A stretch of DNA of 64,000 nucleotides from an uncultured Clostridia bacterium (GTDB lineage Bacteria > Bacillota > Clostridia > Oscillospirales > Ruminococcaceae). Position numbers and translations under genes: made by a program. Under the pieces are notes generated by a model. It saw only the letters and a list, made by a program, of their open reading frames with translations. It made no database searches and had not been told where the DNA came from. Location of the stretch: assembly GCA_946567425.1 (NCBI GenBank), contig CAMNXF010000005.1, forward strand, positions 1 to 64,000, written 5' to 3'. Shown piece by piece: positions 1 through 64,000 of the stretch (its first letter is position 1; each line of letters opens with the position of its first letter).

Positions 1-440
1 CGACGACACCTGGCTATGTAGAGGGAGACGACGCGGACGGCGACGATGACGAGCCTGAAACTCCGACGACACCTGGCTATGTAGAGGGAGACGACGCGGA
101 CGGCGACGATGACGAGCCCGAAACTCCGACAACACCCGGCTATGTAGAGGGAGACGAACCGATTGATCCCGCTCCCGAGATACCTTTTGAGCAGGAGCCT
201 AATGTTGTTCCCGACTTTGAAATGATCCCGGACGATGAAGTTCCGCTTGGCGATACGCCCGGAACGCCCGATTTTGATATCGGCAGCGTGGAAATTCCTG
301 ATGACGATATTCCGCTTGCGGCTAATCCGTTTACCGGTGTTGCTGACAACACGGCGGGTCTCGCAATGGGAGCGGTCGGTGCTGCGATAGCCCTCGGCTT
401 GGCGGCTAAAAAGCGCGGCAACAAAGATGATAACAAGTAA
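1..440 (+). CDS. C-terminal part of a repeat-bearing cell-wall-anchored surface protein (5' end outside window)
   Basis: The open frame (codons beginning at base 3) enters from the left edge and stops at 438-440. It starts with a 21-residue acidic repeat (T-T-P-G-Y-V-E-G-D-D...E-P-E) present in about 2.4 copies, followed by a Pro/Asp/Glu-rich stalk. The C-terminus has NPFTG (about 40 residues from the end), a hydrophobic Ala/Gly-rich segment and a basic KKRG tail. This is the layout of a sortase substrate, with Asn in place of the usual Leu of LPxTG. The function of the missing N-terminal part is unknown. A terminator follows directly. Confidence 0.8.
   Translation, partial: TTPGYVEGDDADGDDDEPETPTTPGYVEGDDADGDDDEPETPTTPGYVEGDEPIDPAPEIPFEQEPNVVPDFEMIPDDEVPLGDTPGTPDFDIGSVEIPDDDIPLAANPFTGVADNTAGLAMGAVGAAIALGLAAKKRGNKDDNK
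3..157 (+). repeat. 63-bp in-frame tandem repeat
   Basis: Two nearly identical 63-bp units (3-65 and 66-128) and about half of a third (129-157) code for a 21-residue acidic, Thr/Pro-containing stalk unit. The first two units differ by a single synonymous-type change near position 56/119. The array probably continues to the left of the window. Being translated and without spacers, it is not a CRISPR array. Confidence 0.9.
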
Positions 441-447
441 TTAGTTT

Positions 448-478
448 ACAGCCCTCCTTAAACGGGAGGGCTGTTTTA
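448..478 (+). terminator. Rho-independent terminator after the surface protein
   Basis: Perfect 10-bp stem (448-457 with 465-474), 7-nt loop, followed by TTTT. It lies only a few bases before the ribosome binding site of the next gene, so the tail doubles as that gene's leader. Confidence 0.85.
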
Positions 479-488
479 TGGAGAGAGA

Positions 489-1700
489 ATGAGAACATTT
501 CCAAAAGTTTATATCACGCCCAAGGGCGAGAAAGCTCTGCGCGGCGGACACCCGTGGGTGTACTCTGATGAAGTCACCGATATTTGCGACAACACGGAAA
601 ACGGCTGTCTCGTCGATGTGTACAGCGCCAAGAGCCGTTTCCTCGGCACGGGCTTTTACAACGACAACTCTAAAATCCGTGTCCGCGTCGTTTCGCGCAA
701 CGCAAATGACAAATTTGACCGTGCATTCTGGGGACGGCGGATACGCTACGCGCTCGACTATCGGCGGACGGTAATGGCAGAGGATTTTCAATGCTGCCGT
801 TTGATTTTCGGGGAGGCTGACAGCTTCCCGGGGCTGACGGTTGACCGCTTCGGCGATGTTCTTGTAACGCAGGTTCTCTCGCTCGGTATCGAGAAAATCA
901 AGGAAATGCTGTATGAACTGCTTGCCGAAACTCTTAAGGAAATGGGCGAGCCGATAACTGCGATATATGAGCGCAGCGATGTGAAGATACGGGAGCTTGA
1001 GGGAATGCAGCAGTACAAGGGCTTTTGGCGCGGGCTGCGAACCGATTTGTCGGGCGTTGCCGAGATCACCGAAAACGGCATAAAATATGAGGTCGATTAC
1101 GTCAAAGGGCAGAAAACGGGCTTTTTCCTCGACCAGAAGTACAACCGTATGGCGATACGGCGTATAGCGCGCGGGCGGACGGTTCTCGACTGCTTTACGC
1201 ACACGGGAGCTTTCGCTCTGAACGCGGCGGCAGGGGGCGCAAGGCTCGTCAACGCGGTCGATATTTCCGAGGACGCTATCGAAATGACGAAAAAAAATGC
1301 CGCGCTGAACGGCTTCACGAATATGCAATTCACCGCCGCAAATGTTTTCGATCTGCTCACCGAGCTGTACAAGGCGGGGAACAGCCCCTACGACTTCATT
1401 ATCCTCGACCCGCCCGCGTTCACGAAAAGCAGCGGCACGGTGAGGAACGCTATTCGCGGTTACAAGGAAATCAACCTCAAGGCAATGCGGCTGCTGCCGC
1501 GCGGCGGCTACCTCGCGACCTGCTCCTGTTCTCATTTCATGACCGAGCCGCTGTTTCGGCAAATGCTCCATGACGCGGCGGCGGACGCGGAGGTTTCGCT
1601 TCGGCAGATCGAGTCGCGGCAGCAGTCACCCGACCATCCGATTTTGTGGAATGTTCCCGAAACGGACTATCTGAAATTTTTTATATTCCAAGTTGTTTAG
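489..1700 (+). CDS. rlmI: RlmI-like class I SAM-dependent rRNA (cytosine-C5) methyltransferase
   Basis: 403 residues, the usual length for the RlmI/COG1092 family, which methylates a 23S rRNA cytosine (C1962 in E. coli). An N-terminal PUA-type RNA-binding segment (residues ~1-75, with the GGHPWVY motif) precedes a Rossmann methyltransferase fold: SAM-binding DCFTHTGAF near residue 234, acidic VDIS strand end, DPPAF at 307-311, and the ATCSCSH loop at ~343-349 holding the candidate catalytic cysteines C345 and C347. The ATG follows GGAGAG. It sits alone between a terminator and a convergent terminator. The family is clear; the exact target base is inferred from homology. Confidence 0.9.
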   Translation: MRTFPKVYITPKGEKALRGGHPWVYSDEVTDICDNTENGCLVDVYSAKSRFLGTGFYNDNSKIRVRVVSRNANDKFDRAFWGRRIRYALDYRRTVMAEDFQCCRLIFGEADSFPGLTVDRFGDVLVTQVLSLGIEKIKEMLYELLAETLKEMGEPITAIYERSDVKIRELEGMQQYKGFWRGLRTDLSGVAEITENGIKYEVDYVKGQKTGFFLDQKYNRMAIRRIARGRTVLDCFTHTGAFALNAAAGGARLVNAVDISEDAIEMTKKNAALNGFTNMQFTAANVFDLLTELYKAGNSPYDFIILDPPAFTKSSGTVRNAIRGYKEINLKAMRLLPRGGYLATCSCSHFMTEPLFRQMLHDAAADAEVSLRQIESRQQSPDHPILWNVPETDYLKFFIFQVV

Positions 1701-1711
1701 CCGATAACGGC

Positions 1712-1749
1712 AAAAAAACAGCGCTATGCCGTTTGACATAGCGCTGTTT
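1712..1749. terminator. Bidirectional terminator between convergent genes
   Basis: Perfect 13-bp stem (1716-1728 with 1737-1749) flanked by an A-tract on the left and T's on the right. It can therefore stop transcription from the methyltransferase (+) and from the glycoside hydrolase gene (-) that ends at 1752. Confidence 0.9.
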
Positions 1750-1751
1750 AA

Positions 1752-3158
1752 TTATCTCACAACGCCCACAGGCTCGTATCTCACGCGCAGTTCGGGCATT
1801 TTCGTCATCTCAGCGAAGTAGTTGAGGGCGTCGTCGCCGTTTACGCCGTCGGCGGGGGTCGCGAATATCTTCAGCGTAAGCTCGGTCGTTCCGTTAAGCG
1901 GTTTCTCGAAGAACGCGGGCATAAGGTCGACCGTTTTCGTCTCGGGCGCTTTGAAGAACCACCGCCCGTTCAGCTCCAGCATAAGGCAAAGCGGCTCGTC
2001 GAACGTTATCTCGCAGAACACGGGATTGCTCTCAAACGGTATTTTCAGCGCCGCGCCGTCCGCGTCCTCCGCTCCTCCCCAGCGCAGACGGCAGGGGAGC
2101 GCAATTTCATCGCAGACATTCGTTTTCGGCATGAAATACGGGTCGTTCAGCACTTTTTTATACTCGCGAATGATCGGCTGAGGAATGCCGATCTGAGAGT
2201 TGTTCGGGTCTTCGATCTCGAGACCGAGCCGCCCTCTGTCACGGAATTGATAGAACGACACCGCCTTAAACCAGTCAGCATTTTCATCGCGAATCTTTTC
2301 GTAGAAACGGCGGACGGATTCGCCTTGCGCCGCCGCTCCCGAAACGTCGCCGTCAGTGTTTATCTCGGCGGTGATCATCGGCTTGGGAACGCCGCCGTTG
2401 AGCCAAGTAAGGCGTTCATGGGTCTTTTTGAAGAGCTTGAAGTTGTCGTCAACGCATCCGCAGGTGAAGCCCTCGCCGCCCTTTTCGGCAACACCGAACG
2501 GCCATGCGAAATGCAGCGCCAGATACGCGTCCGCGCTCCATTCGTCGGCGGTGCGGTACGCCTCGGCAAGCGCCTGCTCTTGCTCAACAGATCCGTCCTC
2601 GTTGCGAGCCATGCCCGCACAGAATATTGTCATGATGTTCGGCGCTTCCTCCTTGATTATGTTCGCAAACCGCACGAAGAACGCGCCAATCTCCTCAAAT
2701 GAGAAGCGTTTGTTATGAGTGAACCAGTTGCCCGTGCATTCGTGATTGATACGCAGCCGCAGCCGTCCGTAGGGCTTGAGCTCGCGAGCTATCGTCCGCA
2801 ACTCCCCGTCGTCAAGCGAGCAGTCGAGTGTCAGCGTGAGGAAAACGTCCTGTCCGTGACGGCGGACGTCCTTCATCTGCTCGAACGGCTGTCCCTTCTG
2901 CCTGTACGGGAAATAGTCGTCGTAGGGGTAATCCCACTGAAATCCGACTTTCATATCCTTACAGGTGACGGAAACCTTTTCGGCGCTCCATTCCTTGTCC
3001 TTGGGGTAGTAGGTGTACATCAGACCGACCGAGCGGTGCGGTCTGCCGAGGACGTTCAGAATGTAGTCCTGGCAAACGTACTCGCCGCGCTCACTGCCAT
3101 CGCCGAGATCCATTGCGCACTCGGCGGGGGAAAGGGTTACTTTATATAATTTGTCCAT
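1752..3158 (-). CDS. Putative clan GH-A-like TIM-barrel glycoside hydrolase, family not assigned
   Basis: 468 residues, no signal peptide, so probably cytoplasmic. Two glutamates sit in typical retaining clan GH-A contexts: E140 in RINHECTGNW (recalling the HExxG-W acid/base motif of GH26-type enzymes) and E265 in MITAEINTDG (nucleophile-like), 125 residues apart. The last ~110 residues look like a beta-sandwich. The gene starts 11 bases after the alpha-xylosidase gene with GGAG before ATG, so the two are almost certainly co-transcribed. I infer a role in breaking down the same xylosyl-substituted oligosaccharides. I could not assign a CAZy family, and a non-enzymatic role cannot be excluded. 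Confidence 0.6.
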   Translation of the reverse strand: MDKLYKVTLSPAECAMDLGDGSERGEYVCQDYILNVLGRPHRSVGLMYTYYPKDKEWSAEKVSVTCKDMKVGFQWDYPYDDYFPYRQKGQPFEQMKDVRRHGQDVFLTLTLDCSLDDGELRTIARELKPYGRLRLRINHECTGNWFTHNKRFSFEEIGAFFVRFANIIKEEAPNIMTIFCAGMARNEDGSVEQEQALAEAYRTADEWSADAYLALHFAWPFGVAEKGGEGFTCGCVDDNFKLFKKTHERLTWLNGGVPKPMITAEINTDGDVSGAAAQGESVRRFYEKIRDENADWFKAVSFYQFRDRGRLGLEIEDPNNSQIGIPQPIIREYKKVLNDPYFMPKTNVCDEIALPCRLRWGGAEDADGAALKIPFESNPVFCEITFDEPLCLMLELNGRWFFKAPETKTVDLMPAFFEKPLNGTTELTLKIFATPADGVNGDDALNYFAEMTKMPELRVRYEPVGVVR

Positions 3159-3169
3159 TTCTTCGCTCC

Positions 3170-5503
3170 TTAAATGTTGATCGTGACCGAGGTGCTGCCC
3201 GACGGAACGGAAACGCTCTCGCCGCCCGCAAGCTTCACGGTGAACGGCTTGTCGGTCTTGTCGAACGTTACGTCAACGGTGCTGCCGTGCCGAACTGCCT
3301 TGAGCGTGAACACCTTTTCCACATCGGTGTTGAAGATGTCACAGACGATCTCCTTGCCGTCCTCGGGCTGATAAATGACGAACTCGGTGTTTTCGAGATA
3401 GTCGTACTCAAAGCCGCGCTTGAAGTCGCCGTAAGCGATGATAGAGTTAGGTCTCGCGAGACAGGGAAGTCCGAAATAATCGTATTTCTCGCGGTAGAAA
3501 CGTCCGCCCTCGTAGGTCTTGCCGTTGAGGATATCCGTCCACGTTCCCTCGGGGAGATAGAATTCGCCGTCGCCGCGCTCGTTGCATATAGGCGCAACCA
3601 ACAGGTTATCGCCGAACATATACTGCTTATCGAGTGTAAGGCACGCGGGGTCGTTGTTGTAGTCGACGACCATTGCTCTCATCATGGGAACGCCCGTCGT
3701 GTGGGTCTTTATCGCCTGCGTCCAGAGGTACGGCATCAGTCTTCCCTTTAGCTTGGTGAAGTGACGGAGAACATCCACAGCCTCATCGTCGAACAGCCAA
3801 GGCACGCGGTAGGACGAGTTGCCGTGCAGTCTGGAATGCGAGGAGAGCAGTCCGAACGCCGACCAGCGCTTGTAGATGTCGGGCGTAGCGGTCGCCTCGA
3901 AGCCGGAAATGTCGTGACTGAAGTAGCCGAAACCGCTCATGCAGAGCGACAAGCCGCCGCGAATGGTCTCCGCCATGGACGTGTATTCAGCCGAGCAGTC
4001 GCCGCCCCAGTGCACAGGGAACTGCTGACCGCCGACGGTCGCCGAACGCGCAAACAGACATGCCTTGTTCTCGCCATAGTACTCCTTGAGAACATTGAAA
4101 ACGGTTTTGTTGTATAGGTAGGTGTAGTAATTGTGCATTGCAATGGGGTCCGCGCCGTTAAAGTACTTGACGTTGGTGGGTATTCTCTCGCCGAAGTCGG
4201 TTTTGAACGTGTCAACGCCCATTTCGCAGAGCTTGCGCAGCTTGGACGCGTACCACTCGCAAGCGGCGGGATTAGTGAAGTCGACGATAGCGAGTCCGGG
4301 CTGCCACATATCGCACTGGAAAACACTGCCGTCGAGGTTCTTCAACAGGTAGCCGTTCGCCTTACCCTCGTCGAACAGGGGAGAGCGTTGTCCGATGTAC
4401 GGGTTCAGCCAGACGCAGGTTTTCAGTCCTTTTGCCTTCAGGCGTGCAAGCATTGCGGGCGGGTCGGGGAACTGCCGTTTATCCCACTCGAAGTCGCACC
4501 ACTGAAATTCTTTCATCCAGAAGCAGTCAAAGTGGAACACCTCAAGCGGAATATCGCGCTCCGCCATACCGTCAATGAACGAGGTGACGGTTTCCTCGTT
4601 GTAGTCGGTCGTGAACGAGGTCGTGAGCCAGAGACCGAACGTGAACGCGGGCGGCAGTGCGGGCTTTCCCGTGAGGTCGGTGTAGTTTTCGAGCACCTCG
4701 GCAACGTTCACGCCGCCGATGACAAAATATTCCAGCTTTTCGCCCGCGACCGTGAACGAAACCTTGGAAACGGTATCGGAGCATACTTCGAACGAAACCT
4801 TATCCGAGCTGTTGACTAACACGCCGTAGCCCTCGCTCGACACGTAGAACGGTATGGATTTGTAGCTCTGGTCGGAGCAGGTGCCGCCGTCGGAGTTCCA
4901 GACCTCGACGTTCTGACCGTTCTTGACGAACGGCGTGAACTTCTCGCCGAAGCCATAGAAGTACTCGCCGACGTTCATCGAGAGCTGCTCACGGATATAG
5001 GTGGAATTTTCATAGCGCGGGTAATCCCAAAATGTGTTGTCGCGCGTAGCATTGAGCCGTGCCGCCTTAAGGAACTCGCCCTCGTTTATTATGGACGCGC
5101 TTCTCCACGCGCCGCCCGTGAGCCGCTTATCCTTGTAATAGTACTGCACGTTCCACGAGTGCTTGCCGACAACGAGCTTGGTGTCACCCGAAACAAGCTC
5201 CCAGCAGTCGTCCTTTTCGCTGACTGACGGCTTGAAGCCCTGATCCTCGTTCAGCTCAAACTTCGGCATATTGTCTAAGCCGCCCTTATAGTGAACTATC
5301 GACACCTTGATGACGTTCCTTTGGGTCGAGGTGAACGTGATGTCAAGGCACGGACCGCCGAGGGTCTGACCTCTGTTCTGTATATACTGCGCAGGAACGT
5401 ATACGTTAAGTCCGTTCTCCACGGGGGTTATCTCGTATGCCTGCGACGCGTAGCTAACCTCGTAGCCGCGCTTGTTGAGCCAGAATCCGTCCGAAAATTT
5501 CAT
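3170..5503 (-). CDS. yicI: Alpha-xylosidase, GH31 (YicI type)
   Basis: 777 residues, matching YicI (772). It removes non-reducing alpha-xylosyl residues, typically from xyloglucan oligosaccharides such as isoprimeverose. GH31 marks are visible: the N-terminal beta-sandwich, HFDCFWMKEF near residue 325, the nucleophile D436 in FKTDFGERIP, and the acid/base D502 in HWGGDCSAEY. No signal peptide, so it acts on imported sugars. ATG at 5503 follows AAGGAGG. Its own promoter is at 5630-5658, and a structured repeat element occupies the 5' leader. The AraC gene upstream is the likely regulator. Confidence 0.93.
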   Translation of the reverse strand: MKFSDGFWLNKRGYEVSYASQAYEITPVENGLNVYVPAQYIQNRGQTLGGPCLDITFTSTQRNVIKVSIVHYKGGLDNMPKFELNEDQGFKPSVSEKDDCWELVSGDTKLVVGKHSWNVQYYYKDKRLTGGAWRSASIINEGEFLKAARLNATRDNTFWDYPRYENSTYIREQLSMNVGEYFYGFGEKFTPFVKNGQNVEVWNSDGGTCSDQSYKSIPFYVSSEGYGVLVNSSDKVSFEVCSDTVSKVSFTVAGEKLEYFVIGGVNVAEVLENYTDLTGKPALPPAFTFGLWLTTSFTTDYNEETVTSFIDGMAERDIPLEVFHFDCFWMKEFQWCDFEWDKRQFPDPPAMLARLKAKGLKTCVWLNPYIGQRSPLFDEGKANGYLLKNLDGSVFQCDMWQPGLAIVDFTNPAACEWYASKLRKLCEMGVDTFKTDFGERIPTNVKYFNGADPIAMHNYYTYLYNKTVFNVLKEYYGENKACLFARSATVGGQQFPVHWGGDCSAEYTSMAETIRGGLSLCMSGFGYFSHDISGFEATATPDIYKRWSAFGLLSSHSRLHGNSSYRVPWLFDDEAVDVLRHFTKLKGRLMPYLWTQAIKTHTTGVPMMRAMVVDYNNDPACLTLDKQYMFGDNLLVAPICNERGDGEFYLPEGTWTDILNGKTYEGGRFYREKYDYFGLPCLARPNSIIAYGDFKRGFEYDYLENTEFVIYQPEDGKEIVCDIFNTDVEKVFTLKAVRHGSTVDVTFDKTDKPFTVKLAGGESVSVPSGSTSVTINI

Positions 5504-5526
5504 TGTATATCCTCCTTATTGTAAAT

Positions 5527-5601
5527 GCAAAAGCTCGCACCGGTCGGCTTTCGCCGACCTAGCCGAGCAACATTGCTTTGCTTGCTGCTCTCGATTTGCG
5601 G
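5527..5601 (-). repeat. Structured leader element, copy 1 (compact form)
   Basis: Lies in the 5' leader of the alpha-xylosidase gene, on the gene's strand. Read 5'-3' on minus: GCAAATCG, long stem P3 (8 bp, 5583-5590 with 5565-5572), GGCTAG (5564-5559), hairpin P4 (GTCGGC-gaaa-GCCGAC, 5558-5543), CGGTGCGAGCTTTTGC (5542-5527). The first and last blocks can pair. This is the shortest of five copies; the upstream side arm seen in copies 3 and 4 is absent. Elements of this form also lie at 9611, 16267, 17503 and 21405. Confidence 0.8.
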
Positions 5602-5629
5602 TTTATCCCGTGTGATCGTTGTTAATGAT

Positions 5630-5658
5630 ATAATACTACAATATATTCTCCACGTCAA
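5630..5658 (-). promoter_or_regulatory. Promoter of the alpha-xylosidase operon
   Basis: Minus strand TTGACG (5658-5653), 17-bp spacer, TATTAT (5635-5630). It is ~130 bases before the start codon, leaving room for the structured leader element. Confidence 0.7.
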
Positions 5659-5700
5659 ATATAAAAATATGCAATACAGATACTATTCTACTTTTTGCCG

Positions 5701-6576
5701 TTAATAATCGTGCCGTTCGCCGATTCTGCGGTACTCGTTGGGAGTGCAGCCCATAAGCCGCCGAAACTGCCTGTTGAAATTTGACAGATTGCGGAAACCG
5801 CACTCAAAGCTGATCTCCGAAACGGTCTTTGAGCACTCGAGCAGAGCGGAGCATGCGGCGCGTATTCTGTACTGCGTGATGTACTCGACGGCGGTCACGC
5901 CGGACGTTTCGCGAAATCGGTTCATAAAATAGCTCTTGCTGAGGTGAACGGTCGCGGCTAGTTGTTCAATGGTAATGTTTTCACTGAAATTATCGGCAAT
6001 ATACTCCAGCGCCGGACGCATCATTTCGCTTTTACCCATTTCCACAGGGGAATGCGCGCTGATATCCCCGTTGTCCTCAAGCAGCCAGAATAGCCGCAGC
6101 AACTCGCTTTTCATAAGCATATCAAGCCTCGGAGTGTTGCCGAGCGCACAGGAGACTATGTTTTCGGCGGTTATCCGCAGCTCATTATAGTAGCTATGCG
6201 CGTCAGTGATACGCAGCGCGGTAAATCCGCCGTTCGCGAGGGGACGGATACACTCGGCGGCAGAGCGGTCATTGTCGGACAGACCGAGCATTTCCGCGCT
6301 GAACACCACAGTATCGTAACGCTGAACTCCACCGCCGTGCGGATACATAGCGTGCAGAATATTTGGCGCGATCACTATAATATCGCCCTCTGCGGCGATA
6401 AACCTGTCGTCACCGCAAATATATTCCATTAGTCCTTCGTGCATAATGCTCAGCTCAAACTCGCCGTGCCAGTGCAGCGGCACATTCGAGAAATAGTCGG
6501 GTATTTTGCAGCAGTAGCAGCTGAACGGAACCAGCCGCGAGCTATGCCGTTTCTTTTCTTCGGTATCGTTGTTCAT
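5701..6576 (-). CDS. AraC-family transcriptional regulator with cupin sensor domain
   Basis: 291 residues. The N-terminal half (~1-150) looks like the cupin-type ligand-binding domain of sugar-responsive AraC proteins (HWHGEFELSI, then a GDIIVIAPNILHAM stretch with metal/sugar-pocket type His residues). The C-terminal ~100 residues hold two helix-turn-helix units: IEQLAATVHLSKSYFMNRF, and VSEISFECGFRNLSNFNRQF ending in the family signature GCTPNEYRR. ATG follows AAGGAGG. It precedes the alpha-xylosidase gene on the same strand and is the likely activator of that locus. The inducer is inferred to be a xylose-containing sugar. Confidence 0.9.
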   Translation of the reverse strand: MNNDTEEKKRHSSRLVPFSCYCCKIPDYFSNVPLHWHGEFELSIMHEGLMEYICGDDRFIAAEGDIIVIAPNILHAMYPHGGGVQRYDTVVFSAEMLGLSDNDRSAAECIRPLANGGFTALRITDAHSYYNELRITAENIVSCALGNTPRLDMLMKSELLRLFWLLEDNGDISAHSPVEMGKSEMMRPALEYIADNFSENITIEQLAATVHLSKSYFMNRFRETSGVTAVEYITQYRIRAACSALLECSKTVSEISFECGFRNLSNFNRQFRRLMGCTPNEYRRIGERHDY

Positions 6577-6590
6577 CGGTTCACCTCCTT

Positions 6591-6665
6591 AGAGCCTGTT
6601 TAGTATCCCTCAACACGCCGCCTGCACTCGCGTTTTGGCGCATTTCCAGATACTGAACAGGCTCT
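6591..6665. mobile_element. MITE-like 75-bp element with 16-bp terminal inverted repeats
   Basis: Begins AGAGCCTGTTTAGTAT (6591-6606) and ends with its inverted complement ATACTGAACAGGCTCT (6650-6665), 15 of 16 matching. The ~43-bp interior has no ORF. GAGCCTGTT-type ends are common for insertion sequences, so this may be a non-autonomous remnant; it could also simply be a long hairpin just ahead of the AraC gene. It separates the AraC ribosome binding site from everything upstream. No target-site duplication is obvious. Confidence 0.5.
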
Positions 6666-6671
6666 TAAATC

Positions 6672-6701
6672 AAAAAAGGCGAAACCGAAAGTTCCGCCTT
6701 T
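6672..6701 (-). terminator. Terminator of the YjfB-like gene
   Basis: On the minus strand AAGGCGGAAC (6700-6691), a 4-nt loop and GTTTCGCCTT (6686-6677) form a stem with one G-U pair, followed by TTTTTG. Confidence 0.75.
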
Positions 6702-6785
6702 ACGCGAGTTTCGCCCATTTAAGCAAGCTCCACTCATTTCCGACCCTTTACACAAACAACCCATTTTGCAAGCTGTGAGTGAAAA

Positions 6786-6971
6786 TTACGCGCGAACATC
6801 GAGCAACAGCCCTCTGCCGTCGGGCGAGGGCATATCGCCGAGCATATCGGTGATGATGTCCATAGCCGCCTCGGAAGACTCCATGCTCTTCTTGAGCATG
6901 CCGATAGACAGCGCGTCCTGCGTATTCGCCATAGCCATATCCATTGACAACGACGCGATAGACATTTCCAT
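6786..6971 (-). CDS. YjfB-like putative motility protein
   Basis: 61 residues. The N-terminus MEMSIASLSMDMAMANTQ and the following SIGMLKKSMESSEAA match the layout of the YjfB family (Pfam YjfB_motility), small proteins found in motile Firmicutes. I chose the ATG at 6971 rather than the in-frame ATG at 7004 because GGGAAGGGGG lies a proper distance before it and known members begin at this point. A consensus promoter (7031-7059) and a terminator (6672-6701) frame it as a single-gene unit, divergent from cheV. The molecular function of the family is unknown. Confidence 0.8.
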   Translation of the reverse strand: MEMSIASLSMDMAMANTQDALSIGMLKKSMESSEAAMDIITDMLGDMPSPDGRGLLLDVRA

Positions 6972-7030
6972 AACGTCAGCCCCCTTCCCGGTGTCGGGAT
7001 ACAAGTACCCCTTAATTATTCGTTACTGTT

Positions 7031-7059
7031 ATTCTACCATATATTGTGCCTTTTGTCAA
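7031..7059 (-). promoter_or_regulatory. Promoter of the YjfB-like gene
   Basis: Minus strand TTGACA (7059-7054), 17-bp spacer, TAGAAT (7036-7031), about 60 bases before the ATG. Confidence 0.75.
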
Positions 7060-7110
7060 GGGTTTTTGAAGATTTTCTAAAAAAAATGTACATTTTATAG
7101 ATAAAATCTC

Positions 7111-7139
7111 TTGATTTTTTGGAAATAATGTTGTATAAT
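7111..7139 (+). promoter_or_regulatory. Promoter of cheV
   Basis: TTGATT (7111-7116), 17-bp spacer, TATAAT (7134-7139), about 75 bases before the ATG. It is sigma-A type, not the TAAA-N15-GCCGATAA flagellar sigma-28 type. Confidence 0.75.
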
Positions 7140-7214
7140 ATAAATATTGATATAGTGGCTTAAGCGGAAAAGCGGTCATTATGCGTAAATAAATAAGTAA
7201 GGGGCTTTTTGAAT

Positions 7215-8108
7215 ATGGAAAACAATATTCTCCTTGAAAGCGGCACTAACGAGCTGGAAGTGTTGGAATTTATGGTGGGTAAGCAGAGTTTTGGCATAAA
7301 TATCGCCAAGGTCAGCGAGATCATGAACTATCAGCCTATGATCCCCGTACCCGATTCTCCTCCCGAGTTCGAGGGCGTGTTCACGCCGCGTGATAAGGTT
7401 ATCTCTGTTATTGACTTACATAAGGTGTTGAATAAAGAAAGTGACGATTCCGCGCGCGATCTGCTGATTATCTGCAATTTCAACCAGATGGACGTGGGTT
7501 TCCATGTTTCGTCTGTTAAGGGTATTCAGCGCATTTCTTGGGAGGATATTGAGAAACCTCCGCGTATTTCGGGCGACGGTACAAACAATATCGCGACAGG
7601 TATCGCAAAGCTCTCCGACAGAATTATCCTTATTCTCGACTTCGAGAAAATAGTTTCGGATATCAACCGTTCGGCTGTTATCGACGTTTCGGGCGCAACA
7701 ATGGCAGACGTTTCCAAGGCTAACAAGCATATCGTTATCGCCGAGGACTCACCGTTCCTCAACACGCTTATACAGAGCACTCTCGCGGAGGCGGGCTATA
7801 ATAATATAGTATCGTTCGACAACGGCAAGGACGCATGGGATTACATAAGCGGTCACAAAAATCTGACGGGAGATATCCTCGATCAGATATCCTGCGTTAT
7901 CAGCGATATCGAAATGCCGCAGATGGACGGTCATCATCTCACCAAGCTTATAAAGGACGACGAGGTTTTGCACCGTATTCCTGTTTACTTGTTCTCCTCG
8001 CTTATCAATGAGCAGATGAAGGTCAAGGGCGAAAGCGTCGGCGCGGATGCGCAGTTCTCCAAGCCGCAGATAGGTCAGCTTATCAATTATATTAACGAGC
8101 ATATCTGA
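7215..8108 (+). CDS. cheV: Chemotaxis coupling protein CheV (CheW domain fused to receiver domain)
   Basis: 297 residues. Residues ~10-150 form a CheW domain, which links chemoreceptors to the kinase CheA. Residues ~168-297 form a response-regulator receiver domain: acidic pair in IVIAEDSPFLN, phosphorylation site D231 in ISDIEMPQMDG, and conserved Ser/Thr and Lys positions in YLFSS and FSKPQ. I prefer ATG at 7215 over TTG at 7209 because AAGGGG is then 10 bases away. It is flanked by its own promoter and terminator. With the YjfB-like gene it implies a motile organism, although no other flagellar gene is in the window. Confidence 0.92.
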   Translation: MENNILLESGTNELEVLEFMVGKQSFGINIAKVSEIMNYQPMIPVPDSPPEFEGVFTPRDKVISVIDLHKVLNKESDDSARDLLIICNFNQMDVGFHVSSVKGIQRISWEDIEKPPRISGDGTNNIATGIAKLSDRIILILDFEKIVSDINRSAVIDVSGATMADVSKANKHIVIAEDSPFLNTLIQSTLAEAGYNNIVSFDNGKDAWDYISGHKNLTGDILDQISCVISDIEMPQMDGHHLTKLIKDDEVLHRIPVYLFSSLINEQMKVKGESVGADAQFSKPQIGQLINYINEHI

Positions 8109-8109
8109 T

Positions 8110-8292
8110 TTATAGAAATGCCCCCGAATTATTGGGGGCATTTTTATGTGTCTTGACCTTTGTTATTGTAAATGTATCAAGCAGTACCACTATCTCTTCG
8201 GTGGTGTAATTTTTCTTTTCGCCGTTTGAGAAAATAAGTCGGATTTCGTACAACGTTGCTATTTTTGCGTCTTGCCTTTCTTTTTCCGTCAT
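8110..8292 (-). CDS. Small protein of unknown function
   Basis: 60 residues beginning MTEKERQDAKIATLYEIRL and rich in charged residues, with a beta-alpha pattern (YEIRLIFSNGEKK, then TTEEIVVLLDT). I do not recognise a named family. It is likely real because ATG at 8292 is preceded by AGGCGG and by a full-consensus promoter on the same strand (8326-8354). I chose this ATG over an in-frame GTG nine bases upstream, which would fall inside the ribosome binding site. The last ~10 codons overlap the cheV terminator, so the C-terminus may be poorly constrained. Confidence 0.6.
   Translation of the reverse strand: MTEKERQDAKIATLYEIRLIFSNGEKKNYTTEEIVVLLDTFTITKVKTHKNAPNNSGAFL
8116..8146 (+). terminator. 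Terminator of cheV
   Basis: Perfect 10-bp stem AAATGCCCCC (8116-8125) with 8134-8143, followed by T's. It lies inside the 3' coding end of the convergent small gene. Confidence 0.9.
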
Positions 8293-8325
8293 AACGTTCA
8301 CCGCCTTTCGGTAGTTTTACTCAAT

Positions 8326-8354
8326 ATTATACATTATCGGTTTTTGTTTGTCAA
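8326..8354 (-). promoter_or_regulatory. Promoter of the small gene ending at 8110
   Basis: Minus strand TTGACA (8354-8349), exactly 17-bp spacer, TATAAT (8331-8326): a full match to the sigma-A consensus, about 35 bases before the ATG. Confidence 0.8.
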
Positions 8355-8402
8355 GCGATATTTCATAGCCGCATTTTTGATATGATTTTTTGCCACTACA
8401 TC

Positions 8403-8431
8403 TTGACTATTTTCAAAAAGTGTGGTACAAT
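8403..8431 (+). promoter_or_regulatory. Promoter of the first G3E GTPase gene
   Basis: TTGACT (8403-8408), 17-bp spacer, TACAAT (8426-8431), about 45 bases before the ATG. Confidence 0.7.
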
Positions 8432-8475
8432 ATAAGTTGCGGCAATAGAACATTATTTAGAAAGGATCGGTAAAA

Positions 8476-9564
8476 ATGACTAAAATAGATGTTTTTTCGG
8501 GATTTCTGGGAGCGGGCAAGACTACGCTCATCAAGAAACTGCTCAAAGAGGGCTATAACGGCGAAAAGCTTGTGCTTATCGAGAACGAATTCGGCGAGAT
8601 CGGTATCGACGGCGGATTTATGAAGGACGCGGGTATCGAGGTCACCGAGATGAACCAAGGGTGCATCTGCTGTTCACTGGTCGGCGACTTCGGCGAGGCG
8701 CTGAAAAAGGTGCTCGACGAGTTCGCGCCTGACAGAATACTCATTGAGCCGTCGGGCGTCGGAAAGCTCTCTGACGTTATCAAGGCGGTAACGGGCATAG
8801 GCAGCGATAAAATAACGCTGAACAGCTACACCACCGTTGCCGACGCGACCAAAATCAAGATGTATATGAAGAATTTCGGCGAGTTCTACAAGAACCAAGT
8901 GGAAACGGCGAAAACTATCGTGCTCTCGCGCACGCAGAAGCTCTCCGAGGAGAAGCTCGCCGAGGCGGTCGCGATGATACGCGAGCTGAACGAGCACGCG
9001 ACTATCGTCACCACCAACTGGGACGAGATCAGCGGCAATCAGATACTGGCGGCAATGGAGACGGAGAATAAGTTCGCCGAGGAGCTGCTCAAGGACGAGG
9101 ATATATGTCCCGTGTGCGGTCATTCGCAACACGGTCATGACGAGCACGAGCATCATCACGACGATGATGAGCATGAACATCATCACCACGATCATGATGA
9201 CGAGGAGTGCTGCCACGGTCATCACCACCACGACCATGTTGACGGGGAGTGCTGTCACGATCACGAGCACGGACATCACCACCACCATGCGGACGAGGTT
9301 TTCACGTCAATGGGCATTGAGAGCGCGAGGAAGTTCACGAAAGAGGAGCTTGAAAACGCGCTGTCAAAACTGTCGGGCGAGGAGTTCGGCGTTGTGCTGA
9401 GGGCTAAGGGTATCGTTCCCGGAACGGACGGCAGCTGGTACCACTTTGATTTCGTTCCCGAGGAATACGAGGTGCGCACGGGCGCTGCGGACGTTACGGG
9501 CAGAATGTGCGTTATCGGCTCAAAGCTCGTCGAGGATAAGATAAAAAATCTGTTTAACGTGTAA
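8476..9564 (+). CDS. G3E-family (CobW/COG0523) GTPase, probable zinc metallochaperone
   Basis: 362 residues. The N-terminus has the P-loop GFLGAGKTT (~residues 9-17), a Mg-binding ENEFGE strand, and the CxCC metal motif CICC at C63-C66 typical of COG0523 zinc chaperones. Residues ~207-275 are an extreme His/Asp/Glu-rich linker with more than 30 histidines and a CPVCG pair, able to bind or store Zn(II) or Ni(II). A CobW C-terminal domain (~275-362) follows. The family inserts metals into client enzymes using GTP. Which metal is handled here is inferred from the His and Cys clusters. It is followed by a structured repeat and a second G3E protein. Confidence 0.9.
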   Translation: MTKIDVFSGFLGAGKTTLIKKLLKEGYNGEKLVLIENEFGEIGIDGGFMKDAGIEVTEMNQGCICCSLVGDFGEALKKVLDEFAPDRILIEPSGVGKLSDVIKAVTGIGSDKITLNSYTTVADATKIKMYMKNFGEFYKNQVETAKTIVLSRTQKLSEEKLAEAVAMIRELNEHATIVTTNWDEISGNQILAAMETENKFAEELLKDEDICPVCGHSQHGHDEHEHHHDDDEHEHHHHDHDDEECCHGHHHHDHVDGECCHDHEHGHHHHHADEVFTSMGIESARKFTKEELENALSKLSGEEFGVVLRAKGIVPGTDGSWYHFDFVPEEYEVRTGAADVTGRMCVIGSKLVEDKIKNLFNV

Positions 9565-9610
9565 AAGCGGCGGCAAAGCAACGTGAGCCGAAAGGCAACG
9601 CGATAATGTC

Positions 9611-9761
9611 GCAGCGGCAAAAGTCGCAAGTGAGCTGTGTTGCCGTAACGAAACGAGCGCAGCGAGCGGAGTGGAGGCAATGCAGCTCGGCTAGGCGAAC
9701 GAAGTGAGCCGGTGCGAGCTTTTGCCTTTAAATCCCGAGCTTTTGCCTTTTAAATAAGGAG
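9611..9761 (+). repeat. Structured leader element, copy 2, with duplicated tail
   Basis: Lies between two G3E GTPase genes. GGCAAAAG (9616-9623) is fully complementary to CTTTTGCC (9719-9726). Between them are stem P3 (9632-9644 with 9676-9688, 13 bp including G-U pairs), GGCTAG (9689-9694), hairpin P4 (9695-9709) and CGGTGCGAGC. The tail CGAGCTTTTGCC is repeated (around 9736-9748) before TTTTAAATAAGGAG, which supplies the ribosome binding site of the gene at 9767. Sequence at 9565-9610 may be a degraded extension. Confidence 0.8.
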
Positions 9762-9766
9762 AAAAG

Positions 9767-10717
9767 ATGAACGAGATACCCGTTTATTTGATGACAGGCT
9801 TTCTGGAGAGCGGAAAGACTTCATTTATATTGGAAACGCTGAACGATAAGCAGTTCAGCCGCGGCGAGAAAACGCTGGTGATCGCGTGCGAACAGGGCGA
9901 GGTCGAGTTCGACGAGAGGATAATCAAGGCGTCGAAATCGGTGGTGGAGCTTATCGAGGATGAGGACGATTTCAACCCCGAGAACCTTACCGCGCTCGTC
10001 GAGAAGCACAAGCCGACGCGCATTATGCTCGAGTACAACGGAATGTGGAGCTTGCGCGATATGGCGGTCAAAGCTCCCAAGAACTGGATATTCTACCAGA
10101 TATTTATGTTCGTGAACCATGTCACATTTGATATGTATATGAACAATATGCGGCAGCTCATCTCGGACGATATTTCGGTGTCTGATATCGTGATATTCAA
10201 TCGGTGCGAGCCGGGCAAGGTCGACAAGAAACGGCTTCGCAGAGCGATAAAGGCGCTCAATCCGCGCATAGATATGATGTTCGAGTACGTCGACGGAACG
10301 GTAGAGCAGGGTTTTCAGGGCGACGACGAAATGCCGTTTGACGTGAACGCAGACCCTATCGAGATAGTTCACGACGACTTCGGGCTGTGGTATATCGACA
10401 TTATGAGCAACGCGCCGCGTTACAAGGGCAAAAACGTCCGTGTGCGCGGAATGGTGTTCAGGGCGAGCAATATCCCTAAAGGGTATTTCGTTATCTCGCG
10501 CCGCGCCATGACGTGCTGCGCCGACGATATTCAGGTGGTCGGCATTCTCGTAAAATCTCCCGATGAAGCCAAGTGGAAGGACGGCGACTGGGTAGAGGTC
10601 ACGGGGAACGTCACCGCCGAGAAACAGCAGTGCTACAAGGGCACGGGTCCCGTTATCCTCGCGGACAGTATTCTCGGAACGGAAAAGGCGGAGAGCGAGC
10701 TTGTTTACTTCAACTGA
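9767..10717 (+). CDS. G3E-type GTPase fused to a YcgQ/TIGR03943-type C-terminal domain
   Basis: 316 residues. Residues ~1-190 resemble a CobW-type GTPase: P-loop [21 protein letters not shown] in the switch region, and IFNRCE where NKxD-type guanine recognition would be. The CxCC motif of the upstream paralogue is missing. Residues ~205-316 resemble the C-terminal domain of YcgQ/DUF1980 (TIGR03943) membrane proteins, including the [11 protein letters not shown] motif and an OB-like VEVTGNV strand. In Firmicutes the YcgQ/YcgR proteins are linked to metal uptake, so a metal-delivery role is inferred. The ribosome binding site comes from the structured repeat. Confidence 0.75.
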
Positions 10718-11750
10718 AATATTTACGGTGCGGCTCTCCAAGGACGGACAAGCCGTCGAGATAATAGATCAGACGCTGCTCCCGAACAAGGTGAAGTTTC
10801 TACGGCTCGAGACCGCCGAGACCCTTTACGAGGCGATTTTCGAGCTGAGAGTGCGCGGCGCTCCGGCTATCGGCATTGCGGCGGCGTTCGGAATGTACGT
10901 TCTCGCGCAACAAATTCCCGATAATGGGGGCTTTTACGCGGAGCTTTTGCGGCTCGGCGATTATCTGATTTCATCACGGCCTACGGCGGTGAACCTTAGC
11001 CACGCGGTAAAGCGTATGCTTTCGGCGGCTGCGGAGTGCGGTAAAGAAGCCGCGCTTCCTCGGCTTTATGAGGAGTGTAACGCGATTTACAACGAGGACA
11101 GGGCAATTTGCCGCGCGATAGCCGAAAACGGCTTGACGCTTGTCAAGGACGGCGACGGTATACTCACGCACTGCAACGCGGGCGCGCTCGCCGCCTCGGA
11201 GTACGGCACGGGGCTGGGTTCGCTTTTGCTCGGTAAAGAGCAGGGGTATGATTTTCACGTTTACACCGACGAAACGCGTCCCTTATTACAGGGCGCACGG
11301 CTTACGGCGTTCGAGCTGTTCCGTGCGGGGATAGATGTTACTTTGATATGCGACAGCGCGGCTTCAATGCTGATGAGGGCGGGCAGGATAAACGCGTGCT
11401 TTGTCGGCTGCGACAGGGTAGCCGCAAACGGCGACGTCGCCAACAAGATAGGAACGCGCTCGGTCGCCGTGAACGCGAAATATCACGGCGTGCCGTTCTA
11501 CGTGTTCTGTCCGAGCTCGACTATTGATTTTGACTGCGGGAGCGGCGCGGATATCGTCATTGAGGAGCGCGCTCCTGAGGAAATAACGGAGAAGTTTTTC
11601 GCGAAGCGCATTGCTCCCGAAGGCGTGAAGTGCTTTAATCCCGCGTTCGACGTTACCGACGCGGAGTTAATTACGGCGATAGTCACGGAGCGCGGTATCT
11701 GCCGCTATCCGTACACAAAGTCGCTTGCGGAGATGTTCGGGAGGAACTGA
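10701..11750 (+). CDS. mtnA: S-methyl-5-thioribose-1-phosphate isomerase
   Basis: 349 residues, the family length. It converts methylthioribose-1-phosphate to methylthioribulose-1-phosphate in salvage of 5'-methylthioadenosine (MTA). Visible motifs: [15 protein letters not shown] near the N-terminus, catalytic C158 in [10 protein letters not shown], and the Asp D238 in [19 protein letters not shown]. The start is TTG at 10701, overlapping the previous gene by 17 bases, with GGAGAG six bases before it; no usable ATG exists near the expected N-terminus. It leads a tight run ending in an MTA/SAH deaminase. eIF2B-like regulatory subunits share the fold, but the active-site Cys/Asp pair supports the enzyme. 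Confidence 0.9.
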
Positions 11751-11751
11751 A

Positions 11752-12414
11752 ATGACTATACGAAACGAGCGCCCTGAGGATTACAGAGCTGTCGAGGAGC
11801 TTATCAAGCGCGCGTTCTGGAACGTGAACTTTCCGGGGTGTGACGAGCATTATCTTGCGCACACAATGCGCTCACACAAGGATTTTGTTCCCGAGCTTGA
11901 CCTTATTCTCGAGCTTGACGGGAAAATCGCCGCAAGCGTGATGTATACAAGGTCGGTGCTTGTCGACGAAAAAGGCGGTGTAAAGACGTCGCTGACGTTT
12001 GGACCGTTTGCCGTGCTGCCAGAATATCAGCGGCATGGTTATGGAAAACAGCTGTTGGAGCGTTCCTTTGAGACCGCGCTCGGTCTGGGGTATGAGGCTG
12101 TCGTTATCTTCGGCAATCCTGAGAATTACGTTGCACGGGGCTTCAGAAGCTGCAAACGGTACGGCGTTTCTCTCAAAAACGGGGAATATCCCGTGGCGCT
12201 GCTTGTAAAGGAGCTTAAAAAGGGCGCTTTGTCCGGTCACAAGTGGACGTTCGAAGAAAGCGGCGCTTACAATGTTGACCCGTATGGCGCGGAGAAATTC
12301 GACGCGGATTTTCCGCAGTTTGAAAAGGGGTATAAACCGTCGCAGGAACTTTTTTACATTTACAGTAATTCCCGATTGAACGTGGAGAGTCAAGCAAATG
12401 AAGATAACCGTTGA
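11752..12414 (+). CDS. GNAT-family N-acetyltransferase (YhbS-like)
   Basis: 220 residues. The acetyl-CoA-binding core is FGPFAVLPEYQRHGYGKQLL (residues ~84-103), the classic Q/RxxGxG/A pyrophosphate loop, followed by GYEAVVIFGNPENYVARGF, typical of the YhbS subgroup. The C-terminal ~60 residues are an extension of unknown role. ATG at 11752 overlaps nothing essential and is preceded by GGGAGG, so I reject the longer frame from 11725. Being inside the MTA salvage run suggests co-expression, but the substrate cannot be predicted. Confidence 0.85.
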   Translation: MTIRNERPEDYRAVEELIKRAFWNVNFPGCDEHYLAHTMRSHKDFVPELDLILELDGKIAASVMYTRSVLVDEKGGVKTSLTFGPFAVLPEYQRHGYGKQLLERSFETALGLGYEAVVIFGNPENYVARGFRSCKRYGVSLKNGEYPVALLVKELKKGALSGHKWTFEESGAYNVDPYGAEKFDADFPQFEKGYKPSQELFYIYSNSRLNVESQANEDNR

Positions 12415-12796
12415 CAGGGCAAGCGTCTGCATGGGCGACGACATGTTCTCCCACGAGAGAACCTATGAGCTCCCCGGTAACGCCGACTGCCAAGACTTGC
12501 TGAAAACGCTCAGAGCGGACAGCTTTTTCGCGTCGGTTTCGGGGAACAACGTCGTGTGGGTGCTGACGGCGGGCGACAGCTATGTGTTCGCCTATTACAC
12601 GAAAACTGAGCGCTATGTGCAATATCTTCCCGAGAAAAGCCTTGCGGAGATTTGCGCAATGGGAAAACCGAAATTCAGCTATTACACGTCGCCGTCCGCT
12701 TGGAAACGCGCCATGGAACGGCTTTTCGGGGGCGGCGGGCATTGGCGTGAGGAGATCAAATACTGCGAGAGCTTGGAGGACAACCATGAAACTTAG
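12398..12796 (+). CDS. Hypothetical protein in the MTA salvage operon
   Basis: 132 residues starting MKITVDRASVCMGDDM. No family recognised. It is predicted soluble, alpha/beta, with several Tyr/Trp residues and a conserved-looking segment AMGKPKFSYYTSPSAWKRA. It overlaps the acetyltransferase gene by 17 bases (GGAGAG before its ATG) and the deaminase gene by 11 bases, so it is translationally coupled in a four-gene unit. The overlaps and the clean coding pattern support a real gene. Confidence 0.7.
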   Translation: MKITVDRASVCMGDDMFSHERTYELPGNADCQDLLKTLRADSFFASVSGNNVVWVLTAGDSYVFAYYTKTERYVQYLPEKSLAEICAMGKPKFSYYTSPSAWKRAMERLFGGGGHWREEIKYCESLEDNHET

Positions 12797-14048
12797 ATTT
12801 TACAACGCGAAGATACTCACAATGGAAGATGAGAACATAATCGACGGCGAGCTTTGCACCGACGGCGGCGCGGTCTCGTATGTCGGAGCGGAGCGCGCTT
12901 TGGGCGGCTATGACCGCGAGATCGACCTCGGCGGCAACCTTATTATCCCGGGGTTCAAGAACGCGCATACGCACTCGGCAATGACGTTTCTGCGGTCACT
13001 CGCGGACGATCTGCCGCTCAACGACTGGCTGTATAATCAGGTTTTCCCGCGTGAGGCGAAGCTAACCGAGGAGACCGTTTATGTGTACACACAGCTCGCC
13101 AACATGGAGTACCTCACGAGCGGTATAACTTCATCGTTCGATATGTACATGAAGCTCCCCGCCTACGTCAAGGCTTGCGCCGACATGGGGTATCGGACTG
13201 TTCTGTGCGGCTCTATTAACGACTTCGGCGGCACTGTCGAGGGAATTGAGGAAGAATACAACACCTACAACAACGCGGGCGAACTGATTTCGTATCAGCT
13301 CGGCTTTCACGCGGAATACACCACCAAGCGCGAGACCTTGGAGGGGCTCGCCGCACTGTCGCAGAAGCTCAAAGCGCCGCTCTACGCTCATAACAGCGAG
13401 ACGAAAGCGGAGGTCGAGGGCTGCCGCGAGCGCTACGGGATAACGCCGACGCAGCTTTTTGGCAAGCTCGGAATGTTCGAGTACGGCGGCGGCGGTTTTC
13501 ACTGCGTCTGGTTTGATGAACGCGACATGGAGATCTTCGCCGAAAAGGGCTTGTGGGCGGTCACAAATCCCGCGTCGAACCTCAAGCTCGCGAGCGGTAT
13601 CGCGCCAATCTGCGAAATGCGCCGTCACGGAATGAGGAACTTCGCGATCGGCACTGATGGCGCGGCTTCCAACAACTGTCTTGATATGTTCCGCGAGATG
13701 TTTCTCGTCGCGGGCTTGCAGAAGGTTCGCGAGGAGGACGCAGCGGCGTGTCCCGCGTTCGAGGTGCTGGAAATGGCGGCAAAGGGCGGCGCTCTCGCAA
13801 TGGGGCTTTCGGACTGCGACGTGCTGAAAGCGGGCAAACGCGCCGATTTCGCCGTAATCGACCTCAAACAGCCGAATATGCAGCCGCTTCACAATATCGC
13901 GAAAAATCTCGTTTACTCGGGCAGCAAGCAGAACGTGATGATGACGGTTGTCAACGGGCAGATACTCTACGAAAACGGCAAGTTCCCGACGGTCGACGTT
14001 GAGAAAATCTACGCCGACGCAAACAGGCTGACAACGATTTTCAACTAG
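12786..14048 (+). CDS. mtaD: 5-methylthioadenosine/S-adenosylhomocysteine deaminase (amidohydrolase)
   Basis: 420 residues, amidohydrolase superfamily. Metal-binding HTH at H61/H63 (in NAHTHSAM), further ligands in LGFHAEY and YAHNSET, and the distal Asp in IGTDGAASNNCLDMF, the signature of the MtaD/TrzN-type deaminases. It would convert MTA or S-adenosylhomocysteine to the inosine analogue with release of ammonia. The start is the ATG at 12786 with GGAGG before it; a longer reading frame upstream is only overlap. Linkage to MtnA supports MTA as substrate. Guanine or atrazine-type substrates are less likely. Confidence 0.85.
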   Translation: MKLRFYNAKILTMEDENIIDGELCTDGGAVSYVGAERALGGYDREIDLGGNLIIPGFKNAHTHSAMTFLRSLADDLPLNDWLYNQVFPREAKLTEETVYVYTQLANMEYLTSGITSSFDMYMKLPAYVKACADMGYRTVLCGSINDFGGTVEGIEEEYNTYNNAGELISYQLGFHAEYTTKRETLEGLAALSQKLKAPLYAHNSETKAEVEGCRERYGITPTQLFGKLGMFEYGGGGFHCVWFDERDMEIFAEKGLWAVTNPASNLKLASGIAPICEMRRHGMRNFAIGTDGAASNNCLDMFREMFLVAGLQKVREEDAAACPAFEVLEMAAKGGALAMGLSDCDVLKAGKRADFAVIDLKQPNMQPLHNIAKNLVYSGSKQNVMMTVVNGQILYENGKFPTVDVEKIYADANRLTTIFN

Positions 14049-14410
14049 TTTGTTTCTCTGAAAATATAATAGCACACCCTTAACTGCAAAAAAGTGCATA
14101 GATGAAATGCCGCCGTGCGCGTTTTTCGGCTTCTTGTATTATTCTTTTCTTTTTTAATAAGGTAGGTTTGTCTTTTGTCTGTCAATTTCCCGTTGGACGG
14201 ATTGTCGGTTTTAGCATCGTAAAGTCCTAGTGAACACGCTCTGCGAACGGTGCGGCGGCTTGTCATTTTGTTTGCCGTTCATTTGTCGTTTGTCTGTCGT
14301 TCGTTTGCTGATGACTGTGTTGATTTTTTCGGCTTTGTCTGTTGATGTTTTTGCAGTGAATTGCAGTTTATTGTGATGTAGAATGATGAAAGGAAAGGGG
14401 GGCGCGTAAT
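14049..14410. other. Intergenic stretch with T/G-rich low-complexity sequence
   Basis: 362 bases without a supportable gene. On the plus strand it is unusually rich in TTTGTC/GTCGTT-like words (about 14165-14310), unlike the surrounding coding DNA. I found no well-spaced promoter, hairpin terminator or structured repeat copy. A purine-rich GAAAGGAAAGGGGGG just before 14411 is the ribosome binding site of the next gene. A 73-codon frame on the minus strand has no ribosome binding site and odd composition. Confidence 0.6.
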
Positions 14411-16252
14411 ATGCCGTTTTTACCGATAAGCCGTGAGGATATGCGCAAACGGGGAATTGAACAGCTCGATTTTATTTGCGTGACGGGCGACGCTTACATC
14501 GACCACCCGACGTTCGGGATAGCCATTATTTCGCGAATGATAGAAGCGGCGGGGTTCTCGGTCGGCATTATCGCGCAGCCCGTGAGCGACGCGGATTTCA
14601 CCGGGCTCGGCAAACCCAAGCACTGCTTTATGGTGACGGGCGGCAACATCGACAGCATGGTGTCTAATTACACTGTCGCGTTAAAGAAACGCAACGACGA
14701 CGCTTATTCCGCGGGAGGACGCGGCGGCAGACGACCCGACAGGGCAGTCACGGTCTACTGCCGTGCGCTGAAACGGCTGTTTCCCGACGTTGAGATCGAG
14801 ATAGGCGGTCTGGAGGCGAGCTTGCGGCGGTTCGCGCACTACGACTACTGGAGCGACAGCGTAATGCCGTCCGTTCTCGTCGACAGCGGCGCGGACTTTC
14901 TGATGTACGGCATGGGCGAGGTCACGCTATCGGAAATGCTGAACAGGTTCAAGCAAGGGCAGAAGCTCGCCGATATGCACGACCTGCGCGGTATCTGCTA
15001 CCTCACCAAGCCCGAAAACACGCCGCTCGGCGCGGTGCAGTGCGACAGCTTTGAGATAGTCCGCGAAAACAAGAAAGCCTACGCAAAGGCTTGCCGCAAG
15101 CAGTACGACGAGCAGGACGAGTTCTACGGGCGCACGATAGTTCAGCGGCACGGCAATATGATGCTTGTCCAGAATCCGCCGCAGCGCTCGGTCACGCAAG
15201 CGGAGTTCGACTACGCTTATGAGCTGCCGTACATGAGGGCGTACCACCCCGTCTACGAAAAGAACGGCGGTGTTCCCGCAATACAGGAAGTCGAGTTCTC
15301 GATAACGCACAACAGGGGCTGTTTCGGGTTCTGTAACTTTTGCTCGATAGCGCTCCATCAGGGGCGTAAGGTCGTGACGAGGAGCGGGGATTCCGTCTAC
15401 AACGAGGCGGTCACGCTCTCCGAGAAGCCGAGTTTCAAGGGCTACATTCACGACGTGGGCGGTCCGACCGCGAATTTCCGTCACCCGTCCTGCGACAAAC
15501 AGGAGGAGCACGGGCTCTGCAAGGGCAGAAAGTGTCTTGCGCCCGAGCCGTGCAAAAACGTTAATGCCGACCATTCCGATTATATTCATCTGTTAAGGCG
15601 GCTGAGGGCGATAAAGGGCGTGAAAAAGGTGTTTATCCGCTCGGGGATTCGGTTCGACTATATGCTGTTGGAGAAGAACGGCGCGTTCCTCGATGAGCTG
15701 GTAGCGAATCACGTCAGCGGACAGCTTAAGGTCGCTCCCGAGCACGCGAGCAACAAGGTTCTTGACAAAATGGGAAAGCCGCATATCGAGGTGTACGAGG
15801 AGTTCGAGCGGCGGTTCTACGCGTCGACGAAAAAGTGCGGCAAGGAGCAGTATCTTGTGCCGTATCTGATGAGCTCTCACCCGGGCTGCACGCTCGCCGA
15901 GGCGATAGAGCTCGCGGTATTCGAGAAGCGGCACGGCATACGACCCGAACAGGTGCAGGACTTCTACCCGACACCCGGAACTATTTCCACGGCAATGTTC
16001 CACACGGGGCTCGACCCGTATACAATGGAGCCCGTTTTCGTGCCGAAAACGTCCGAGGAAAAGGCTATGCAGAGGGCGCTGCTGCAATACTTCAAGCCAC
16101 AGAACCGCAGCTTGGTGGAAAAGGCGCTCCGCATAGCCAAGCGCACCGACCTGATAGGTCACGGCAAGGACTGTCTGATACCGCCGTCAACCAAGCCGCA
16201 GAACGCAAAAGCGCCCCGCGGCAAGCAGAGCAGCAAGCCGCGAAAAAAATAA
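14411..16252 (+). CDS. YgiQ-family radical SAM protein
   Basis: 613 residues, normal for the YgiQ (UPF0313) family. An N-terminal domain with a cobalamin-binding-like fold (GDAYIDHPTFG motif) precedes the radical SAM core, whose [4Fe-4S] cysteines are C304, C308 and C311 in RGCFGFCNFCS. A Cys cluster ~365-385 (SCDKQEEHGLCKGRKC) is characteristic of the family, and the basic C-terminal tail (PRGKQSSKPRKK) suggests nucleic-acid contact. The biochemical role of YgiQ is unsettled. ATG follows a strong purine-rich ribosome binding site. A structured repeat element starts 15 bases after the stop codon. Confidence 0.9.
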   Translation: MPFLPISREDMRKRGIEQLDFICVTGDAYIDHPTFGIAIISRMIEAAGFSVGIIAQPVSDADFTGLGKPKHCFMVTGGNIDSMVSNYTVALKKRNDDAYSAGGRGGRRPDRAVTVYCRALKRLFPDVEIEIGGLEASLRRFAHYDYWSDSVMPSVLVDSGADFLMYGMGEVTLSEMLNRFKQGQKLADMHDLRGICYLTKPENTPLGAVQCDSFEIVRENKKAYAKACRKQYDEQDEFYGRTIVQRHGNMMLVQNPPQRSVTQAEFDYAYELPYMRAYHPVYEKNGGVPAIQEVEFSITHNRGCFGFCNFCSIALHQGRKVVTRSGDSVYNEAVTLSEKPSFKGYIHDVGGPTANFRHPSCDKQEEHGLCKGRKCLAPEPCKNVNADHSDYIHLLRRLRAIKGVKKVFIRSGIRFDYMLLEKNGAFLDELVANHVSGQLKVAPEHASNKVLDKMGKPHIEVYEEFERRFYASTKKCGKEQYLVPYLMSSHPGCTLAEAIELAVFEKRHGIRPEQVQDFYPTPGTISTAMFHTGLDPYTMEPVFVPKTSEEKAMQRALLQYFKPQNRSLVEKALRIAKRTDLIGHGKDCLIPPSTKPQNAKAPRGKQSSKPRKK

Positions 16253-16266
16253 AGCGGCATATTAAA

Positions 16267-16409
16267 GCTGCAGCGGCAAAAGGCGCCGAAGCGATAAATC
16301 GCACCTGCGAGCAGTATTGCCGCAGAGTAGCGAGCGGAGCGGAGGCAATACTGCTCGACTAGGTCGCGCGAAGCGTGACCGGTGCGAGCTTTTGCTTTTA
16401 AATAAATCC
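16267..16409 (+). repeat. Structured leader element, copy 3 (full form)
   Basis: GCAAAAG (16276-16282) pairs with CTTTTGC (16389-16395). Inside are a small GCGAT-AA-ATCGC hairpin (16291-16302), a perfect 13-bp stem P3 (16309-16321 with 16344-16356), GACTAG (16357-16362), hairpin P4 (16363-16379) and CGGTGCGAGC. A TTTTAAATAAAT tail and a GTCGACA...AGGGAAGAA block lead into the epimerase gene at 16441. This copy is nearly identical to copy 4 in its first 45 bases but has quite different P3 and P4 sequences that remain self-complementary. Confidence 0.85.
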
Positions 16410-16440
16410 GCTATCGTCGACATACAGGGAAGAACAGAAC

Positions 16441-17355
16441 ATGAAAATTTTAGTTACAGGCGGCACGGTGTTCGCGAGCCGCTTTACCGCCAAATATTTT
16501 GCGCAGCGCGGTCACGAGGTGTACGCGCTCAACCGCGGCAGCCGTGCGCAGTCCGAGGGCGTAACGCTCGTCAAGGCGGACAGGCATGCGCTCAGCGGCG
16601 TTCTGAAAGGGCGTTTCGACGCGGTTATCGACGTTTGCGCGTATAATGCTGTTGATATTGATGACCTGTTAGACGGTTTGGGAGAATTTGGCAGTTACAT
16701 AATGGTGAGCTCCTCGGCGGTGTACCCCGAGGCATTGCCGCAGCCGTTCCGCGAGAACCAACAGGTCGGCGCGAACGCGGTATGGGGCAAGTACGGCACG
16801 GACAAGACAGCCGCCGAGAGGGTGCTTTCGGAACGCGTTCCCAAGGCATACATACTCCGACCGCCGTATCTGTACGGGCGAATGAACAATTTGTACCGTG
16901 AAGCGTTCGTGTTTGAGTGCGCCGAGCGCGGTCTCCCGTTCTGCTTGCCGCCGAACGGAAAGCTGCAATTTTTTGACATTGAGGACTTGTGCCGTTTCAT
17001 GGAGATACTGCTTGAAAAGCGCCCCGAACGGCGCGTTTTTAACGTCGGCAATCCCGAGAGTGTCACGGTCACGGACTGGGTACGGCTTTGTTACGGCGTT
17101 CTCGGGAAAGTGCCCGAGCTTGTTCAGGTCGGCGGGGACGTTCCTCGGCGCAGTTACTTCCCGTTCTACGACTACGATTACAGGCTCGACGTGACGGAGA
17201 TGTTGCGGCTTATGCCCGAGGTGAAGCCCTTGGAGCTCGGTTTGCGGCAGTCGTATGAGTGGTTCGCCGCGAACAAGGAACAGGTCGCGCGCAAGCCGCT
17301 GTTGGAGTTCATCGAAGAAAACGGGTTGTACAAAATAGACAAAATTCAACAGTGA
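16441..17355 (+). CDS. NAD(P)-dependent epimerase/dehydratase (extended SDR)
   Basis: 304 residues. N-terminal Rossmann motif LVTGGTVFASRFTA resembles TGGxxFxG of atypical extended SDRs, followed by an Arg in LNRGSRA that favours NADP or NAD ribose binding. SSSAVYPE carries the catalytic Ser, and the YxxxK pair is at YGTDK. C-terminal half is a substrate domain with an LRPPYLYG segment. The family includes nucleotide-sugar epimerases and plastid mRNA-binding CSP41-like proteins; the substrate cannot be told. AGGGAAG before the ATG is part of the repeat-associated block. No partner genes of a sugar pathway adjoin it. Confidence 0.85.
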   Translation: MKILVTGGTVFASRFTAKYFAQRGHEVYALNRGSRAQSEGVTLVKADRHALSGVLKGRFDAVIDVCAYNAVDIDDLLDGLGEFGSYIMVSSSAVYPEALPQPFRENQQVGANAVWGKYGTDKTAAERVLSERVPKAYILRPPYLYGRMNNLYREAFVFECAERGLPFCLPPNGKLQFFDIEDLCRFMEILLEKRPERRVFNVGNPESVTVTDWVRLCYGVLGKVPELVQVGGDVPRRSYFPFYDYDYRLDVTEMLRLMPEVKPLELGLRQSYEWFAANKEQVARKPLLEFIEENGLYKIDKIQQ

Positions 17356-17401
17356 TTTTCTACTTCGAGCAATTAAAAACACGTTTTTTCACAATATGTA
17401 T

Positions 17402-17430
17402 TGTAGTTGAGCGGAAAAAGGTGTATAATT
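17402..17430 (+). promoter_or_regulatory. Promoter of typA
   Basis: TTGTAG (17402-17407), 17-bp spacer, TATAAT (17425-17430). The start codon is ~200 bases downstream, with structured element copy 4 in between. Confidence 0.65.
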
Positions 17431-17502
17431 GTGGTTGGCAAAAAATGTGTAGAAAAAGCTGCATATAAAAGACACAGCGCAAGCGGCGAAGCACGGTTGC
17501 GT

Positions 17503-17627
17503 GGGTGCAGCGGCAAAAGTCGCCGAAGCGATAAATCGCACCTGCGACGGTGACGACGAAGCGGAGGAGTTGCCGTCGGCTAGCGCGGCAAAGCCGCGCG
17601 GTGCGAGCTTTTGCTATTCAAATAAGG
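17503..17627 (+). repeat. Structured leader element, copy 4 (full form, in typA 5' leader)
   Basis: GCAAAAG (17513-17519) pairs with CTTTTGC (17608-17614). Inside: GCGAT-AA-ATCGC hairpin, stem P3 (GACGG 17546-17550 with CCGTC 17573-17577), GGCTAG (17578-17583), hairpin P4 (CGCGGC-aaa-GCCGCG, 17584-17598), CGGTGCGAGC. It ends in CAAATAAGGAG, the typA ribosome binding site, eight bases before the ATG. A promoter at 17402-17430 should place the whole element on the typA transcript. Confidence 0.85.
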
Positions 17628-17634
17628 AGATAAA

Positions 17635-19461
17635 ATGAAGAGAGAAGATTTAAGGAACATTGCGATAATAGCACACGTCGACCACGGCAAGACAACGCTG
17701 GTCGACGAAATGCTCAAACAGGGCGGAGCATTCCGCGAGAACCAAGCGGTCGCCGACCGCGTTATGGACAACAACGACCTCGAGCGGGAGCGCGGCATTA
17801 CGATACTCGCGAAGAACACTTCATGTATGTACAACGGCGTGAAAATAAATATCGTCGACACGCCCGGTCACGCGGATTTCTCGGGTGAGGTGGAGCGTAT
17901 ACTGAAAATGGTGAACGGCGTTCTGCTGCTGGTCGACAGCTTTGAAGGTACTATGCCGCAGACGCGCTTCGTACTGCAAAAGGCTCTGGAGCTCGGTCAC
18001 AAGATAATTGTCGTCGTGAACAAGACCGACCGCCCCGACGCACGCAATCACGAGGTGGTTGACGAGGTCCTGGAGCTGCTGCTCGACCTCGACGCGACCG
18101 AGGAACAGCTCGACAGCCCCGTTGTGTTCTGCTCGGGAAGGCTCGGCTGCTCGTCCTACGACCCCGACAATATGGGCACGGACTTTAAGCCGCTGTTCGA
18201 CAAGATACTGGAGCATATCGACCCGCCCGATGGCGACGGTGAGGGAGATTTGCAGCTGTTGGTTTCGTCTATTGACTACAATGACTACGTCGGCAGAATT
18301 GCCGTAGGACGTATCGAGCGCGGTTCGATAAAGCAGAACCAAGAGGTCATGGTGTGCGATTATCATGAACGCACCGCGCCGTTCAAGGCAAAGGTGGTGT
18401 CGCTGTATCAGTTCGAGGGCTTAAACAAGACCCCGTGCGAGACCGCAAGCGTGGGCGATATCGTGTGCATTTCGGGTATCGAGGGCATTACTATCGGGCA
18501 GACGATAACCGCTGTTTCCAATCCGGAGCCGCTGCCGTTCGTTAAGATCTCCGAGCCGACTGTCGAGATGACATTCTCCGTCAATTCCTCGCCGTTCGCG
18601 GGTCGCGAGGGCAAGTTTGTGACTTCGCGGCAGATACGCGAGCGCCTTATCAAGGAAACGCTGAAAGACGTTTCGCTCCGCGTTTCAGACAGCGAGACGA
18701 CCGACGCAATGAATGTAGCGGGGCGCGGCGAAATGCACCTGTCGATACTTATCGAGACCATGCGCCGCGAGGGATACGAGCTGTCGGTTTCAACGCCGAG
18801 AGTATTGTACAAGGAGATTGACGGGCAGAAGTGCGAACCCGTGGAGCGCCTTGTTATCGACGTTCCCGAGACGGCGGTCGGCTCGGTCATGGAGAAAATG
18901 GGGCAGCGCAAGGGCGAGATGATAGGAATGCACCCCGTCGGCTCGCGCACGCGGCTGGAGTACCTCATTCCGTCGCGCGGACTGTTCGGTTACAGGAGCG
19001 AGTTCATGACCGACACAAAAGGCGAGGGCGTGATGAACGCGGTGTTCGAGGGCTACAAGCCGTACTACGGCGATATTCCGCGCAGAACGGTCGGTTCGCT
19101 TGTCGCTTGGGAAACGGGCACGGCGGTCACCTACGGGCTGTTCAACGCGCAGGAGCGCGGCACGCTGTTTATCGACGCGGGCGTTCCCGTGTACGAGGGA
19201 ATGATCGTCGGCGTTTCGCCGAAGGCGGGCGATATCGTGGTCAACGTCTGCAAGAAAAAGCACCTCACGAACACGCGCGCAAGCGGCTCGGACGATGCAC
19301 TGAAGCTTATTCCCTATAAGCAGATGAGCCTTGAGGAGAGCTTGGAGTTTATTCAGGACGATGAGCTTGTCGAGGTCACGCCGAAGAATATCCGTATCAG
19401 AAAAACAATTCTTGAGCGTGATCTCAGACTTAAAGCCGAGGCTAAACAGAAAAAGATTTGA
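17635..19461 (+). CDS. typA: Ribosome-associated GTPase TypA/BipA
   Basis: 608 residues, normal TypA length. Translation-factor GTPase with G1 [10 protein letters not shown]2/G3 region [11 protein letters not shown] and DTPGHADF, and G4 NKTDR, followed by the EF-Tu-like domain II, EF-G-like domains III and V ([13 protein letters not shown]) and the TypA-specific C-terminal domain. TypA binds the 70S ribosome and aids 50S assembly and growth under stress such as cold. The start at 17635 follows AAGGAG. The 5' leader contains a structured repeat element, which may influence its expression. Confidence 0.96.
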
Positions 19462-19472
19462 CGGAGAAAGTT

Positions 19473-19979
19473 ATGATAACTCTGCACGTTCCGGAATACA
19501 ACGAGCTTCGGTATCGTCAAAGGCTGCTCGCCGACCCCGATACCATGAGCTATAACAAGGGGTACGGCAGTGAAAACGGTTGTATCGATTTTCCCGAGGA
19601 GAAGTGGCAGTCGTGGTACAGTTTATGGACGGCGGAAACGTCTGAAAGATTTTACGCGTATATCGTACTCGACGGTGAGTTTATCGGCGAGGTAAATCTT
19701 TATAAAAACCGCGATAAAAATTTGTATGGCTGCTGTTATGAAATGGGTATCGTTATCGAGAACCGTTACCGCGGAAAAGGTTACGCGACGAAAGCGCTTG
19801 ATCTGTTGCTCGAAACTGCATTTGAAGAGCTTGGCGCGGCGCGAGTTCACAATGAGTTTGAGAGCTTTCGCACCGCTGCCCTCCGTTTGCACTTAAACGC
19901 CGGCTTTTCGGTCGACGCAGAGGAAGGGGGTATCGTTCGGCTTTCACTTACGGCGGCGCGATACCGTCAAAAACAATAG
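19473..19979 (+). CDS. GNAT-family acetyltransferase (RimJ/RimL-like)
   Basis: 168 residues. Acetyl-CoA loop NRYRGKGYATKALDLLL (~residues 90-106) and a C-terminal RLHLNAGF segment place it with RimJ/RimL-type N-acetyltransferases. I chose ATG at 19473, six bases after GGAG; an in-frame TTG at 19458 overlaps the typA stop. It is probably co-transcribed with typA and ends before a hairpin terminator. Substrate unknown. Confidence 0.85.
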   Translation: MITLHVPEYNELRYRQRLLADPDTMSYNKGYGSENGCIDFPEEKWQSWYSLWTAETSERFYAYIVLDGEFIGEVNLYKNRDKNLYGCCYEMGIVIENRYRGKGYATKALDLLLETAFEELGAARVHNEFESFRTAALRLHLNAGFSVDAEEGGIVRLSLTAARYRQKQ

Positions 19980-19983
19980 TATG

Positions 19984-20010
19984 AACGCACACGGCTGTTC
20001 GTGTGCGTTT
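19984..20010 (+). terminator. Hairpin terminator after the acetyltransferase
   Basis: Perfect 10-bp stem (19984-19993 with 20000-20009), 6-nt loop, short TTTT run. The T-tract is short and the next gene follows within 20 bases, so read-through is likely. Confidence 0.65.
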
Positions 20011-20030
20011 TAAACAGGGAGATGATTAGT

Positions 20031-21404
20031 TTGGCTAAGGATATGACAAAGGACATGACCAAGGGCGCGGTCGCGCCTATATTGCTGAAATTCTCACTTC
20101 CTCTGCTGGTGAGCGTTATCTTCCAGCAGATGTACAACATCGCCGACAGCATGATAGCAGGGCGGCTCATCAACAACGACGCGCTCTCGGCTATCGGCGC
20201 GTCCTACCCGATAACGATGATTTTTCTCGCGATAGGCACGGGCATGAACATCGGTTGTTCGGTCATGATATCGACATTTTTCGGCGCAAAGGACTTAAAA
20301 CAGATGAAAACCGCCGTCTACACCTCGCTCATCTCAACGGGCGTGCTGGCGGTGGTGCTGACGGCCGTCGGATATTTCACAAGCGGATTGTTTCTGAAAA
20401 TTCTCGGCACGGACGACAGCATTTTCGCCGACTCGCAGACCTACCTCAACATCTATGTTTTCGGGCTGCTGTTCCTGTTCATCTACAACATCTGCACGGG
20501 GATATTCACTGCGCTCGGCGACAGCAAAACGCCGCTCTACTTCCTGATAGGCTCGTCAATCGGCAACATCGGAATGGATCTGTTGTTCGTGGCGGTGTTC
20601 AAAATGGGCGTTGCGGGCACGGCTTGGGCAACGTTCATCTGTCAGGGCGTTTGCTCGGTGCTTGCGTTTATCGTGCTGATACGCCGCATTTCGCGTATTC
20701 AAAGCGAAAAATTCCGTCTGTTCGAGTGGAGAATGCTCGGCAAGATAGCAACGCTGTCCGTTCCCAGCATTTTACAGCAGAGCTTTGTTTCGGTCGGACA
20801 GTTATTCATACAAAGTCTCGTCAACGACTGCGGCACAGATGTTGTGGCTGGCTACGCGTCGGCGATAAAGCTGAACACGTTCGCGATAACCTGTTTCTCG
20901 ACGGTTGGCACCTCGGTATCCAACTTCACTGCCCAGAACATTGGCGGCAAGGAGTTCGGCAGAGTGCGCAAAGGCTTTCGTGTGGGTGCGGCGGCAGCGG
21001 TCGTAATCGCTGCGGCGTTCGCGGTATGCTATGTGGTGTTCTCGAAGAACCTTATCTACCTGTTCATGGACAGCACAAACGCCGATACTTCGTCGGCTGC
21101 GGCGGCGGGACAGGAGTTCCTGATGACCGTCGCGCCGTTCTACCTTGCGGTCACAGTCAAGCTTGTCGCGGACGGCGTACTGCGCGGCGGCAGACGAATG
21201 GCGGCGTTTATGGTGACGACGTTCAGCGACCTGATACTCCGCGTGGCGTTTGCGTTTATCTTGAAGCCGACGTTCGGCGCAAAGGGGATATGGCTGTCGT
21301 GGCCTGTCGGGTGGACGACAGCGGCGGTCATCTCGCTTGCGATGTATCTTGTCTACATACGGAAGCTGTGCCCGATCACATACAAAAAGAGCAACCAACA
21401 GTAG
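20031..21404 (+). CDS. MATE-family multidrug/Na+ efflux transporter
   Basis: 457 residues with about 12 hydrophobic segments arranged as two six-helix halves, the MATE layout. The N-terminus FSLPLLVSVIFQQMYNIADSMIAGR and ISTLFGA-like FFGAKD loop are typical of the NorM/DinF superfamily. It would export cationic compounds with Na+ or H+. TTG at 20031 is chosen as start because AGGGAG lies nine bases before it; ATG at 20022 has no spacing, and a GTG at 20001 is inside the terminator hairpin. Its stop codon abuts structured element copy 5. Confidence 0.9.
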   Translation: MAKDMTKDMTKGAVAPILLKFSLPLLVSVIFQQMYNIADSMIAGRLINNDALSAIGASYPITMIFLAIGTGMNIGCSVMISTFFGAKDLKQMKTAVYTSLISTGVLAVVLTAVGYFTSGLFLKILGTDDSIFADSQTYLNIYVFGLLFLFIYNICTGIFTALGDSKTPLYFLIGSSIGNIGMDLLFVAVFKMGVAGTAWATFICQGVCSVLAFIVLIRRISRIQSEKFRLFEWRMLGKIATLSVPSILQQSFVSVGQLFIQSLVNDCGTDVVAGYASAIKLNTFAITCFSTVGTSVSNFTAQNIGGKEFGRVRKGFRVGAAAAVVIAAAFAVCYVVFSKNLIYLFMDSTNADTSSAAAAGQEFLMTVAPFYLAVTVKLVADGVLRGGRRMAAFMVTTFSDLILRVAFAFILKPTFGAKGIWLSWPVGWTTAAVISLAMYLVYIRKLCPITYKKSNQQ

Positions 21405-21540
21405 GTGCAGCCAAGCGGAGCGCAAGCGAGTGATATTGCAGACTTGGAGCGGAGGGAGCAAAGCGACCGAAGCGGAAAGTATGCGATATCACTCGGCTAG
21501 GGCGGCGAAAGCCGTCCGGTGCGCGGAGCGTTTTTAAATA
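21405..21540 (+). repeat. Structured leader element, copy 5 (divergent)
   Basis: Begins immediately after the MATE stop codon. Stem P3 is GAGTGATATTGC (21428-21439) with GCGATATCACTC (21483-21494), 12 bp with one G-U. Then GGCTAG (21495-21500), hairpin P4 (GGCGGC-gaaa-GCCGTC, 21501-21516) and CGGTGCG (21517-21523). The 3' tail is altered (CGGAGCGTTTTTAAATAAA), and the GCAAAAG closing strand is missing. Tandem GTCGACA/AGGGAAGAA units follow, leading to the RluA-type gene. Confidence 0.8.
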
Positions 21541-21547
21541 AACAGCC

Positions 21548-21637
21548 AATCGTCGACATTTAGGGAAGAAAAATCTTTGTCGACAAGCAGGGAAGAAAGC
21601 CAAAAGCCGAGAGCGACAAACAGGGGTGAAAATCTTT
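21548..21637 (+). repeat. Tandem ribosome-binding-site-like units before the RluA-type gene
   Basis: Three degenerate ~30-bp units: GTCGACATTTAGGGAAGAA (from ~21551), GTCGACAAGCAGGGAAGAA (21579-21597) and GCGACAAACAGGGGTGAA (21613-21630). Units 1 and 3 are both followed by AAAATCTTT. Only the third is correctly placed before the ATG at 21638. A single similar unit (GTCGACATACAGGGAAGAA, ~16416-16434) follows structured element copy 3, so this block appears to travel with the repeat. Confidence 0.7.
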
Positions 21638-22588
21638 ATGACCGAAATAACGATACAAAAAAACGACGCGGGGCAGCGCGCCGACCGCTTTCTCGCGAAA
21701 GCGTACCCGAACCTGAAAACGCCGCTCGTATGCAAGCTCATGCGCAAGAAGCGGATAAAGCTGAACGGTGCGAGGGTCGAGCCGAACGCGGTACTGAAAG
21801 AGGGCGATGTGTTCCGCTTTTATTTGAGCGACGAGCTGCTCTCAAGGACGGGAGAAACGGACTTCCGCGATATTTCCTCGGAAATAAACGTTGTCTACGA
21901 GGACGAAAATATTCTGCTGGTGAATAAGCCGTGCGGTCTGGTCGTTCACGAGGATAATGAGAACACCGCCGACACGCTGATAAACCGCGTGCTGAGCTAT
22001 CTGTACGGCAGGGGAGAGTTTGACCCCGACCGCGAGAACAGCTTCACGCCCGCGCTCGTGAACCGTATCGACCGCAATACGAGCGGTATCGTCATCGCTG
22101 CCAAGAACGCCGAGAGCCTGCGCGTGCTCAACCAAAAGGTGCGCGACAGGGAAGTGCAGAAGCTGTATCTCTGCGCCGTGAGGGGCACTCCCGAACCGAA
22201 ATCGGCGACGCTCACGGCGTATCTGCGCAAGCTCCCCGAGGAAAACAGGGTGCTCATCTCGGACAATCCGCGCTCCGAGTACCTCACGATAAAGACGAAA
22301 TACCGCGTTCTCGAAAGCAAGGGAGAACTGTCACTCGTCGAGGTCGACTTGCTGACGGGACGCACCCATCAGATACGCGCCCATTTTGCGCATATCGGAC
22401 ACCCGCTGCTCGGCGACGGCAAGTACGGCGAGAACACGTTCAACAAGCGGTTTGGCGCGAAATTTCAGGCGCTCTGCTCGTACAAGCTGAAATTCACGTT
22501 CACCACCGACGCGGGCTGTCTGGAGTATCTCAACGGTCGGGAGTTCTCCGTCGGGGAAAAACTTTGGTTCACGGAGCTGTTCAAGTGA
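21638..22588 (+). CDS. RluA-family pseudouridine synthase
   Basis: 316 residues. An S4-like RNA-binding segment (~residues 12-70, RADRFLAKAYPNL, MRKKRIKLNG) precedes the catalytic domain with the RluA motif HE-type loop NRIDRNTSGIVIAAK, where the Asp is the catalytic nucleophile, and TGRTHQIRAHFAHIGHPLLGD, the standard RluA signature. It isomerises uridines in rRNA or tRNA. ATG at 21638 is preferred over GTG at 21626 since AGGGGTGA is then eight bases away. Which position it modifies cannot be told (RluC/RluD/YjbO-like). Confidence 0.92.
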   Translation: MTEITIQKNDAGQRADRFLAKAYPNLKTPLVCKLMRKKRIKLNGARVEPNAVLKEGDVFRFYLSDELLSRTGETDFRDISSEINVVYEDENILLVNKPCGLVVHEDNENTADTLINRVLSYLYGRGEFDPDRENSFTPALVNRIDRNTSGIVIAAKNAESLRVLNQKVRDREVQKLYLCAVRGTPEPKSATLTAYLRKLPEENRVLISDNPRSEYLTIKTKYRVLESKGELSLVEVDLLTGRTHQIRAHFAHIGHPLLGDGKYGENTFNKRFGAKFQALCSYKLKFTFTTDAGCLEYLNGREFSVGEKLWFTELFK

Positions 22589-22718
22589 CAAAATATTGTA
22601 GATAAATAAGGCATACAGCCATATATAAAGTGGCATAACGGCGCGCCGTTTGTTAAAAATGCACAAAATCAACAACCGAAAATTTACACGTTTCCGTTGG
22701 AAAATTCGGCAAAATCAC

Positions 22719-22747
22719 TTGATAAAATTGTTAAAATTTAGTATAAT
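22719..22747 (+). promoter_or_regulatory. Promoter of gapA
   Basis: TTGATA (22719-22724), 17-bp spacer, TATAAT (22742-22747). A palindrome CGCGGTTTACCGCG (22769-22782) in the leader could be an operator or mRNA-stabilising hairpin. A second palindrome AACGGCGCGCCGTT (22637-22650), followed by T's, may be a weak terminator for the preceding gene. Confidence 0.75.
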
Positions 22748-22814
22748 ATTACTTGATAGGTAATATCACGCGGTTTACCGCGAAAAAATTATAACTTTCA
22801 GGAGGATGATTCCA

Positions 22815-23849
22815 ATGGCAGTTAAAGTTGCAATCAATGGTTTCGGAAGAATAGGACGCCTTGCGTTCAGACAGATGTTCGGCGCTGAGGGCTACGAGGT
22901 AGTGGCTATCAACGATCTGACGAAGCCCTCTATGCTGGCTAACCTTTTAAAGTATGACACCGCGCAGAAGGGTTACTGCGGCGTTATCGGCGAGAACCTT
23001 CACACGGTTTCCGCTGACGATGAGGCTAACACGATTACAGTAGACGGCAAGACCCTCAAGATATACGCTGAAAAGGACGCTAAGGATTGTCCTTGGGGCG
23101 ATCTCGGTGTTGATGTAGTTCTCGAGTGCACGGGCTTCTACTGCTCCAAGGAGAAGAGCATGGCGCACATCAACGCAGGCGCTAAGAAGGTCGTTATTTC
23201 AGCTCCCGCGGGCAACGACCTCAAGACTATTGTATTTTCCGTAAACGAGGGTACTCTCACCAAGGACGACCAGATCATTTCCGCTGCGTCGTGCACGACC
23301 AACTGTCTCGCTCCCATGGCTAAGGCTCTCAACGACTACGCTCCTATCCAGAGCGGTATCATGAGTACTATCCACGCTTACACGGGCGACCAGATGATCC
23401 TCGACGGTCCTCACAGAAAGGGCGACCTCAGACGTGCGAGAGCGGGAGCTGCCAACATCGTTCCCAACTCCACGGGTGCTGCAAAGGCTATCGGTCTCGT
23501 TATCCCCGAGCTGAACGGCAAGCTCATCGGTTCCGCACAGCGCGTTCCCGTTCCCACCGGCTCGACAACTATCCTTACCGCTGTCGTTAAGGGTGCTGAC
23601 GTTACCAAGGACGGCATCAACGCTGCTATGAAGGCAGCTGCTTCCGAGAGTTTCGGCTACAACGAGGATCAGATCGTTTCCTCTGACGTTATCGGTATGA
23701 GATACGGTTCGCTGTTTGACGCTACTCAGACCATGGTTTCCAAGGTTGCTGACGATCTCTACGAGGTTCAGGTTGTTTCGTGGTATGACAACGAGAACTC
23801 CTACACCTCTCAGATGGTTAGAACCATTAAGTACTTCGCAGAGCTTTAA
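22815..23849 (+). CDS. gapA: Type I glyceraldehyde-3-phosphate dehydrogenase
   Basis: 344 residues. It oxidises glyceraldehyde-3-phosphate to 1,3-bisphosphoglycerate with NAD+ in glycolysis. N-terminal [14 protein letters not shown] dinucleotide fold, catalytic C160 in [12 protein letters not shown] with its His partner downstream, and the C-terminal WYDNENSY signature. ATG at 22815 follows AGGAGG; the ATG nine bases upstream overlaps that site. Codon use is shifted toward a restricted set (AAG, GCT, GTT) compared with its neighbours, as expected for a very highly expressed gene. It has its own promoter and terminator. Confidence 0.97.
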
Positions 23850-23872
23850 TAGGCTGCGAATGGAATAACAAT

Positions 23873-23901
23873 AAAGGCTGCGTTTCGACGTAGCCTTTTT
23901 A
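23873..23901 (+). terminator. Terminator of gapA
   Basis: Stem AAAGGCT(G)CG with CG(T)AGCCTTT (23873-23881 with 23889-23898), followed by TTT. Confidence 0.85.
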
Positions 23902-23962
23902 TTTGACAGGGATTTTTCGGGGTCGTTTCTCGTGAGGATCATACACGAATGTCGATTTTGTG

Positions 23963-23991
23963 TTGACATTTTTTAGCATATATGATATAAT
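23963..23991 (+). promoter_or_regulatory. Promoter of the aldo/keto reductase gene
   Basis: TTGACA (23963-23968), 17-bp spacer, TATAAT (23986-23991): a full consensus match, 34 bases before the ATG. Confidence 0.8.
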
Positions 23992-24024
23992 TATTAAAAC
24001 AAATTATACGAAAGGAGTTTAAGC

Positions 24025-25056
24025 ATGAAAACGATAACATTGGGCAGCACGGGGATAATCACGCCGCAGAACGCTTTTGGGGCGCTGCCCGTTCAGAGAG
24101 CGGACAAGCATACGGCGGTAAAGCTGCTGCAAAGAGCCTACGAGGGCGGCATTACGTTCTTCGACACGGCGCGGGCGTACTCCGACAGCGAAGAGAAGAT
24201 CGGCGCGGCGTTCTCCGACGTGCGCAAAAACATCTTCATCGCGACAAAAACCATGGCTCGCGATACCGAACAGATGAAATCGCAGCTCGAAACCTCGCTG
24301 AAAACGCTTAAAACCGACTACATAGACATTTATCAGTTCCACTGCGCAGGACAGTGCTTCCGACCCGACGACGGCACGGGAATGTATGAGCTAATGGAGG
24401 ACTTCAAGCGGCAGGGAATGATACGGCACATCGGCATAACGGCGCACAAAATAGGTGTTGCCGAGGAGTGCGTTGAATCAGGGCTGTATGAAACGCTCCA
24501 GTTTCCGTTCAGCTATCTGTCGTCGGAGCGTGAGCTTTCGCTTGCCGACAAGTGCCGCGAAAAGAATATGGGCTTTATCGCGATGAAGGCTCTTGCGGGC
24601 GGTATGATAACGAATTCGAGGGTTGCCTGCGCGTTTATCGGGCAATACGATAACGTTCTGCCGATATGGGGTATTCAGCGCGAGAGCGAGCTTGAAGAGT
24701 GGCTCGCGTTCATGAACGAAACTCCCGAAATGACCGATGAGATACGCGCGGAGATCGAGCGCGACAAACAGCAGCTCGGCGGTAATTTCTGCCGCGGCTG
24801 CGGCTACTGTATGCCGTGCCCTATGGGCATACAGATCAACAATTGCGCGAGAATGTCGCTTATGCTGCGCCGCGCCCCGTCCGACAACTGGCTCTCGGAG
24901 GAATGGCGGAACAATATGAAGCAGATCGAAAGCTGCGTAAACTGCGGACAGTGCAAATCCAAGTGCCCCTACGAGCTGGACACTCCCGCGCTGCTTAAAG
25001 AAAACTATGCGGATTACGTCAAGGTGCTTGCGGGCGAAGTCGATGTGAGAGGTTAA
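24025..25056 (+). CDS. Aldo/keto reductase with C-terminal ferredoxin-like 4Fe-4S domain
   Basis: 343 residues. Residues ~1-250 form the aldo/keto reductase TIM barrel: FDTARAYSDSEEKIG (Asp and Tyr of the catalytic tetrad), ATKTM (Lys), and YIDIYQFHC (His region). Residues ~255-335 hold two cysteine clusters, CRGCGYCMPCPMGI and CVNCGQCKSKCPYEL, for two [4Fe-4S] clusters. This architecture is common in anaerobic Clostridia, where ferredoxin-like electron transfer probably replaces or supplements NADPH. Substrate unknown. Monocistronic with a full-consensus promoter; ATG follows AAAGGAG. Confidence 0.92.
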   Translation: MKTITLGSTGIITPQNAFGALPVQRADKHTAVKLLQRAYEGGITFFDTARAYSDSEEKIGAAFSDVRKNIFIATKTMARDTEQMKSQLETSLKTLKTDYIDIYQFHCAGQCFRPDDGTGMYELMEDFKRQGMIRHIGITAHKIGVAEECVESGLYETLQFPFSYLSSERELSLADKCREKNMGFIAMKALAGGMITNSRVACAFIGQYDNVLPIWGIQRESELEEWLAFMNETPEMTDEIRAEIERDKQQLGGNFCRGCGYCMPCPMGIQINNCARMSLMLRRAPSDNWLSEEWRNNMKQIESCVNCGQCKSKCPYELDTPALLKENYADYVKVLAGEVDVRG

Positions 25057-25111
25057 AGTTGATTATGCACAATTCGGTTCGGATTGCGCGTAATTTTTTT
25101 GATAATACATA

Positions 25112-25140
25112 TTGCTTTTTTCGGGTATTTGTGGTATTAT
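25112..25140 (+). promoter_or_regulatory. Probable promoter and leader hairpin of carB
   Basis: TTGCTT (25112-25117), 17-bp spacer, TATTAT (25135-25140). A hairpin follows in the leader: GGATAA (25152-25157) with TTATCC (25174-25179), enclosing TCGAgtgTCGA. No T-tract follows it, so it is not a clear attenuator. Confidence 0.55.
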
Positions 25141-25211
25141 TATATAGAATAGGATAAAAATCGAGTGTCGAGATTATCCCATATAATACCAAATAAGGGA
25201 GTAAACAGGAA

Positions 25212-28200
25212 ATGCCCAAAAAGACAGATATCCATAAGATAATGATCATAGGCTCAGGACCTATAATCATTGGACAGGCGTGCGAGTTCGACTATTCGGG
25301 AACTCAGGCGTGCAAGGCGCTGAAAAAACTGGGGTACGAGATCGTTCTCGTGAATTCCAACCCCGCAACCATAATGACCGACCCCGACGTAGCGGACATT
25401 ACGTATATCGAGCCGCTGAATGTCGCGAGACTTACGCAGATCATCGAAAAGGAGCGCCCCGACGCGCTGCTGCCGAATCTCGGCGGACAGAGCGGACTGA
25501 ACCTCTGTTCGGAGCTTGCCGAGGCGGGCGTTCTTGAAAAGTACGGCGTTAAGGTCATCGGCGTACAGGTGGACGCTATTGAGCGCGGCGAGGACCGTAT
25601 CGAGTTCAAGCACACCATGGAGAAGCTCGGCATTGAGATGCCGCGCAGCGAGGTGGCGTATTCCGTCGACGAGGCGCTTGCCATTGCCGACAAGCTGCAC
25701 TATCCCGTGGTTCTCCGCCCCGCGTACACCATGGGCGGCGCGGGCGGCGGTCTGGTCTACAACGTTGACGAGTTGAAAATCGTCTGCGCGAGAGGGCTTC
25801 AGGCTTCTCTGGTCGGACAGGTTCTCGTCGAGGAATCTATCGCGGGCTGGGAGGAGCTTGAGCTTGAGGTAGTCCGCGACGCGGAAAACAACGTTATTAC
25901 AGTCTGCTTTATCGAAAATATCGACCCTATCGGCGTTCACACGGGCGACAGCTTCTGTTCCGCACCCATGCTCACAATAAGCGAGGAAGTTCAGAAGAAA
26001 TTACAGGAGTACTCGTACAGCATAGTCAAGGCGATCGAGGTAATCGGCGGTTGCAACTGCCAGTTCGCGCACGACCCCGTTTCGGGACGTATCGTCGTTA
26101 TCGAGATAAATCCGCGCACCTCGCGGTCGTCGGCGCTCGCGTCCAAGGCTACAGGCTTTCCGATTGCGCTGGTTTCGGCTATGCTCGCGTGCGGGCTTAC
26201 GCTTAGGGAGATACCGTGCGGCAAGTACGGAACGCTCGACAAGTACGTTCCCGACGGCGATTATGTGGTCATCAAGTTCGCGAGGTGGGCATTCGAGAAG
26301 TTCAAGGGCGCACAGGACAAGCTCGGAACGCAAATGCGCGCTGTCGGCGAGGTAATGTCGATAGGCAAGACCTACAAGGAAGCGTTCCAGAAAGCGATAC
26401 GCTCTCTTGAAACGGGGCGCTACGGTCTCGGCTACGCGAAGAATTTCAATGAGCTGAGCAAGGAGGAGTTGCTGTCCAGACTGACCTACCCGTCCTCCGA
26501 GCGCCAGTTTATCATCTACGAGGCACTGCGCAAGGGCGCGACCGTGGACGAAATTTACAACCTCACCAAGATAAAGCACTGGTTCTTGGAGCAAATGGTG
26601 GAGCTTATCGAGGAAGAGAATGCTCTTGCGGCGGTAAAGGGCGCTGTTCCCACAAAGGACGTGCTGCTCAAGGCGAAGCGCGACGGCTTCTCCGACCGCT
26701 ATCTGTCAAAGCTGCTTGACGTTTCCGAGGAGGATATCCGCGCGAAACGCAAGGAATACGGCATCAATGAGGCCTGGGAGGGCGTTCACGTAAGCGGCAC
26801 GGAGAACGCGGCTTACTACTACTCGACCTATAATCTCGACAAGGACGAAAGCCCCGTCAACACGGACAAGCCGAAAATTATGATACTCGGCGGCGGTCCG
26901 AACAGAATAGGTCAGGGCATCGAGTTCGATTATTGCTGCGTTCATGCGGCGCTAGCGCTGAAATCACTCGGCTTTGAGAGCATTATTGTCAACTGCAATC
27001 CCGAAACGGTATCCACCGACTACGACACCTCGGACAAGCTCTATTTCGAGCCGCTTACGCTCGAGGACGTGCTGGCTATCCACGAAAAGGAAAAGCCCGT
27101 CGGCGTTATTGCGCAGTTCGGCGGTCAGACGCCGCTCAACCTCGCGGCGGAGCTTAAAAAGAACGGCGTGAATATCCTCGGCACTACGCCCGAGACGATA
27201 GACCTCGCGGAGGACCGCGACCACTTCCGCGCGATGATGGAGCGCTTGGAAATTCCTATGCCCGAGAGCGGTATGGCTGTTACTGTCGAGGACGCCCTTT
27301 CGATCGCGAACCGTATTGGCTATCCCGTTATGGTGCGCCCGTCCTACGTTCTCGGAGGACGCGGAATGGAGATCGTTCACGACGACGAGATGATGCGCGT
27401 TTACATGAGCGCGGCGGTGGGCGTTACTCCCGATCGTCCGATACTCATCGACCGTTTCCTCAACCACGCAACGGAATGCGAGGCGGATGCTATCTCAGAC
27501 GGCACGCACTGTTTTGTTCCCGCAGTTATGGAGCACATTGAGCTTGCGGGCGTTCACAGCGGAGACTCGGCGTGCATACTCCCCGCGAAAAATCTTTCCG
27601 ACAAGCATATCGCGACTATCAAGGACTACACACGGAAGATCGCCGTGGAAATGGGCGTTGTCGGGCTTATGAATATGCAGTATGCTATCGAGGGCGATAC
27701 GGTGTATGTTCTCGAGGCTAATCCGCGCGCTTCGCGCACCGTGCCGCTGGTTTCCAAGGTCTGCGACATCAATATGGTCAAGGTTGCGACCGAGATAATG
27801 ACGGCTCAGTTCACGAAAAAGCCGTCGCCCGTGCCCGAGCTGCACGACCGCGTAATACCGCACTACGGCGTTAAGGAGGCGGTATTCCCGTTCAATATGT
27901 TCCAGGAGGTCGACCCCATACTGGGTCCCGAAATGCGCTCGACGGGCGAGGTGCTGGGCATTTCACCGAGTTTCGGCGAAGCGTATTACAAGGCGCAGGA
28001 AGCAACGCAGACAAGGCTGCCCATGGAGGGCACGGTGCTGCTGTCCGTCTGCGACCGCGACAAGCCCGAGCTTGTCGATATCGCAAGGGCGTTTGAGAAG
28101 CTCGGCTTCAAAATACTTTCGACTGGCAAGAGCTACGAGCTTATCACCGAGGCGGGAATTACCGCAGAGAAAGTCCTCAAGCTCTATGAGGGCAGACCGA

Positions 28201-28433
28201 ATATCGCGGACAAGATCGCGAACGGCGAGATACAGCTTATCATCAACACTCCCGCGGGCAAGACCAGCGCGAACGACGACAGCTATATCCGCAAAGCTGC
28301 GATAAAGCACCGCATTCCGTACATCACCACCATGGCGGCGGCAAAAGCGAGCGCGGAGGGTATCGCGGCGATAAAGAACGGTGCGCACCTCGGCGTGAAA
28401 TCGCTCCAGGCGTTCCACGCTGAGATCAAGTAA
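25212..28433 (+). CDS. carB: Carbamoyl-phosphate synthase large subunit
   Basis: 1073 residues, full length. It makes carbamoyl phosphate from bicarbonate, ATP and ammonia delivered by the small subunit CarA, feeding arginine and pyrimidine synthesis. Two homologous ATP-grasp halves are visible, starting IMIIGSGPIIIGQACEFDYSG and, from residue ~557, IMILGGGPNRIGQGIEFDYC. Each ends with an ExNPRxSR motif. The C-terminal ~140 residues form the MGS-like allosteric domain. No carA gene adjoins it, so CarA must be encoded elsewhere. ATG follows AAGGGAG at a slightly long distance. Confidence 0.97.
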   Translation: MPKKTDIHKIMIIGSGPIIIGQACEFDYSGTQACKALKKLGYEIVLVNSNPATIMTDPDVADITYIEPLNVARLTQIIEKERPDALLPNLGGQSGLNLCSELAEAGVLEKYGVKVIGVQVDAIERGEDRIEFKHTMEKLGIEMPRSEVAYSVDEALAIADKLHYPVVLRPAYTMGGAGGGLVYNVDELKIVCARGLQASLVGQVLVEESIAGWEELELEVVRDAENNVITVCFIENIDPIGVHTGDSFCSAPMLTISEEVQKKLQEYSYSIVKAIEVIGGCNCQFAHDPVSGRIVVIEINPRTSRSSALASKATGFPIALVSAMLACGLTLREIPCGKYGTLDKYVPDGDYVVIKFARWAFEKFKGAQDKLGTQMRAVGEVMSIGKTYKEAFQKAIRSLETGRYGLGYAKNFNELSKEELLSRLTYPSSERQFIIYEALRKGATVDEIYNLTKIKHWFLEQMVELIEEENALAAVKGAVPTKDVLLKAKRDGFSDRYLSKLLDVSEEDIRAKRKEYGINEAWEGVHVSGTENAAYYYSTYNLDKDESPVNTDKPKIMILGGGPNRIGQGIEFDYCCVHAALALKSLGFESIIVNCNPETVSTDYDTSDKLYFEPLTLEDVLAIHEKEKPVGVIAQFGGQTPLNLAAELKKNGVNILGTTPETIDLAEDRDHFRAMMERLEIPMPESGMAVTVEDALSIANRIGYPVMVRPSYVLGGRGMEIVHDDEMMRVYMSAAVGVTPDRPILIDRFLNHATECEADAISDGTHCFVPAVMEHIELAGVHSGDSACILPAKNLSDKHIATIKDYTRKIAVEMGVVGLMNMQYAIEGDTVYVLEANPRASRTVPLVSKVCDINMVKVATEIMTAQFTKKPSPVPELHDRVIPHYGVKEAVFPFNMFQEVDPILGPEMRSTGEVLGISPSFGEAYYKAQEATQTRLPMEGTVLLSVCDRDKPELVDIARAFEKLGFKILSTGKSYELITEAGITAEKVLKLYEGRPNIADKIANGEIQLIINTPAGKTSANDDSYIRKAAIKHRIPYITTMAAAKASAEGIAAIKNGAHLGVKSLQAFHAEIK

Positions 28434-28493
28434 AGATAAACGTAGAACCGGGAGTTTCTCTCGGTTCTGTCGATTTGTATCGGGGGGATATTG

Positions 28494-29654
28494 TTGAAGT
28501 TAAAATTTCTTGCGCTGCTGCTTGCGGTCGGCGCGCTGTTTTTGTCGGGCTGCGGTTATATTCCGCAGCCGTGGTGCGATCTGGAGTTTTCGGGTGAATT
28601 TTCGTCCGCAGTCACGGAGAGCACGTCCGACATTCCGTATACCTCCGAGGACGACAGCTCTGCCGAGGAAAAACCGCCGAACGGCACGGGAACGCTTACG
28701 GTGCATTTTATTGACGTTGGGCAAGGCGACAGCACGTTCATAGAGCTGCCGAACGGCGAAACTATGCTTATCGACGCAGGCGAACCCTTGGAGGGAGATA
28801 ACGTCGTAACGTATATTCTCACACAAGGGTATAATACTGTCGATCACGTTATAGCCACGCACCCACACGATGACCATATCGGCGGAATGTCCGACGTACT
28901 GAACAACTTCAATGTAAAGCATTTTTACTTTACTAAAGCGGAGGGCAGTTCAAAAGTATACGAAAATATGCTTGCGGCTATCGGCGAAAACGGGATAACC
29001 GCCGACCATGTAACGGCGGGCGACGTTATTGTAAATGAGGACGGTCTTTCCGCGGAGGTCGTCGCTCCGAAAACGCTCGAATGCGACAACTTAAACGATA
29101 CGTCGGTCGTTGTTAAGCTGACCTACAAGGACAATACGTTTCTGTTCACGGGAGACGCGGAGAAGCCCGAGGAGGATGGCATTTGGACAAATATTAAGTG
29201 CGACGTTCTCAAGGTCGGACATCACGGCTCGTCCACGTCCACAAACGCAAATTTCCTCAAAAAGACCGAGCCGACCTATGCGGTGATCTCGGCAGGGCTT
29301 TTCAACTCCTACGGTCACCCGACGGAAAAAACACTGAATGCCCTCGCGCAGAGGGGAATAAAGACGTTCCGCACCGATAAACAGGGCACAATAATATTAA
29401 ACTCGGACGGAACGGAGATCACCGCAAACAAAGACCCTGTCGAATACGGGGACGACATTGGCGAAGAAACGTCCTCTGCGGAAAACCCCGGCGGTTATGT
29501 TCTCAATACGAAATCCAAGAAGATACACTATCCCGACTGTCCGTCGGTCAAGACGATAAAGGATAAAAATATGGAACTCACCGACGACTTTAACGGCGCG
29601 GTATCGCGCGGCTACACGCCCTGCGGCAGCTGCAAGCCGACGGGCGGCGTGTAA
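28494..29654 (+). CDS. ComEC/Rec2-like metallo-beta-lactamase-fold lipoprotein with C-terminal Cys-rich motif
   Basis: About 386 residues. A lipoprotein signal peptide ends in LFLSGC. After an acidic Ser-rich linker, residues ~65-310 form a metallo-beta-lactamase hydrolase of the ComEC C-terminal type: VGQGDSTFIELPNGETMLIDAG, the HPHDDHIGG metal motif, FTGDAEKPEED and GHHGSSTSTN. The last ~50 residues carry HYPDCPSVKTI and YTPCGSCKP, a small Ada-like zinc-binding module often appended to such proteins. It is probably an extracellular phosphodiesterase or nuclease; the substrate is unknown. The start is one of two adjacent TTG codons; 28494 is better spaced from GGGGGG than 28491. Confidence 0.85.
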   Translation: MKLKFLALLLAVGALFLSGCGYIPQPWCDLEFSGEFSSAVTESTSDIPYTSEDDSSAEEKPPNGTGTLTVHFIDVGQGDSTFIELPNGETMLIDAGEPLEGDNVVTYILTQGYNTVDHVIATHPHDDHIGGMSDVLNNFNVKHFYFTKAEGSSKVYENMLAAIGENGITADHVTAGDVIVNEDGLSAEVVAPKTLECDNLNDTSVVVKLTYKDNTFLFTGDAEKPEEDGIWTNIKCDVLKVGHHGSSTSTNANFLKKTEPTYAVISAGLFNSYGHPTEKTLNALAQRGIKTFRTDKQGTIILNSDGTEITANKDPVEYGDDIGEETSSAENPGGYVLNTKSKKIHYPDCPSVKTIKDKNMELTDDFNGAVSRGYTPCGSCKPTGGV

Positions 29655-29694
29655 TTTTGTCGGATATTGACGGCAGTGTTTTTTGAAAAACCGC

Positions 29695-29723
29695 TTGATA
29701 AAACGCGGCGTTTGTGATATAAT
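29695..29723 (+). promoter_or_regulatory. Promoter of the feoAB operon
   Basis: TTGATA (29695-29700), 17-bp spacer, TATAAT (29718-29723), 34 bases before the ATG. I see no clear Fur-box palindrome across it. Confidence 0.7.
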
Positions 29724-29756
29724 TAACGATAGTGTAGAACATTGGAGGCGTTTTTA

Positions 29757-32093
29757 ATGACGTTAAAGGAACTAAAGACAGGCGAAAGCGCCATAATAAC
29801 AAGCGTCGGCGGCGAGGGCGCTCTGCGGCAGCATTTTCTGGATATGGGAGTTATCCCGGGCGCGGAGGTCACAATGGTAAAGCTCGCGCCAATGGGCGAC
29901 CCCATGGAGCTTCAGGTGCACGGCTACGAGCTTACGCTGCGGCTCGCGGACGCGGAGCAGATCGGCGCCGAGCCGATAAAGGCGCGCAGCAATCAGCACA
30001 GGCGCATTGACAGAATATACCCGAAGGTGCACCCGGGTCTCGGCGAGGACGGAAAATATCACGACGGCGGCGCTCCGCTGCCCGAGGGAACGAAAATCAC
30101 GTTCGCACTTGTCGGCAACCAGAACTGCGGCAAGACCACGCTCTTCAATCAGCTTACGGGCGCAAATCAGCATGTCGGAAATTTCCCGGGAGTTACCGTC
30201 GACAGAAAGGACGGCTCGATAAAGGGCTGTCCGAATACCATGGTGACCGATCTTCCCGGAATATATTCAATGTCGCCGTACAGCAGCGAGGAGATAGTTT
30301 CGCGGAATTTCGTGCTGAAAGAGAAGCCGAACGCGATAATCAACATAGTCGACGCGACGAATATCGAGCGCAATCTGTATCTCACCATGCAGCTTCTGGA
30401 AATGGACGTTCCCATGGTCGTCGCGTTGAATATGATGGACGAGGTCACGGGAAACAACGGCGCGGTCGACATAAACGGAATGGAGGAAATGCTCGGCGTT
30501 CCCGTCGTGCCGATCTCAGCCGCGAAAAACGAGGGCGTAAACGAGCTTGTCGAGCACGCGCTCCATATCGCGCAATATCGGGAAAAGCCGAGGAAACAGG
30601 ATTTCTGCAGCAAGGACAACCACGGCGGCGCGATACACAGGGCTATTCACGCGGTGGAATCCGTTATCGAGGATCACGCGGAAAAGGCGGGGCTGCCGCT
30701 GCAATTCGCCGCGACAAAGACGATCGAGGGCGACGAGCTTATTCTGGAGCAGCTTAAGCTCGACGAAAACGAAAAGGAGCTTATCGAACACACGGTTGTT
30801 CAGATGGAGCGCGAGGGCGGAATGGACCGCAGCGCCGCGATCGCCGATATGCGGTTCGATTTTATAGAGTACATCTGCGAGAGCACCGTGCAGAAGCCCC
30901 GCCAAAGCAAGGAGCGTCTGCGTTCCGAGAGGATAGACCGCGTCCTCACGGGAAAATGGACGGCGATACCGTGCTTTATTCTGATAATGGCGGCGGTCTT
31001 TCTGCTGACGTTTAACGTTATCGGCGCGTTTTTGCAGAGCCTTTTTGAAACTGGTATCGACGCGCTGTCGGGGCTGGTCGACGGGTGGATGACCTCCGCG
31101 AACGTGAATTCGGCGCTGCACGGACTGGTCATAGACGGAATATTCGGCGGGGTGGGCAGCGTGCTCAGCTTTCTGCCGATAGTCGTGACGCTGTTCTTCT
31201 TCCTGTCGATAATGGAGGACAGCGGATACGTCGCGCGCGTGGCGTTCTTTATGGATAAGCTGCTGCGAAAGATAGGGCTTTCGGGAAGAAGTATCGTGCC
31301 TATGCTGATAGGCTTCGGCTGTACCGTTCCCGCAGTCATGTCGACGAGAACGCTCCCGAGCAAGCGCGACCGCAAAATGACGATACTGCTGACCCCGTTT
31401 ATGAGCTGCACGGCAAAGCTGCCGATATACGCGTTCTTCGTGAACGCATTCTTCCCCGAATACGGCGGTCTTGTTATGACGGGTCTGTATCTGCTGGGGA
31501 TAATCGTCGCAATACTTATAGCGTTTCTGTTTAAGGGAACGCTTTTCAAGGGAGAAGCCGTGCCGTTTGTAATGGAACTGCCGAACTACCGTATGCCCGG
31601 CGTGAAAAACGTTGCTCAGCTCCTCTGGGAAAAGGCAAAGGACTTTCTCAGCAAGGCGTTCACGATAATACTTATCGCGACTATCGTTGTTTGGTTCTTA
31701 CAGAGCTTCGACATACATTTCAACATTGTAAGCGATTCCTCGGAGAGCATTATGGCGGTTATCGCGGGCTGGCTCGTTCCGATCTTCGAGCCGCTTGGTA
31801 TGGGAGACTGGCGGATAATCACCTCGCTTATCAGCGGCTTTATGGCAAAGGAGAGCGTGGTCTCCACAATGGAGATACTGTTCGGCGGCACTATCACAAC
31901 CGCGCTTACCACCGTTTCTGCGGCGACTATGCTGGTGTTCTCGCTGCTGTACACTCCTTGTGTAGCGTCTATTGCCGCTGTCCGCCGTGAACTCGGAGTA
32001 AGGTGGGCTGCGAGCGTGGTTATCTGGCAGTGCGTAGTCGCGTGGTTGATCGCGTTCGTCGCGAGAGCGGTGTTCCTTGTACTGGGAGTTTAG
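29757..32093 (+). CDS. feoB: FeoA-FeoB fusion ferrous iron transporter
   Basis: 778 residues. Residues ~1-75 are a FeoA SH3-like domain (LKELKTGESAIITSVGGEGAL, DMGVIPGAEV), normally a separate protein. FeoB follows: G1 ALVGNQNCGKTTLFNQLTG, G3 DLPGIYSM, G4 NMMDE, then a helical spacer and a membrane domain with two Gate motifs such as FGCTVPAVMSTRTL and FMSCTAKLPIY. It imports Fe2+ across the cytoplasmic membrane with GTPase-controlled gating. ATG at 29757 follows GGAGG; an in-frame TTG at 29742 overlaps that site. The small Cys-rich membrane protein just downstream is a common partner. Confidence 0.95.
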   Translation: MTLKELKTGESAIITSVGGEGALRQHFLDMGVIPGAEVTMVKLAPMGDPMELQVHGYELTLRLADAEQIGAEPIKARSNQHRRIDRIYPKVHPGLGEDGKYHDGGAPLPEGTKITFALVGNQNCGKTTLFNQLTGANQHVGNFPGVTVDRKDGSIKGCPNTMVTDLPGIYSMSPYSSEEIVSRNFVLKEKPNAIINIVDATNIERNLYLTMQLLEMDVPMVVALNMMDEVTGNNGAVDINGMEEMLGVPVVPISAAKNEGVNELVEHALHIAQYREKPRKQDFCSKDNHGGAIHRAIHAVESVIEDHAEKAGLPLQFAATKTIEGDELILEQLKLDENEKELIEHTVVQMEREGGMDRSAAIADMRFDFIEYICESTVQKPRQSKERLRSERIDRVLTGKWTAIPCFILIMAAVFLLTFNVIGAFLQSLFETGIDALSGLVDGWMTSANVNSALHGLVIDGIFGGVGSVLSFLPIVVTLFFFLSIMEDSGYVARVAFFMDKLLRKIGLSGRSIVPMLIGFGCTVPAVMSTRTLPSKRDRKMTILLTPFMSCTAKLPIYAFFVNAFFPEYGGLVMTGLYLLGIIVAILIAFLFKGTLFKGEAVPFVMELPNYRMPGVKNVAQLLWEKAKDFLSKAFTIILIATIVVWFLQSFDIHFNIVSDSSESIMAVIAGWLVPIFEPLGMGDWRIITSLISGFMAKESVVSTMEILFGGTITTALTTVSAATMLVFSLLYTPCVASIAAVRRELGVRWAASVVIWQCVVAWLIAFVARAVFLVLGV

Positions 32094-32102
32094 GGGGGAA
32101 AT

Positions 32103-32273
32103 ATGAACGGCGCGGATATTCTGGTGATGATAATTGTCGCGGCATTGGCAGCGGTAGCTGTATTGTTGATGATAAGGAACAGGCGAAAGGGAAAACGCGG
32201 CTGCGGCTGCTCCAAGTGCGGCGGCTGTAATTTCCCCGCCAACGACCATAAAGAGCAGCAGCGGAAGATGTAA
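32103..32273 (+). CDS. FeoB-associated Cys-rich membrane protein
   Basis: 56 residues, starting nine bases after the feoB stop with GGGGGAA before the ATG. A single N-terminal transmembrane helix (ILVMIIVAALAAVAVLLMI) is followed by a basic stretch and the cysteine cluster CGCSKCGGCN, then a polar tail. This fits the FeoB_associated family (FeoB-associated Cys-rich membrane protein), often encoded right after feoB in Clostridia. The cysteines may bind iron or sense redox state; this is inference. Confidence 0.85.
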   Translation: MNGADILVMIIVAALAAVAVLLMIRNRRKGKRGCGCSKCGGCNFPANDHKEQQRKM

Positions 32274-32286
32274 TTTTTCCCTTGCG

Positions 32287-32315
32287 TTGACTTTTGCGGC
32301 GCGTTATGCTATACT
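32287..32315 (+). promoter_or_regulatory. Promoter of the GH3 lipoprotein gene
   Basis: TTGACT (32287-32292), 17-bp spacer, TATACT (32310-32315), 32 bases before the ATG. Confidence 0.75.
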
Positions 32316-32347
32316 TAAATCAGCATATATTGAAAGGTTCTGATAAA

Positions 32348-33790
32348 ATGAAAGGCTTTAAACGGCTTGCGGCGTTGCTGCCGATCCTGCTGCTTTGCGC
32401 GGGCTGTAACGGCGTGTCCGAAAGCGTTTCCGACAGCATTGTCGTAAGCTCGCCGTCAACTCCGTCGGAAAGCTCGTCAAGCAGCTCCGTTACGTCCTCG
32501 GGGAGTTCAGGTACGTCCTTTTCGTCAAGCGACAAACCCGAGGAGACCTCACCTGTGGAAACGTCCTCGGAAAGCAGCGTAACTGAGGACACTTCGGGGG
32601 AAAGCACTTCGGGTTATATTGAGAGCGTCCCGGGTTACACTGAGAGCACGTCCGATTATGTTGAAGGCACTTCGGGTTCTGTCGAAAGCATGACTGTTCC
32701 CGAAATCACGGACAGCTCCGATACCCCGTCCGAGCCTGCTGAACCGAGTGCTCCCGACGACCCGATACAGAGCATTATCTCACAGATGTCGCTTAAGGAG
32801 CGCATTTATCAGATGTTCTTCGTGAACCCCGAGCAGATTACAGGCGGCGGAACGGTGCTTACGCCTATCGACTTAACGGACAAGCCCGTCGGCGGTATAC
32901 TCTGCATGGGCGATAATCTCGAGAGTGTTCCGCAGACGTATGAAATGCTCACGGGCATACAGGAGAACGCCAAGCGCAGCGGTATCGGCGTATTTCTTGC
33001 GGTCGATGAGGAGGGCGGCAGAGTGGCAAGATGCGCGTGGAAGCTCGGTACAACGGAGTTCGACGAAATGGCGGTCTACGGTGCACGCAACGACGCAGAC
33101 GAGGCTTTCGGCATCGGCAGAACCATCGGCGCGGATATCGGTGCGCTCGGGTTCAACGTGGACTTCGCGCCTGTTGCTGATGTCGATATTTCGCCGTACA
33201 ACGAGCTGGGCGACCGCATTTTCAGCGATGATCCGAACGTTGTTGCGAATATGGTGGCGAACGTCGTGCGCGGTCTGAACTCATCGGGTGTTGCGGCGAC
33301 ATTAAAGCATTTTCCGGGGCTGGGCGCGGAAAGCGGCAACACGCACACAGATTCGGCGATAGTGATAGACCGTTCGCTGGAACAGCTCCGCAATGAGGAA
33401 TTTGTGCCGTTCAGAAGAGGAATACAGGCGGGCGCGGATTTTGTTATGGTCGGACATCAGCAGGTGACCGCGTTCGGAGACGAGCTGCCCGCCGACCTTT
33501 CATACACGGCGGTCACGGAAATGCTGCGCGGAGAACTCGGCTTTGACGGCATTGCAATCACGGATTCACAGGTGATGAACACGATATCGAACGTATACTA
33601 TTCCGGGACGGCGGCGGTGATGTCCGTCAAAGCGGGAATAGATATGATACTCACCCCCGGCGACCTTGACGACGCGGTAAACGGCGTGTACAATGCGGTG
33701 CTGTCCGGCGAAATATCCGAGGAGCGCATCAACGAAAGCGTAACGCGCATTCTCACGGTGAAGCAGAAAATGGGTCTTCTGATTACTTGA
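32348..33790 (+). CDS. GH3-family beta-N-acetylhexosaminidase-like lipoprotein (NagZ type)
   Basis: 480 residues. A lipoprotein signal peptide (KRLAALLPILLLCAGC) is followed by a Ser/Thr/Glu-rich linker of ~120 residues with short repeats such as GYTESTSDYVEGTSG. Residues ~145-480 form a GH3 barrel: AVDEEGGRVAR, the signature KHFPGLGAESGNTHTD (a variant of KHFPGHG...DSH) and the candidate nucleophile D406 in IAITDSQVM. NagZ-type enzymes release GlcNAc from peptidoglycan fragments; being surface-tethered it probably acts on wall muropeptides. Other beta-hexosaminidase substrates are possible. A longer frame starting at 32294 lies over the promoter and is rejected. Confidence 0.87.
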   Translation: MKGFKRLAALLPILLLCAGCNGVSESVSDSIVVSSPSTPSESSSSSSVTSSGSSGTSFSSSDKPEETSPVETSSESSVTEDTSGESTSGYIESVPGYTESTSDYVEGTSGSVESMTVPEITDSSDTPSEPAEPSAPDDPIQSIISQMSLKERIYQMFFVNPEQITGGGTVLTPIDLTDKPVGGILCMGDNLESVPQTYEMLTGIQENAKRSGIGVFLAVDEEGGRVARCAWKLGTTEFDEMAVYGARNDADEAFGIGRTIGADIGALGFNVDFAPVADVDISPYNELGDRIFSDDPNVVANMVANVVRGLNSSGVAATLKHFPGLGAESGNTHTDSAIVIDRSLEQLRNEEFVPFRRGIQAGADFVMVGHQQVTAFGDELPADLSYTAVTEMLRGELGFDGIAITDSQVMNTISNVYYSGTAAVMSVKAGIDMILTPGDLDDAVNGVYNAVLSGEISEERINESVTRILTVKQKMGLLIT

Positions 33791-33815
33791 CAATTCAAAT
33801 TATTTGTTGTATAAT
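33787..33815 (+). promoter_or_regulatory. Promoter of kdgK
   Basis: TTGACA (33787-33792) overlaps the stop codon of the preceding gene; 17-bp spacer, TATAAT (33810-33815). Full consensus match, 38 bases before the ATG. Confidence 0.8.
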
Positions 33816-33853
33816 ACATTCAAAGAGAACCGACTTTTCTGGAGGAGGACATT

Positions 33854-34942
33854 ATGGAACATTACAATCCGCTGCTCCCGAACGACGAAAACGGGAAAAA
33901 GTTCATCACCATAGGAGAAATTATGCTGCGGCTTACCCCGCCGAACTACGAGAAAATACGCATGACGCACACATTCGAGGCGAGCTACGGCGGCAGCGAG
34001 GCGAATATCGCGCTCGCGCTGGCAAATCTGGGCGTTGACAGCACATTTTTCAGCGTCGTTCCCGACAACAGTCTGGGCAAGAGCGCGGTGCGCTGGCTGC
34101 GTTCAAACGATGTGCACTGCACTCCCGTGATACTCACCTCGCCCGAGGAGACTCCCACGCACCGTCTCGGTACTTACTATTTGGAAACGGGCTACGGCAT
34201 TCGTCCGAGCAAGGTCACTTACGACAGAATGCACAGCGTTATCACTGAGTACGACTTTAACAAGGTCGACCTCGAGGCTCTTCTGGAGGGCTTTGACTGG
34301 CTGCACCTCAGCGGAATTACTCCCGCGCTCGGCAAAAACTGCCGCGAGCTTATCATGAACTGCCTTAAGATCGCCAAGGAAAAGGGGCTTATCGTGAGCT
34401 TCGACGGCAATTTCAGGAGCCAGCTCTGGGGCTGGGAGGAGGCGCGCGACTTCTGCACGGAATGTCTGCCGTTCGTCGACGTACTTCTCGGTATTGAGCC
34501 TTATCATCTTTGGAAAGACGAGAACGATCACTCAAAGGGCGATTGGAAGGACGGAGTTCCGCTCCAGCCGAGCTACGAGCAGCAGGACGAGATTTTCCGT
34601 CACTTTATCGAGAGATACCCCAATCTGAAGTGCATAGCGCGGCACGTCCGCTACGCTCACAGCGGCAGTGAGAACAGCCTTAAGGCGTTTATGTGGTACG
34701 ACGGTCACACGTTTGAGAGCCGTCTGTTCACGTTTAACGTGCTTGACCGTGTAGGCGGCGGAGACGCGTTCGCAAGCGGACTGATTTACGCTATGATGAA
34801 CAATTTCAAGTCCATGGATATGGTGAATTTCGCGGTCGCGTCGAGCGTTATCAAGCACACAATTCACGGAGACGGTAACATCACCGACGACGTTCAGAGT
34901 ATCCGCAACCTTATGAATATGAATTACGATATCAAACGGTAA
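33854..34942 (+). CDS. kdgK: 2-keto-3-deoxygluconate kinase-like PfkB-family sugar kinase
   Basis: 362 residues. PfkB/ribokinase fold: FITIGEIMLRLTPP at the N-terminus (the KDG-kinase start pattern), FEASYGGSEANIALALANLG, VSFDGNFRSQLW in the substrate region, and the ATP/anion-hole motif DRVGGGDAFASGLIYA containing the catalytic Asp. KDG kinase phosphorylates 2-keto-3-deoxygluconate, the product of pectin and uronate breakdown, for splitting by KDPG aldolase. The neighbouring PL9 pectate lyase gene supports this role. Another keto-sugar such as 5-keto or fructose-like substrates cannot be excluded. GGAGG precedes the ATG. Confidence 0.87.
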   Translation: MEHYNPLLPNDENGKKFITIGEIMLRLTPPNYEKIRMTHTFEASYGGSEANIALALANLGVDSTFFSVVPDNSLGKSAVRWLRSNDVHCTPVILTSPEETPTHRLGTYYLETGYGIRPSKVTYDRMHSVITEYDFNKVDLEALLEGFDWLHLSGITPALGKNCRELIMNCLKIAKEKGLIVSFDGNFRSQLWGWEEARDFCTECLPFVDVLLGIEPYHLWKDENDHSKGDWKDGVPLQPSYEQQDEIFRHFIERYPNLKCIARHVRYAHSGSENSLKAFMWYDGHTFESRLFTFNVLDRVGGGDAFASGLIYAMMNNFKSMDMVNFAVASSVIKHTIHGDGNITDDVQSIRNLMNMNYDIKR

Positions 34943-34959
34943 GGTTTCCGTTTAAAACG

Positions 34960-34992
34960 CGGTATCGGGTTTTATGCCCGATACCGTTTTTT
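34960..34992 (+). terminator. Terminator of kdgK
   Basis: Perfect 10-bp stem CGGTATCGGG (34960-34969) with 34977-34986, followed by six T's. Confidence 0.95.
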
Positions 34993-35232
34993 GGTATTGC
35001 TGTAAAGTGCCTGGTTTGGGATAAAATGACTGTTTATTGAGATGTCCGTTACGGAGTAAGATATGTATTTTTCAGATTTGGAAGATTTTGGGACAGTGTT
35101 TTTCACACTGAATGTAACGGTTTACAAATTGCTTTACAATGCATTCTGCAATGCTTTTTGAATTGCTTTTTTCATAACATCTTTCGTCAAAATGCACAGT
35201 TTTTTTTATTTGTTGTTGTGAATTTGTACAAC

Positions 35233-35261
35233 TTGACAAGAAACACAAAATGTGGTATCTT
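35233..35261 (+). promoter_or_regulatory. Promoter of the PL9 pectate lyase gene
   Basis: TTGACA (35233-35238), 17-bp spacer, TATCTT (35256-35261), about 70 bases before the ATG. Confidence 0.65.
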
Positions 35262-35331
35262 AAAGGTAATGTAAGCACAGGGCTTACAGGCGTAAACAAA
35301 TGTTTATGTATTTTTTATGAGGAGGATTTTT

Positions 35332-38300
35332 ATGCAAACTAAATGCAAACACAACAGGCTTGCCGCCGTTTTCCTGGCGCTTGCGATGCTGCTGACGTCT
35401 TTGTCGTTCAGTATGTTCGCCGGCGCGGAAGAGGCGGCGGGCGGTTCAGGCGATGGCGTTTATGTCTTTGAATCTAAAGATTTAACCGCCTTTGCAGCAG
35501 GCGATAAGACAGACGGCGAAACTGAAAAGGCCGGTACGAACGACTATTTCACCTTGTATTACAGTGCGAAAGCAAAGGTAGATAGCAGTTCAAAAAAATT
35601 TGATGACGGATATGAAAGCGCCCAAAGAGTAAACTTTGGCGGTAAAGCCGATGTTGCAAACCTTAAGAACGCTATTTCGTTTACCACCACCGGAAAGGCA
35701 ACGGTTAAAGTCTGGTGGGTGCAGGGCGGTGACGACAACCGACAGGTCGTAATTTACGACAAGAGTGGAAAAGAGATAGACGTAACAGAGGGCACTTGGA
35801 CAAAGAATTCGCCTTATATCTCCACGCTTGAGGTTCCGGGCGCAGATACATATTTCCTCGGCGGTAAGGAGAACAACAATAACTTTTATAAGGTTGAGGT
35901 GACTGAACAAGTACCTAAGGATTATGTCTTTGAATCCAAGGATTTAACCGCCTTTGCAGCAGGCGATAAGACAGACGGCGAAACTGAAAAGGTCGGTACG
36001 GACGACTATTTCACCTTGTATTACAGTGCGAAAGCAAAGGTAGATAGCAGTTCAAAAAAATTTGATGACGGATATGAAAGCGCCCAAAGAGTAAACTTTG
36101 GCGGTAAAGCCGATGTTGCAAACCTTAAGAACGCTATTTCGTTTACCACCACCGGAAAGGCAACGGTTAAAGTCTGGTGGGTGCAGGGCGGTGACGACAA
36201 CCGACAGGTCGTAATTTACGACAAGAGTGGAAAAGAGATAGACGTAACAGAGGGCACTTGGACAAAGAATTCGCCTTATATCTCCACGCTTGAGGTTCCG
36301 GGCGCAAATACATATTTCCTCGGCGGTAAGGAGAACAACAACAACTTTTATAAGGTTCAGGTAACAGACGGCGGCGGTGCTCCCGTTGTCCGCGAGGACT
36401 GGGATAAGGTCGCAGCACCTGTTATTACCGATGTTGCACAGGAAAAAGATAAGAACGACAACAATACCGACAACATTATTGTTAACGTCGACGCTGTTGT
36501 AGGCGCAGCCGGCGGTGACGCAGTTGTTGTTACTATGCATGACAAAGACGGCAAGGAACTGTTGAAAAAGCAATCTCTTGCGGAGAAAAACTCCCACGAG
36601 CTTAAGTTTGAAAACGTTTCTTCTTCCGGCACATACACATTTAAGGCAAATTTAACACGCGACGGTGAGACCGATAAGCCTGCTGCCGAAACAATGACAG
36701 CGAATTTCGTACTTACCTTGAAAACTCCTATCATCACCAGCTTGACCAGCAGAGGCAAGGGCAGTGTTGAGATCGAATGGAGTGCAGTTCCCGAAGCAAC
36801 GGGCTACATTATTTACCTTGCAGACGGGGAAAATACGACCGAGCTTGGCAAAACCGAGGGCGGCGAAACCACCGTGTATACCGCAAAAGGTCTTACGGTC
36901 AACAAAGAAGCTTCGTTTAAGGTAGCTGCGGTTCGCGATAGTGAAACGGGCAAGCAGTCCGAGGAAAAATCGGTAACCGTTACCGAGGACGCTAAGAGCA
37001 AGTGGAGCTATTCAATATACGGCGTTTCCGTTGACGAAAAGAATAACGGTGTCATAGGCGACGCAAACGAGCCGACAGGCGTGACCGTGTATTCCGAGAA
37101 CGGCAAGGGTAAGATCGTCGGTGGCGGTGCGGACGGCGTTACATTCTATTACACTACCGTTCCCGCCGATAAGAACTTTACTTTCCGCGCTAAAATGCAT
37201 GTGGACAAATGGAAGTGGTCCAACGGTCAAGAGGCTATGGGCTTAATGTTGGCTGACGACGTTCCGGAAATGTTCACAAATCCTTATTGGACAAACGTTT
37301 ACTATTATTCTCTCGGCACGATCGGTTACTACTGGGATAATCAAGAAAACGATCTGAGCCAGGAATGGGGCGTTGGCGATAAGTATGATATGCGTCTCGG
37401 TCTCGGCGTGTATCCTAAGGTAGGCATCACTCCCGAGAACCAAGCAAGCGTTGGTACCGACGCCGCGCTTACATCTAAAATCGACCCGAATATCCAGTAC
37501 GCGCTTGATACTACAGCAGCTGAGTTGGGTCTCCCTACAAGCGCAAGATACAATCTTGCAGGAAATCACGACGGTGAATTTACCGCGCACGATAATCTTC
37601 CCACACTTGTAACGGATTTCGATCTTGAGGTAAAGAGAAACAACACCGGTTATTTCTTCACCTACTACAAGGACGGAAAAGTTGTCCGCACACAGAAATT
37701 CTATAACCGTGATGAGTTGAGCGTTCTCGACGAGGAAAACATCTATGTCGGCTTCTTTGCGGCAAGAAACGCAAGAGCAACGTTCACCGACGTTCAGCTT
37801 GATGTTTATGACCCCGATCCCAACGAGCCTGTTGAGAAAAAGCCGGCGATCATGGTAACTCCCAGGATCAATATTACTTCCTCGAACGTTTCCAACAGCG
37901 AAAATTATCAGCTTATGTTCACAACCTCCGTTGACGGAAAGGTAACCGTTTCCTTAGACGGCAGTCAGATCGCATCTAAAAACGTTCGCGCGGCGGACGA
38001 TTTGTCAACAATTGATATAGTTCTCCCGAACACGGGTGCAAACAAGCTTGAAATCGTCTATACTCCCGACCCTGATAGTCTCGAGGAGGGAAAAGAGCTT
38101 AAGAGCGACGCACCTGTAGAGACAAGTCTCACGGTAACCTACAACACTAAATTTGCCGAGCAGAATTATCTCTATGTTTCTCCCAACGGCACATCCAAAG
38201 GAAACGGCGGTCCCGACTATCCTCTGGATATCCAGACTGCTATGAACGCGGTTCAGCCCGGACAGACGATCGTAGTAATGGAGGGTACTTACAAGGTTGA

Positions 38301-39975
38301 TTCTTCCGTACTCGCGCCCCGCGGCAATAACGGTACCGCGGATAAGATGATCTACATGATCGCCGATCCCGAGGCTAAAACACGCCCCGTATTCGATGGA
38401 CAAGGCAAGTCGGGTATAGTTGTTCAGCTCGCAGGCGATTACTGGTACGTCAAGGGCTTTGATGTAACAAACTCCGGCGGCAAGACCAACGGTTTGAGGA
38501 TCGCCGGCAGTCACTGTGTAGTTGATGACATTCGCGCTTACAACAATAGCGGTACGGGAATTGCTATCCAGGCATACAAGAACAGCGCAGATCCCAGAGA
38601 TCTGTGGCCATCCGATAACCTTGTTCTCAACTGCACGGCTTACAATAACGCGGACGCTCCCGGCTACGAGGATGCGGACGGCTTCTCCGCTAAGTTGACG
38701 GTTGGCGAGGGCAACGTATTTGACGGTTGTGTAGCGTTCAACAACGCAGACGACGGTTGGGATCTTTATGCAAGAGCTTCTTCCGGTACTATCGGCGCTG
38801 TTACAATTAAGAACTCCGTAGCTTTCGCGAACGGCAAGCTGCTTGACGGTACCAACGCGGGCAACGGAAACGGCTTTAAGCTCGGCGGCGAGAACCTCCC
38901 GGGCGGTCACATACTTAGCAACTGCGTTTCTTTCGGAAATAAGGCGGACGGCATTACTTCCAACTCCTGCCCCGATGTAAAGGTTGAAAACTGCATATCC
39001 TACGACAACGGAGGCGCTAACCTCAATCTGTACACCAACGCTGAGGTTCCGACTAACTTCACCGTTAAAGGACTTATTTCCGTTGGAGGAAAAGGCGACA
39101 CCGTAAAAACAAAGAGCGGCGATACATCAACAATTGACGCTGCTTCGATTTACAGTAACAGTTTCACCAAGGACGGCGCAGCGGTTGAGGGTATTCAGCC
39201 CTCGTCAGAGGAAATGTTCGTTTCCGTTAATTTCGCATATCCCAACGATACCAATGCTTCGGAATTCTGTAATTCCGCTCGCAATTCCGACGGCACTATC
39301 AACCTCGGCGATTTCTTGAAGAAGAGCGATTCCGCTCCCGAAAACGCGGGCGCAAATCTTGAAGATTCTACCCCGTCTAAGGAGCCGGACGAGATCGTTC
39401 CCGACGAAAATCTTCCCGATCCCGAAGAACCCTCCAATCCTTCTACTCCGTCAACACCCTCCACACCTTCGACACCCGAGAAGAAGGACTATGAGTTTGA
39501 GGATAACGATATCAAGGTAACGGCTCCCTCCGGTGCATTTGACAACGTAGACGGCATCAAGTTCAACGCCGACCCCGTAAACGCAGAGACGACCGATACC
39601 AAGTTCACGTTTGACCTTAACTTTACCGACAAAAACGGCAATAGGGTTCAGCCCAAGGTCGCTGTAACCGTGAGAATTCCCGTTCCTGTGGCGCTCAAGG
39701 ATAAGTCGATCTACGTTTATCACGTAGAGAACGATGGCAAATACACCGAGATCGACTGCAAGGTCGAGAACGGTATGGTAGTATTTACTGCAAGCAGCTT
39801 CAGCAAGTACATTATTACAAGCGAGAAGCTGTCTGCTGCTGATCCCGGCACTTCTAAACCGTCCGACGAGGGAACTAACCCATCTACGGGCATGGCAGCG
39901 CCTTTTGCGGGTGCGGCGGCAGTTATTGCAGGCGCAGCGGCTGCGGTTCTTATCAGCAAGCGCAAGCGCGGTTAA
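35332..39975 (+). CDS. Large surface-anchored PL9 pectate lyase with duplicated N-terminal modules
   Basis: 1547 residues. Signal peptide (~1-32, ending FAGA). Two almost identical ~147-residue modules (44-190 and 198-344) match a module I know from Clostridial surface pectate lyases, probably carbohydrate-binding. Then two FN3-like domains (~355-550), a laminin-G/DUF1349-like sandwich (~553-815), a linker sandwich, and a right-handed beta-helix (~945-1330) with the PL9 signature DADGFSAKL, giving candidate calcium Asp residues and catalytic K1121. A Pro/Ser linker, an IPVP-type sandwich and the sorting signal NPSTG (1516-1520), hydrophobic helix and KRKRG follow. It would cleave polygalacturonate outside the cell. 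ATG 35332 follows AGGAGG. Confidence 0.9.
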   Translation: MQTKCKHNRLAAVFLALAMLLTSLSFSMFAGAEEAAGGSGDGVYVFESKDLTAFAAGDKTDGETEKAGTNDYFTLYYSAKAKVDSSSKKFDDGYESAQRVNFGGKADVANLKNAISFTTTGKATVKVWWVQGGDDNRQVVIYDKSGKEIDVTEGTWTKNSPYISTLEVPGADTYFLGGKENNNNFYKVEVTEQVPKDYVFESKDLTAFAAGDKTDGETEKVGTDDYFTLYYSAKAKVDSSSKKFDDGYESAQRVNFGGKADVANLKNAISFTTTGKATVKVWWVQGGDDNRQVVIYDKSGKEIDVTEGTWTKNSPYISTLEVPGANTYFLGGKENNNNFYKVQVTDGGGAPVVREDWDKVAAPVITDVAQEKDKNDNNTDNIIVNVDAVVGAAGGDAVVVTMHDKDGKELLKKQSLAEKNSHELKFENVSSSGTYTFKANLTRDGETDKPAAETMTANFVLTLKTPIITSLTSRGKGSVEIEWSAVPEATGYIIYLADGENTTELGKTEGGETTVYTAKGLTVNKEASFKVAAVRDSETGKQSEEKSVTVTEDAKSKWSYSIYGVSVDEKNNGVIGDANEPTGVTVYSENGKGKIVGGGADGVTFYYTTVPADKNFTFRAKMHVDKWKWSNGQEAMGLMLADDVPEMFTNPYWTNVYYYSLGTIGYYWDNQENDLSQEWGVGDKYDMRLGLGVYPKVGITPENQASVGTDAALTSKIDPNIQYALDTTAAELGLPTSARYNLAGNHDGEFTAHDNLPTLVTDFDLEVKRNNTGYFFTYYKDGKVVRTQKFYNRDELSVLDEENIYVGFFAARNARATFTDVQLDVYDPDPNEPVEKKPAIMVTPRINITSSNVSNSENYQLMFTTSVDGKVTVSLDGSQIASKNVRAADDLSTIDIVLPNTGANKLEIVYTPDPDSLEEGKELKSDAPVETSLTVTYNTKFAEQNYLYVSPNGTSKGNGGPDYPLDIQTAMNAVQPGQTIVVMEGTYKVDSSVLAPRGNNGTADKMIYMIADPEAKTRPVFDGQGKSGIVVQLAGDYWYVKGFDVTNSGGKTNGLRIAGSHCVVDDIRAYNNSGTGIAIQAYKNSADPRDLWPSDNLVLNCTAYNNADAPGYEDADGFSAKLTVGEGNVFDGCVAFNNADDGWDLYARASSGTIGAVTIKNSVAFANGKLLDGTNAGNGNGFKLGGENLPGGHILSNCVSFGNKADGITSNSCPDVKVENCISYDNGGANLNLYTNAEVPTNFTVKGLISVGGKGDTVKTKSGDTSTIDAASIYSNSFTKDGAAVEGIQPSSEEMFVSVNFAYPNDTNASEFCNSARNSDGTINLGDFLKKSDSAPENAGANLEDSTPSKEPDEIVPDENLPDPEEPSNPSTPSTPSTPSTPEKKDYEFEDNDIKVTAPSGAFDNVDGIKFNADPVNAETTDTKFTFDLNFTDKNGNRVQPKVAVTVRIPVPVALKDKSIYVYHVENDGKYTEIDCKVENGMVVFTASSFSKYIITSEKLSAADPGTSKPSDEGTNPSTGMAAPFAGAAAVIAGAAAAVLISKRKRG
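35461..36359 (+). repeat. Recent tandem duplication inside the pectate lyase gene
   Basis: Copy 1 (35461-35897) and copy 2 (35923-36359) are offset by exactly 462 bases (154 codons) and differ at only a handful of positions, several of them synonymous. Such identity over ~437 bases implies a recent duplication or ongoing gene conversion, and the locus may expand or contract by recombination. Confidence 0.92.
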
Positions 39976-40010
39976 TAAAGGACGTTCTGCGAACGGCTGA
40001 CTAAACAATT

Positions 40011-40046
40011 AAACCCCGATTTTCTTCTTGAAGATCGGGGTTTATT
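40011..40046 (+). terminator. Terminator of the pectate lyase gene
   Basis: Perfect 10-bp stem AAACCCCGAT (40011-40020) with 40034-40043, the loop itself able to pair (TCTTC with GAAGA), followed by TTT. Confidence 0.9.
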
Positions 40047-40124
40047 ATGTGCAAAAGGGTATTCCATTTTTGGAAATAATATGTTATAATATATAAGGCG
40101 CTGCATTTTTAATAAGGAGTTAAT

Positions 40125-41189
40125 ATGAATTTAAAGTTTACCGTTACGCAATCGGAGCTTTCTGATCTGCTGCTGAATATTTCGCCGACGCGCCCTGTGT
40201 TTATCTGGGGAGCGCCGGGTATCGGAAAGTCCGCGCTGGTACAGAAATTCGCGGACGACGTCGGACTGGAGTGCGTTTCGCTGCTGGGAAGTCAGCTAGC
40301 CCCCGAGGATATTATCGGCATACCGCAGATAAAAGGGGAGACCTCGCAGTTTATGCCACCGAAGATGATCGCGCGAAAAGAGCCGTATGTGCTGTTCCTC
40401 GACGAGCTGAACGCCTGCTCGCAGGAAGTTCAGAAAGCGTTCTACAGCCTTATCCACGAAAAGCGCATAGGCGAGTATCATCTGCCGAAAGGGAGCGTCG
40501 TTATAGGCGCGGGGAACCGTTCGCAGGACGGTGCGATCGTGAAAACGATGTCGACGGCTCTGATAAACAGAATGTTCCACGTTCAGCTTGTCGCCGACCC
40601 GAAGCAGTGGCTGAACTGGGCGTATGAAAACTCACTGCACCCGTGGGTCATAGACTACATAACCGAGCGCCCTGACCACCTCTTTTCCGAGCCTCCGAAA
40701 ACCGAAGAGCCGTACTCCACGCCGCGCTCGTGGGATATGCTGAGCGACGCGCTCAAGGAATACGGGGCGGGGGAAAAGGACGTTCCCGAGAAAATACTGC
40801 GCGTGCTGGCATACGGCTCGGTGTCATCAGCACATGCGGGAATGTTCCTCGCATTTGTAAAGCAGCTCGGCAACAAGAATTTGCTCAACGAGATAATAAA
40901 GGGAGAGGCGCGTTTTCCCTCCGCGCCCGAGGATCGCGACGTGCTGTATTTCGTAGCGCAGAGTTTTCGCGGAAAACTGTTGCTGGAGCTCCCCGAGGAC
41001 AAGCAGTCGATAAGCAGGAGCGCACAGGAGCTTGCCCACCGCGCAAAGGCGCTGATAAAGGACCTGTCGCATATCAATATCGAGCTTGCGCAAATGGTGG
41101 TATCTTCGGACGACGGAAGGGTGCTGCCCGAGTGGTTTATGGTGGAGATCGTGCGCGATCTGCCGAGACTTATCAAGAACGAGAAATAA
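40125..41189 (+). CDS. MoxR-type AAA+ ATPase
   Basis: 354 residues. Walker A GAPGIGKSALV (~residues 29-39), Walker B VLFLDELNACSQ, sensor 1 GAGNRSQD and an arginine-finger region NRMFHVQL. It belongs to the MoxR/dynein-related AAA group, ATP-driven chaperones that act with a von Willebrand A (VWA) domain partner. That partner is the next gene, starting one base after this stop codon. Target unknown. AAGGAG precedes the ATG; a TATAAT (40085-40090) nearby lacks a good -35 box. Confidence 0.9.
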   Translation: MNLKFTVTQSELSDLLLNISPTRPVFIWGAPGIGKSALVQKFADDVGLECVSLLGSQLAPEDIIGIPQIKGETSQFMPPKMIARKEPYVLFLDELNACSQEVQKAFYSLIHEKRIGEYHLPKGSVVIGAGNRSQDGAIVKTMSTALINRMFHVQLVADPKQWLNWAYENSLHPWVIDYITERPDHLFSEPPKTEEPYSTPRSWDMLSDALKEYGAGEKDVPEKILRVLAYGSVSSAHAGMFLAFVKQLGNKNLLNEIIKGEARFPSAPEDRDVLYFVAQSFRGKLLLELPEDKQSISRSAQELAHRAKALIKDLSHINIELAQMVVSSDDGRVLPEWFMVEIVRDLPRLIKNEK

Positions 41190-41190
41190 T

Positions 41191-43044
41191 ATGGCGAAGA
41201 AAAAGGAAGTACACATCTCAAAAAACGAACAGCAACTCCTTGACGGCTTGGCGATAATAAAGGCGCACCCGCTTTTCGGCAAATTGGACTTTTATTACAG
41301 AACAGCGCCGAAGTCGGTCATGGGGAAAAACGTCTGCGCGAAAACGTCCTATTCAGGGCAGTATTCGTACTATTCGGGCGGCTTTACGCTCAACAAGGAC
41401 TGCGACCGCACGCCGTCCGAGTGGGCACACATTATCGCGCACTGTATGCTGCATTTGTGTTTCGGGCATTTCGATGCGGAACGTATGCCGGGCTTTTCCG
41501 ATGAGAACGGCAATTGGCGCGTCGACTGCGATTTCAGGATCTGGAATATGGCTTGCGATATTTACATCTGCAAATTTCTGGCGGATATTAAATTTGGGTC
41601 TCCGTTTGTTACGCAAACCGATATTCAGCGTTTCGGTTCGGTTTCGAGCGAACTGAAAATATACGACGAGCTTATAAGAGAGCACGCCAGTGCGGCTGAC
41701 AATATTTTCGGCACGGCGGGAGAATTCCCCGATATGAACGAGCCCGAAAAGCCGATAGTTTACACGAATAACCAAAAGAACGACTTTGTGACAAAATTTG
41801 CGTTTGCGCTTGCGGATTCGGTGAGGACGGTCATAAATTCAGCGGGAAACCGCACCGTAAACAACGCTCCGCCAAGCGTTATGCAGAGGGCGGCGGCGTG
41901 GTTTATAAATCACTATCCGCTGCTAGGTGGTCTCGCGACGGGGTTTAAGATTGTCGACACGCGCGAGTGCCCAACGCAGCTCGGCGATATTACCATTGCG
42001 GCGGTGAACGTTATCGACGGCGAAATTTACGTCAACCGTGCCGCGGGACTGAATTTTGAGGAATGGAAGTTCGTACTCGCGCACGAGTATCTCCATGCGG
42101 GATTGCAGCACCATGCCCGCCGTCGGGGACGCGACCCCGAATTATGGAACGTCGCGTGCGATTTCGTTATCAACGGCTGGCTGAGGGAAATGCAGATAGG
42201 GCAGATGCCGACTCGCGGACTGCTCTACGACGAGGATTTGAAGAATTTCTCCGCCGAAGAAATTTACGACGAGCTGATAAAAAATATCCGCCAAAGCTCC
42301 AAGCTGGAAACCTTTCGCGGACACGGAAAAGGTGATATTATCGCGGACGGCTACATGGGCAAACTGAATGCGCCGACAACGCTTGATGAGTTCTGCAAAA
42401 ACGCGCTGCGCAGCGGACTGGAGTATCATCAGTCGAATACGCGCGGCTTTATCCCCGAGGGGCTTATCGAGGAAATACGTGCGCTCGCAATGCCGCCGAT
42501 TCCGTGGGATGTTCAGCTCGCGGAGTGGTTTGACGTTTATTTCGCGCCGCTCGAAAAGCGACGTTCCTACGCGCGCCCGAGCCGCCGACAGAGCAGCACT
42601 CCCGACATTCCGCGCCCTAGCCTGCTCCCAGCCGATGTTCCCAAGCACAGCCGCACTTACGGAGTTATCATCGACACTTCGGGTTCTATGTCGCCCGAAA
42701 TGATAGGGCTTGCGCTGGGCGCTGCCGCGAGTTATTCCGTGGCAAAGGAAGTGCCGTTCGTGCGCGTGGTGTTCTGCGACGCGGACGCTTACGATATCGG
42801 CTACGTCAGCCCTGAGGATATTGCGGGGCGCGTGAGGGTCCAAGGGCGCGGTGGAACAGTTTTGCAGCCCGCAGTCAATCTGCTGGAGAATGCAAAGGAT
42901 TTCCCGAAAAAAGCGCCGATACTCGTTATAACGGACGGCTATATCGAGGACGATCTGTGCATAAAGCACGAACATGCGTTCTTGATACCCGAGGGAAACA
43001 GGCTGCCGTTTCGCGCTTGGGGAAAGGTTTTTTACTTTAAGTAA
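41191..43044 (+). CDS. DUF2201-type protein: putative zincin metallopeptidase domain plus VWA domain
   Basis: 617 residues. Two zincin-like segments are visible: H80-IIAHCMLHLCFGH (degenerate, Cys in place of Glu) and AH298-EYLH302-AGLQHH (a proper HExxH with a further downstream His). A helical middle follows, then a VWA domain from ~residue 490 with the metal-ion-dependent adhesion motif D495-TSGSMS and a later TDG. This matches the DUF2201 family paired with MoxR ATPases. The ATPase probably remodels a complex that the VWA subunit recognises. ATG at 41191 is chosen because it lies directly after the MoxR stop. It overlaps the convergent kinase gene by 8 bases. Confidence 0.85.
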   Translation: MAKKKEVHISKNEQQLLDGLAIIKAHPLFGKLDFYYRTAPKSVMGKNVCAKTSYSGQYSYYSGGFTLNKDCDRTPSEWAHIIAHCMLHLCFGHFDAERMPGFSDENGNWRVDCDFRIWNMACDIYICKFLADIKFGSPFVTQTDIQRFGSVSSELKIYDELIREHASAADNIFGTAGEFPDMNEPEKPIVYTNNQKNDFVTKFAFALADSVRTVINSAGNRTVNNAPPSVMQRAAAWFINHYPLLGGLATGFKIVDTRECPTQLGDITIAAVNVIDGEIYVNRAAGLNFEEWKFVLAHEYLHAGLQHHARRRGRDPELWNVACDFVINGWLREMQIGQMPTRGLLYDEDLKNFSAEEIYDELIKNIRQSSKLETFRGHGKGDIIADGYMGKLNAPTTLDEFCKNALRSGLEYHQSNTRGFIPEGLIEEIRALAMPPIPWDVQLAEWFDVYFAPLEKRRSYARPSRRQSSTPDIPRPSLLPADVPKHSRTYGVIIDTSGSMSPEMIGLALGAAASYSVAKEVPFVRVVFCDADAYDIGYVSPEDIAGRVRVQGRGGTVLQPAVNLLENAKDFPKKAPILVITDGYIEDDLCIKHEHAFLIPEGNRLPFRAWGKVFYFK

Positions 43045-43927
43045 CTGCTTCGGCGGCTCTGCTGTCGGAGCTTTCGCTTTTTGACGCATAAACGGAGTAT
43101 GCCGTCACGTTTGTGAATGTCTCGCCGTCGACCTGAAGCGGCGTCGGCTTGTCAAATGTGACCGTTATCTCGCGTCCCGTAAGCACGTCGACGATGTCCT
43201 TTTTGAGAACGTGTTCGCCCTTGAAAATGGACGGGAACGCTATCAGCGTTTTCAGCTTGTTCGGACAGTGCATTACAATTACTGTGACCGTCCGTTCAGA
43301 GTTGAGCCTGTTCTGCCCGGGAGCGACGTTCATTCCACCGCCGTAAAATCTGCCGTTCATGGTCGGGGCAAGCCAGACGTGCTTGTACTCGTGCTTAACG
43401 CCGTCAACGAAGATAGCCGCGCCTCGCGGCTTGAAATGAAACAGCATTCCCTTGACCGCGATAGCCGCATAGTTTATCGGCTTGTTCGTCTTTTTGCGCT
43501 GCTTGTCGCCCTCCTCGCAGCAGTAGCCGTCTATTCCGTAGCCTATGCCGTTGAGGAACAGCAGCTTTTTGCCGTTTACGTTTACGGTCGGCAGATTTTT
43601 TATGTACGGGTTTAACAGTATCAGCTCGTCCTTAACGGTTTCGCGTATATCGGCGGTGAAATCGTTGCCGGAGCCGGCGGGGTAGTAGTATATCGGACGC
43701 TCGGGAATTCTTCCCTTAAATTTGTTAACGAGATAATGTATTGTTCCGTCTCCGCCCGAGATGACAACGCGTTCGCTGTCGGGAATGTCCGCGATAAACT
43801 TCGCCGCGTCGGTCTTTGTAATATCGAGGAATTTCAGCTCTTCTTCGGGAATTAGCGCCTTTATTTTTTCGGCGTTCGCCTTTCCGCTGCCGTTGTCGGC
43901 GAGCGGATTATAGAGTATGTAGGTCAT
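43037..43927 (-). CDS. Diacylglycerol kinase-family lipid kinase (DagK/YegS-like)
   Basis: 296 residues. DAGK catalytic domain: N-terminal ILYNPLADNGSGKANA, the nucleotide loop VVISGGDGTIHYLVN (~residues 54-68), and PAGSGNDFTADI. The rest is the beta-sandwich typical of DgkB/YegS, ending PLQVDGE. It phosphorylates diacylglycerol or a related lipid at the inner membrane face, recycling it to phosphatidic acid. The upstream acyltransferase gene overlaps its start by ATGA, so both act in phospholipid synthesis. The substrate is by homology only. Confidence 0.9.
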   Translation of the reverse strand: MTYILYNPLADNGSGKANAEKIKALIPEEELKFLDITKTDAAKFIADIPDSERVVISGGDGTIHYLVNKFKGRIPERPIYYYPAGSGNDFTADIRETVKDELILLNPYIKNLPTVNVNGKKLLFLNGIGYGIDGYCCEEGDKQRKKTNKPINYAAIAVKGMLFHFKPRGAAIFVDGVKHEYKHVWLAPTMNGRFYGGGMNVAPGQNRLNSERTVTVIVMHCPNKLKTLIAFPSIFKGEHVLKKDIVDVLTGREITVTFDKPTPLQVDGETFTNVTAYSVYASKSESSDSRAAEAVT

Positions 43928-44730
43928 ATTTGCTTCCTTTCCGTTAATTGCCGCTGCATTTCTTCGCGGATATGCTCCGAAAGGTCAACGGTTTTTTCCT
44001 TGTTTTCGGTTTTGATAACATCGATTATGTCAAGCGTAACGTTCGTTCTTCGCCATGGGAAGTTTTTGTGAATTTTCTCCGTGCCGGATATTACCGCGAC
44101 GACTATCGGGCAGCCCGCCTTTGTCGCGGCTTTCAGGCAGCCGGGCTTGAACTCTTGGAGCGTATAGCCCGTTCCTCTGTGACCCTCGGGGTAGACCGCT
44201 ATTGAGACCGCGTCCTTTTTCAGCAGCTCCGCCGCGCGGCTTATGGCTTTGGCAGCGTTTCGCGGACTTTCCCTGTCAATCGCTATATAGCAGCTGCGGT
44301 TCATGAAATGTCTGCCAATCGGTATCTTGAAGTTGGACGGCTTTGAAATAAACGCCATGGGAGTTTTCCGCAGCACAAGGCTCTCGATCATGGGGTCGAA
44401 GCGCGACAGGTGATTGGATACGAACAGAAACCGTCTGTCCAAGGGAATTTTCTCCGCGCCGTTTACGCGAACCTTAACTCTTGCCACAGAACAGACGAAC
44501 CAATACGCCGCGTTCAACAAAAACAGCGAGAGCGGCGAAGGCTTTTCGTATTCCTTTTTTGTACTGTAAAAAATTGCAAATGCTCCCAGAATAAGCCAGT
44601 AAGCAAGCGACAGCCCAACCGCCGTAGCGACAAATCCGATTGGAAGTATCCAAATCTGCGTTATGTCGGTTATCGTTATCGCCGTGAAACAGACAGCTAC
44701 GACAAGGCTCAAAAGATAAATTATCCGCAT
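43924..44730 (-). CDS. plsC: 1-acyl-sn-glycerol-3-phosphate acyltransferase (PlsC-like)
   Basis: 268 residues. Two N-terminal transmembrane helices (~2-50), then the acyltransferase domain with NHLSRFDPMIES (HX4D catalytic motif), FISKPSNFKIPIG, and YPEGHRGTG (substrate-binding EG motif). It adds an acyl chain to lysophosphatidate to form phosphatidic acid. I chose ATG at 44730, seven bases after GGAG; upstream in-frame codons lie over the promoter. It leads a two-gene unit with the lipid kinase. Confidence 0.9.
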   Translation of the reverse strand: MRIIYLLSLVVAVCFTAITITDITQIWILPIGFVATAVGLSLAYWLILGAFAIFYSTKKEYEKPSPLSLFLLNAAYWFVCSVARVKVRVNGAEKIPLDRRFLFVSNHLSRFDPMIESLVLRKTPMAFISKPSNFKIPIGRHFMNRSCYIAIDRESPRNAAKAISRAAELLKKDAVSIAVYPEGHRGTGYTLQEFKPGCLKAATKAGCPIVVAVISGTEKIHKNFPWRRTNVTLDIIDVIKTENKEKTVDLSEHIREEMQRQLTERKQI

Positions 44731-44760
44731 GTCCACACTCCGAAAAATTTTTTCATCTAT

Positions 44761-44789
44761 ATTATAGCATATAACGAGCGGCATGTCTA
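44761..44789 (-). promoter_or_regulatory. Promoter of the plsC-lipid kinase unit
   Basis: Minus strand TAGACA (44789-44784), 17-bp spacer, TATAAT (44766-44761), ~30 bases before the ATG. It is back to back with the promoter of the divergent metalloprotease gene. Confidence 0.75.
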
Positions 44790-44801
44790 TAAAAAAAACT
44801 G

Positions 44802-44830
44802 TTGACATTTTTAACAAAAAGTGTTATAAT
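44802..44830 (+). promoter_or_regulatory. Promoter of the SprA-related metalloprotease gene
   Basis: TTGACA (44802-44807), 17-bp spacer, TATAAT (44825-44830): full consensus, 35 bases before the ATG. Confidence 0.8.
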
Positions 44831-44865
44831 AACAGCAGAGGAATATTTTACAAAGGGGTGTTATT

Positions 44866-45495
44866 ATGGCGGCAGGGGCAATCGGACAGGGTGGTCAGGG
44901 CGGTAATTTTGCGGGCGGCGTTTCTTTCGGCGGCAAAACGAACGGCGGGAACGCGGTCGGCTCGGAGAGCAATCTCCGTGATACTATCAGCCGCCTCGAA
45001 CAGGAGCGCGACAAGTACAAAAAGGAGAACGAGCAGGCAAAATCGGACTTTCTCGACAGAAAGATCGGCAATCTCGAAAACCGCATTGACAATCTGCAAA
45101 AGCGTCTTGACAAAATAAAGTCCGAGGAGAACGACGGCGAGTGCGAGACTTGTAAGAACCGCAAGTATCAGGACGAATCGGACGACCCGGGCGTTTCGTT
45201 CAAAAGCGCGTCGAAGATAGGCAAGGGCGGCGCGGAGGCAGCCGTGCGCGGTCACGAGTACGAGCATGTCAACCGCAATCAGGCAAAAGCGGAGCGCGAG
45301 GGCAAGGAGGTCGTTTACCAGAATGTCATCATAAAGCATGCTATCTGCCCCGAGTGCGGAGATTCCTACGTCGCGGGCGGTGAAACAACGACCGTAACGC
45401 GAACCAAGCCGCAGGAGCACACCGACGAGCGTTTTAACGTAGGACTTACCGACTATCAGCAGAATATGGGAAATTTGCTGAATATGCTTGTGTAA
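44866..45495 (+). CDS. Putative metalloprotease of the SprA-related family
   Basis: 209 residues. A Gly-rich N-terminus (~1-35), a coiled coil (~38-85, RLEQERDKYKKENEQ...) and then the family core: CETCKNRKYQDESDDPGVSFK, RGHEYEHVNRNQA (zinc motif H130-E131-xx-H134) and a second CPECGD pair. The CxxC...CxxC and HExxH arrangement matches the SprA-related (Pfam SprA-related) putative metalloproteases. No signal peptide. Substrates are unknown. It is monocistronic, divergent from plsC, with its own promoter and terminator. Confidence 0.85.
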   Translation: MAAGAIGQGGQGGNFAGGVSFGGKTNGGNAVGSESNLRDTISRLEQERDKYKKENEQAKSDFLDRKIGNLENRIDNLQKRLDKIKSEENDGECETCKNRKYQDESDDPGVSFKSASKIGKGGAEAAVRGHEYEHVNRNQAKAEREGKEVVYQNVIIKHAICPECGDSYVAGGETTTVTRTKPQEHTDERFNVGLTDYQQNMGNLLNMLV

Positions 45496-45501
45496 TATCA
45501 T

Positions 45502-45540
45502 AAATGTCCGACTGTTTTAGTGGTCGGGCATTTTTATTTT
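45502..45540 (+). terminator. Terminator of the metalloprotease gene
   Basis: 11-bp stem with one G-U pair (45502-45512 with 45523-45533), followed by a T-rich tract. Confidence 0.9.
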
Positions 45541-45549
45541 ATTTTACTA

Positions 45550-45578
45550 TTGCATTTTTCACCAAAATATTGTACAAT
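45550..45578 (+). promoter_or_regulatory. Promoter of the GH2-kinase-AraD operon
   Basis: TTGCAT (45550-45555), 17-bp spacer, TACAAT (45573-45578); an overlapping TATAAT (45579-45584) is an alternative -10. Confidence 0.6.
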
Positions 45579-45629
45579 TATAATGAGGCAGTATGTATGC
45601 CGAAAATGCGTTAATGAAAGGGAAAAGCT

Positions 45630-48600
45630 ATGAGCAGAATGATGTTGTTATGCGACAAATGGGAGTTCTCAAAAAACCCCGTTGACACCGAATACTCTGA
45701 CGATTTAAAGTGGACGAGGGTCGATCTCCCTCACGACTGGCTTATTTATGATACAAAAAATCTTTACGAGACCTCCACAGGCTGGTACAGGAGAAAGCTG
45801 AATATCAAAAAAGACAGACGCACTGCGCTGAGGTTCGAGGGCGTTTATATGGACAGCCGCGTCTATGTGAACGGCAGACTCGCGGGAGAGTGGAAGTACG
45901 GCTACTCCACGTTCGAGTTTGACATCACAGACTATCTCAGCGAGGGTGAAAATCTGATAGCGGTGCGTGTGGACTACCGCAGCCCGAATACGCGCTGGTA
46001 CTCCGGTGCGGGAATATACCGCAGCGTATGGCTTAAGCAATATGACGAGTGTCATATTGTGAACGACGGGATCTATGTAAGCACCGACAATAATCATGTG
46101 ACGATAACCGCCGAGGTCGAGCGTCCCGAGGGTGTTTCCGTCGCGGAACTGTCTGTCCGCCGCGCGATAATGGACGGCGACAGGGTGCTTGCCGAAAAGA
46201 CCTCGCCGTGCTGCGCGTTCGACAGGAGCAGAATACCCGAACTCATCCGCAGAAACGGCTGCTCGTATTCAATCAACACAGACGCGCTGAACGTAAATGA
46301 CCCCGTGCTTTGGGATATCAATGCTCCGAAGCTCTACACCTGCGTTTGCGAGGTTTTGCGCAACGGACAGGTCGTTGACCGCGAGGAAACAAAATTCGGC
46401 TTCCGCACCGTTGAATTTACCCCCGACAAAGGTTTTCTGCTGAACGGCAGACATGTCAAGCTGCACGGCTGTTGCGAGCATCACGACCTCGGCGCGCTCG
46501 GCGCAGCGATAAACCGCACGGCGCTAAAAAGAAAGCTCGTCACTCTGCGCGAAATGGGCATAAACGCGATACGCACAAGCCACAATATGCCCGCCGTCGA
46601 GCTTATGGAGTTGGCGGACGAAATGGGCTTTCTTATACTCTCCGAGGGTTTTGATATGTGGGAGCGTCACAAGACCGACAACGACTATGCGGGCTTTTTC
46701 CCCGAATGGGTAAGCACGGACGTTGCGTCGTGGGTTCGCCGCGACCGCAACCACCCGTGCCTTATCGGCTGGAGCATCGGCAACGAGATTTACGACACTC
46801 ACGCCGACGACCGAGGACAAGAGATAACGTCGCTGCTGTCGGGTCTCGTCCGCGAGCACGACCCGCGCTGCAACGGATATGTCACGATAGGTTCGAACTA
46901 TATGCAATGGGAAAACGCGCAGAAGTGCGCCGATATTCTTAAAATTGCGGGCTACAACTACGCCGAGCGCCTGTATGACGAGCAGCACAAGGCGCACCCC
47001 GACTGGTGCATATACGGCAGCGAGACCGCGTCCGTTATCCACAGCCGCGGAATTTATCACTTCCCGTTGTCGCAGTCCGTTCTTGCAGACGACGACGAAC
47101 AATGCTCCGCGCTCGGCAACTGCACCACGGGCTGGGGCGCGAAAAACGTCGAGTACTGCATTACCGCCGACCGTGACGCTGAATTTTGCGCGGGACAGTT
47201 TATATGGACGGGCTTCGACTATATCGGAGAGCCAACCCCGTACTCCACCAAGAACAGCTATTTCGGACAGTACGATACCGCGGGCTTCCCCAAGGACGGC
47301 GCGTACATCTTCCGCGCCGAGTGGACGGACTACAAAAAAGCGCCGTTCGTGCACGTTTTCCCCTACTGGGATTTTATCGTTGGACAGGAAATCGACATTC
47401 GCGTGACCACAAACGCCCCCAAGACCGCGCTTTTCTTCAACGGAGAGAAGATCGCCGAAAGGGAGATAGGCCACGCCTACGGCACGGAGCTTACATTGGA
47501 TACCGTCCTTGAATATGAGCCGGGCGAGCTTCTGGCAATAGCGTATGACGAGAACGGAAACGAGATAGCACGTGACGTTCGTCGTTCGTTCGGCGATACC
47601 GCACAGCTCGTTCTCACACCTGACAAGACGGAGCTTAAGGCAAACGGCGAGGATCTGATCTTCGTTGATATTTCCGCGTTCGACAAAAACGGAGAGTTCG
47701 TCGCGAACGCCAACAATCGTGTGTTTGTGAGCGTTGAGGGCGCGGGCCGCTTAGTCGGTCTCGACAACGGTGATTCCACGGACTACGAGCAGTACAAGGG
47801 CACATCGCGCAGACTGTTCTCAGGTAAGCTGCTGGCGATGATAGCCGCAAAGACCGAGGCGGGCGAGATACGCGTCAAGGTAAGCTCCCCGTCGCTGCCC
47901 GACAGCGAGCTTACGCTGAACGCCGCTACCGCCGAGGTTCGCGAGGGAATTTCCGCGCTCACCGAGAACGCGCGCACCGCGGCAGACTGCCCCGACGAGC
48001 AACGCGATATCCCCATAAGGAAGATCTCGTTCATAAGCGAGAGCCGCACGTTCACAGCTAACAGAAAAACTATAACGTTCAAGACGGTGGTTTTCCCCGA
48101 GAATGCCGCCTACGTGGACGATATCGAGTACAGGATAACCACGGTTCTCGGAATACCGTCCAATCTTGCGGAGATAGTTTCCGTTGAAAACGGCGCGGTG
48201 ACCGTCGAGTGCAAGGGCGACGGCGAGTTTTTCCTGCGCGCACTCTGCAAGAACGGTACGGACAAATACCATATCGTAACGCCGCTTGCACTCAAAGGCG
48301 AAGGGCTTGGTGCGGCATTTTTCGACCCGTATGACTTTGTTATCGGCGGTCTGTTCACGGTTCAAAGCGGCAACGCGGGCAACGGCATAGATCGCGGCGC
48401 GGCGTTCGCGAACGACAACAGCTGGTTCGGCTTTGAGAACGTCGACTTCGGCAGCATCGGCAGCGACACGATAACCGTGCCGATCTACGCGAACTGCACA
48501 ACGCCCGTTCAGATACGGTTCTACGACGGTATTCCGAACAAGGGCGGGGAGCTTATAGGCGAATTCACCTACCACGAGCCGCCGCAGTGGCTGACCTATA

Positions 48601-49070
48601 TTCCAAATACGTTCAAGCTGACAAAAAAGCTCAAGGGCAAGCACACGCTCGTTATGGAATCGGGCGACGGCTATCACGTTCAAGGGTTCAGCTTCGCAAA
48701 GCCCGACAAGGAGTTCTCCGAGATCGACGCAGCTGACTGCGAAAGCGTTTACGGCGATAAATTCACACGCAATTCCGACGACGTAACGGGTATTGGTAAC
48801 AACGTCGTGCTGAATTTTGGCGAGTTCGACTTCACTGAAAACGCTCCCTCGGCGGTTGTCATAACGGGAAAATCAGAGCTTCCCGTGAACAGTATCCACC
48901 TTGTGTTCAAGGGCGATACCGAAACGCGCGTGCTCTGCGAATTTGCGGGCACAGAGGAGTACACAGGGCGGCGTTTCGAGTTTGACGGCATTAAGGGCAA
49001 GTGCGAGGTATCGTTTACATTCCTCCCGGGCAGCGACTTTGACTTCAAGTCGTTTAAATTCGAGAAATAA
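45630..49070 (+). CDS. GH2 beta-galactosidase-like glycoside hydrolase with C-terminal binding modules
   Basis: 1146 residues, no signal peptide. GH2 layout: N-terminal sugar-binding sandwich (WTRVDLPHDWL, GWYRRKL), immunoglobulin-like domain, then the TIM barrel with acid/base E386 in IGWSIGNEIYD and nucleophile E465 in CIYGSETAS. NIRTSHNMP-like INAIRTSHNMP is the usual GH2 barrel motif. A DUF4982-like and further beta-sandwich domains follow, and the last ~270 residues look like two CBM6/galactose-binding-like modules. It would release beta-galactosyl (possibly arabinosyl-linked) residues inside the cell. The FGGY kinase gene begins 12 bases after it. Confidence 0.88.
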   Translation: MSRMMLLCDKWEFSKNPVDTEYSDDLKWTRVDLPHDWLIYDTKNLYETSTGWYRRKLNIKKDRRTALRFEGVYMDSRVYVNGRLAGEWKYGYSTFEFDITDYLSEGENLIAVRVDYRSPNTRWYSGAGIYRSVWLKQYDECHIVNDGIYVSTDNNHVTITAEVERPEGVSVAELSVRRAIMDGDRVLAEKTSPCCAFDRSRIPELIRRNGCSYSINTDALNVNDPVLWDINAPKLYTCVCEVLRNGQVVDREETKFGFRTVEFTPDKGFLLNGRHVKLHGCCEHHDLGALGAAINRTALKRKLVTLREMGINAIRTSHNMPAVELMELADEMGFLILSEGFDMWERHKTDNDYAGFFPEWVSTDVASWVRRDRNHPCLIGWSIGNEIYDTHADDRGQEITSLLSGLVREHDPRCNGYVTIGSNYMQWENAQKCADILKIAGYNYAERLYDEQHKAHPDWCIYGSETASVIHSRGIYHFPLSQSVLADDDEQCSALGNCTTGWGAKNVEYCITADRDAEFCAGQFIWTGFDYIGEPTPYSTKNSYFGQYDTAGFPKDGAYIFRAEWTDYKKAPFVHVFPYWDFIVGQEIDIRVTTNAPKTALFFNGEKIAEREIGHAYGTELTLDTVLEYEPGELLAIAYDENGNEIARDVRRSFGDTAQLVLTPDKTELKANGEDLIFVDISAFDKNGEFVANANNRVFVSVEGAGRLVGLDNGDSTDYEQYKGTSRRLFSGKLLAMIAAKTEAGEIRVKVSSPSLPDSELTLNAATAEVREGISALTENARTAADCPDEQRDIPIRKISFISESRTFTANRKTITFKTVVFPENAAYVDDIEYRITTVLGIPSNLAEIVSVENGAVTVECKGDGEFFLRALCKNGTDKYHIVTPLALKGEGLGAAFFDPYDFVIGGLFTVQSGNAGNGIDRGAAFANDNSWFGFENVDFGSIGSDTITVPIYANCTTPVQIRFYDGIPNKGGELIGEFTYHEPPQWLTYIPNTFKLTKKLKGKHTLVMESGDGYHVQGFSFAKPDKEFSEIDAADCESVYGDKFTRNSDDVTGIGNNVVLNFGEFDFTENAPSAVVITGKSELPVNSIHLVFKGDTETRVLCEFAGTEEYTGRRFEFDGIKGKCEVSFTFLPGSDFDFKSFKFEK

Positions 49071-49082
49071 CGGGGTGAGCAA

Positions 49083-50657
49083 ATGACGATACAAGAAAAA
49101 ATTGCGCAGGGCAAGACGTTTCTCGGTATAGAGCTCGGCTCTACTCGTATCAAGGCATCGCTTATCGACGCGACCTGCGCGCCGATCGCGGGCGGCTCTC
49201 ATGTATGGGAAAACCGCCTTGAAAACGGCTATTGGACGTATTCACCCGAGGATATCCACGGCGGACTTCAGGCGTGCTACGCCGACCTGAAACGCGATGT
49301 GAGTGAACGTTACGGCGTGCTGTTGAAAACATTCGGCGCGATAGGGATTTCCGCGATGATGCATGGCTATATGCCGTTCAACAAGGGCGGACGGCTGCTT
49401 GTGCCGTTCAGGACGTGGCGCAACACCACCACCGAAAGGGCGGCGCGTGAGCTTACGAAGCTGTTCGGATTCAACATTCCGCAGCGTTGGAGCGTTGCGC
49501 ATCTCTATCAAGCAGTGCTCAACGGCGAACCTCATATTGAGCAGATCGCTCACATAACGACGCTGGCGGGATATATTCATTATCTTTTGACAGGTGAACG
49601 AACTGTCGGTATCGGCGAGGCTTCGGGAATGTTCCCGATAAGCGGCGGTGATTACGACACGGAAATGCTCGCAAAGCTGGATAAGATCCTCGGCGAAAAA
49701 GGCGTCAGCTTTAAAGTCGAAGACATTCTTCCGCGCGTAATGAAGGCAGGGGAGCGCTGCGGCGGGCTTACCGAACAGGGCGCGAGATTTCTCGACCCCG
49801 ATGGCGACTTAAAGCCCGGCGTGCCGTTCTGCCCGCCTGAGGGCGACGCGGGCACGGGAATGGCGGCTACCAATGCCGTACTGCCGAAAACCGGCAATAT
49901 CTCGGCGGGAACGTCGATCTTCTCCATGCTGGTGCTAGAAAAACCGCTGTCGCGCGTATACCCCGAAGTCGACGTTGTGACTACCCCGGACGGCGCTCCC
50001 GTCGCAATGGTGCACTGTAACAACTGCTGCTCGGAGCTTGACGCTTGGGTGGGCGTTTTCGGGGAGTTTGCGGAGCTGTTTGGACTTTCGCTCGACAAGT
50101 CCGAGCTGTACGAACGGCTCTACAAAAAGGGGCTTAAGGGCGATGCGGACTGCGGCGGCATTACCGCGTACAACTGCCTTTCGGGAGAACCCGTTATCGG
50201 CGTTGATGACGGCAGACCCATGTACTTCCGCGCTCCCGACAGCAGGATGACGCTCGCGAACTTTATCCGCGCGGAGCTGTACTCGGCGTTCGCGGCGCTG
50301 AGCGTCGGAATGGATAAGCTGTTTAAACTCGAAAACGTGTATGCGGAGACGTTCACGGGGCACGGCGGTTTGTTCAAGGTGGAGAACGCGGCGCAGCAGT
50401 TGCTCGCCGACGCGCTGAACACACCTGTTTCGGTCATGAAAACGGCGGGCGAGGGCGGCGCCTGGGGAATGGCACTCCTCGCGGCGTATTCCGTAAACGG
50501 CAGCGGTAAGCCGCTTGCGGAGTGGCTGGAAACGGTTGCGTTCGCGGATATCGGAAAGCGCACTGTTCTCCCGAACGAAAAGGGAACGCGCGGGTTTTCC
50601 GAGTATATGAAACGTTATCTGAACGGGCTTGACGCGGAGAGAAGGCTTGGAGTTTGA
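49083..50657 (+). CDS. FGGY-family carbohydrate kinase, probable L-ribulokinase/xylulokinase type
   Basis: 524 residues. Two actin-like domains: N-terminal FLGIELGSTRIKASLID (phosphate loop), GAIGISAMMHGYMPF, and C-terminal ISAGTSIFSMLV (ATP site) with KTAGEGGAWGMALLAAY, the FGGY signature region. The family phosphorylates ketopentoses and related polyols. AraD (ribulose-5-phosphate 4-epimerase) lies two genes downstream, so L-ribulose is the most likely substrate; xylulose is the main alternative. No araA isomerase gene is in the window. ATG follows GGGGTGA. Confidence 0.85.
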   Translation: MTIQEKIAQGKTFLGIELGSTRIKASLIDATCAPIAGGSHVWENRLENGYWTYSPEDIHGGLQACYADLKRDVSERYGVLLKTFGAIGISAMMHGYMPFNKGGRLLVPFRTWRNTTTERAARELTKLFGFNIPQRWSVAHLYQAVLNGEPHIEQIAHITTLAGYIHYLLTGERTVGIGEASGMFPISGGDYDTEMLAKLDKILGEKGVSFKVEDILPRVMKAGERCGGLTEQGARFLDPDGDLKPGVPFCPPEGDAGTGMAATNAVLPKTGNISAGTSIFSMLVLEKPLSRVYPEVDVVTTPDGAPVAMVHCNNCCSELDAWVGVFGEFAELFGLSLDKSELYERLYKKGLKGDADCGGITAYNCLSGEPVIGVDDGRPMYFRAPDSRMTLANFIRAELYSAFAALSVGMDKLFKLENVYAETFTGHGGLFKVENAAQQLLADALNTPVSVMKTAGEGGAWGMALLAAYSVNGSGKPLAEWLETVAFADIGKRTVLPNEKGTRGFSEYMKRYLNGLDAERRLGV

Positions 50658-51238
50658 AACAACGGGTTTTTACGGTTGGATTGTCAGATATCGGAATAAG
50701 TCAGCTTTATCTTTGCAGAGAAAAATTGGAGGCTGTCGATCAGTGGTTTGACGCTGCAAGGATAGACGATTACGAACCGCTTCCGGTGTTTGATTTTGGC
50801 AACGGTCGGTTAACACTCACTGATGGACATTCACGCGCGTTTACTATGCTTTGTAACGATCTACGTACCATACGTGTTGTCTTGGACTTTGATAAGATGA
50901 TAACGTCGGAAATGGGACAGAAGCTCTACATACGCGACATCGAATGGTGTGAGCGAAAAGGGCTGCACACTGTCATGGATTTGTCCGATAGGATCATTTC
51001 TGAAAAACGATATGTTGTGCTGTGGCTTGAACGATGTAAACGGCTACGTAATTTGTTTTCCAGCGATATAACGAGCGCACGGAATATTGCGGAGCGTTTT
51101 CCTGATATGTATCTGTATGGTATGTCATTTAACGGAGCCGTTCTTTATTTTGAGCGGAACAATATGTATTATCGGTTTGAAAACGGTATTATGGAAAATG
51201 ACGAATTTTTTAACAATGCCGAAACGGGGGATATGTAA
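50654..51238 (+). CDS. ParB-like nuclease-fold protein of unknown role
   Basis: 194 residues. Residues ~10-75 resemble a ParB N-terminal domain: the region before [21 protein letters not shown] gives the hallmark DGHxRA motif, and [16 protein letters not shown] precedes it as in a family of ~190-residue Firmicute proteins I recall as ParB-like hypotheticals. The C-terminal ~60 residues may bind something else. It starts with TTG overlapping the kinase stop by four bases, with AGAGAAGG before it, so it is translationally coupled inside a sugar operon. Its composition is more AT-rich than its neighbours, suggesting later insertion. Function unknown. Confidence 0.65.
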
Positions 51239-51239
51239 G

Positions 51240-51938
51240 ATGTTGGAAAAATTAAAACAAGACGTACTTGCAGCAAATCTTTTATTGCCAAAGCACGGAC
51301 TGGTAACGTTTACATGGGGCAATGTTTCCGCTGTTGACAGGGAAAGCGGCATTGTGATAATAAAGCCGTCTGGCGTGGAATACAGCGATATGACGGCGGA
51401 GGATATGGTCGCGGTGAGTCTTGAAACAGGCGAGGTCGTCGAGGGGCATTACAATCCGTCGAGCGACACGCAGACGCACCTTGCGCTTTACAGAGCCTTT
51501 GTTGGCATAGGCGGTATTGTCCACACGCACAGCCGCTGGGCGACTTCGTTCGCGCAGGCGGGTAAGGGAATAGAGCCGCTCGGAACGACCCACGCCGACT
51601 ACTTTTACGGGGAAATTCCGTGCACGCGCGCAATGACCCCGGACGAGATCAACGGAGAATACGAAAAGGAGACGGGCACAGTGATTATCGAGGCGTTCAA
51701 GAGTATCGACCCGCTGACGATCCCCGCCGTTCTCGTCAAGAGCCACGGACCGTTCACATGGGGCAGAACAGCCGCCGAAGCGGTACATAACGCGGTAGTT
51801 CTCGAAGAGGCGGCGTTTATGAACTACCACGCAATGAGCATTAACCCGCAAGTTCGTCCGATGCAGCGCGAGCTTCTTGACAGGCACTATCTCCGCAAGC
51901 ACGGCAACAACGCTTACTACGGGCAGAATAACGGCTGA
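51240..51938 (+). CDS. araD: L-ribulose-5-phosphate 4-epimerase
   Basis: 232 residues, normal length (231 in E. coli). Class II aldolase fold: [25 protein letters not shown], and the zinc site [14 protein letters not shown] plus [16 protein letters not shown]. The C-terminal HGPFTWG completes the AraD pattern. It converts L-ribulose-5-phosphate to D-xylulose-5-phosphate, the last arabinose-specific step into the pentose phosphate pathway. ATG at 51240 starts one base after the preceding gene's stop, with GGGGG nine bases before. It completes a GH2-kinase-epimerase operon for arabinose- or galactose-containing plant glycans. Confidence 0.95.
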
Positions 51939-51977
51939 TTTTCCGTTTGTTTCGCCATTATAGCCGATTATTCTCCA

Positions 51978-52006
51978 TTGACAAGCGGACGATTTTTTGG
52001 TATAAT
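51978..52006 (+). promoter_or_regulatory. Promoter of the five-gene operon starting at 52043
   Basis: TTGACA (51978-51983), 17-bp spacer, TATAAT (52001-52006): full consensus, 36 bases before the first ATG. Confidence 0.8.
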
Positions 52007-52042
52007 TATGTTGTAAGTATTTATGAAAGGAGGTTTTACATT

Positions 52043-53101
52043 ATGGAAAATGAAAATTTAAATCCCGTCGGACAAGCTGTGCCGGAAGCTCCCGAAAACG
52101 CTCCGCCCGATATCGCCGCTCCGATAACGGAAATCAGCAGCTCCGTCGCGGTGGCAGCCGAATTACCGCACGAGGCGATCACTGAGGAGGCGCGTATGTA
52201 CGCCGAGCAGACCGCCGCAGTTGAAAAAGAGCAAGCAGAGCTTCAGGAGCAGGACAAAAAGCTGCTCGCAGCGTTGGACGAGGTGCTCGAAAAGCGCACG
52301 CGCGAAATGCGCGAACAGCAGAGTCGCACGCGTTCAAAGGGCGAGCGTTTGGCGGCGACCGTCGTGAAAAAGGGCGTGGGCTTTGTTTCGCTGGGGCTTA
52401 TTATGGTGTTCCTCGGCATTGTGATGATAATCTGCCTGTTTTCATCGGCGCCCGATTTTCTTATCCCGCTGAAGCTCTCACCGATATGTATTATTCTGAT
52501 AGGAATTGAGCTGCTGCTTAATCAGCTTATGACGCGCGGACATTTCCGCATAAATATCCCGAGCCTTGTTATTTCGGCGCTGCTGGTGGTCGGCTGCTGT
52601 TTTATGTGTGTTAAGCTGAACGGCACCTACCAAGAGGATAAGGAGGAATACAACAACCGGAGCATTGCCGCAGAAATTTACGACAGGAGCTACAAGGAGC
52701 TAAGATACGTTGCGGATATAGCCTCGCTGGATATCGATGTCGACCTTAATCCCGACGGCACGGGACGTACAAAGGGTGTGGACGCGCTTGCAAGCGATGA
52801 CCGCGTAAATGTGACCGTGGAGTTTTCCGGCACATACAATTCCCCGAAAGCCTTTGCCGCCGATTGTAAAAAAATAATCGACGGCTACCGCATAATGGGC
52901 ATAAACATAACAAATTTCTATTTTAAAAACACGGGTGCTTTCCATTCGTTCAATCTTGACGTTGAGGGAAAGTATGCACAAGACTACAACGAGAGCAAAC
53001 TCACGGAAATCGTGGACTATATGTATCTTGAGGATATCGACTATATGGACGATCTGGAGGATTACAAGGACGAGACAGAAGAAACGTCCGACGCGGCGTG
53101 A
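52043..53101 (+). CDS. Membrane protein of unknown function
   Basis: 352 residues. An acidic, Pro/Ala-rich N-terminal ~50 residues, a likely coiled coil (~55-105, AEQTAAVEKEQAELQEQDKK...), then three transmembrane helices (~115-205, the last containing VVGCCFMCV), and a soluble C-terminal domain (~210-352) ending in an acidic tail. No family recognised. ATG at 52043 follows AAAGGAGG; the longer frame upstream covers the promoter. It heads a five-gene operon with a LOTUS/DUF3825 protein. Topology suggests a membrane anchor with cytoplasmic coiled coil. Confidence 0.75.
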   Translation: MENENLNPVGQAVPEAPENAPPDIAAPITEISSSVAVAAELPHEAITEEARMYAEQTAAVEKEQAELQEQDKKLLAALDEVLEKRTREMREQQSRTRSKGERLAATVVKKGVGFVSLGLIMVFLGIVMIICLFSSAPDFLIPLKLSPICIILIGIELLLNQLMTRGHFRINIPSLVISALLVVGCCFMCVKLNGTYQEDKEEYNNRSIAAEIYDRSYKELRYVADIASLDIDVDLNPDGTGRTKGVDALASDDRVNVTVEFSGTYNSPKAFAADCKKIIDGYRIMGINITNFYFKNTGAFHSFNLDVEGKYAQDYNESKLTEIVDYMYLEDIDYMDDLEDYKDETEETSDAA

Positions 53102-53118
53102 GTTTCGGAAGGGAAAAA

Positions 53119-55404
53119 ATGTTGACAACAGAAGAAAAAACAGCGCTTTATAACTGTATTTTAAAGCAATTTCCCGACCCCGGACTGTACAGAGTTTCAA
53201 GAGTGGGAGAATGGCTGGTTACAAACGGCTATTCTCTCGAACGGCTCGGTTACGGTTCTTTTCGGGTATTTGCGGAAGATTTTACGGAAATGTTCTCTTT
53301 TCAGGACGATGACAATGATGAATTTATCGAGATAAAGAGATGGCAAACAGGAGAAAAAAATATGATCGGAAGTATTGATATTCAACACCCCGCCGACAGC
53401 TTTTTCGGCACGGGAAACATTATTCTCAACGACGATATTATCGAAATGACACAGCAGTCGCTTTACGCGCTTACTAAAATACTCGGGAACGGATATACCG
53501 TTCAGCAGATGAAACAGGAGATATACCGTAAATTCGACGAGGCAAAAACGGAGGGCAAGCTCGTTTTTCTCGGTGAACGCTATACGTTCCCGATAGACTA
53601 CTGTCCCGATGGACTTCTTGTAAACGGCATTATAACCAAAAATTTAAGTCCGCGCGGAAAGAGCCTTTATTTCGCGTTCGATAAAACGAGGATATACCGC
53701 AGCGCTTCTGTTATCGAGCACAGAAAACCGCCCGCGGCGGGTCCTGTTCCCGAAGAGGAAAAAGACGCAATCTACAAACTGCTCACGGACTATTTCCCCA
53801 TAAACACAAAGTATCACATGGCGGCGGTCAGCAAGTACCTCACGGATCGCGGCGTCGACAGAACGCGCTTCGGCTTTTTTAAGATGAAGGATTTTCTTAC
53901 GGCGCTCGGATTTCTGGAAATGGAGGACGTTGTTCTGCACGGAGTTCCGCAGGTAATGATAACCATTATGCCGCGCGACAGTGAAGAGAACATGCGTTCC
54001 GCGGCTCAGAGCACCGTACCCTCGACGAGAGTTTTTGAAAACTCTCAGTCCGAGTACAGAAAGACAGAACCGCTCTACACGAAAACCGAGCCAGTTCTCC
54101 GAAAAACAGAGAACGTCGAGAACGTTTCCATACCCGAGGGCAGACTTACCGACTTTTCAAATCTGCCGATAAAACCCATGGGTATACTGGAGAAATATCT
54201 GCACGACAAAGGTTTTTCCGTTGACTTTTCGACCGTTGTACGCAATATTACCGATGATTTTGACAAGGCGCGCGCTGACGGAACTATACGCATGTACGAG
54301 GCGAAGCTGATATTTCCGGTGCGCTATTTAAAGGAGGACGGCAGCAGGGTGGAGCTTACCCTTAAACCGAGCGCATACGAGGGCAAAAAGTGGTTTTTGT
54401 ACTATGTTGATACCGTTCCGCACGAGAAGAGTTTACACAACGCCGACCCCGGCAAGGAGTTGGAGAGCTTTGCGTTTCTTGGGAGCTGGTCGAGCTTCTT
54501 AGCCGAGCTTGCGGCTAAGGCGGTCGACGAGGAATGGGATTTCTTAAACTCTTCTGTTAGGAACTATGAAATTTTAATTCAGTATATAAAATATACGTTC
54601 AGCCGATTAAAGCATGAAAATAAGATATGCATATCGCAGGACAAATCGTTCGCGGCGTTTAACACGGGGCTTGCCGACAATCATTATGACGATATCTACG
54701 CGTGCTTTTCCCCGAACGATTCCGAGAGCGGTACGGAGTGGAAATTCAGCGGATTTTGCACGGCGGCTTCGGGCGGTCTGGGAAAGCAGCTTGTGAATTA
54801 CTTCAATCCTTTGCCGCAGCCGCCGTCGTACTTCAAGCGCAACGAGGATCTTTTCTTCGACCACACCAAGCAGCTCCACACCGATTTCGAGCATATTATA
54901 ATCGACAATATCCGCCGTCTGCCGCTGCAATTCCTTTACGATCAATTTTTCGATAATCCTCAGGCGCGTGAACTGGTGGAAAGCATCAGAAACGCGCGCG
55001 ACCGCGACGAGCGGTTGAAGCATTACGAGCATCTGAAATCGCTCCTCAAAGAAAGCAGCCGTTTGTTTATGCGTATTCAAAACCGTATCAAGGATTCAAT
55101 TGAGCTTGCGCGCAAGCGTGTCCGCTGGAACTACAAGACTGCCGTTCCGTCATATTTCCCGAAAAGGAACAGTATGTCGCTTATGCTGCCGCTAGCGCTT
55201 CAGGACGAGTCCAAACCCGACGTGGCTCTGGTGGTCGAACTTACGCGTTCGGGGAGCTATCAGGGACAGACGATACTCACCTTGCCACAGGCATATATCG
55301 ATGCGCGTCTAATGTGCCGCATTACGGGCGACTGGCTTACGCCATCGCAGATATTCGACGGCGATAACGCGCAGACCGAGGACGACACGGAGGACGTTGA
55401 ATGA
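53119..55404 (+). CDS. Predicted RNA-binding protein with OST-HTH/LOTUS-like repeats and a DUF3825 domain
   Basis: 761 residues. Residues ~5-75 (LYNCILKQFPDPGLYRVS, NGYSLERLGYGSFRVFAED) and ~215-295 (IYKLLTDYFPINTKYHMAAV, RGVDRTRFGFFKMKDFL) look like two OST-HTH/LOTUS winged-helix domains. A polar linker (~300-340) and a third possible winged helix (~355-385) follow. Residues ~455-740 match the DUF3825 pattern as I recall it: YIKYTFSRLKHENKI, AAFNTGLADNHYDDIYACF, FNPLPQPPSYFKRNEDLFFD, HIIIDNIRRLPLQFL. LOTUS domains bind RNA and DUF3825 proteins are often linked to RNA-related or stress functions, so RNA binding is inferred. ATG follows GAAGGG. Its stop overlaps the next gene by ATGA. Confidence 0.7.
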   Translation: MLTTEEKTALYNCILKQFPDPGLYRVSRVGEWLVTNGYSLERLGYGSFRVFAEDFTEMFSFQDDDNDEFIEIKRWQTGEKNMIGSIDIQHPADSFFGTGNIILNDDIIEMTQQSLYALTKILGNGYTVQQMKQEIYRKFDEAKTEGKLVFLGERYTFPIDYCPDGLLVNGIITKNLSPRGKSLYFAFDKTRIYRSASVIEHRKPPAAGPVPEEEKDAIYKLLTDYFPINTKYHMAAVSKYLTDRGVDRTRFGFFKMKDFLTALGFLEMEDVVLHGVPQVMITIMPRDSEENMRSAAQSTVPSTRVFENSQSEYRKTEPLYTKTEPVLRKTENVENVSIPEGRLTDFSNLPIKPMGILEKYLHDKGFSVDFSTVVRNITDDFDKARADGTIRMYEAKLIFPVRYLKEDGSRVELTLKPSAYEGKKWFLYYVDTVPHEKSLHNADPGKELESFAFLGSWSSFLAELAAKAVDEEWDFLNSSVRNYEILIQYIKYTFSRLKHENKICISQDKSFAAFNTGLADNHYDDIYACFSPNDSESGTEWKFSGFCTAASGGLGKQLVNYFNPLPQPPSYFKRNEDLFFDHTKQLHTDFEHIIIDNIRRLPLQFLYDQFFDNPQARELVESIRNARDRDERLKHYEHLKSLLKESSRLFMRIQNRIKDSIELARKRVRWNYKTAVPSYFPKRNSMSLMLPLALQDESKPDVALVVELTRSGSYQGQTILTLPQAYIDARLMCRITGDWLTPSQIFDGDNAQTEDDTEDVE

Positions 55405-56387
55405 AAACCGCGATTGAGCGTCTCGCGGAGCTTGATTTCAAGGGCGGCAGGATAACCGACACGGAAAAGTGGGGAACGCGCTGTTTTGTGCTGAACGGCG
55501 AGTTTGCAGGCTGCGATATAAAGTATTTCACGGTGTCCTTTGAGGGCGGCGGCTTCACGGTTCTTGAAGGCAGTGCGGGCGCGGTGATCGAGGAATTTGT
55601 TATCGAGAAAAACGGTGAAGAGGCGTACAGCGTGAAATTAACGCTGAATACCGACGGAAAAACGCGTGTCATTCAATTCGGCTGTAAGCTCGTCAACATT
55701 ACACCGAAGAAATACCACGGAATGTCGCGCCGCAATATGTACGAAACGTGGCTCAATGGCTTGGAGAATATCGCCTGCGTTGAGAATGAAAAGTATTTCA
55801 AGGGCGAGGAAACTCACGAGCTTGACGAATTTACGCTGAACCTGAAAAAATACGCCGACAAAAACAATCGTCTGGAGGTCGGCGAATTGACGGGGAACGG
55901 GCTGCGATATCAATACCGCTCAACCTCATACAGCAATCCGCACACGTTTTTTGACATTATCCGCCACTCGGACGGACGGCGTTATTTTCCGTTCCACATC
56001 GACCTTTACGGCATAAGCTATCTGGACGTTGACAGCGGCGAGGTTTACCATTATATTCCCGAGGGTTACGAGCATGACGCGGAGTGGGATCTTGGCGAAT
56101 CGTTTATCGTTACCGATGTGCATTACGACCCGCGCACGAACCTTATCGCTTACGGCGGCTGCGTCTGGGCAGGACCGAGCGACGTTATGGTCGGCGATTT
56201 CTCTGAGCCGCTGAACTTCAACCCGTATCTTGTAAGCGCTAACGGGTTTATCGACCCCGAATATGAGGAGTGCTGGGATATTGATTTCGTCCGTTTCGAG
56301 GAGAACGGAATAGTTGTGCGCAACAATCAAAAAACGGAGTTCCTCATTGGATTTGACAAGATAAAGAGCCGTTTGGGAGGAAAATAA
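55401..56387 (+). CDS. Hypothetical protein in the LOTUS/DUF3825 operon
   Basis: 328 residues, no signal peptide or membrane segment. Mostly beta-rich with many aromatic and acidic residues. Residues ~190-325 contain propeller-like motifs (FPFHIDLYGISYLDVDSGEVYHY, and HYDPRTNLIAYGGCVWAGPSD, shown in parts) that recall WD40 or six-bladed sensors, but I cannot assign a family. It overlaps the LOTUS gene by four bases (ATGA) and its stop overlaps the next start, so it is co-translated. Confidence 0.7.
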   Translation: MKTAIERLAELDFKGGRITDTEKWGTRCFVLNGEFAGCDIKYFTVSFEGGGFTVLEGSAGAVIEEFVIEKNGEEAYSVKLTLNTDGKTRVIQFGCKLVNITPKKYHGMSRRNMYETWLNGLENIACVENEKYFKGEETHELDEFTLNLKKYADKNNRLEVGELTGNGLRYQYRSTSYSNPHTFFDIIRHSDGRRYFPFHIDLYGISYLDVDSGEVYHYIPEGYEHDAEWDLGESFIVTDVHYDPRTNLIAYGGCVWAGPSDVMVGDFSEPLNFNPYLVSANGFIDPEYEECWDIDFVRFEENGIVVRNNQKTEFLIGFDKIKSRLGGK

Positions 56388-56929
56388 TGCACTTTTTATG
56401 CCCTTGCGGAAACGATATCCATGACACCTCCGACTGCTTGTCCTACAAGGCGGGTATAATAGCAGATCAGGACGAGGAGGAGCTTTGGGAGATACTGGAA
56501 AAAGCAGAGCAGCCGCACACCGAAAAAATGAACACTGCCGTCGAGGTAATGAGCCTGCTCCGCCGAAACATCTACCAATGCCCGAAATGCGGACGCATTT
56601 TTCTTGAGGACGCTGCCGACGGCTACGAGCTTGTGTGCTTTGAGCCTGTCGGGAACGTCAACAAGAAAATGCTTATCTCGTCGCGCGGCGAGAACTGGCG
56701 CGGTTATCTTTTCGCAGACTGGTACGACCCCAAGCCCGAGTACTGCGAGCACAAGGGGTTTATAACGCCGCATTGCAACGTTAAATTCGACGACCTTTTC
56801 TTTGATGATTACACAGCTTTTGAACACCGCTATTTCGAGATATTGGACGAAATGCGTAGCAGAAATATACTGCGTCGCGCTCAACTGAGCGTTAACCGCG
56901 AAAGAAAGCACTTATGGGAGGACGAATGA
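56387..56929 (+). CDS. Hypothetical protein with zinc-ribbon-like cysteines
   Basis: 180 residues starting MHFLCPCGNDIHD. CPCG at the N-terminus and CPKCGR (~residues 65-70) form a pair of CxxC-type knuckles likely to bind one zinc. The C-terminal half is helical with charged residues (RNILRRAQLSVNRERK). No family recognised. The start ATG shares a base with the previous stop, and the stop overlaps the next start, typical of translational coupling. Confidence 0.7.
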   Translation: MHFLCPCGNDIHDTSDCLSYKAGIIADQDEEELWEILEKAEQPHTEKMNTAVEVMSLLRRNIYQCPKCGRIFLEDAADGYELVCFEPVGNVNKKMLISSRGENWRGYLFADWYDPKPEYCEHKGFITPHCNVKFDDLFFDDYTAFEHRYFEILDEMRSRNILRRAQLSVNRERKHLWEDE

Positions 56930-57684
56930 TTATTGACGCGCATATGCACTTGCCAAGCGGTGAACCCGACCCGGAAAGCAAAAAGCGGCGGATGTTGTCC
57001 GATATGATGGCAAACGGAGTTGACATCGGCATAGTGATCTCCGATTCAGAATTGGAAAGCGCTATCGGTTCAATGGACGACTGCGCGGAGCTGTTTTCGG
57101 ACTGCCCGAACATATTTGCCGCTGCGGGGATAAGTCCGTATATAAATTACGGGGAGCAGCTCGAAAAACTGAGAAACTACCTCGCGCGAGGACTGTTTGT
57201 CGGCATAAAGCTGTATTGCGGTCACGAGCCTGTTTATATCGACGACGGTTCGCTGAAACCCGTTTTTGAGCTTGCCGTTGAGTTTAACGTGCCCGTGCTG
57301 TTTCATTCGGGATGGGATAACGCTCAATACGCTGCGCCCGAAAGGGTGAAAACCGCAGCCGAAAAAAATCTTGAAGTGCGATTTGTATGCTGCCATTGTT
57401 GGTATCCCGAACTTGCTTTGTGCTTTGAAGCGTTAAAGGACTGCACAAACGTGTACTTTGACTTATCGTCAGTAGCCGATGATTCCGAAAAATCACCGTC
57501 TATAGCGGCGGTATTGGAGCGATATATCCCAGAAAAGCCCGAACGCTTTATTTTCGGCTCGGATTACGGCTGCTGCGACCAGCGGCGGCATATTGACTTT
57601 ATCGGTTCGTTGGATATTCCACCGAACCACAAGCAGGCGGTTTTATGCGGGAACGCCGCGCGGATATACAAGATCAGCATATAA
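56926..57684 (+). CDS. Amidohydrolase-family TIM-barrel metal hydrolase
   Basis: 252 residues. N-terminal MIIDAHMHLP gives the HxH metal motif of the amidohydrolase-2 (COG2159) and TatD-like groups. Later ligands appear in VLFHSGWDN, FVCCHCWYPELALCF and the terminal FIFGSDYGCC, where the Asp would be the metal-bound general base. Decarboxylases and lactonases share this fold, so the reaction is unknown. ATG at 56926 follows GGGAGG and overlaps the previous stop. It ends the five-gene operon before a bidirectional terminator. Confidence 0.82.
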   Translation: MIIDAHMHLPSGEPDPESKKRRMLSDMMANGVDIGIVISDSELESAIGSMDDCAELFSDCPNIFAAAGISPYINYGEQLEKLRNYLARGLFVGIKLYCGHEPVYIDDGSLKPVFELAVEFNVPVLFHSGWDNAQYAAPERVKTAAEKNLEVRFVCCHCWYPELALCFEALKDCTNVYFDLSSVADDSEKSPSIAAVLERYIPEKPERFIFGSDYGCCDQRRHIDFIGSLDIPPNHKQAVLCGNAARIYKISI

Positions 57685-57685
57685 C

Positions 57686-57720
57686 AAAAAGGCTATGCTT
57701 TGCGGCATAGCCTTGTACTT
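57686..57720. terminator. Bidirectional terminator between convergent units
   Basis: Perfect 10-bp stem (57689-57698 with 57705-57714). A-tract on the left gives TTTTT on the minus strand; ACTTTT lies on the right for the plus strand. Confidence 0.85.
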
Positions 57721-57760
57721 TTACAAAAGGAGCAGTCACTGAAACGGCTGCTCTGAACTG

Positions 57761-58177
57761 TTATCGGTATGATGTTTCCTTAACGCCGCTCAGCCGCGCA
57801 AAGATAATTCCCGTAACGCCCGCGCTGATAACGTTAGTCGATATCAGACAAAGAACAATGTTGACAATACACAGTGTTCGCCAAGCCCCGATACACCGTC
57901 CTGTTTTTGCCGCGATAAACCCAAGGATAAGCGAAGTAAACTGAAAGAACGCGAAAATCAAAGCGGTAATTCTCAAAGCTCCGCAGATAAGCATAAACCT
58001 GTCATACGGCTCAAAAAAACGAAAACCGCCCGTAAAACCCGCGCTCAATTCTATTGACGGAACGCTCGGATTAGCGTAGACCGCAACGACAAACACTATC
58101 CACAAAAGCATTAAGCTGAATGGGATAAGGTTAAGTTCGCTGAGTGCTTTCAGCGCCTTTTTGTCGGAAAAAGTCAT
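57761..58177 (-). CDS. Small membrane protein of unknown function
   Basis: 138 residues. Three or four hydrophobic helices: ~18-38 (FSLMLLWIVFVVAVYA), ~65-95 (ICGALRITALIFAFFQF, then a second segment) and ~105-130 (LCIVNIVLCLISTNVISA). No family recognised. ATG at 58177 is five bases after GGAGG; an ATG at 58189 would precede that site. It follows the DUF6348-like gene on the same strand and is probably in the PduL transcript. Confidence 0.7.
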   Translation of the reverse strand: MTFSDKKALKALSELNLIPFSLMLLWIVFVVAVYANPSVPSIELSAGFTGGFRFFEPYDRFMLICGALRITALIFAFFQFTSLILGFIAAKTGRCIGAWRTLCIVNIVLCLISTNVISAGVTGIIFARLSGVKETSYR

Positions 58178-58189
58178 TGCGACCTCCAT

Positions 58190-59374
58190 TCACCGTATCT
58201 CAAACCCTAGCGGAGTATTAAAGATCAGCGCCGAAATTCTGCCCTCAGGCGCGGCTCCATTTTCGGAGAGCTTCTCAACGGCGGAGTAAATCGAGCTCAT
58301 ACCAATCATGCTTCGGTACAGGTCGTTGGTACGTTCGCCGAAAATACCGCTGTCGAACAGCGAAAACATCAGATTTCCGAGCGGATAGAAGTCCGCGAGC
58401 TGATTTTTGTACACAGACGTGCTGTTATCGCCGAACGAAAAAAGCAGCTCCTCGGAGAACGTCAGCTTACCGAAAGCGCGCTCGGCGCAGATCTCGGGCA
58501 AAAACGAAAGACATTCCCATGCGAGCGTCTCGTCGCCAATCGCTTCGTTCAGCTTGTCGAAAAGCTGCTCGTACTGCTCCTGCGTCTTTACCTCCGCGAA
58601 AATATCCAGTGCTTTTTTCACCATGACCGAAAGCGTCGGTATCTTTGCGCCGCCGTAAGGGTAGGGGAGAACCGTCTCGGAATCCTGCTTTATGAAGAAA
58701 AACTGCTTCTGCGAAGCAAATTGCTGAACGTTCCATTTTGTGGCGAGTTCGCCTACGAGCGCACCCAACTCCTCACTCGGAACGTCGTTTATACGGCATT
58801 CGCCCGTGATATGTTCGCCGTCCGCGCCGACAGCCTTCGCCGCATAGATTTTCACGTAGCACATTTTCTGATTGCCGAGCCGTTTCGCGATATGATCCTT
58901 CAGCAGCTCCCAGTAACGCGCGGTGACTTCCTTTGCGTCATCGTCGTCGCCCGTTTTTTCGCCGATACCGACGACGTTGCTCTTGTAAACGCTCCAGCGG
59001 TGAGTATGCCCCGCGAAGCTGCTTTCGAACGCCGTGCCGTCCTCGCCGCGCTGCATAAGCGCGATCCCCTGCATGAACGCAAACAAAAACGAGCTTGTTG
59101 CCGTTCCGATAGCTGTATCGGTGTCTCTGCCCGTTCCCGCGCAGCACTCAAACAGCGGCTCTTCCCAATCGGGAGAGGAGACATAAAAGTTCAGAACCGC
59201 CATTTGCTGATCGAGCTGATCTATCTCGGGTCTTATCGTGATGTTCCATTCGGGGCAGAAAATCATTCCGTCCCTTATTTCGTCCTTAGTCTCGATACAC
59301 CCGTGCAGACCCTCCAGAACGCGATGCATAGGGTCTTTTTTATGATGCTTTTCGAATTTACCGAATAATCCCAT
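58190..59374 (-). CDS. Hypothetical protein, possibly DUF6348-like
   Basis: 394 residues, no signal peptide or membrane helices, alpha/beta. Features such as GMIFCPEWNITIRPE, LFECCAGTGRDTDTAIGTA, GEKTGDDDDA and VKIYAAKAVGADG...ECRINDVPS recall the DUF6348 family, which I cannot confirm from sequence alone. The stop of pduL overlaps its ATG (TAATG), so it is translationally coupled to PduL. AAGGAG precedes the start. No function can be proposed. Confidence 0.65.
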   Translation of the reverse strand: MGLFGKFEKHHKKDPMHRVLEGLHGCIETKDEIRDGMIFCPEWNITIRPEIDQLDQQMAVLNFYVSSPDWEEPLFECCAGTGRDTDTAIGTATSSFLFAFMQGIALMQRGEDGTAFESSFAGHTHRWSVYKSNVVGIGEKTGDDDDAKEVTARYWELLKDHIAKRLGNQKMCYVKIYAAKAVGADGEHITGECRINDVPSEELGALVGELATKWNVQQFASQKQFFFIKQDSETVLPYPYGGAKIPTLSVMVKKALDIFAEVKTQEQYEQLFDKLNEAIGDETLAWECLSFLPEICAERAFGKLTFSEELLFSFGDNSTSVYKNQLADFYPLGNLMFSLFDSGIFGERTNDLYRSMIGMSSIYSAVEKLSENGAAPEGRISALIFNTPLGFEIR

Positions 59375-59952
59375 TACAGCTCCTTAAGAATTTCGCCCAT
59401 AAGCCCGGGAGCAGCGCCGATAGCATTGGACTCGTCGGTGTCGATATGCATAGCGTCAGCAAAGCTCTCGCTCACTCGTACAACAACATCGCCGAGCACA
59501 GCGGAGCGCTCCTTGGTATTGCACTTCACCCAAACGGTGTCCTTGTTCTTAACGCCGAGCTTTTCAGCAGTCTCTGGAGTAAGGTGGATATGGCGCTTTG
59601 CAACGATAACGCCCTCTTTGATTGTAACCTCGCCCGCGGGACCTTTCAAAGTGCAGCCAGGAGTTCCCGAGATGTCACCGCTCTCGCGGATAGCAATATC
59701 AAGTCCGATAGAGCGCGCGTCGGTAGCGGACAACTCCACTTGGTCTGCACTACGGCACGGACCGAGAATGGACACGTTCGCAAGCTCTTTTTTGGGTCCT
59801 ACAACGGTAACTCTCTGTTCGCTAGCGTACTGACCGGGCTGCGAAAGATCTTTTTTCTTTGTAAGCTCCGCGCCCTTTCCGAAAAGCGCCTCGAGGGTCT
59901 CCTTGGTAACGTGTACGTGTCTTGCCGACGTTTCGATAAGAATTTCAGCCAT
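59374..59952 (-). CDS. pduL: Phosphate propanoyltransferase/phosphotransacetylase PduL
   Basis: 192 residues. The duplicated PduL fold is clear: SARHVHVTKETLEALFG, KDLSQPGQYASEQRVTVVGPK, ILGPCR, and RHIHLTPETAEKLGV, with the His residues that bind zinc. It swaps CoA and phosphate on acyl groups (acetyl or propanoyl), giving acyl phosphate for ATP formation with acetate or propionate kinase. There is no N-terminal encapsulation peptide and no microcompartment gene nearby, so it probably serves as the general phosphotransacetylase. ATG at 59952 follows GGAGG. Confidence 0.93.
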   Translation of the reverse strand: MAEILIETSARHVHVTKETLEALFGKGAELTKKKDLSQPGQYASEQRVTVVGPKKELANVSILGPCRSADQVELSATDARSIGLDIAIRESGDISGTPGCTLKGPAGEVTIKEGVIVAKRHIHLTPETAEKLGVKNKDTVWVKCNTKERSAVLGDVVVRVSESFADAMHIDTDESNAIGAAPGLMGEILKEL

Positions 59953-60006
59953 TTTAGTTTCCTCCAAAAATTATTTTAGGGCAAATCGCCCAATATTTAC
60001 AATTCC

Positions 60007-60035
60007 ATTATACAACTTTTTTCCGAAAAAATCAA
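60007..60035 (-). promoter_or_regulatory. Promoter of the pduL unit
   Basis: Minus strand TTGATT (60035-60030), 17-bp spacer, TATAAT (60012-60007), 55 bases before the ATG; divergent from the promoter at 60045-60073. Confidence 0.75.
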
Positions 60036-60044
60036 TAAAAACTC

Positions 60045-60073
60045 TTGATTTTTTTTAAATTTTATGATATAAT
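60045..60073 (+). promoter_or_regulatory. Promoter of the DUF4279 gene cluster
   Basis: TTGATT (60045-60050), 17-bp spacer, TATAAT (60068-60073), 43 bases before the ATG. It is separated from the divergent pduL promoter by only nine bases. Confidence 0.75.
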
Positions 60074-60115
60074 TTGAAAATGATAGTCAATATCAAATTT
60101 TGATGAGGTTATTCA

Positions 60116-60535
60116 ATGACTTATAATGAGTGCTACACCTATTTTAAAATTGTCGGGAATTTCGATCCCGATACGGTTACGGATCTTCTCGGCATTATTC
60201 CCGAGGAGTTTTGGAAAATCGGCGATATGCGAAAAAACGGTACGGTTCGCGATTTCGCGTTCTGGAGAACGGGAACTTGCCGTGAATACGATATCGAAAC
60301 CTACCGCCAGATGATGAAAACGCTTTCTCCGCTGCTAGATAAAACGGATGTATTAAATGATATCAAAGCACGGTATGACGTTGATTTTGTTCTGGAGGTT
60401 GTTCCGACAGTCGTGCTCGGTAAAAGCACTCCTTGTCTTGCGCCGTCATTAGAGGTTATGCGCTTTTGCTGCGCTGCCGAAATTGTTATCGACATAGATT
60501 TGTACATTAATCGTGCAGATAATTTTACCGATTAA
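60116..60535 (+). CDS. DUF4279-family protein
   Basis: 139 residues. The start (YFKIVGNFDPDTVTDLLGIIPE, in parts), followed by WKIGD and FAFWRTG, matches the DUF4279 pattern of small cytoplasmic proteins. GAGG lies seven bases before the ATG. The family has no known activity and is often near stress or toxin-immunity genes; no such neighbour is seen here. The downstream hydrolase begins 30 bases later. Confidence 0.8.
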   Translation: MTYNECYTYFKIVGNFDPDTVTDLLGIIPEEFWKIGDMRKNGTVRDFAFWRTGTCREYDIETYRQMMKTLSPLLDKTDVLNDIKARYDVDFVLEVVPTVVLGKSTPCLAPSLEVMRFCCAAEIVIDIDLYINRADNFTD

Positions 60536-60564
60536 AATTGTGAAATTGAATGGGAGAACAAATA

Positions 60565-61098
60565 ATGGTGCTTTTGGTTATCGATACGCAAAAGCTTATC
60601 ACGAACGACAAATTATATATGTTTGACAGGTTTACCGCGAATGTAAAGTCGCTTATTGCAGCTGCGAGAGCAAGCTCTGCCGAGGTTATCTTCGTTCGTC
60701 ACGACGACGGGGTGGGAACGGCGCTCACAAAGGGAGCGGAGGGCTACGGGATATACGACGGATTTAAGCCGCTCGACGGCGAGAAAATATTTGACAAGAC
60801 CGTCAACAGCGCCTTTCATCAAACGGGCTTGACAGAATATCTGAAAGCGCGCGGCAAAAACGAGATAATGACGGTCGGTCTGCAAACCGATTATTGCATT
60901 GACGCGACGATAAAATGCGGCTTTGAGCACGGTTTCAAAATGATTGTTCCCGAGTACTGCAACTCGACGTTTGACAACGATTTTATGAGCGCCGAAACAA
61001 GCTATCATTATTATAACGATTTCATCTGGAGGAACCGATACGCCGAATGCGTTTCAATCAAAGCAGCACTTGAAATGCTGAACGGGAGGGCAAAATGA
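60565..61098 (+). CDS. Isochorismatase-like cysteine hydrolase
   Basis: 177 residues. The isochorismatase/nicotinamidase catalytic triad is visible: Asp in LLVIDTQKL, Lys in IFDKTVNSAF, and Cys in TVGLQTDYCIDATIKCG, with the preceding cis-peptide-type region. Family members hydrolyse small amides or vinyl ethers; the substrate is unknown. I chose ATG at 60565 because GGGAG precedes it, rather than the ATG at 60550. Its stop overlaps the Fur-family regulator gene by ATGA, so the two are co-translated. Confidence 0.88.
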   Translation: MVLLVIDTQKLITNDKLYMFDRFTANVKSLIAAARASSAEVIFVRHDDGVGTALTKGAEGYGIYDGFKPLDGEKIFDKTVNSAFHQTGLTEYLKARGKNEIMTVGLQTDYCIDATIKCGFEHGFKMIVPEYCNSTFDNDFMSAETSYHYYNDFIWRNRYAECVSIKAALEMLNGRAK

Positions 61099-61499
61099 GC
61101 GATAACGTTTACAAAACCAAGCAGCGCGACGAGATAGTCGAATTTTTCAATCAGCACCGCGGAAAATGCTTCACCGCGAAAGATATAATCAAGAGCGGCG
61201 AAATTGCCTCGGGCGAGGCGACCGTTTACAGAACACTCTCCAAACTCGCTGCGCAGGGCGTATTGAAGAGGTTTACGGACGGCGACGCGTCCTGTTATCA
61301 GCTCAACGAATCGGAGCAGTGCGAGAAGCATTTCCACCTCAAGTGCGAAAAATGCGGACGGCTTATTCACATGGACTGCGGGTTTATGGCAGATATGAAG
61401 CGCCATATCGAAAGCAGCCACGATTTTGTTGTCGATATCGGCAAGACTGTTATCTACGGCTTGTGCGGTGAGTGTGCAAAGGGGATAAATAATGCTTAA
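61095..61499 (+). CDS. Fur-family metal-responsive repressor (possibly Zur)
   Basis: 134 residues. Winged helix (~10-80) with the recognition helix region ASGEATVYRTLSKLAAQGVL, then the dimerisation/metal domain: EKHFHLKCEKCGRLIHMDC and CGECAKG give two CxxC zinc-structural pairs. The next gene is a zinc-binding lipoprotein that overlaps it by eight bases, so a zinc-sensing (Zur) role is more likely than iron or peroxide sensing; this is inference. It lies in the middle of a run of overlapping genes. Confidence 0.9.
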   Translation: MSDNVYKTKQRDEIVEFFNQHRGKCFTAKDIIKSGEIASGEATVYRTLSKLAAQGVLKRFTDGDASCYQLNESEQCEKHFHLKCEKCGRLIHMDCGFMADMKRHIESSHDFVVDIGKTVIYGLCGECAKGINNA

Positions 61500-62430
61500 A
61501 CGATTTCTTTTACCGTTACTTCTGGCGGTGCTGCTGTGCGGCTGCTCGCTCCCGTCGGAGAAGCTGACCGACGACAAGCTCCAGATCGTGACGACGATTT
61601 TTCCCGCTTATGACTTCGCGCTGCAGGTTTTCGGCGACACCGCCGACATTACGCTGCTGTTAAAGGCGGGCACGGAGAGCCATTCCTACGACCCGTCCGC
61701 GCGCGATATCGTCAAGATAGAGGGCTGCGACCTGTTCATCTACAACGGAGGCGAATCGGACGCTTGGGTGGAGAATATTCTTAAATCCGCCGACGAGGTG
61801 AACGCGCTGCGAATGATGGACGCAGTGGAGGCGCTCGACGAGGATCACGAGGGTATTGCCGAGCAAGAACACGACGATCACGACCATGACGAGGAATACG
61901 ACGAGCACGTCTGGACTTCCCCGAAAAATGCCGCACTGATAGTGCGGAGCATAGAACAGGAGGCTTCAGCACTTGCTCCCGAGAACAGAGCGCTGTACGA
62001 GAGCGCGGCGGGGGAGTACGCCGCCGAAATAAACGCGCTTGACGAGAAATTCACGGAGCTGCTGTCGGGCGAGGAGCGCTGTTTCGTTTTCGGCGACAGG
62101 TTTCCGCTGCTGTACTTTTTCCGTGAGTACGGACTGAACTACACGGCGGCGTTCCCGGGGTGCGGCAGTGAGACAGAGCCGTCCGCGCAGACCATAGCGG
62201 CACTTGCCGAAAGGCTCTCCGAGAGCGATACCGTGCCGACCGTGTTTTGTATCGAGCTGTCAAACCGCAAGCTCGCGGAAACTCTCGCGGACGAGAACGG
62301 ACTGCCCGTAGCGGAATTTCACACCTGTCACAACATCACGGCAGACGATTTCGCGGCGGGGGAGAGCTATGTTTCACTTATGGAGCGGAACTACAAAATG
62401 CTGCAAAACGCGCTGAAGAACGGAGGATAA
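61492..62430 (+). CDS. znuA: ZnuA/AdcA-type zinc-binding lipoprotein (ABC transporter solute-binding component)
   Basis: 312 residues. Lipoprotein signal (LLLAVLLCGC), then TTIFPAYDFALQVFGD as in ZnuA. His ligands appear in GTESHSYDPSARD, in an acidic His-rich loop (~120-145, HDDHDHDEEYDEHVW), in the EYGL...-type middle region, and in EFHTCHN. It captures extracellular Zn2+ for an ABC importer. Unusually, no ZnuB permease or ZnuC ATPase gene follows; the next gene is a methyltransferase. A relic of a second copy lies at 63262-63371. The start overlaps the regulator gene with GGGG before it. Confidence 0.92.
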   Translation: MLKRFLLPLLLAVLLCGCSLPSEKLTDDKLQIVTTIFPAYDFALQVFGDTADITLLLKAGTESHSYDPSARDIVKIEGCDLFIYNGGESDAWVENILKSADEVNALRMMDAVEALDEDHEGIAEQEHDDHDHDEEYDEHVWTSPKNAALIVRSIEQEASALAPENRALYESAAGEYAAEINALDEKFTELLSGEERCFVFGDRFPLLYFFREYGLNYTAAFPGCGSETEPSAQTIAALAERLSESDTVPTVFCIELSNRKLAETLADENGLPVAEFHTCHNITADDFAAGESYVSLMERNYKMLQNALKNGG

Positions 62431-62431
62431 A

Positions 62432-63121
62432 ATGCACGATATTATACGGCAGTGGGATAATAGCGCGGCGGTATATACCGAGGAGCAGGAAAAATCGAAG
62501 TTTGTCGGGAGCAACAAGGCTGTTATTGAGGCGCGCTTTAAGCATCTGAATGGAGAGCGCGTGCTTGATCTGGGTTGCGGTTACGGTTGGTATACGGATT
62601 ATTTTGCGTACATCGGAGCTGATGCGATCGGCGTTGACGGTTCGGAAAAGATGGTTGCAATAGCGAGGGAAAGATATCCCGACTTGAAATTTTCCATCGC
62701 GGATATCGAAAGGCCGCTGCCGTTTGCTGATAGTAGCTTTGATATCGTCTTTTCAAATCAAGTACTTATGGATATTGAAAACGCAGATTTTGTTATTTCG
62801 GAATGTGAAAGGGTTCTCGGGAAAAGCGGCGTTTTTTATTTTGGAATAGTTCACCCGTGCTTCTACGACGGCAAATGGCTAACGGACGAAAACGGTTATC
62901 GTTACTCAAAGGCGGTTGGCCGCTATTTAAGCCGTTACCGTCTGACGAATGAATTTTGGGGAGCAACCGTGCATTTTCACCGTCCGCTGTCTTTTTATCT
63001 GAATGCTGCGGCAAAGTGCGGATTTACGCTGAAAGAGGTCTGCGAACCTGTTACTTATGACGGCGTTACTCAAAACAACGACCTGCCCTTGTTTTTCTTT
63101 GCGGAATTTGTAAAAAAGTAA
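62432..63121 (+). CDS. Class I SAM-dependent methyltransferase (UbiE/Methyltransf_11 type)
   Basis: 229 residues. SAM-binding motif I VLDLGCGYGWYTDYF (~residues 45-59), acidic VDGS after strand 2, ADIERPLPFADSSFDIVFSN as motifs II/III, then FYFGIVHPCF and a substrate-recognition C-terminal part. It begins one base after the zinc lipoprotein stop with CGGAGG before the ATG. Small molecule methylation is likely; target unknown. Confidence 0.88.
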   Translation: MHDIIRQWDNSAAVYTEEQEKSKFVGSNKAVIEARFKHLNGERVLDLGCGYGWYTDYFAYIGADAIGVDGSEKMVAIARERYPDLKFSIADIERPLPFADSSFDIVFSNQVLMDIENADFVISECERVLGKSGVFYFGIVHPCFYDGKWLTDENGYRYSKAVGRYLSRYRLTNEFWGATVHFHRPLSFYLNAAAKCGFTLKEVCEPVTYDGVTQNNDLPLFFFAEFVKK

Positions 63122-63131
63122 AACCGTTTCA

Positions 63132-63160
63132 TTGCATTGTTGATAATAATGCGCTATAAT
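63132..63160 (+). promoter_or_regulatory. Promoter upstream of the zinc-lipoprotein relic and TfoX-C gene
   Basis: TTGCAT (63132-63137), 17-bp spacer, TATAAT (63155-63160). A GGAGGTG follows at ~63168 but no start codon is correctly placed after it, consistent with a dead gene. The next intact gene is 215 bases downstream. Confidence 0.6.
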
Positions 63161-63261
63161 AAGTGCGGAGGTGTTGCATTACCGCAAACGAAAAGGACTT
63201 CAACACAATGCCGAAAGACGGTAAGAGAAACGCACAAGGCTTATCATGGCGGGGAGACTTT

Positions 63262-63371
63262 GAGTACGGACTGAACACACGGCGGACGATTTCGAGGCAG
63301 GGGAGAGCTATGTTTCGCTTATGGAGCGGAATTACAAAATGCTGCATGACGCGTTGATGAGCGGAGGTTAA
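63262..63371 (+). pseudogene. Decayed fragment of a second zinc-binding lipoprotein gene
   Basis: Bases 63262-63276 repeat GAGTACGGACTGAAC of znuA (62125-62139), and the following ~95 bases are about 85-90% identical to the znuA 3' end (62336-62430), including its stop and the downstream GGAGG. Translation of the second part ends ADDFEAGESYVSLMERNY... and stops at 63369-63371. The ~200 bases between the two znuA segments are deleted, and the N-terminal two thirds are missing. The relic's 3' end supplies the ribosome binding site for the TfoX-C gene at 63374. Confidence 0.8.
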
Positions 63372-63373
63372 TT

Positions 63374-63631
63374 ATGGGACAGTTGGCAAATCTTCCAAAT
63401 ATAGGAAAAGTAGTTGAGGAACAGCTGAACGCCGTTGGTATCGAGACCACTGAACAGCTTGTTAAAACGGGCGCGGAAAACGCGTGGCTGAAAATACAGG
63501 CGATTGACAGCAGTGCTTGTATCCACCGACTTTTAGCTATAGAGGGGGCAATCCGCGGAATAAAGAAAACCGATATCCCCGCCGAGCGCAAGGCGGAGCT
63601 TAAGGCGTTTTATAATTTGCATAAGCCGTAA
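63374..63631 (+). CDS. TfoX C-terminal-domain protein
   Basis: 85 residues corresponding to the TfoX_C domain (helix-hairpin-helix-like): LANLPNIGKVVEEQLNAVGI, TTEQLVKTGAENAWLKI, IHRLLAIEGAIRGI. In gammaproteobacteria TfoX/Sxy regulates competence; stand-alone C-terminal-domain proteins are common in Firmicutes with no known role. The ribosome binding site GCGGAGG comes from the upstream relic. The fold suggests nucleic-acid or protein contact. Confidence 0.85.
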   Translation: MGQLANLPNIGKVVEEQLNAVGIETTEQLVKTGAENAWLKIQAIDSSACIHRLLAIEGAIRGIKKTDIPAERKAELKAFYNLHKP

Positions 63632-63654
63632 ACCTGAATTTAAAGGAGCAAACT

Positions 63655-64000
63655 ATGAAAATAATAGCGATCGGAGCTGTGACAGCAGGCGGGAAAACAA
63701 CAGTTGTAAATGCAATTAAAGATCGGCTGCCAAGAACAGCGTCACTTCACTTTGATGACTACTCATTTGAGGGAGAAGTCGAAGACTTTTCCAAATGGGT
63801 ATCAGAGGGTGCGGATGTTCATGTATGGGACTTATCTCCGTTAAAAGCGGATATTGAAAGAATCATCCGCAGCAGCGAATATGACTATCCTACTGTTGGA
63901 CTATCCATTTGCATACCAACATCAAATGATTAAGGATTATTTGGATTGCTGCATATTTATTGATACACCATTAGACATAGCAATGGCTTGAAGAGTTCTT
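63655..64000 (+). pseudogene. Broken P-loop nucleoside/uridine kinase-like gene (continues past window)
   Basis: AAAGGAG and ATG at 63655 begin a P-loop protein (AIGAVTAGGKTTVVNAI, then DDYSFEGEVEDFSKW). The frame runs to a premature stop at 63931-63933. One extra base near 63887-63889 accounts for this: from CTA at 63890 the +1 frame continues sensibly as LLLDYPFAYQHQMIKDYLD and CCIFIDTPLDIAMA, the expected kinase continuation. That frame then meets TGA at 63989-63991 where an Arg codon (CGA) would fit. One frameshift and one nonsense change indicate a pseudogene, unless there are sequencing errors. The region is AT-richer than its neighbours. Confidence 0.75.

Follow-up and report, generated by a model that had tools for sequence, protein, structure and literature searches.

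A dispersed family of strand-folding, three-way-junction elements upstream of unrelated genes in one genus of Ruminococcaceae

The structured sequences found directly upstream of five unrelated genes in a 64-kb stretch of DNA from an uncultured clostridial bacterium (hereafter the window, comprising positions 1 to 64,000 of contig CAMNXF010000005.1) are members of a much larger family of intergenic elements. Their fold, their orientation, the ribosome-binding sites that follow them and the empty orthologous sites in related genomes point away from a riboswitch and towards a dispersed, mobile, strand-folding element through which genes gain a new ribosome-binding site. We put the probability that the copies are those of a mobile element, non-autonomous and dispersed within a single genus, at roughly 0.6, an estimate that covers the overall explanation, including mobilisation and selection through ribosome-binding sites.

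The preliminary description spoke of a five-copy family. Within the window the covariance model R2, searched with E values up to 1, indeed recovers exactly these five copies and nothing else, but the 2.9-Mb genome to which the window belongs holds 52 (54 matches minus two duplicates). The window contains six occurrences of the simpler pattern CTAG-gap-CGGTGCG, where 0.78 would be expected, and none of 100 shuffles reaches six; around the sixth occurrence, at 14227, the rest of the element is absent by eye, and genome-wide the pattern is less specific, with 37 matches versus 17 for its backwards-read version. Across the genus, 15 of 43 genomes contain element matches (92, 88, 85, 78, 61, 52, 47, 30, 27, 17, 12, 8, 2, 1 and 1 per genome) and 28 contain none; genome G015 has one weak, partial match to model R1 without an R2 counterpart. 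Of 394 genomes sampled across the order, none but that of the window yielded a match; ten candidates were scored per genome, so low-scoring copies beyond the genus may have escaped detection. The copies of relatives analysed below are a fetched subset, mostly of the better-scoring ones, rather than every copy: 81 matches, or 79 after removal of the truncated L153 and the partial L079, of which 77 are free of N and suitable for folding. None of the titles and abstract openings returned by literature searches describes this family, which does not prove its absence from print.

The element is about 110 bases long (mostly about 100–120 nt) and forms a three-way junction of a closing stem typical of the lineage (P1), a long variable arm in which a bulged purine delimits the 3-bp foot (P3) and a variable hairpin (P4), with an A/T-rich tail (TTTTAAATAA). 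P1, modelled with 12 pairs, provides both ends of the element with the terminal inverted repeats that serve as a criterion for MITEs. The covariation proposed for P3 and P4 is real and in relatives involves P1 as well; in the larger alignments called for by the preliminary description it is overwhelming. In the alignment of the relatives' 81 matches (A4, 29 pairs), 95.6% of cells are paired and every pair changes on both sides, with 815 double-change cells versus 262 in shuffles and no more than 46.4% paired in slid controls, while the alignment of the genome's own copies (A5, 54 rows, 52 distinct) is 87.8% paired versus 67.5% in its control; pairing, loop and G.T counts were taken from both alignments as made, with no rows dropped. 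Two motifs that had appeared invariant turn out to be parts of stems. GRCTAG does not keep an exact contact, its GCT pairing with the AGC of the P3 foot, where the pairs vary jointly between AGC/GCT, ATC/GAT and TGC/GCA (by eye), and CGGTGCG dissolves into CGG and the beginning of the P1 3' strand.

The strand that folds into the three-way junction is the coding strand: it outfolds its complement in all 52 own copies and in 74 of 77 copies of relatives. An excess of G.T over A.C cells is strong only in P3 (80:10 and 54:12 in the two alignments), weaker in P1 (15:8 and 23:11) and mixed in P4 (1:5 and 13:4), where the cells that are neither standard nor A-C are G-A in 49 of 51 and 44 of 46 cases. 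Within a genome, one P1 is combined with several alternative, near-perfectly paired versions of P3 and P4; uniformity is higher in P1 than in P3 in G000, G018 and G032, whereas G025 shows about the same uniformity in both stems and G027 less in P1.

Copy 1 (5522–5605, minus strand; R2 32.6 bits) has a shortened P1 and precedes a GH31 glycosidase gene (3170–5503, minus strand; Pfam GH31), with a Shine-Dalgarno sequence, GGAGG, 3' of its tail at 5511–5515 on the same strand. The remaining four copies lie on the plus strand. Copy 2 (9617–9731; R1 117.1 bits, R2 83.9 bits) separates two cobW-type genes by an intergenic gap of 202 nt, versus 0–12 nt in five relatives, and its 3' end is duplicated at 9732–9761 (GAGCTTTTGCCTTTTAAATAAGGAG), the duplicate bearing the Shine-Dalgarno sequence of the gene at 9767. 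Copy 3 (16276–16401; R2 56.1 bits for 16291–16401), whose P1 5' strand begins at 16276, carries a small extra hairpin; the gene at 16441 has its ribosome-binding site in a linker that follows the copy. Copy 4 (17513–17620; R2 45.0 bits) lies upstream of typA/bipA (17635; BipA domains), with AAGGAG at its tail (17624–17629). A promoter-like TTGTAG / TATAAT at 17401–17429, noted in the intergenic comparison, would place this copy in the 5' UTR of typA/bipA; the same sequence is present in the element-free genomes G014 and G020 and partly changed in G029 (by eye). Copy 5 (21413–21537; R2 59.5 bits), with a P1 of the AAGCG/CGCTT type, is flanked by genes for a MatE transporter and a pseudouridine synthase (Pfam), and a linker of degenerate GTCGACATTTAGGGAAGAAA units (21541–21625) separates it from the next gene. 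Units resembling these repeats also trail some other copies.

Several copies had been thought to donate the ribosome-binding site of the next gene, and copies 1, 2 and 4 fit that view, with the Shine-Dalgarno sequence at the tail or just after it; the copies at 16291 and 21413 do not supply one directly because a linker intervenes. A start codon with a Shine-Dalgarno sequence follows 8–24 nt past the element in 34 of 52 own copies and 39 of 79 others. The claim that copies share the orientation of the gene that follows extends to the whole genome, with 48 of 52 co-directional, none opposite and four unresolved; relative to the upstream gene the figures are 36, none and 16. Among relatives, the downstream gene is opposed in 8 of 59 resolved copies and the upstream gene in 3 of 41, as judged with a codon model trained on the window only. 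In structure predictions the Shine-Dalgarno sequence is unpaired with a probability of 0.67 at the genome's own copies (n = 39), 0.52 at those of relatives (n = 44) and 0.37 at control genes from the window (n = 27), for which a slightly different stretch was computed. Deleting or shuffling the element in silico does not change this accessibility significantly (0.67, 0.61 and 0.62; n = 34, p = 0.21 and 0.64), so a role of the junction itself in opening the ribosome-binding site is not demonstrated, and an insulator effect of this kind is unsupported. RiboJ-type insulators are folded modules placed directly upstream of the ribosome-binding site. The element shares this position with them and differs in being natural, in having no recognised ribozyme core and in lacking in silico support for an effect on ribosome-binding site opening.

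The genes downstream are as unrelated as had been proposed, their products varying by domain and family matches: GH31, TypA, PheS, DnaJ, RecO, a topoisomerase, a PlsX-type protein, arginyl-tRNA synthetase and phage head proteins are all represented. All five window sites are free of the element in syntenic G020 and G029, and copies 1 and 4 are also absent from the orthologous sites of G014 according to the intergenic comparison; no R2 match was found in the syntenic stretches fetched from five relatives, the site of copy 3 included. At pheS, likewise, the closest relatives lack the element at the same gene (the start was located in 21 of 30 loci, and the R2 scan covered 29 of them, leaving out L182). 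The related phage contigs L256 and L255 form a filled and empty pair, in which a Shine-Dalgarno-like stretch within the end of the upstream gene of L255 is gone from L256 and the element brings one (by eye). No target-site duplication is obvious by eye in this pair or at the window sites, whose sequences are too diverged to define exact ends. Copies precede major head protein genes at L043 of G000 and on phage contigs L254/L255 (PHROG 422 for L254) and L257, and G018 carries two tandem copies before a gene 45% identical to a major head protein gene. Of four P1-specific patterns searched in viral contigs one matched, in a single contig; copy 2 had no match in public phage records and plasmids, and the pattern scan over genome contigs gave none. 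Two species share copies at five orthologous host genes, and two genomes share one at a phage head gene. Free insertion alone may be insufficient to account for the five shared host genes.

What kind of element could this be? The preliminary description recognised no named family, and the comparison with Rfam bears this out: no match reaches the gathering threshold over the whole window, and in E-value scans of window positions 5000–22000 and of 17 loci the over-threshold matches are T-box and tRNA, none lying on the elements. Clostridiales-1 RNA (RF01699) stays below threshold throughout, at 26.8 bits in G063 and 39.2 bits in G133 against a gathering score of 48, and among the 43 genus genomes only G063 reaches an E value of 0.01 with its model; seven candidates were scored per genome, a depth that could overlook weak copies in other genera. 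Both are multi-arm junctions, the RNA being likewise from Clostridiales and the human gut, and P3 and P4 of the G063 copies can be aligned with the final two arms of the RNA, but the RNA model has one arm more than the element. A table in PMC2864571 lists it as probably an RNA and probably not cis-regulatory.

The nearest known kinds are REPINs and the bcr repeats of Bacillus. REPs and REPINs are described, in passages of PMC3116915 and PMC3733652, as small, non-autonomous, extragenic and multi-copy sequences that fold as single strands and in which compensatory changes are common; the element shares its extragenic location, its copy number and a single-strand fold with compensatory changes. 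REPs, however, occur as doublets in inverted orientation, whereas the element is a single three-way-junction unit followed by a ribosome-binding site. The hairpin foot does not carry the GTAG or CGTC tag but reads CTAG, a position that itself varies with its P3 partner (GATAG and GCAAG variants, by eye). With no tag, and with no Y1/RAYT transposase gene in 10 of the 12 genomes that have at least eight copies, membership of the classical REPs is unsupported. The bcr1-3 repeats of the Bacillus cereus group are MITE-like and often lie in UTRs or between operon genes, according to PMC3446304, and the title of another paper terms bcr1 group-specific with mobile-element characteristics. Like bcr1-bcr18, the element is dispersed, intergenic and found in one group; it belongs to a different host group, and the passages on bcr repeats, whose descriptions rather than sequences were compared, state neither a supply of ribosome-binding sites nor lineage-specific closing stems. 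The original suggestion of a folded leader RNA or REP-like transposable hairpin thus holds in part. Mobility of a REP-like kind is favoured by orthologous sites without the element, by a copy number that is patchy and very uneven between genomes, by the copies on phages and by the compensated stems, and the leader position by co-directional placement between cistrons or in a 5' UTR with a Shine-Dalgarno sequence following; riboswitch-type regulation and classical REP membership are not supported.

No mobilising partner enzyme was found among the families profiled in the genus genomes. The Y1/RAYT domain PF01797 occurs in 9 of 43 genomes and, among the 12 with at least eight copies, only in G006 and G030 (in the latter as a short fragment); the near-complete G018, G027, G062, G063 and G066 all lack it. 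A reverse transcriptase is likewise unsupported as partner, PF00078 (RVT_1) being present in 17 of 43 genomes, namely in 7 of the 12 many-copy genomes and 10 of the 31 others. It is not firmly excluded, because the five many-copy genomes without it (G032, G030, G022, G006 and G023) are assemblies of 73–90% completeness.

An alternative, which we regard as unlikely though deserving attention, is a cis-acting RNA leader, such as an mRNA stabiliser, insulator or translation booster, kept for host benefit, spread by recombination and selected to fold as RNA. Intergenic, co-directional placement with regular ribosome-binding site spacing would be expected of it, and the promoter-like sequence upstream of copy 4 in G014 and G020, the tolerance of sense-strand G.T wobble in P3 and the repeated placement before major head protein genes, including the tandem pair of G018, all agree with it. 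The more open Shine-Dalgarno sequences relative to window controls would also fit, but accessibility, being about the same without the element, may be due to the tail; the closest relatives do without the element at the same genes, and the genes served are unrelated. The loops, too, favour a type stable in DNA. GNA triloops occur in 122 of 264 element arm regions (those too short or containing N being omitted) and in 6 of the 157 terminator-like hairpins that another method detected at these loci. Passages of PMC4686876 describe GNA and GNNA mini-hairpins as extraordinarily stable DNA, and the excess hints at folded single-stranded DNA as likelier than RNA; since ViennaRNA DNA energies give no gain for a GNA loop, this argument rests on the loop counts and that one paper.

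Much less probable still is that the fold has no function, its arms being kept complementary by template switching at quasi-palindromes. Such a process could produce alternative, near-perfectly paired P3 and P4 versions around one P1 per genome, but it would tend to correct the G-A cells that persist in P4, and it accounts poorly for the conservation, judged by eye, of the bulged purine and the bases of the junction, the bias towards GNA loops and the spacing to the ribosome-binding site. Least credible of all, to the point of being very improbable, is a riboswitch or a T-box-like or ribosomal-protein-like leader that responds to a shared signal: a conserved junction with compensated stems directly 5' of genes is what one would look for, yet no Rfam match on the element reaches threshold, few unpaired bases are conserved (by eye), the targets are unrelated, and orthologous sites are empty, most of those checked not conserving the element.

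Under the mobile-element reading, the differences between genomes would be insertions of the element, moved by a putative trans-acting enzyme matched to P1. The fold would be preserved because copying or mobilisation requires it, and the folded form would more probably be single-stranded DNA than RNA. The new Shine-Dalgarno sequence would keep the next gene translated, and selection retaining mainly the insertions that do so could generate the orientation bias. A more specific version, doubtful but in our view worth stating, is that the family represents a new mobile class of 'plug-in leaders': a folded-DNA three-way junction moved by a putative enzyme other than Y1/RAYT, with a lineage-specific P1 as recognition end that changes from one species to the next in a fully compensated way, P3 and P4 being free to vary and shuffle, and with phages and insertion at start codons as its routes of spread, since the element brings its own translation start region.

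REPs, the most familiar of the structured dispersed repeats, lie mostly downstream of coding regions, as stated in a passage of PMC3733652, whereas in the window genome this family sits mostly at start codons. The hosts at these start codons span operon, housekeeping and phage head genes, and a complex fold is kept while nearly every base pair changes. With tens of insertions per genome and empty sites in sister species, the family would offer a natural series for the costs and benefits of a mobile ribosome-binding site, and may serve as a clean target in the search for the mobilising enzyme.

All five copies of the element proposed for the window in the preliminary description were found again, both in the sequence and with R2, a covariance model built from 81 matches in relatives; the model matches lie at 5522-5605 on the minus strand and at 9617-9731, 16291-16401, 17513-17620 and 21413-21537 on the plus strand. 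The motif CTAG-gap-CGGTGCG occurs 6 times in the 64 kb against 0.78 expected, with 0 of 100 shuffles as high, and at its sixth match (14227) the rest of the element is missing by eye. The pattern alone is only moderately specific, because the whole genome (G000) holds 37 matches against 17 for the pattern read backwards. Searches by BLAST and with R1, a covariance model from an alignment of 13 own copies, reveal far more copies than five: BLAST with copy 2 returned 38 matches in its own genome, self included, R1 returned 52 at E 0.1 or better, and local re-scoring returned 54, or 52 distinct copies after removal of two duplicates. Tandem elements are found at several loci (four at L115, three at L179, two each at L098, L116, L149 and L150). 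A partial second copy, comprising only the P1 3' strand and the tail, precedes the ribosome-binding site at window positions 9732-9761 and at L063, L097 and L102. Degenerate linker repeats GTCGACATTTAGGGAAGAAA (GTCAACATTTTAAAACCAGCCAAGATCAACA in the relative G032) adjoin elements at 21541-21625 and in the flanks of some copies, and may represent a separate dispersed family.

The unit is closed by P1, the type of which varies by lineage with matching 3' strands: GCAAAAGTCGCA and AAGCG in G000, GAAATTTCAAAA and GCAATTTGCGAA in G032, TCGCGAAAAA and TAAAATTTGCGAA in G027, and GCAAATT.. and GCAATTC.., among others, in G018. Judged by eye, the P3 foot reads AGC/GCT, ATC/GAT or TGC/GCA and includes a bulged purine; after it come P3, A, P4, CGG, the P1 3' strand and the TTTTAAATAA tail. 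P4 cells outside the standard and A-C classes are almost all G-A (49/51 and 44/46), forming tandem GA pairs such as C-GA-AC-GAA-GT-GA-G. One P1 is joined to many combinations of P3 and P4 versions in G000, where a crude parse, leaving 9 of the 52 copies unparsed, gives 24 P3 classes and a 12-nt P1 start identical in 20 copies. P1 is more uniform than P3 within G000, G018 and G032, about equally uniform in G025 and less so in G027.

The proposed covariation of P3 and P4 is borne out by double changes well above shuffled expectation in three alignments. Paired cells amount to 89.9% in A3, 95.6% in A4 (81 matches from relatives) and 87.8% in A5 (54 own rows), against at most 46.4% in slid controls, and double-change cells number 37 against 12.3 shuffled, 815 against 262 (29/29 pairs double-changed) and 231 against 78, respectively; for A4 and A5, alignment to the model itself biases the result in its favour. 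When each sequence is folded alone to minimum energy, 91/94/71% of the P1/P3/P4 pairs are recovered on average in A4 and 65/67/59% in A5, and 58/81 and 24/54 rows keep half or more of every helix. The more stable strand is the sense strand in 52/52 own copies and 74/77 copies of relatives, and G.T exceeds A.C in P3 (80:10 and 54:12) and P1 (15:8 and 23:11), the counts for P4 being 1:5 and 13:4.

Could these be folds of DNA rather than RNA? Of 264 loops of the element arms, 122 are GNA triloops, nearly half and not a majority, and 13 are GNRA; terminator-like hairpins at the same loci, collected by a simpler method, show 6 of 157 for each type. Passages of PMC4686876 describe GNA and GNNA loops as forming extraordinarily stable DNA mini-hairpins, and folded DNA is considered for REPINs in passages of PMC3116915. 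The GNA excess, combined with this reported stability, suggests folded DNA as the selected form. The reading is suggestive only, since the energy tables used gave no computed DNA gain from a GNA loop, and since GNRA loops and tandem GA pairs are features of RNA too.

Of 61 genomes searched with R1, 12 had matches, the window's own among them; all 12 belong to its genus, and the 24 genomes from other families of the order had none. R2 was positive in 15 of the 43 genomes of the genus, where the match counts are 92, 88, 85, 78, 61, 52, 47, 30, 27, 17, 12, 8, 2, 1 and 1; one of the single matches (G026) is marginal at E 8.7e-4. An order-wide R2 search of 394 genomes, scoring 10 candidates per genome, matched the window's genome alone. 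The relatives found carry names of unclassified Oscillospiraceae, Ruminococcaceae and Clostridia MAGs. In a genome from a different family in the order (G133), positions ~1500-1610 of locus L268 give a sub-threshold Clostridiales-1 match (39.2 bits) and fold as a three-arm junction of different sequence, without an R2 match.

The neighbourhood of the five window copies is syntenic in G014, G020, G029, G018 and G062, with all five sites comparable in G020 and G029 and fewer in the others, and R2 found no match in the syntenic stretches fetched from these genomes; G018 and G062 have 88 and 85 matches elsewhere. The gap between two cobW-type genes is 202 nt in the window against 0-12 nt in the five relatives, and upstream of typA the window has, by eye, a promoter-like sequence in common with G014 and G020 (partly altered in G029), all of which lack the element. 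These adjoining cobW-type genes (8476-10717), the first of which has, by eye, a long run rich in histidine and the second of which is fused to DUF1980_C in a domain search, are presumably a metal-homeostasis pair. At pheS, where the start was located in 21 of 30 loci, G000 has linker and element after the T-box terminator and ahead of the start; G063 has three copies in tandem, G032 one with a different P1 and G025, by eye, a degenerate one, and the element is absent from the nearest relatives, G014 and G020. Copies are found in two species at each of five orthologous host genes, namely pheS, dnaJ, recO, spoVAE and a gene without a family match in the domain search, which we take to be SpoIIIAH-like; inheritance, shared preference or re-insertion may account for these. 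G029 (L232), which has no match to the family, carries different, similar-looking hairpin-rich inserts (GGGATTCCCAAGGG... / GTGAGGCAGAGCCTCAC) at the orthologues of both 5503-5701 and 17355-17635, and unrelated dispersed elements may therefore use the same sites. Leucine-rich-repeat-like genes (by eye) lie in the gap corresponding to the element at the orthologues of 16252-16441 in G020 (L229) and of 21404-21626 in G029 (L232).

Copies are also present in phage contigs. On the viral contig L254 one lies directly upstream of the major head protein gene (PHROG 422), neighboured by terminase, portal and scaffold genes, and related head genes are preceded by copies L043 and L048 in G000 and by two tandem copies in G018 (L150). 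R2 matched three of seven head-gene loci: L255, which is the L254 contig, and L257 have the copy before the head gene, and L256 has none there and one between two genes further on, the reverse of L255. At this second site, by eye, L255 reads stop-C-ATG with a Shine-Dalgarno-like stretch within the upstream gene; in L256 that stretch is lost and the element is present with its own Shine-Dalgarno.

The supposed co-direction with the next gene holds in G000, with strands called from codon log-odds that were trained on 24 reading frames of the window: the downstream gene is on the same strand in 48 of 52 copies, opposite in 0 and without a call in 4 (upstream gene: 36, 0 and 16). Among 79 copies of relatives the downstream gene is on the same strand in 51, opposite in 8 and uncalled or too short in 20 (upstream: 38 same, 3 opposite, 38 uncalled). 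The downstream genes scanned are indeed unrelated. A start codon with Shine-Dalgarno follows 8-24 nt past the element in 34/52 own and 39/79 relatives' copies. The predicted probability of an unpaired Shine-Dalgarno is 0.67 (39 own copies) and 0.52 (44 relatives' copies), against 0.37 for 27 other window genes over a slightly different stretch. When the element is removed or shuffled in 34 own copies, the predicted values are 0.61 and 0.62 against 0.67, with no significant difference, so this accessibility would seem due to the surroundings, tail included, rather than to the junction.

We put the probability of a dispersed mobile folded element at roughly 0.60, slightly lowered on a recount in which reverse transcriptase as the mobiliser, though unsupported, was less firmly set aside and GNA loops proved nearly half rather than most; two rival readings each gained 0.01 from the same recount. 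The initial suggestion of a folded leader RNA or a REP-like transposable hairpin survives in part: the marks of mobility and the translation-start position speak for it, and the element works in the manner of a REPIN or bcr-type repeat, but unlike REP it fails both the tag and the transposase tests. The element is real, multi-copy, strand-folding and intergenic, and its copies here come from one genus and from related phage contigs; it bears the marks of a mobile element, and either brings a translation start region or sits on one.
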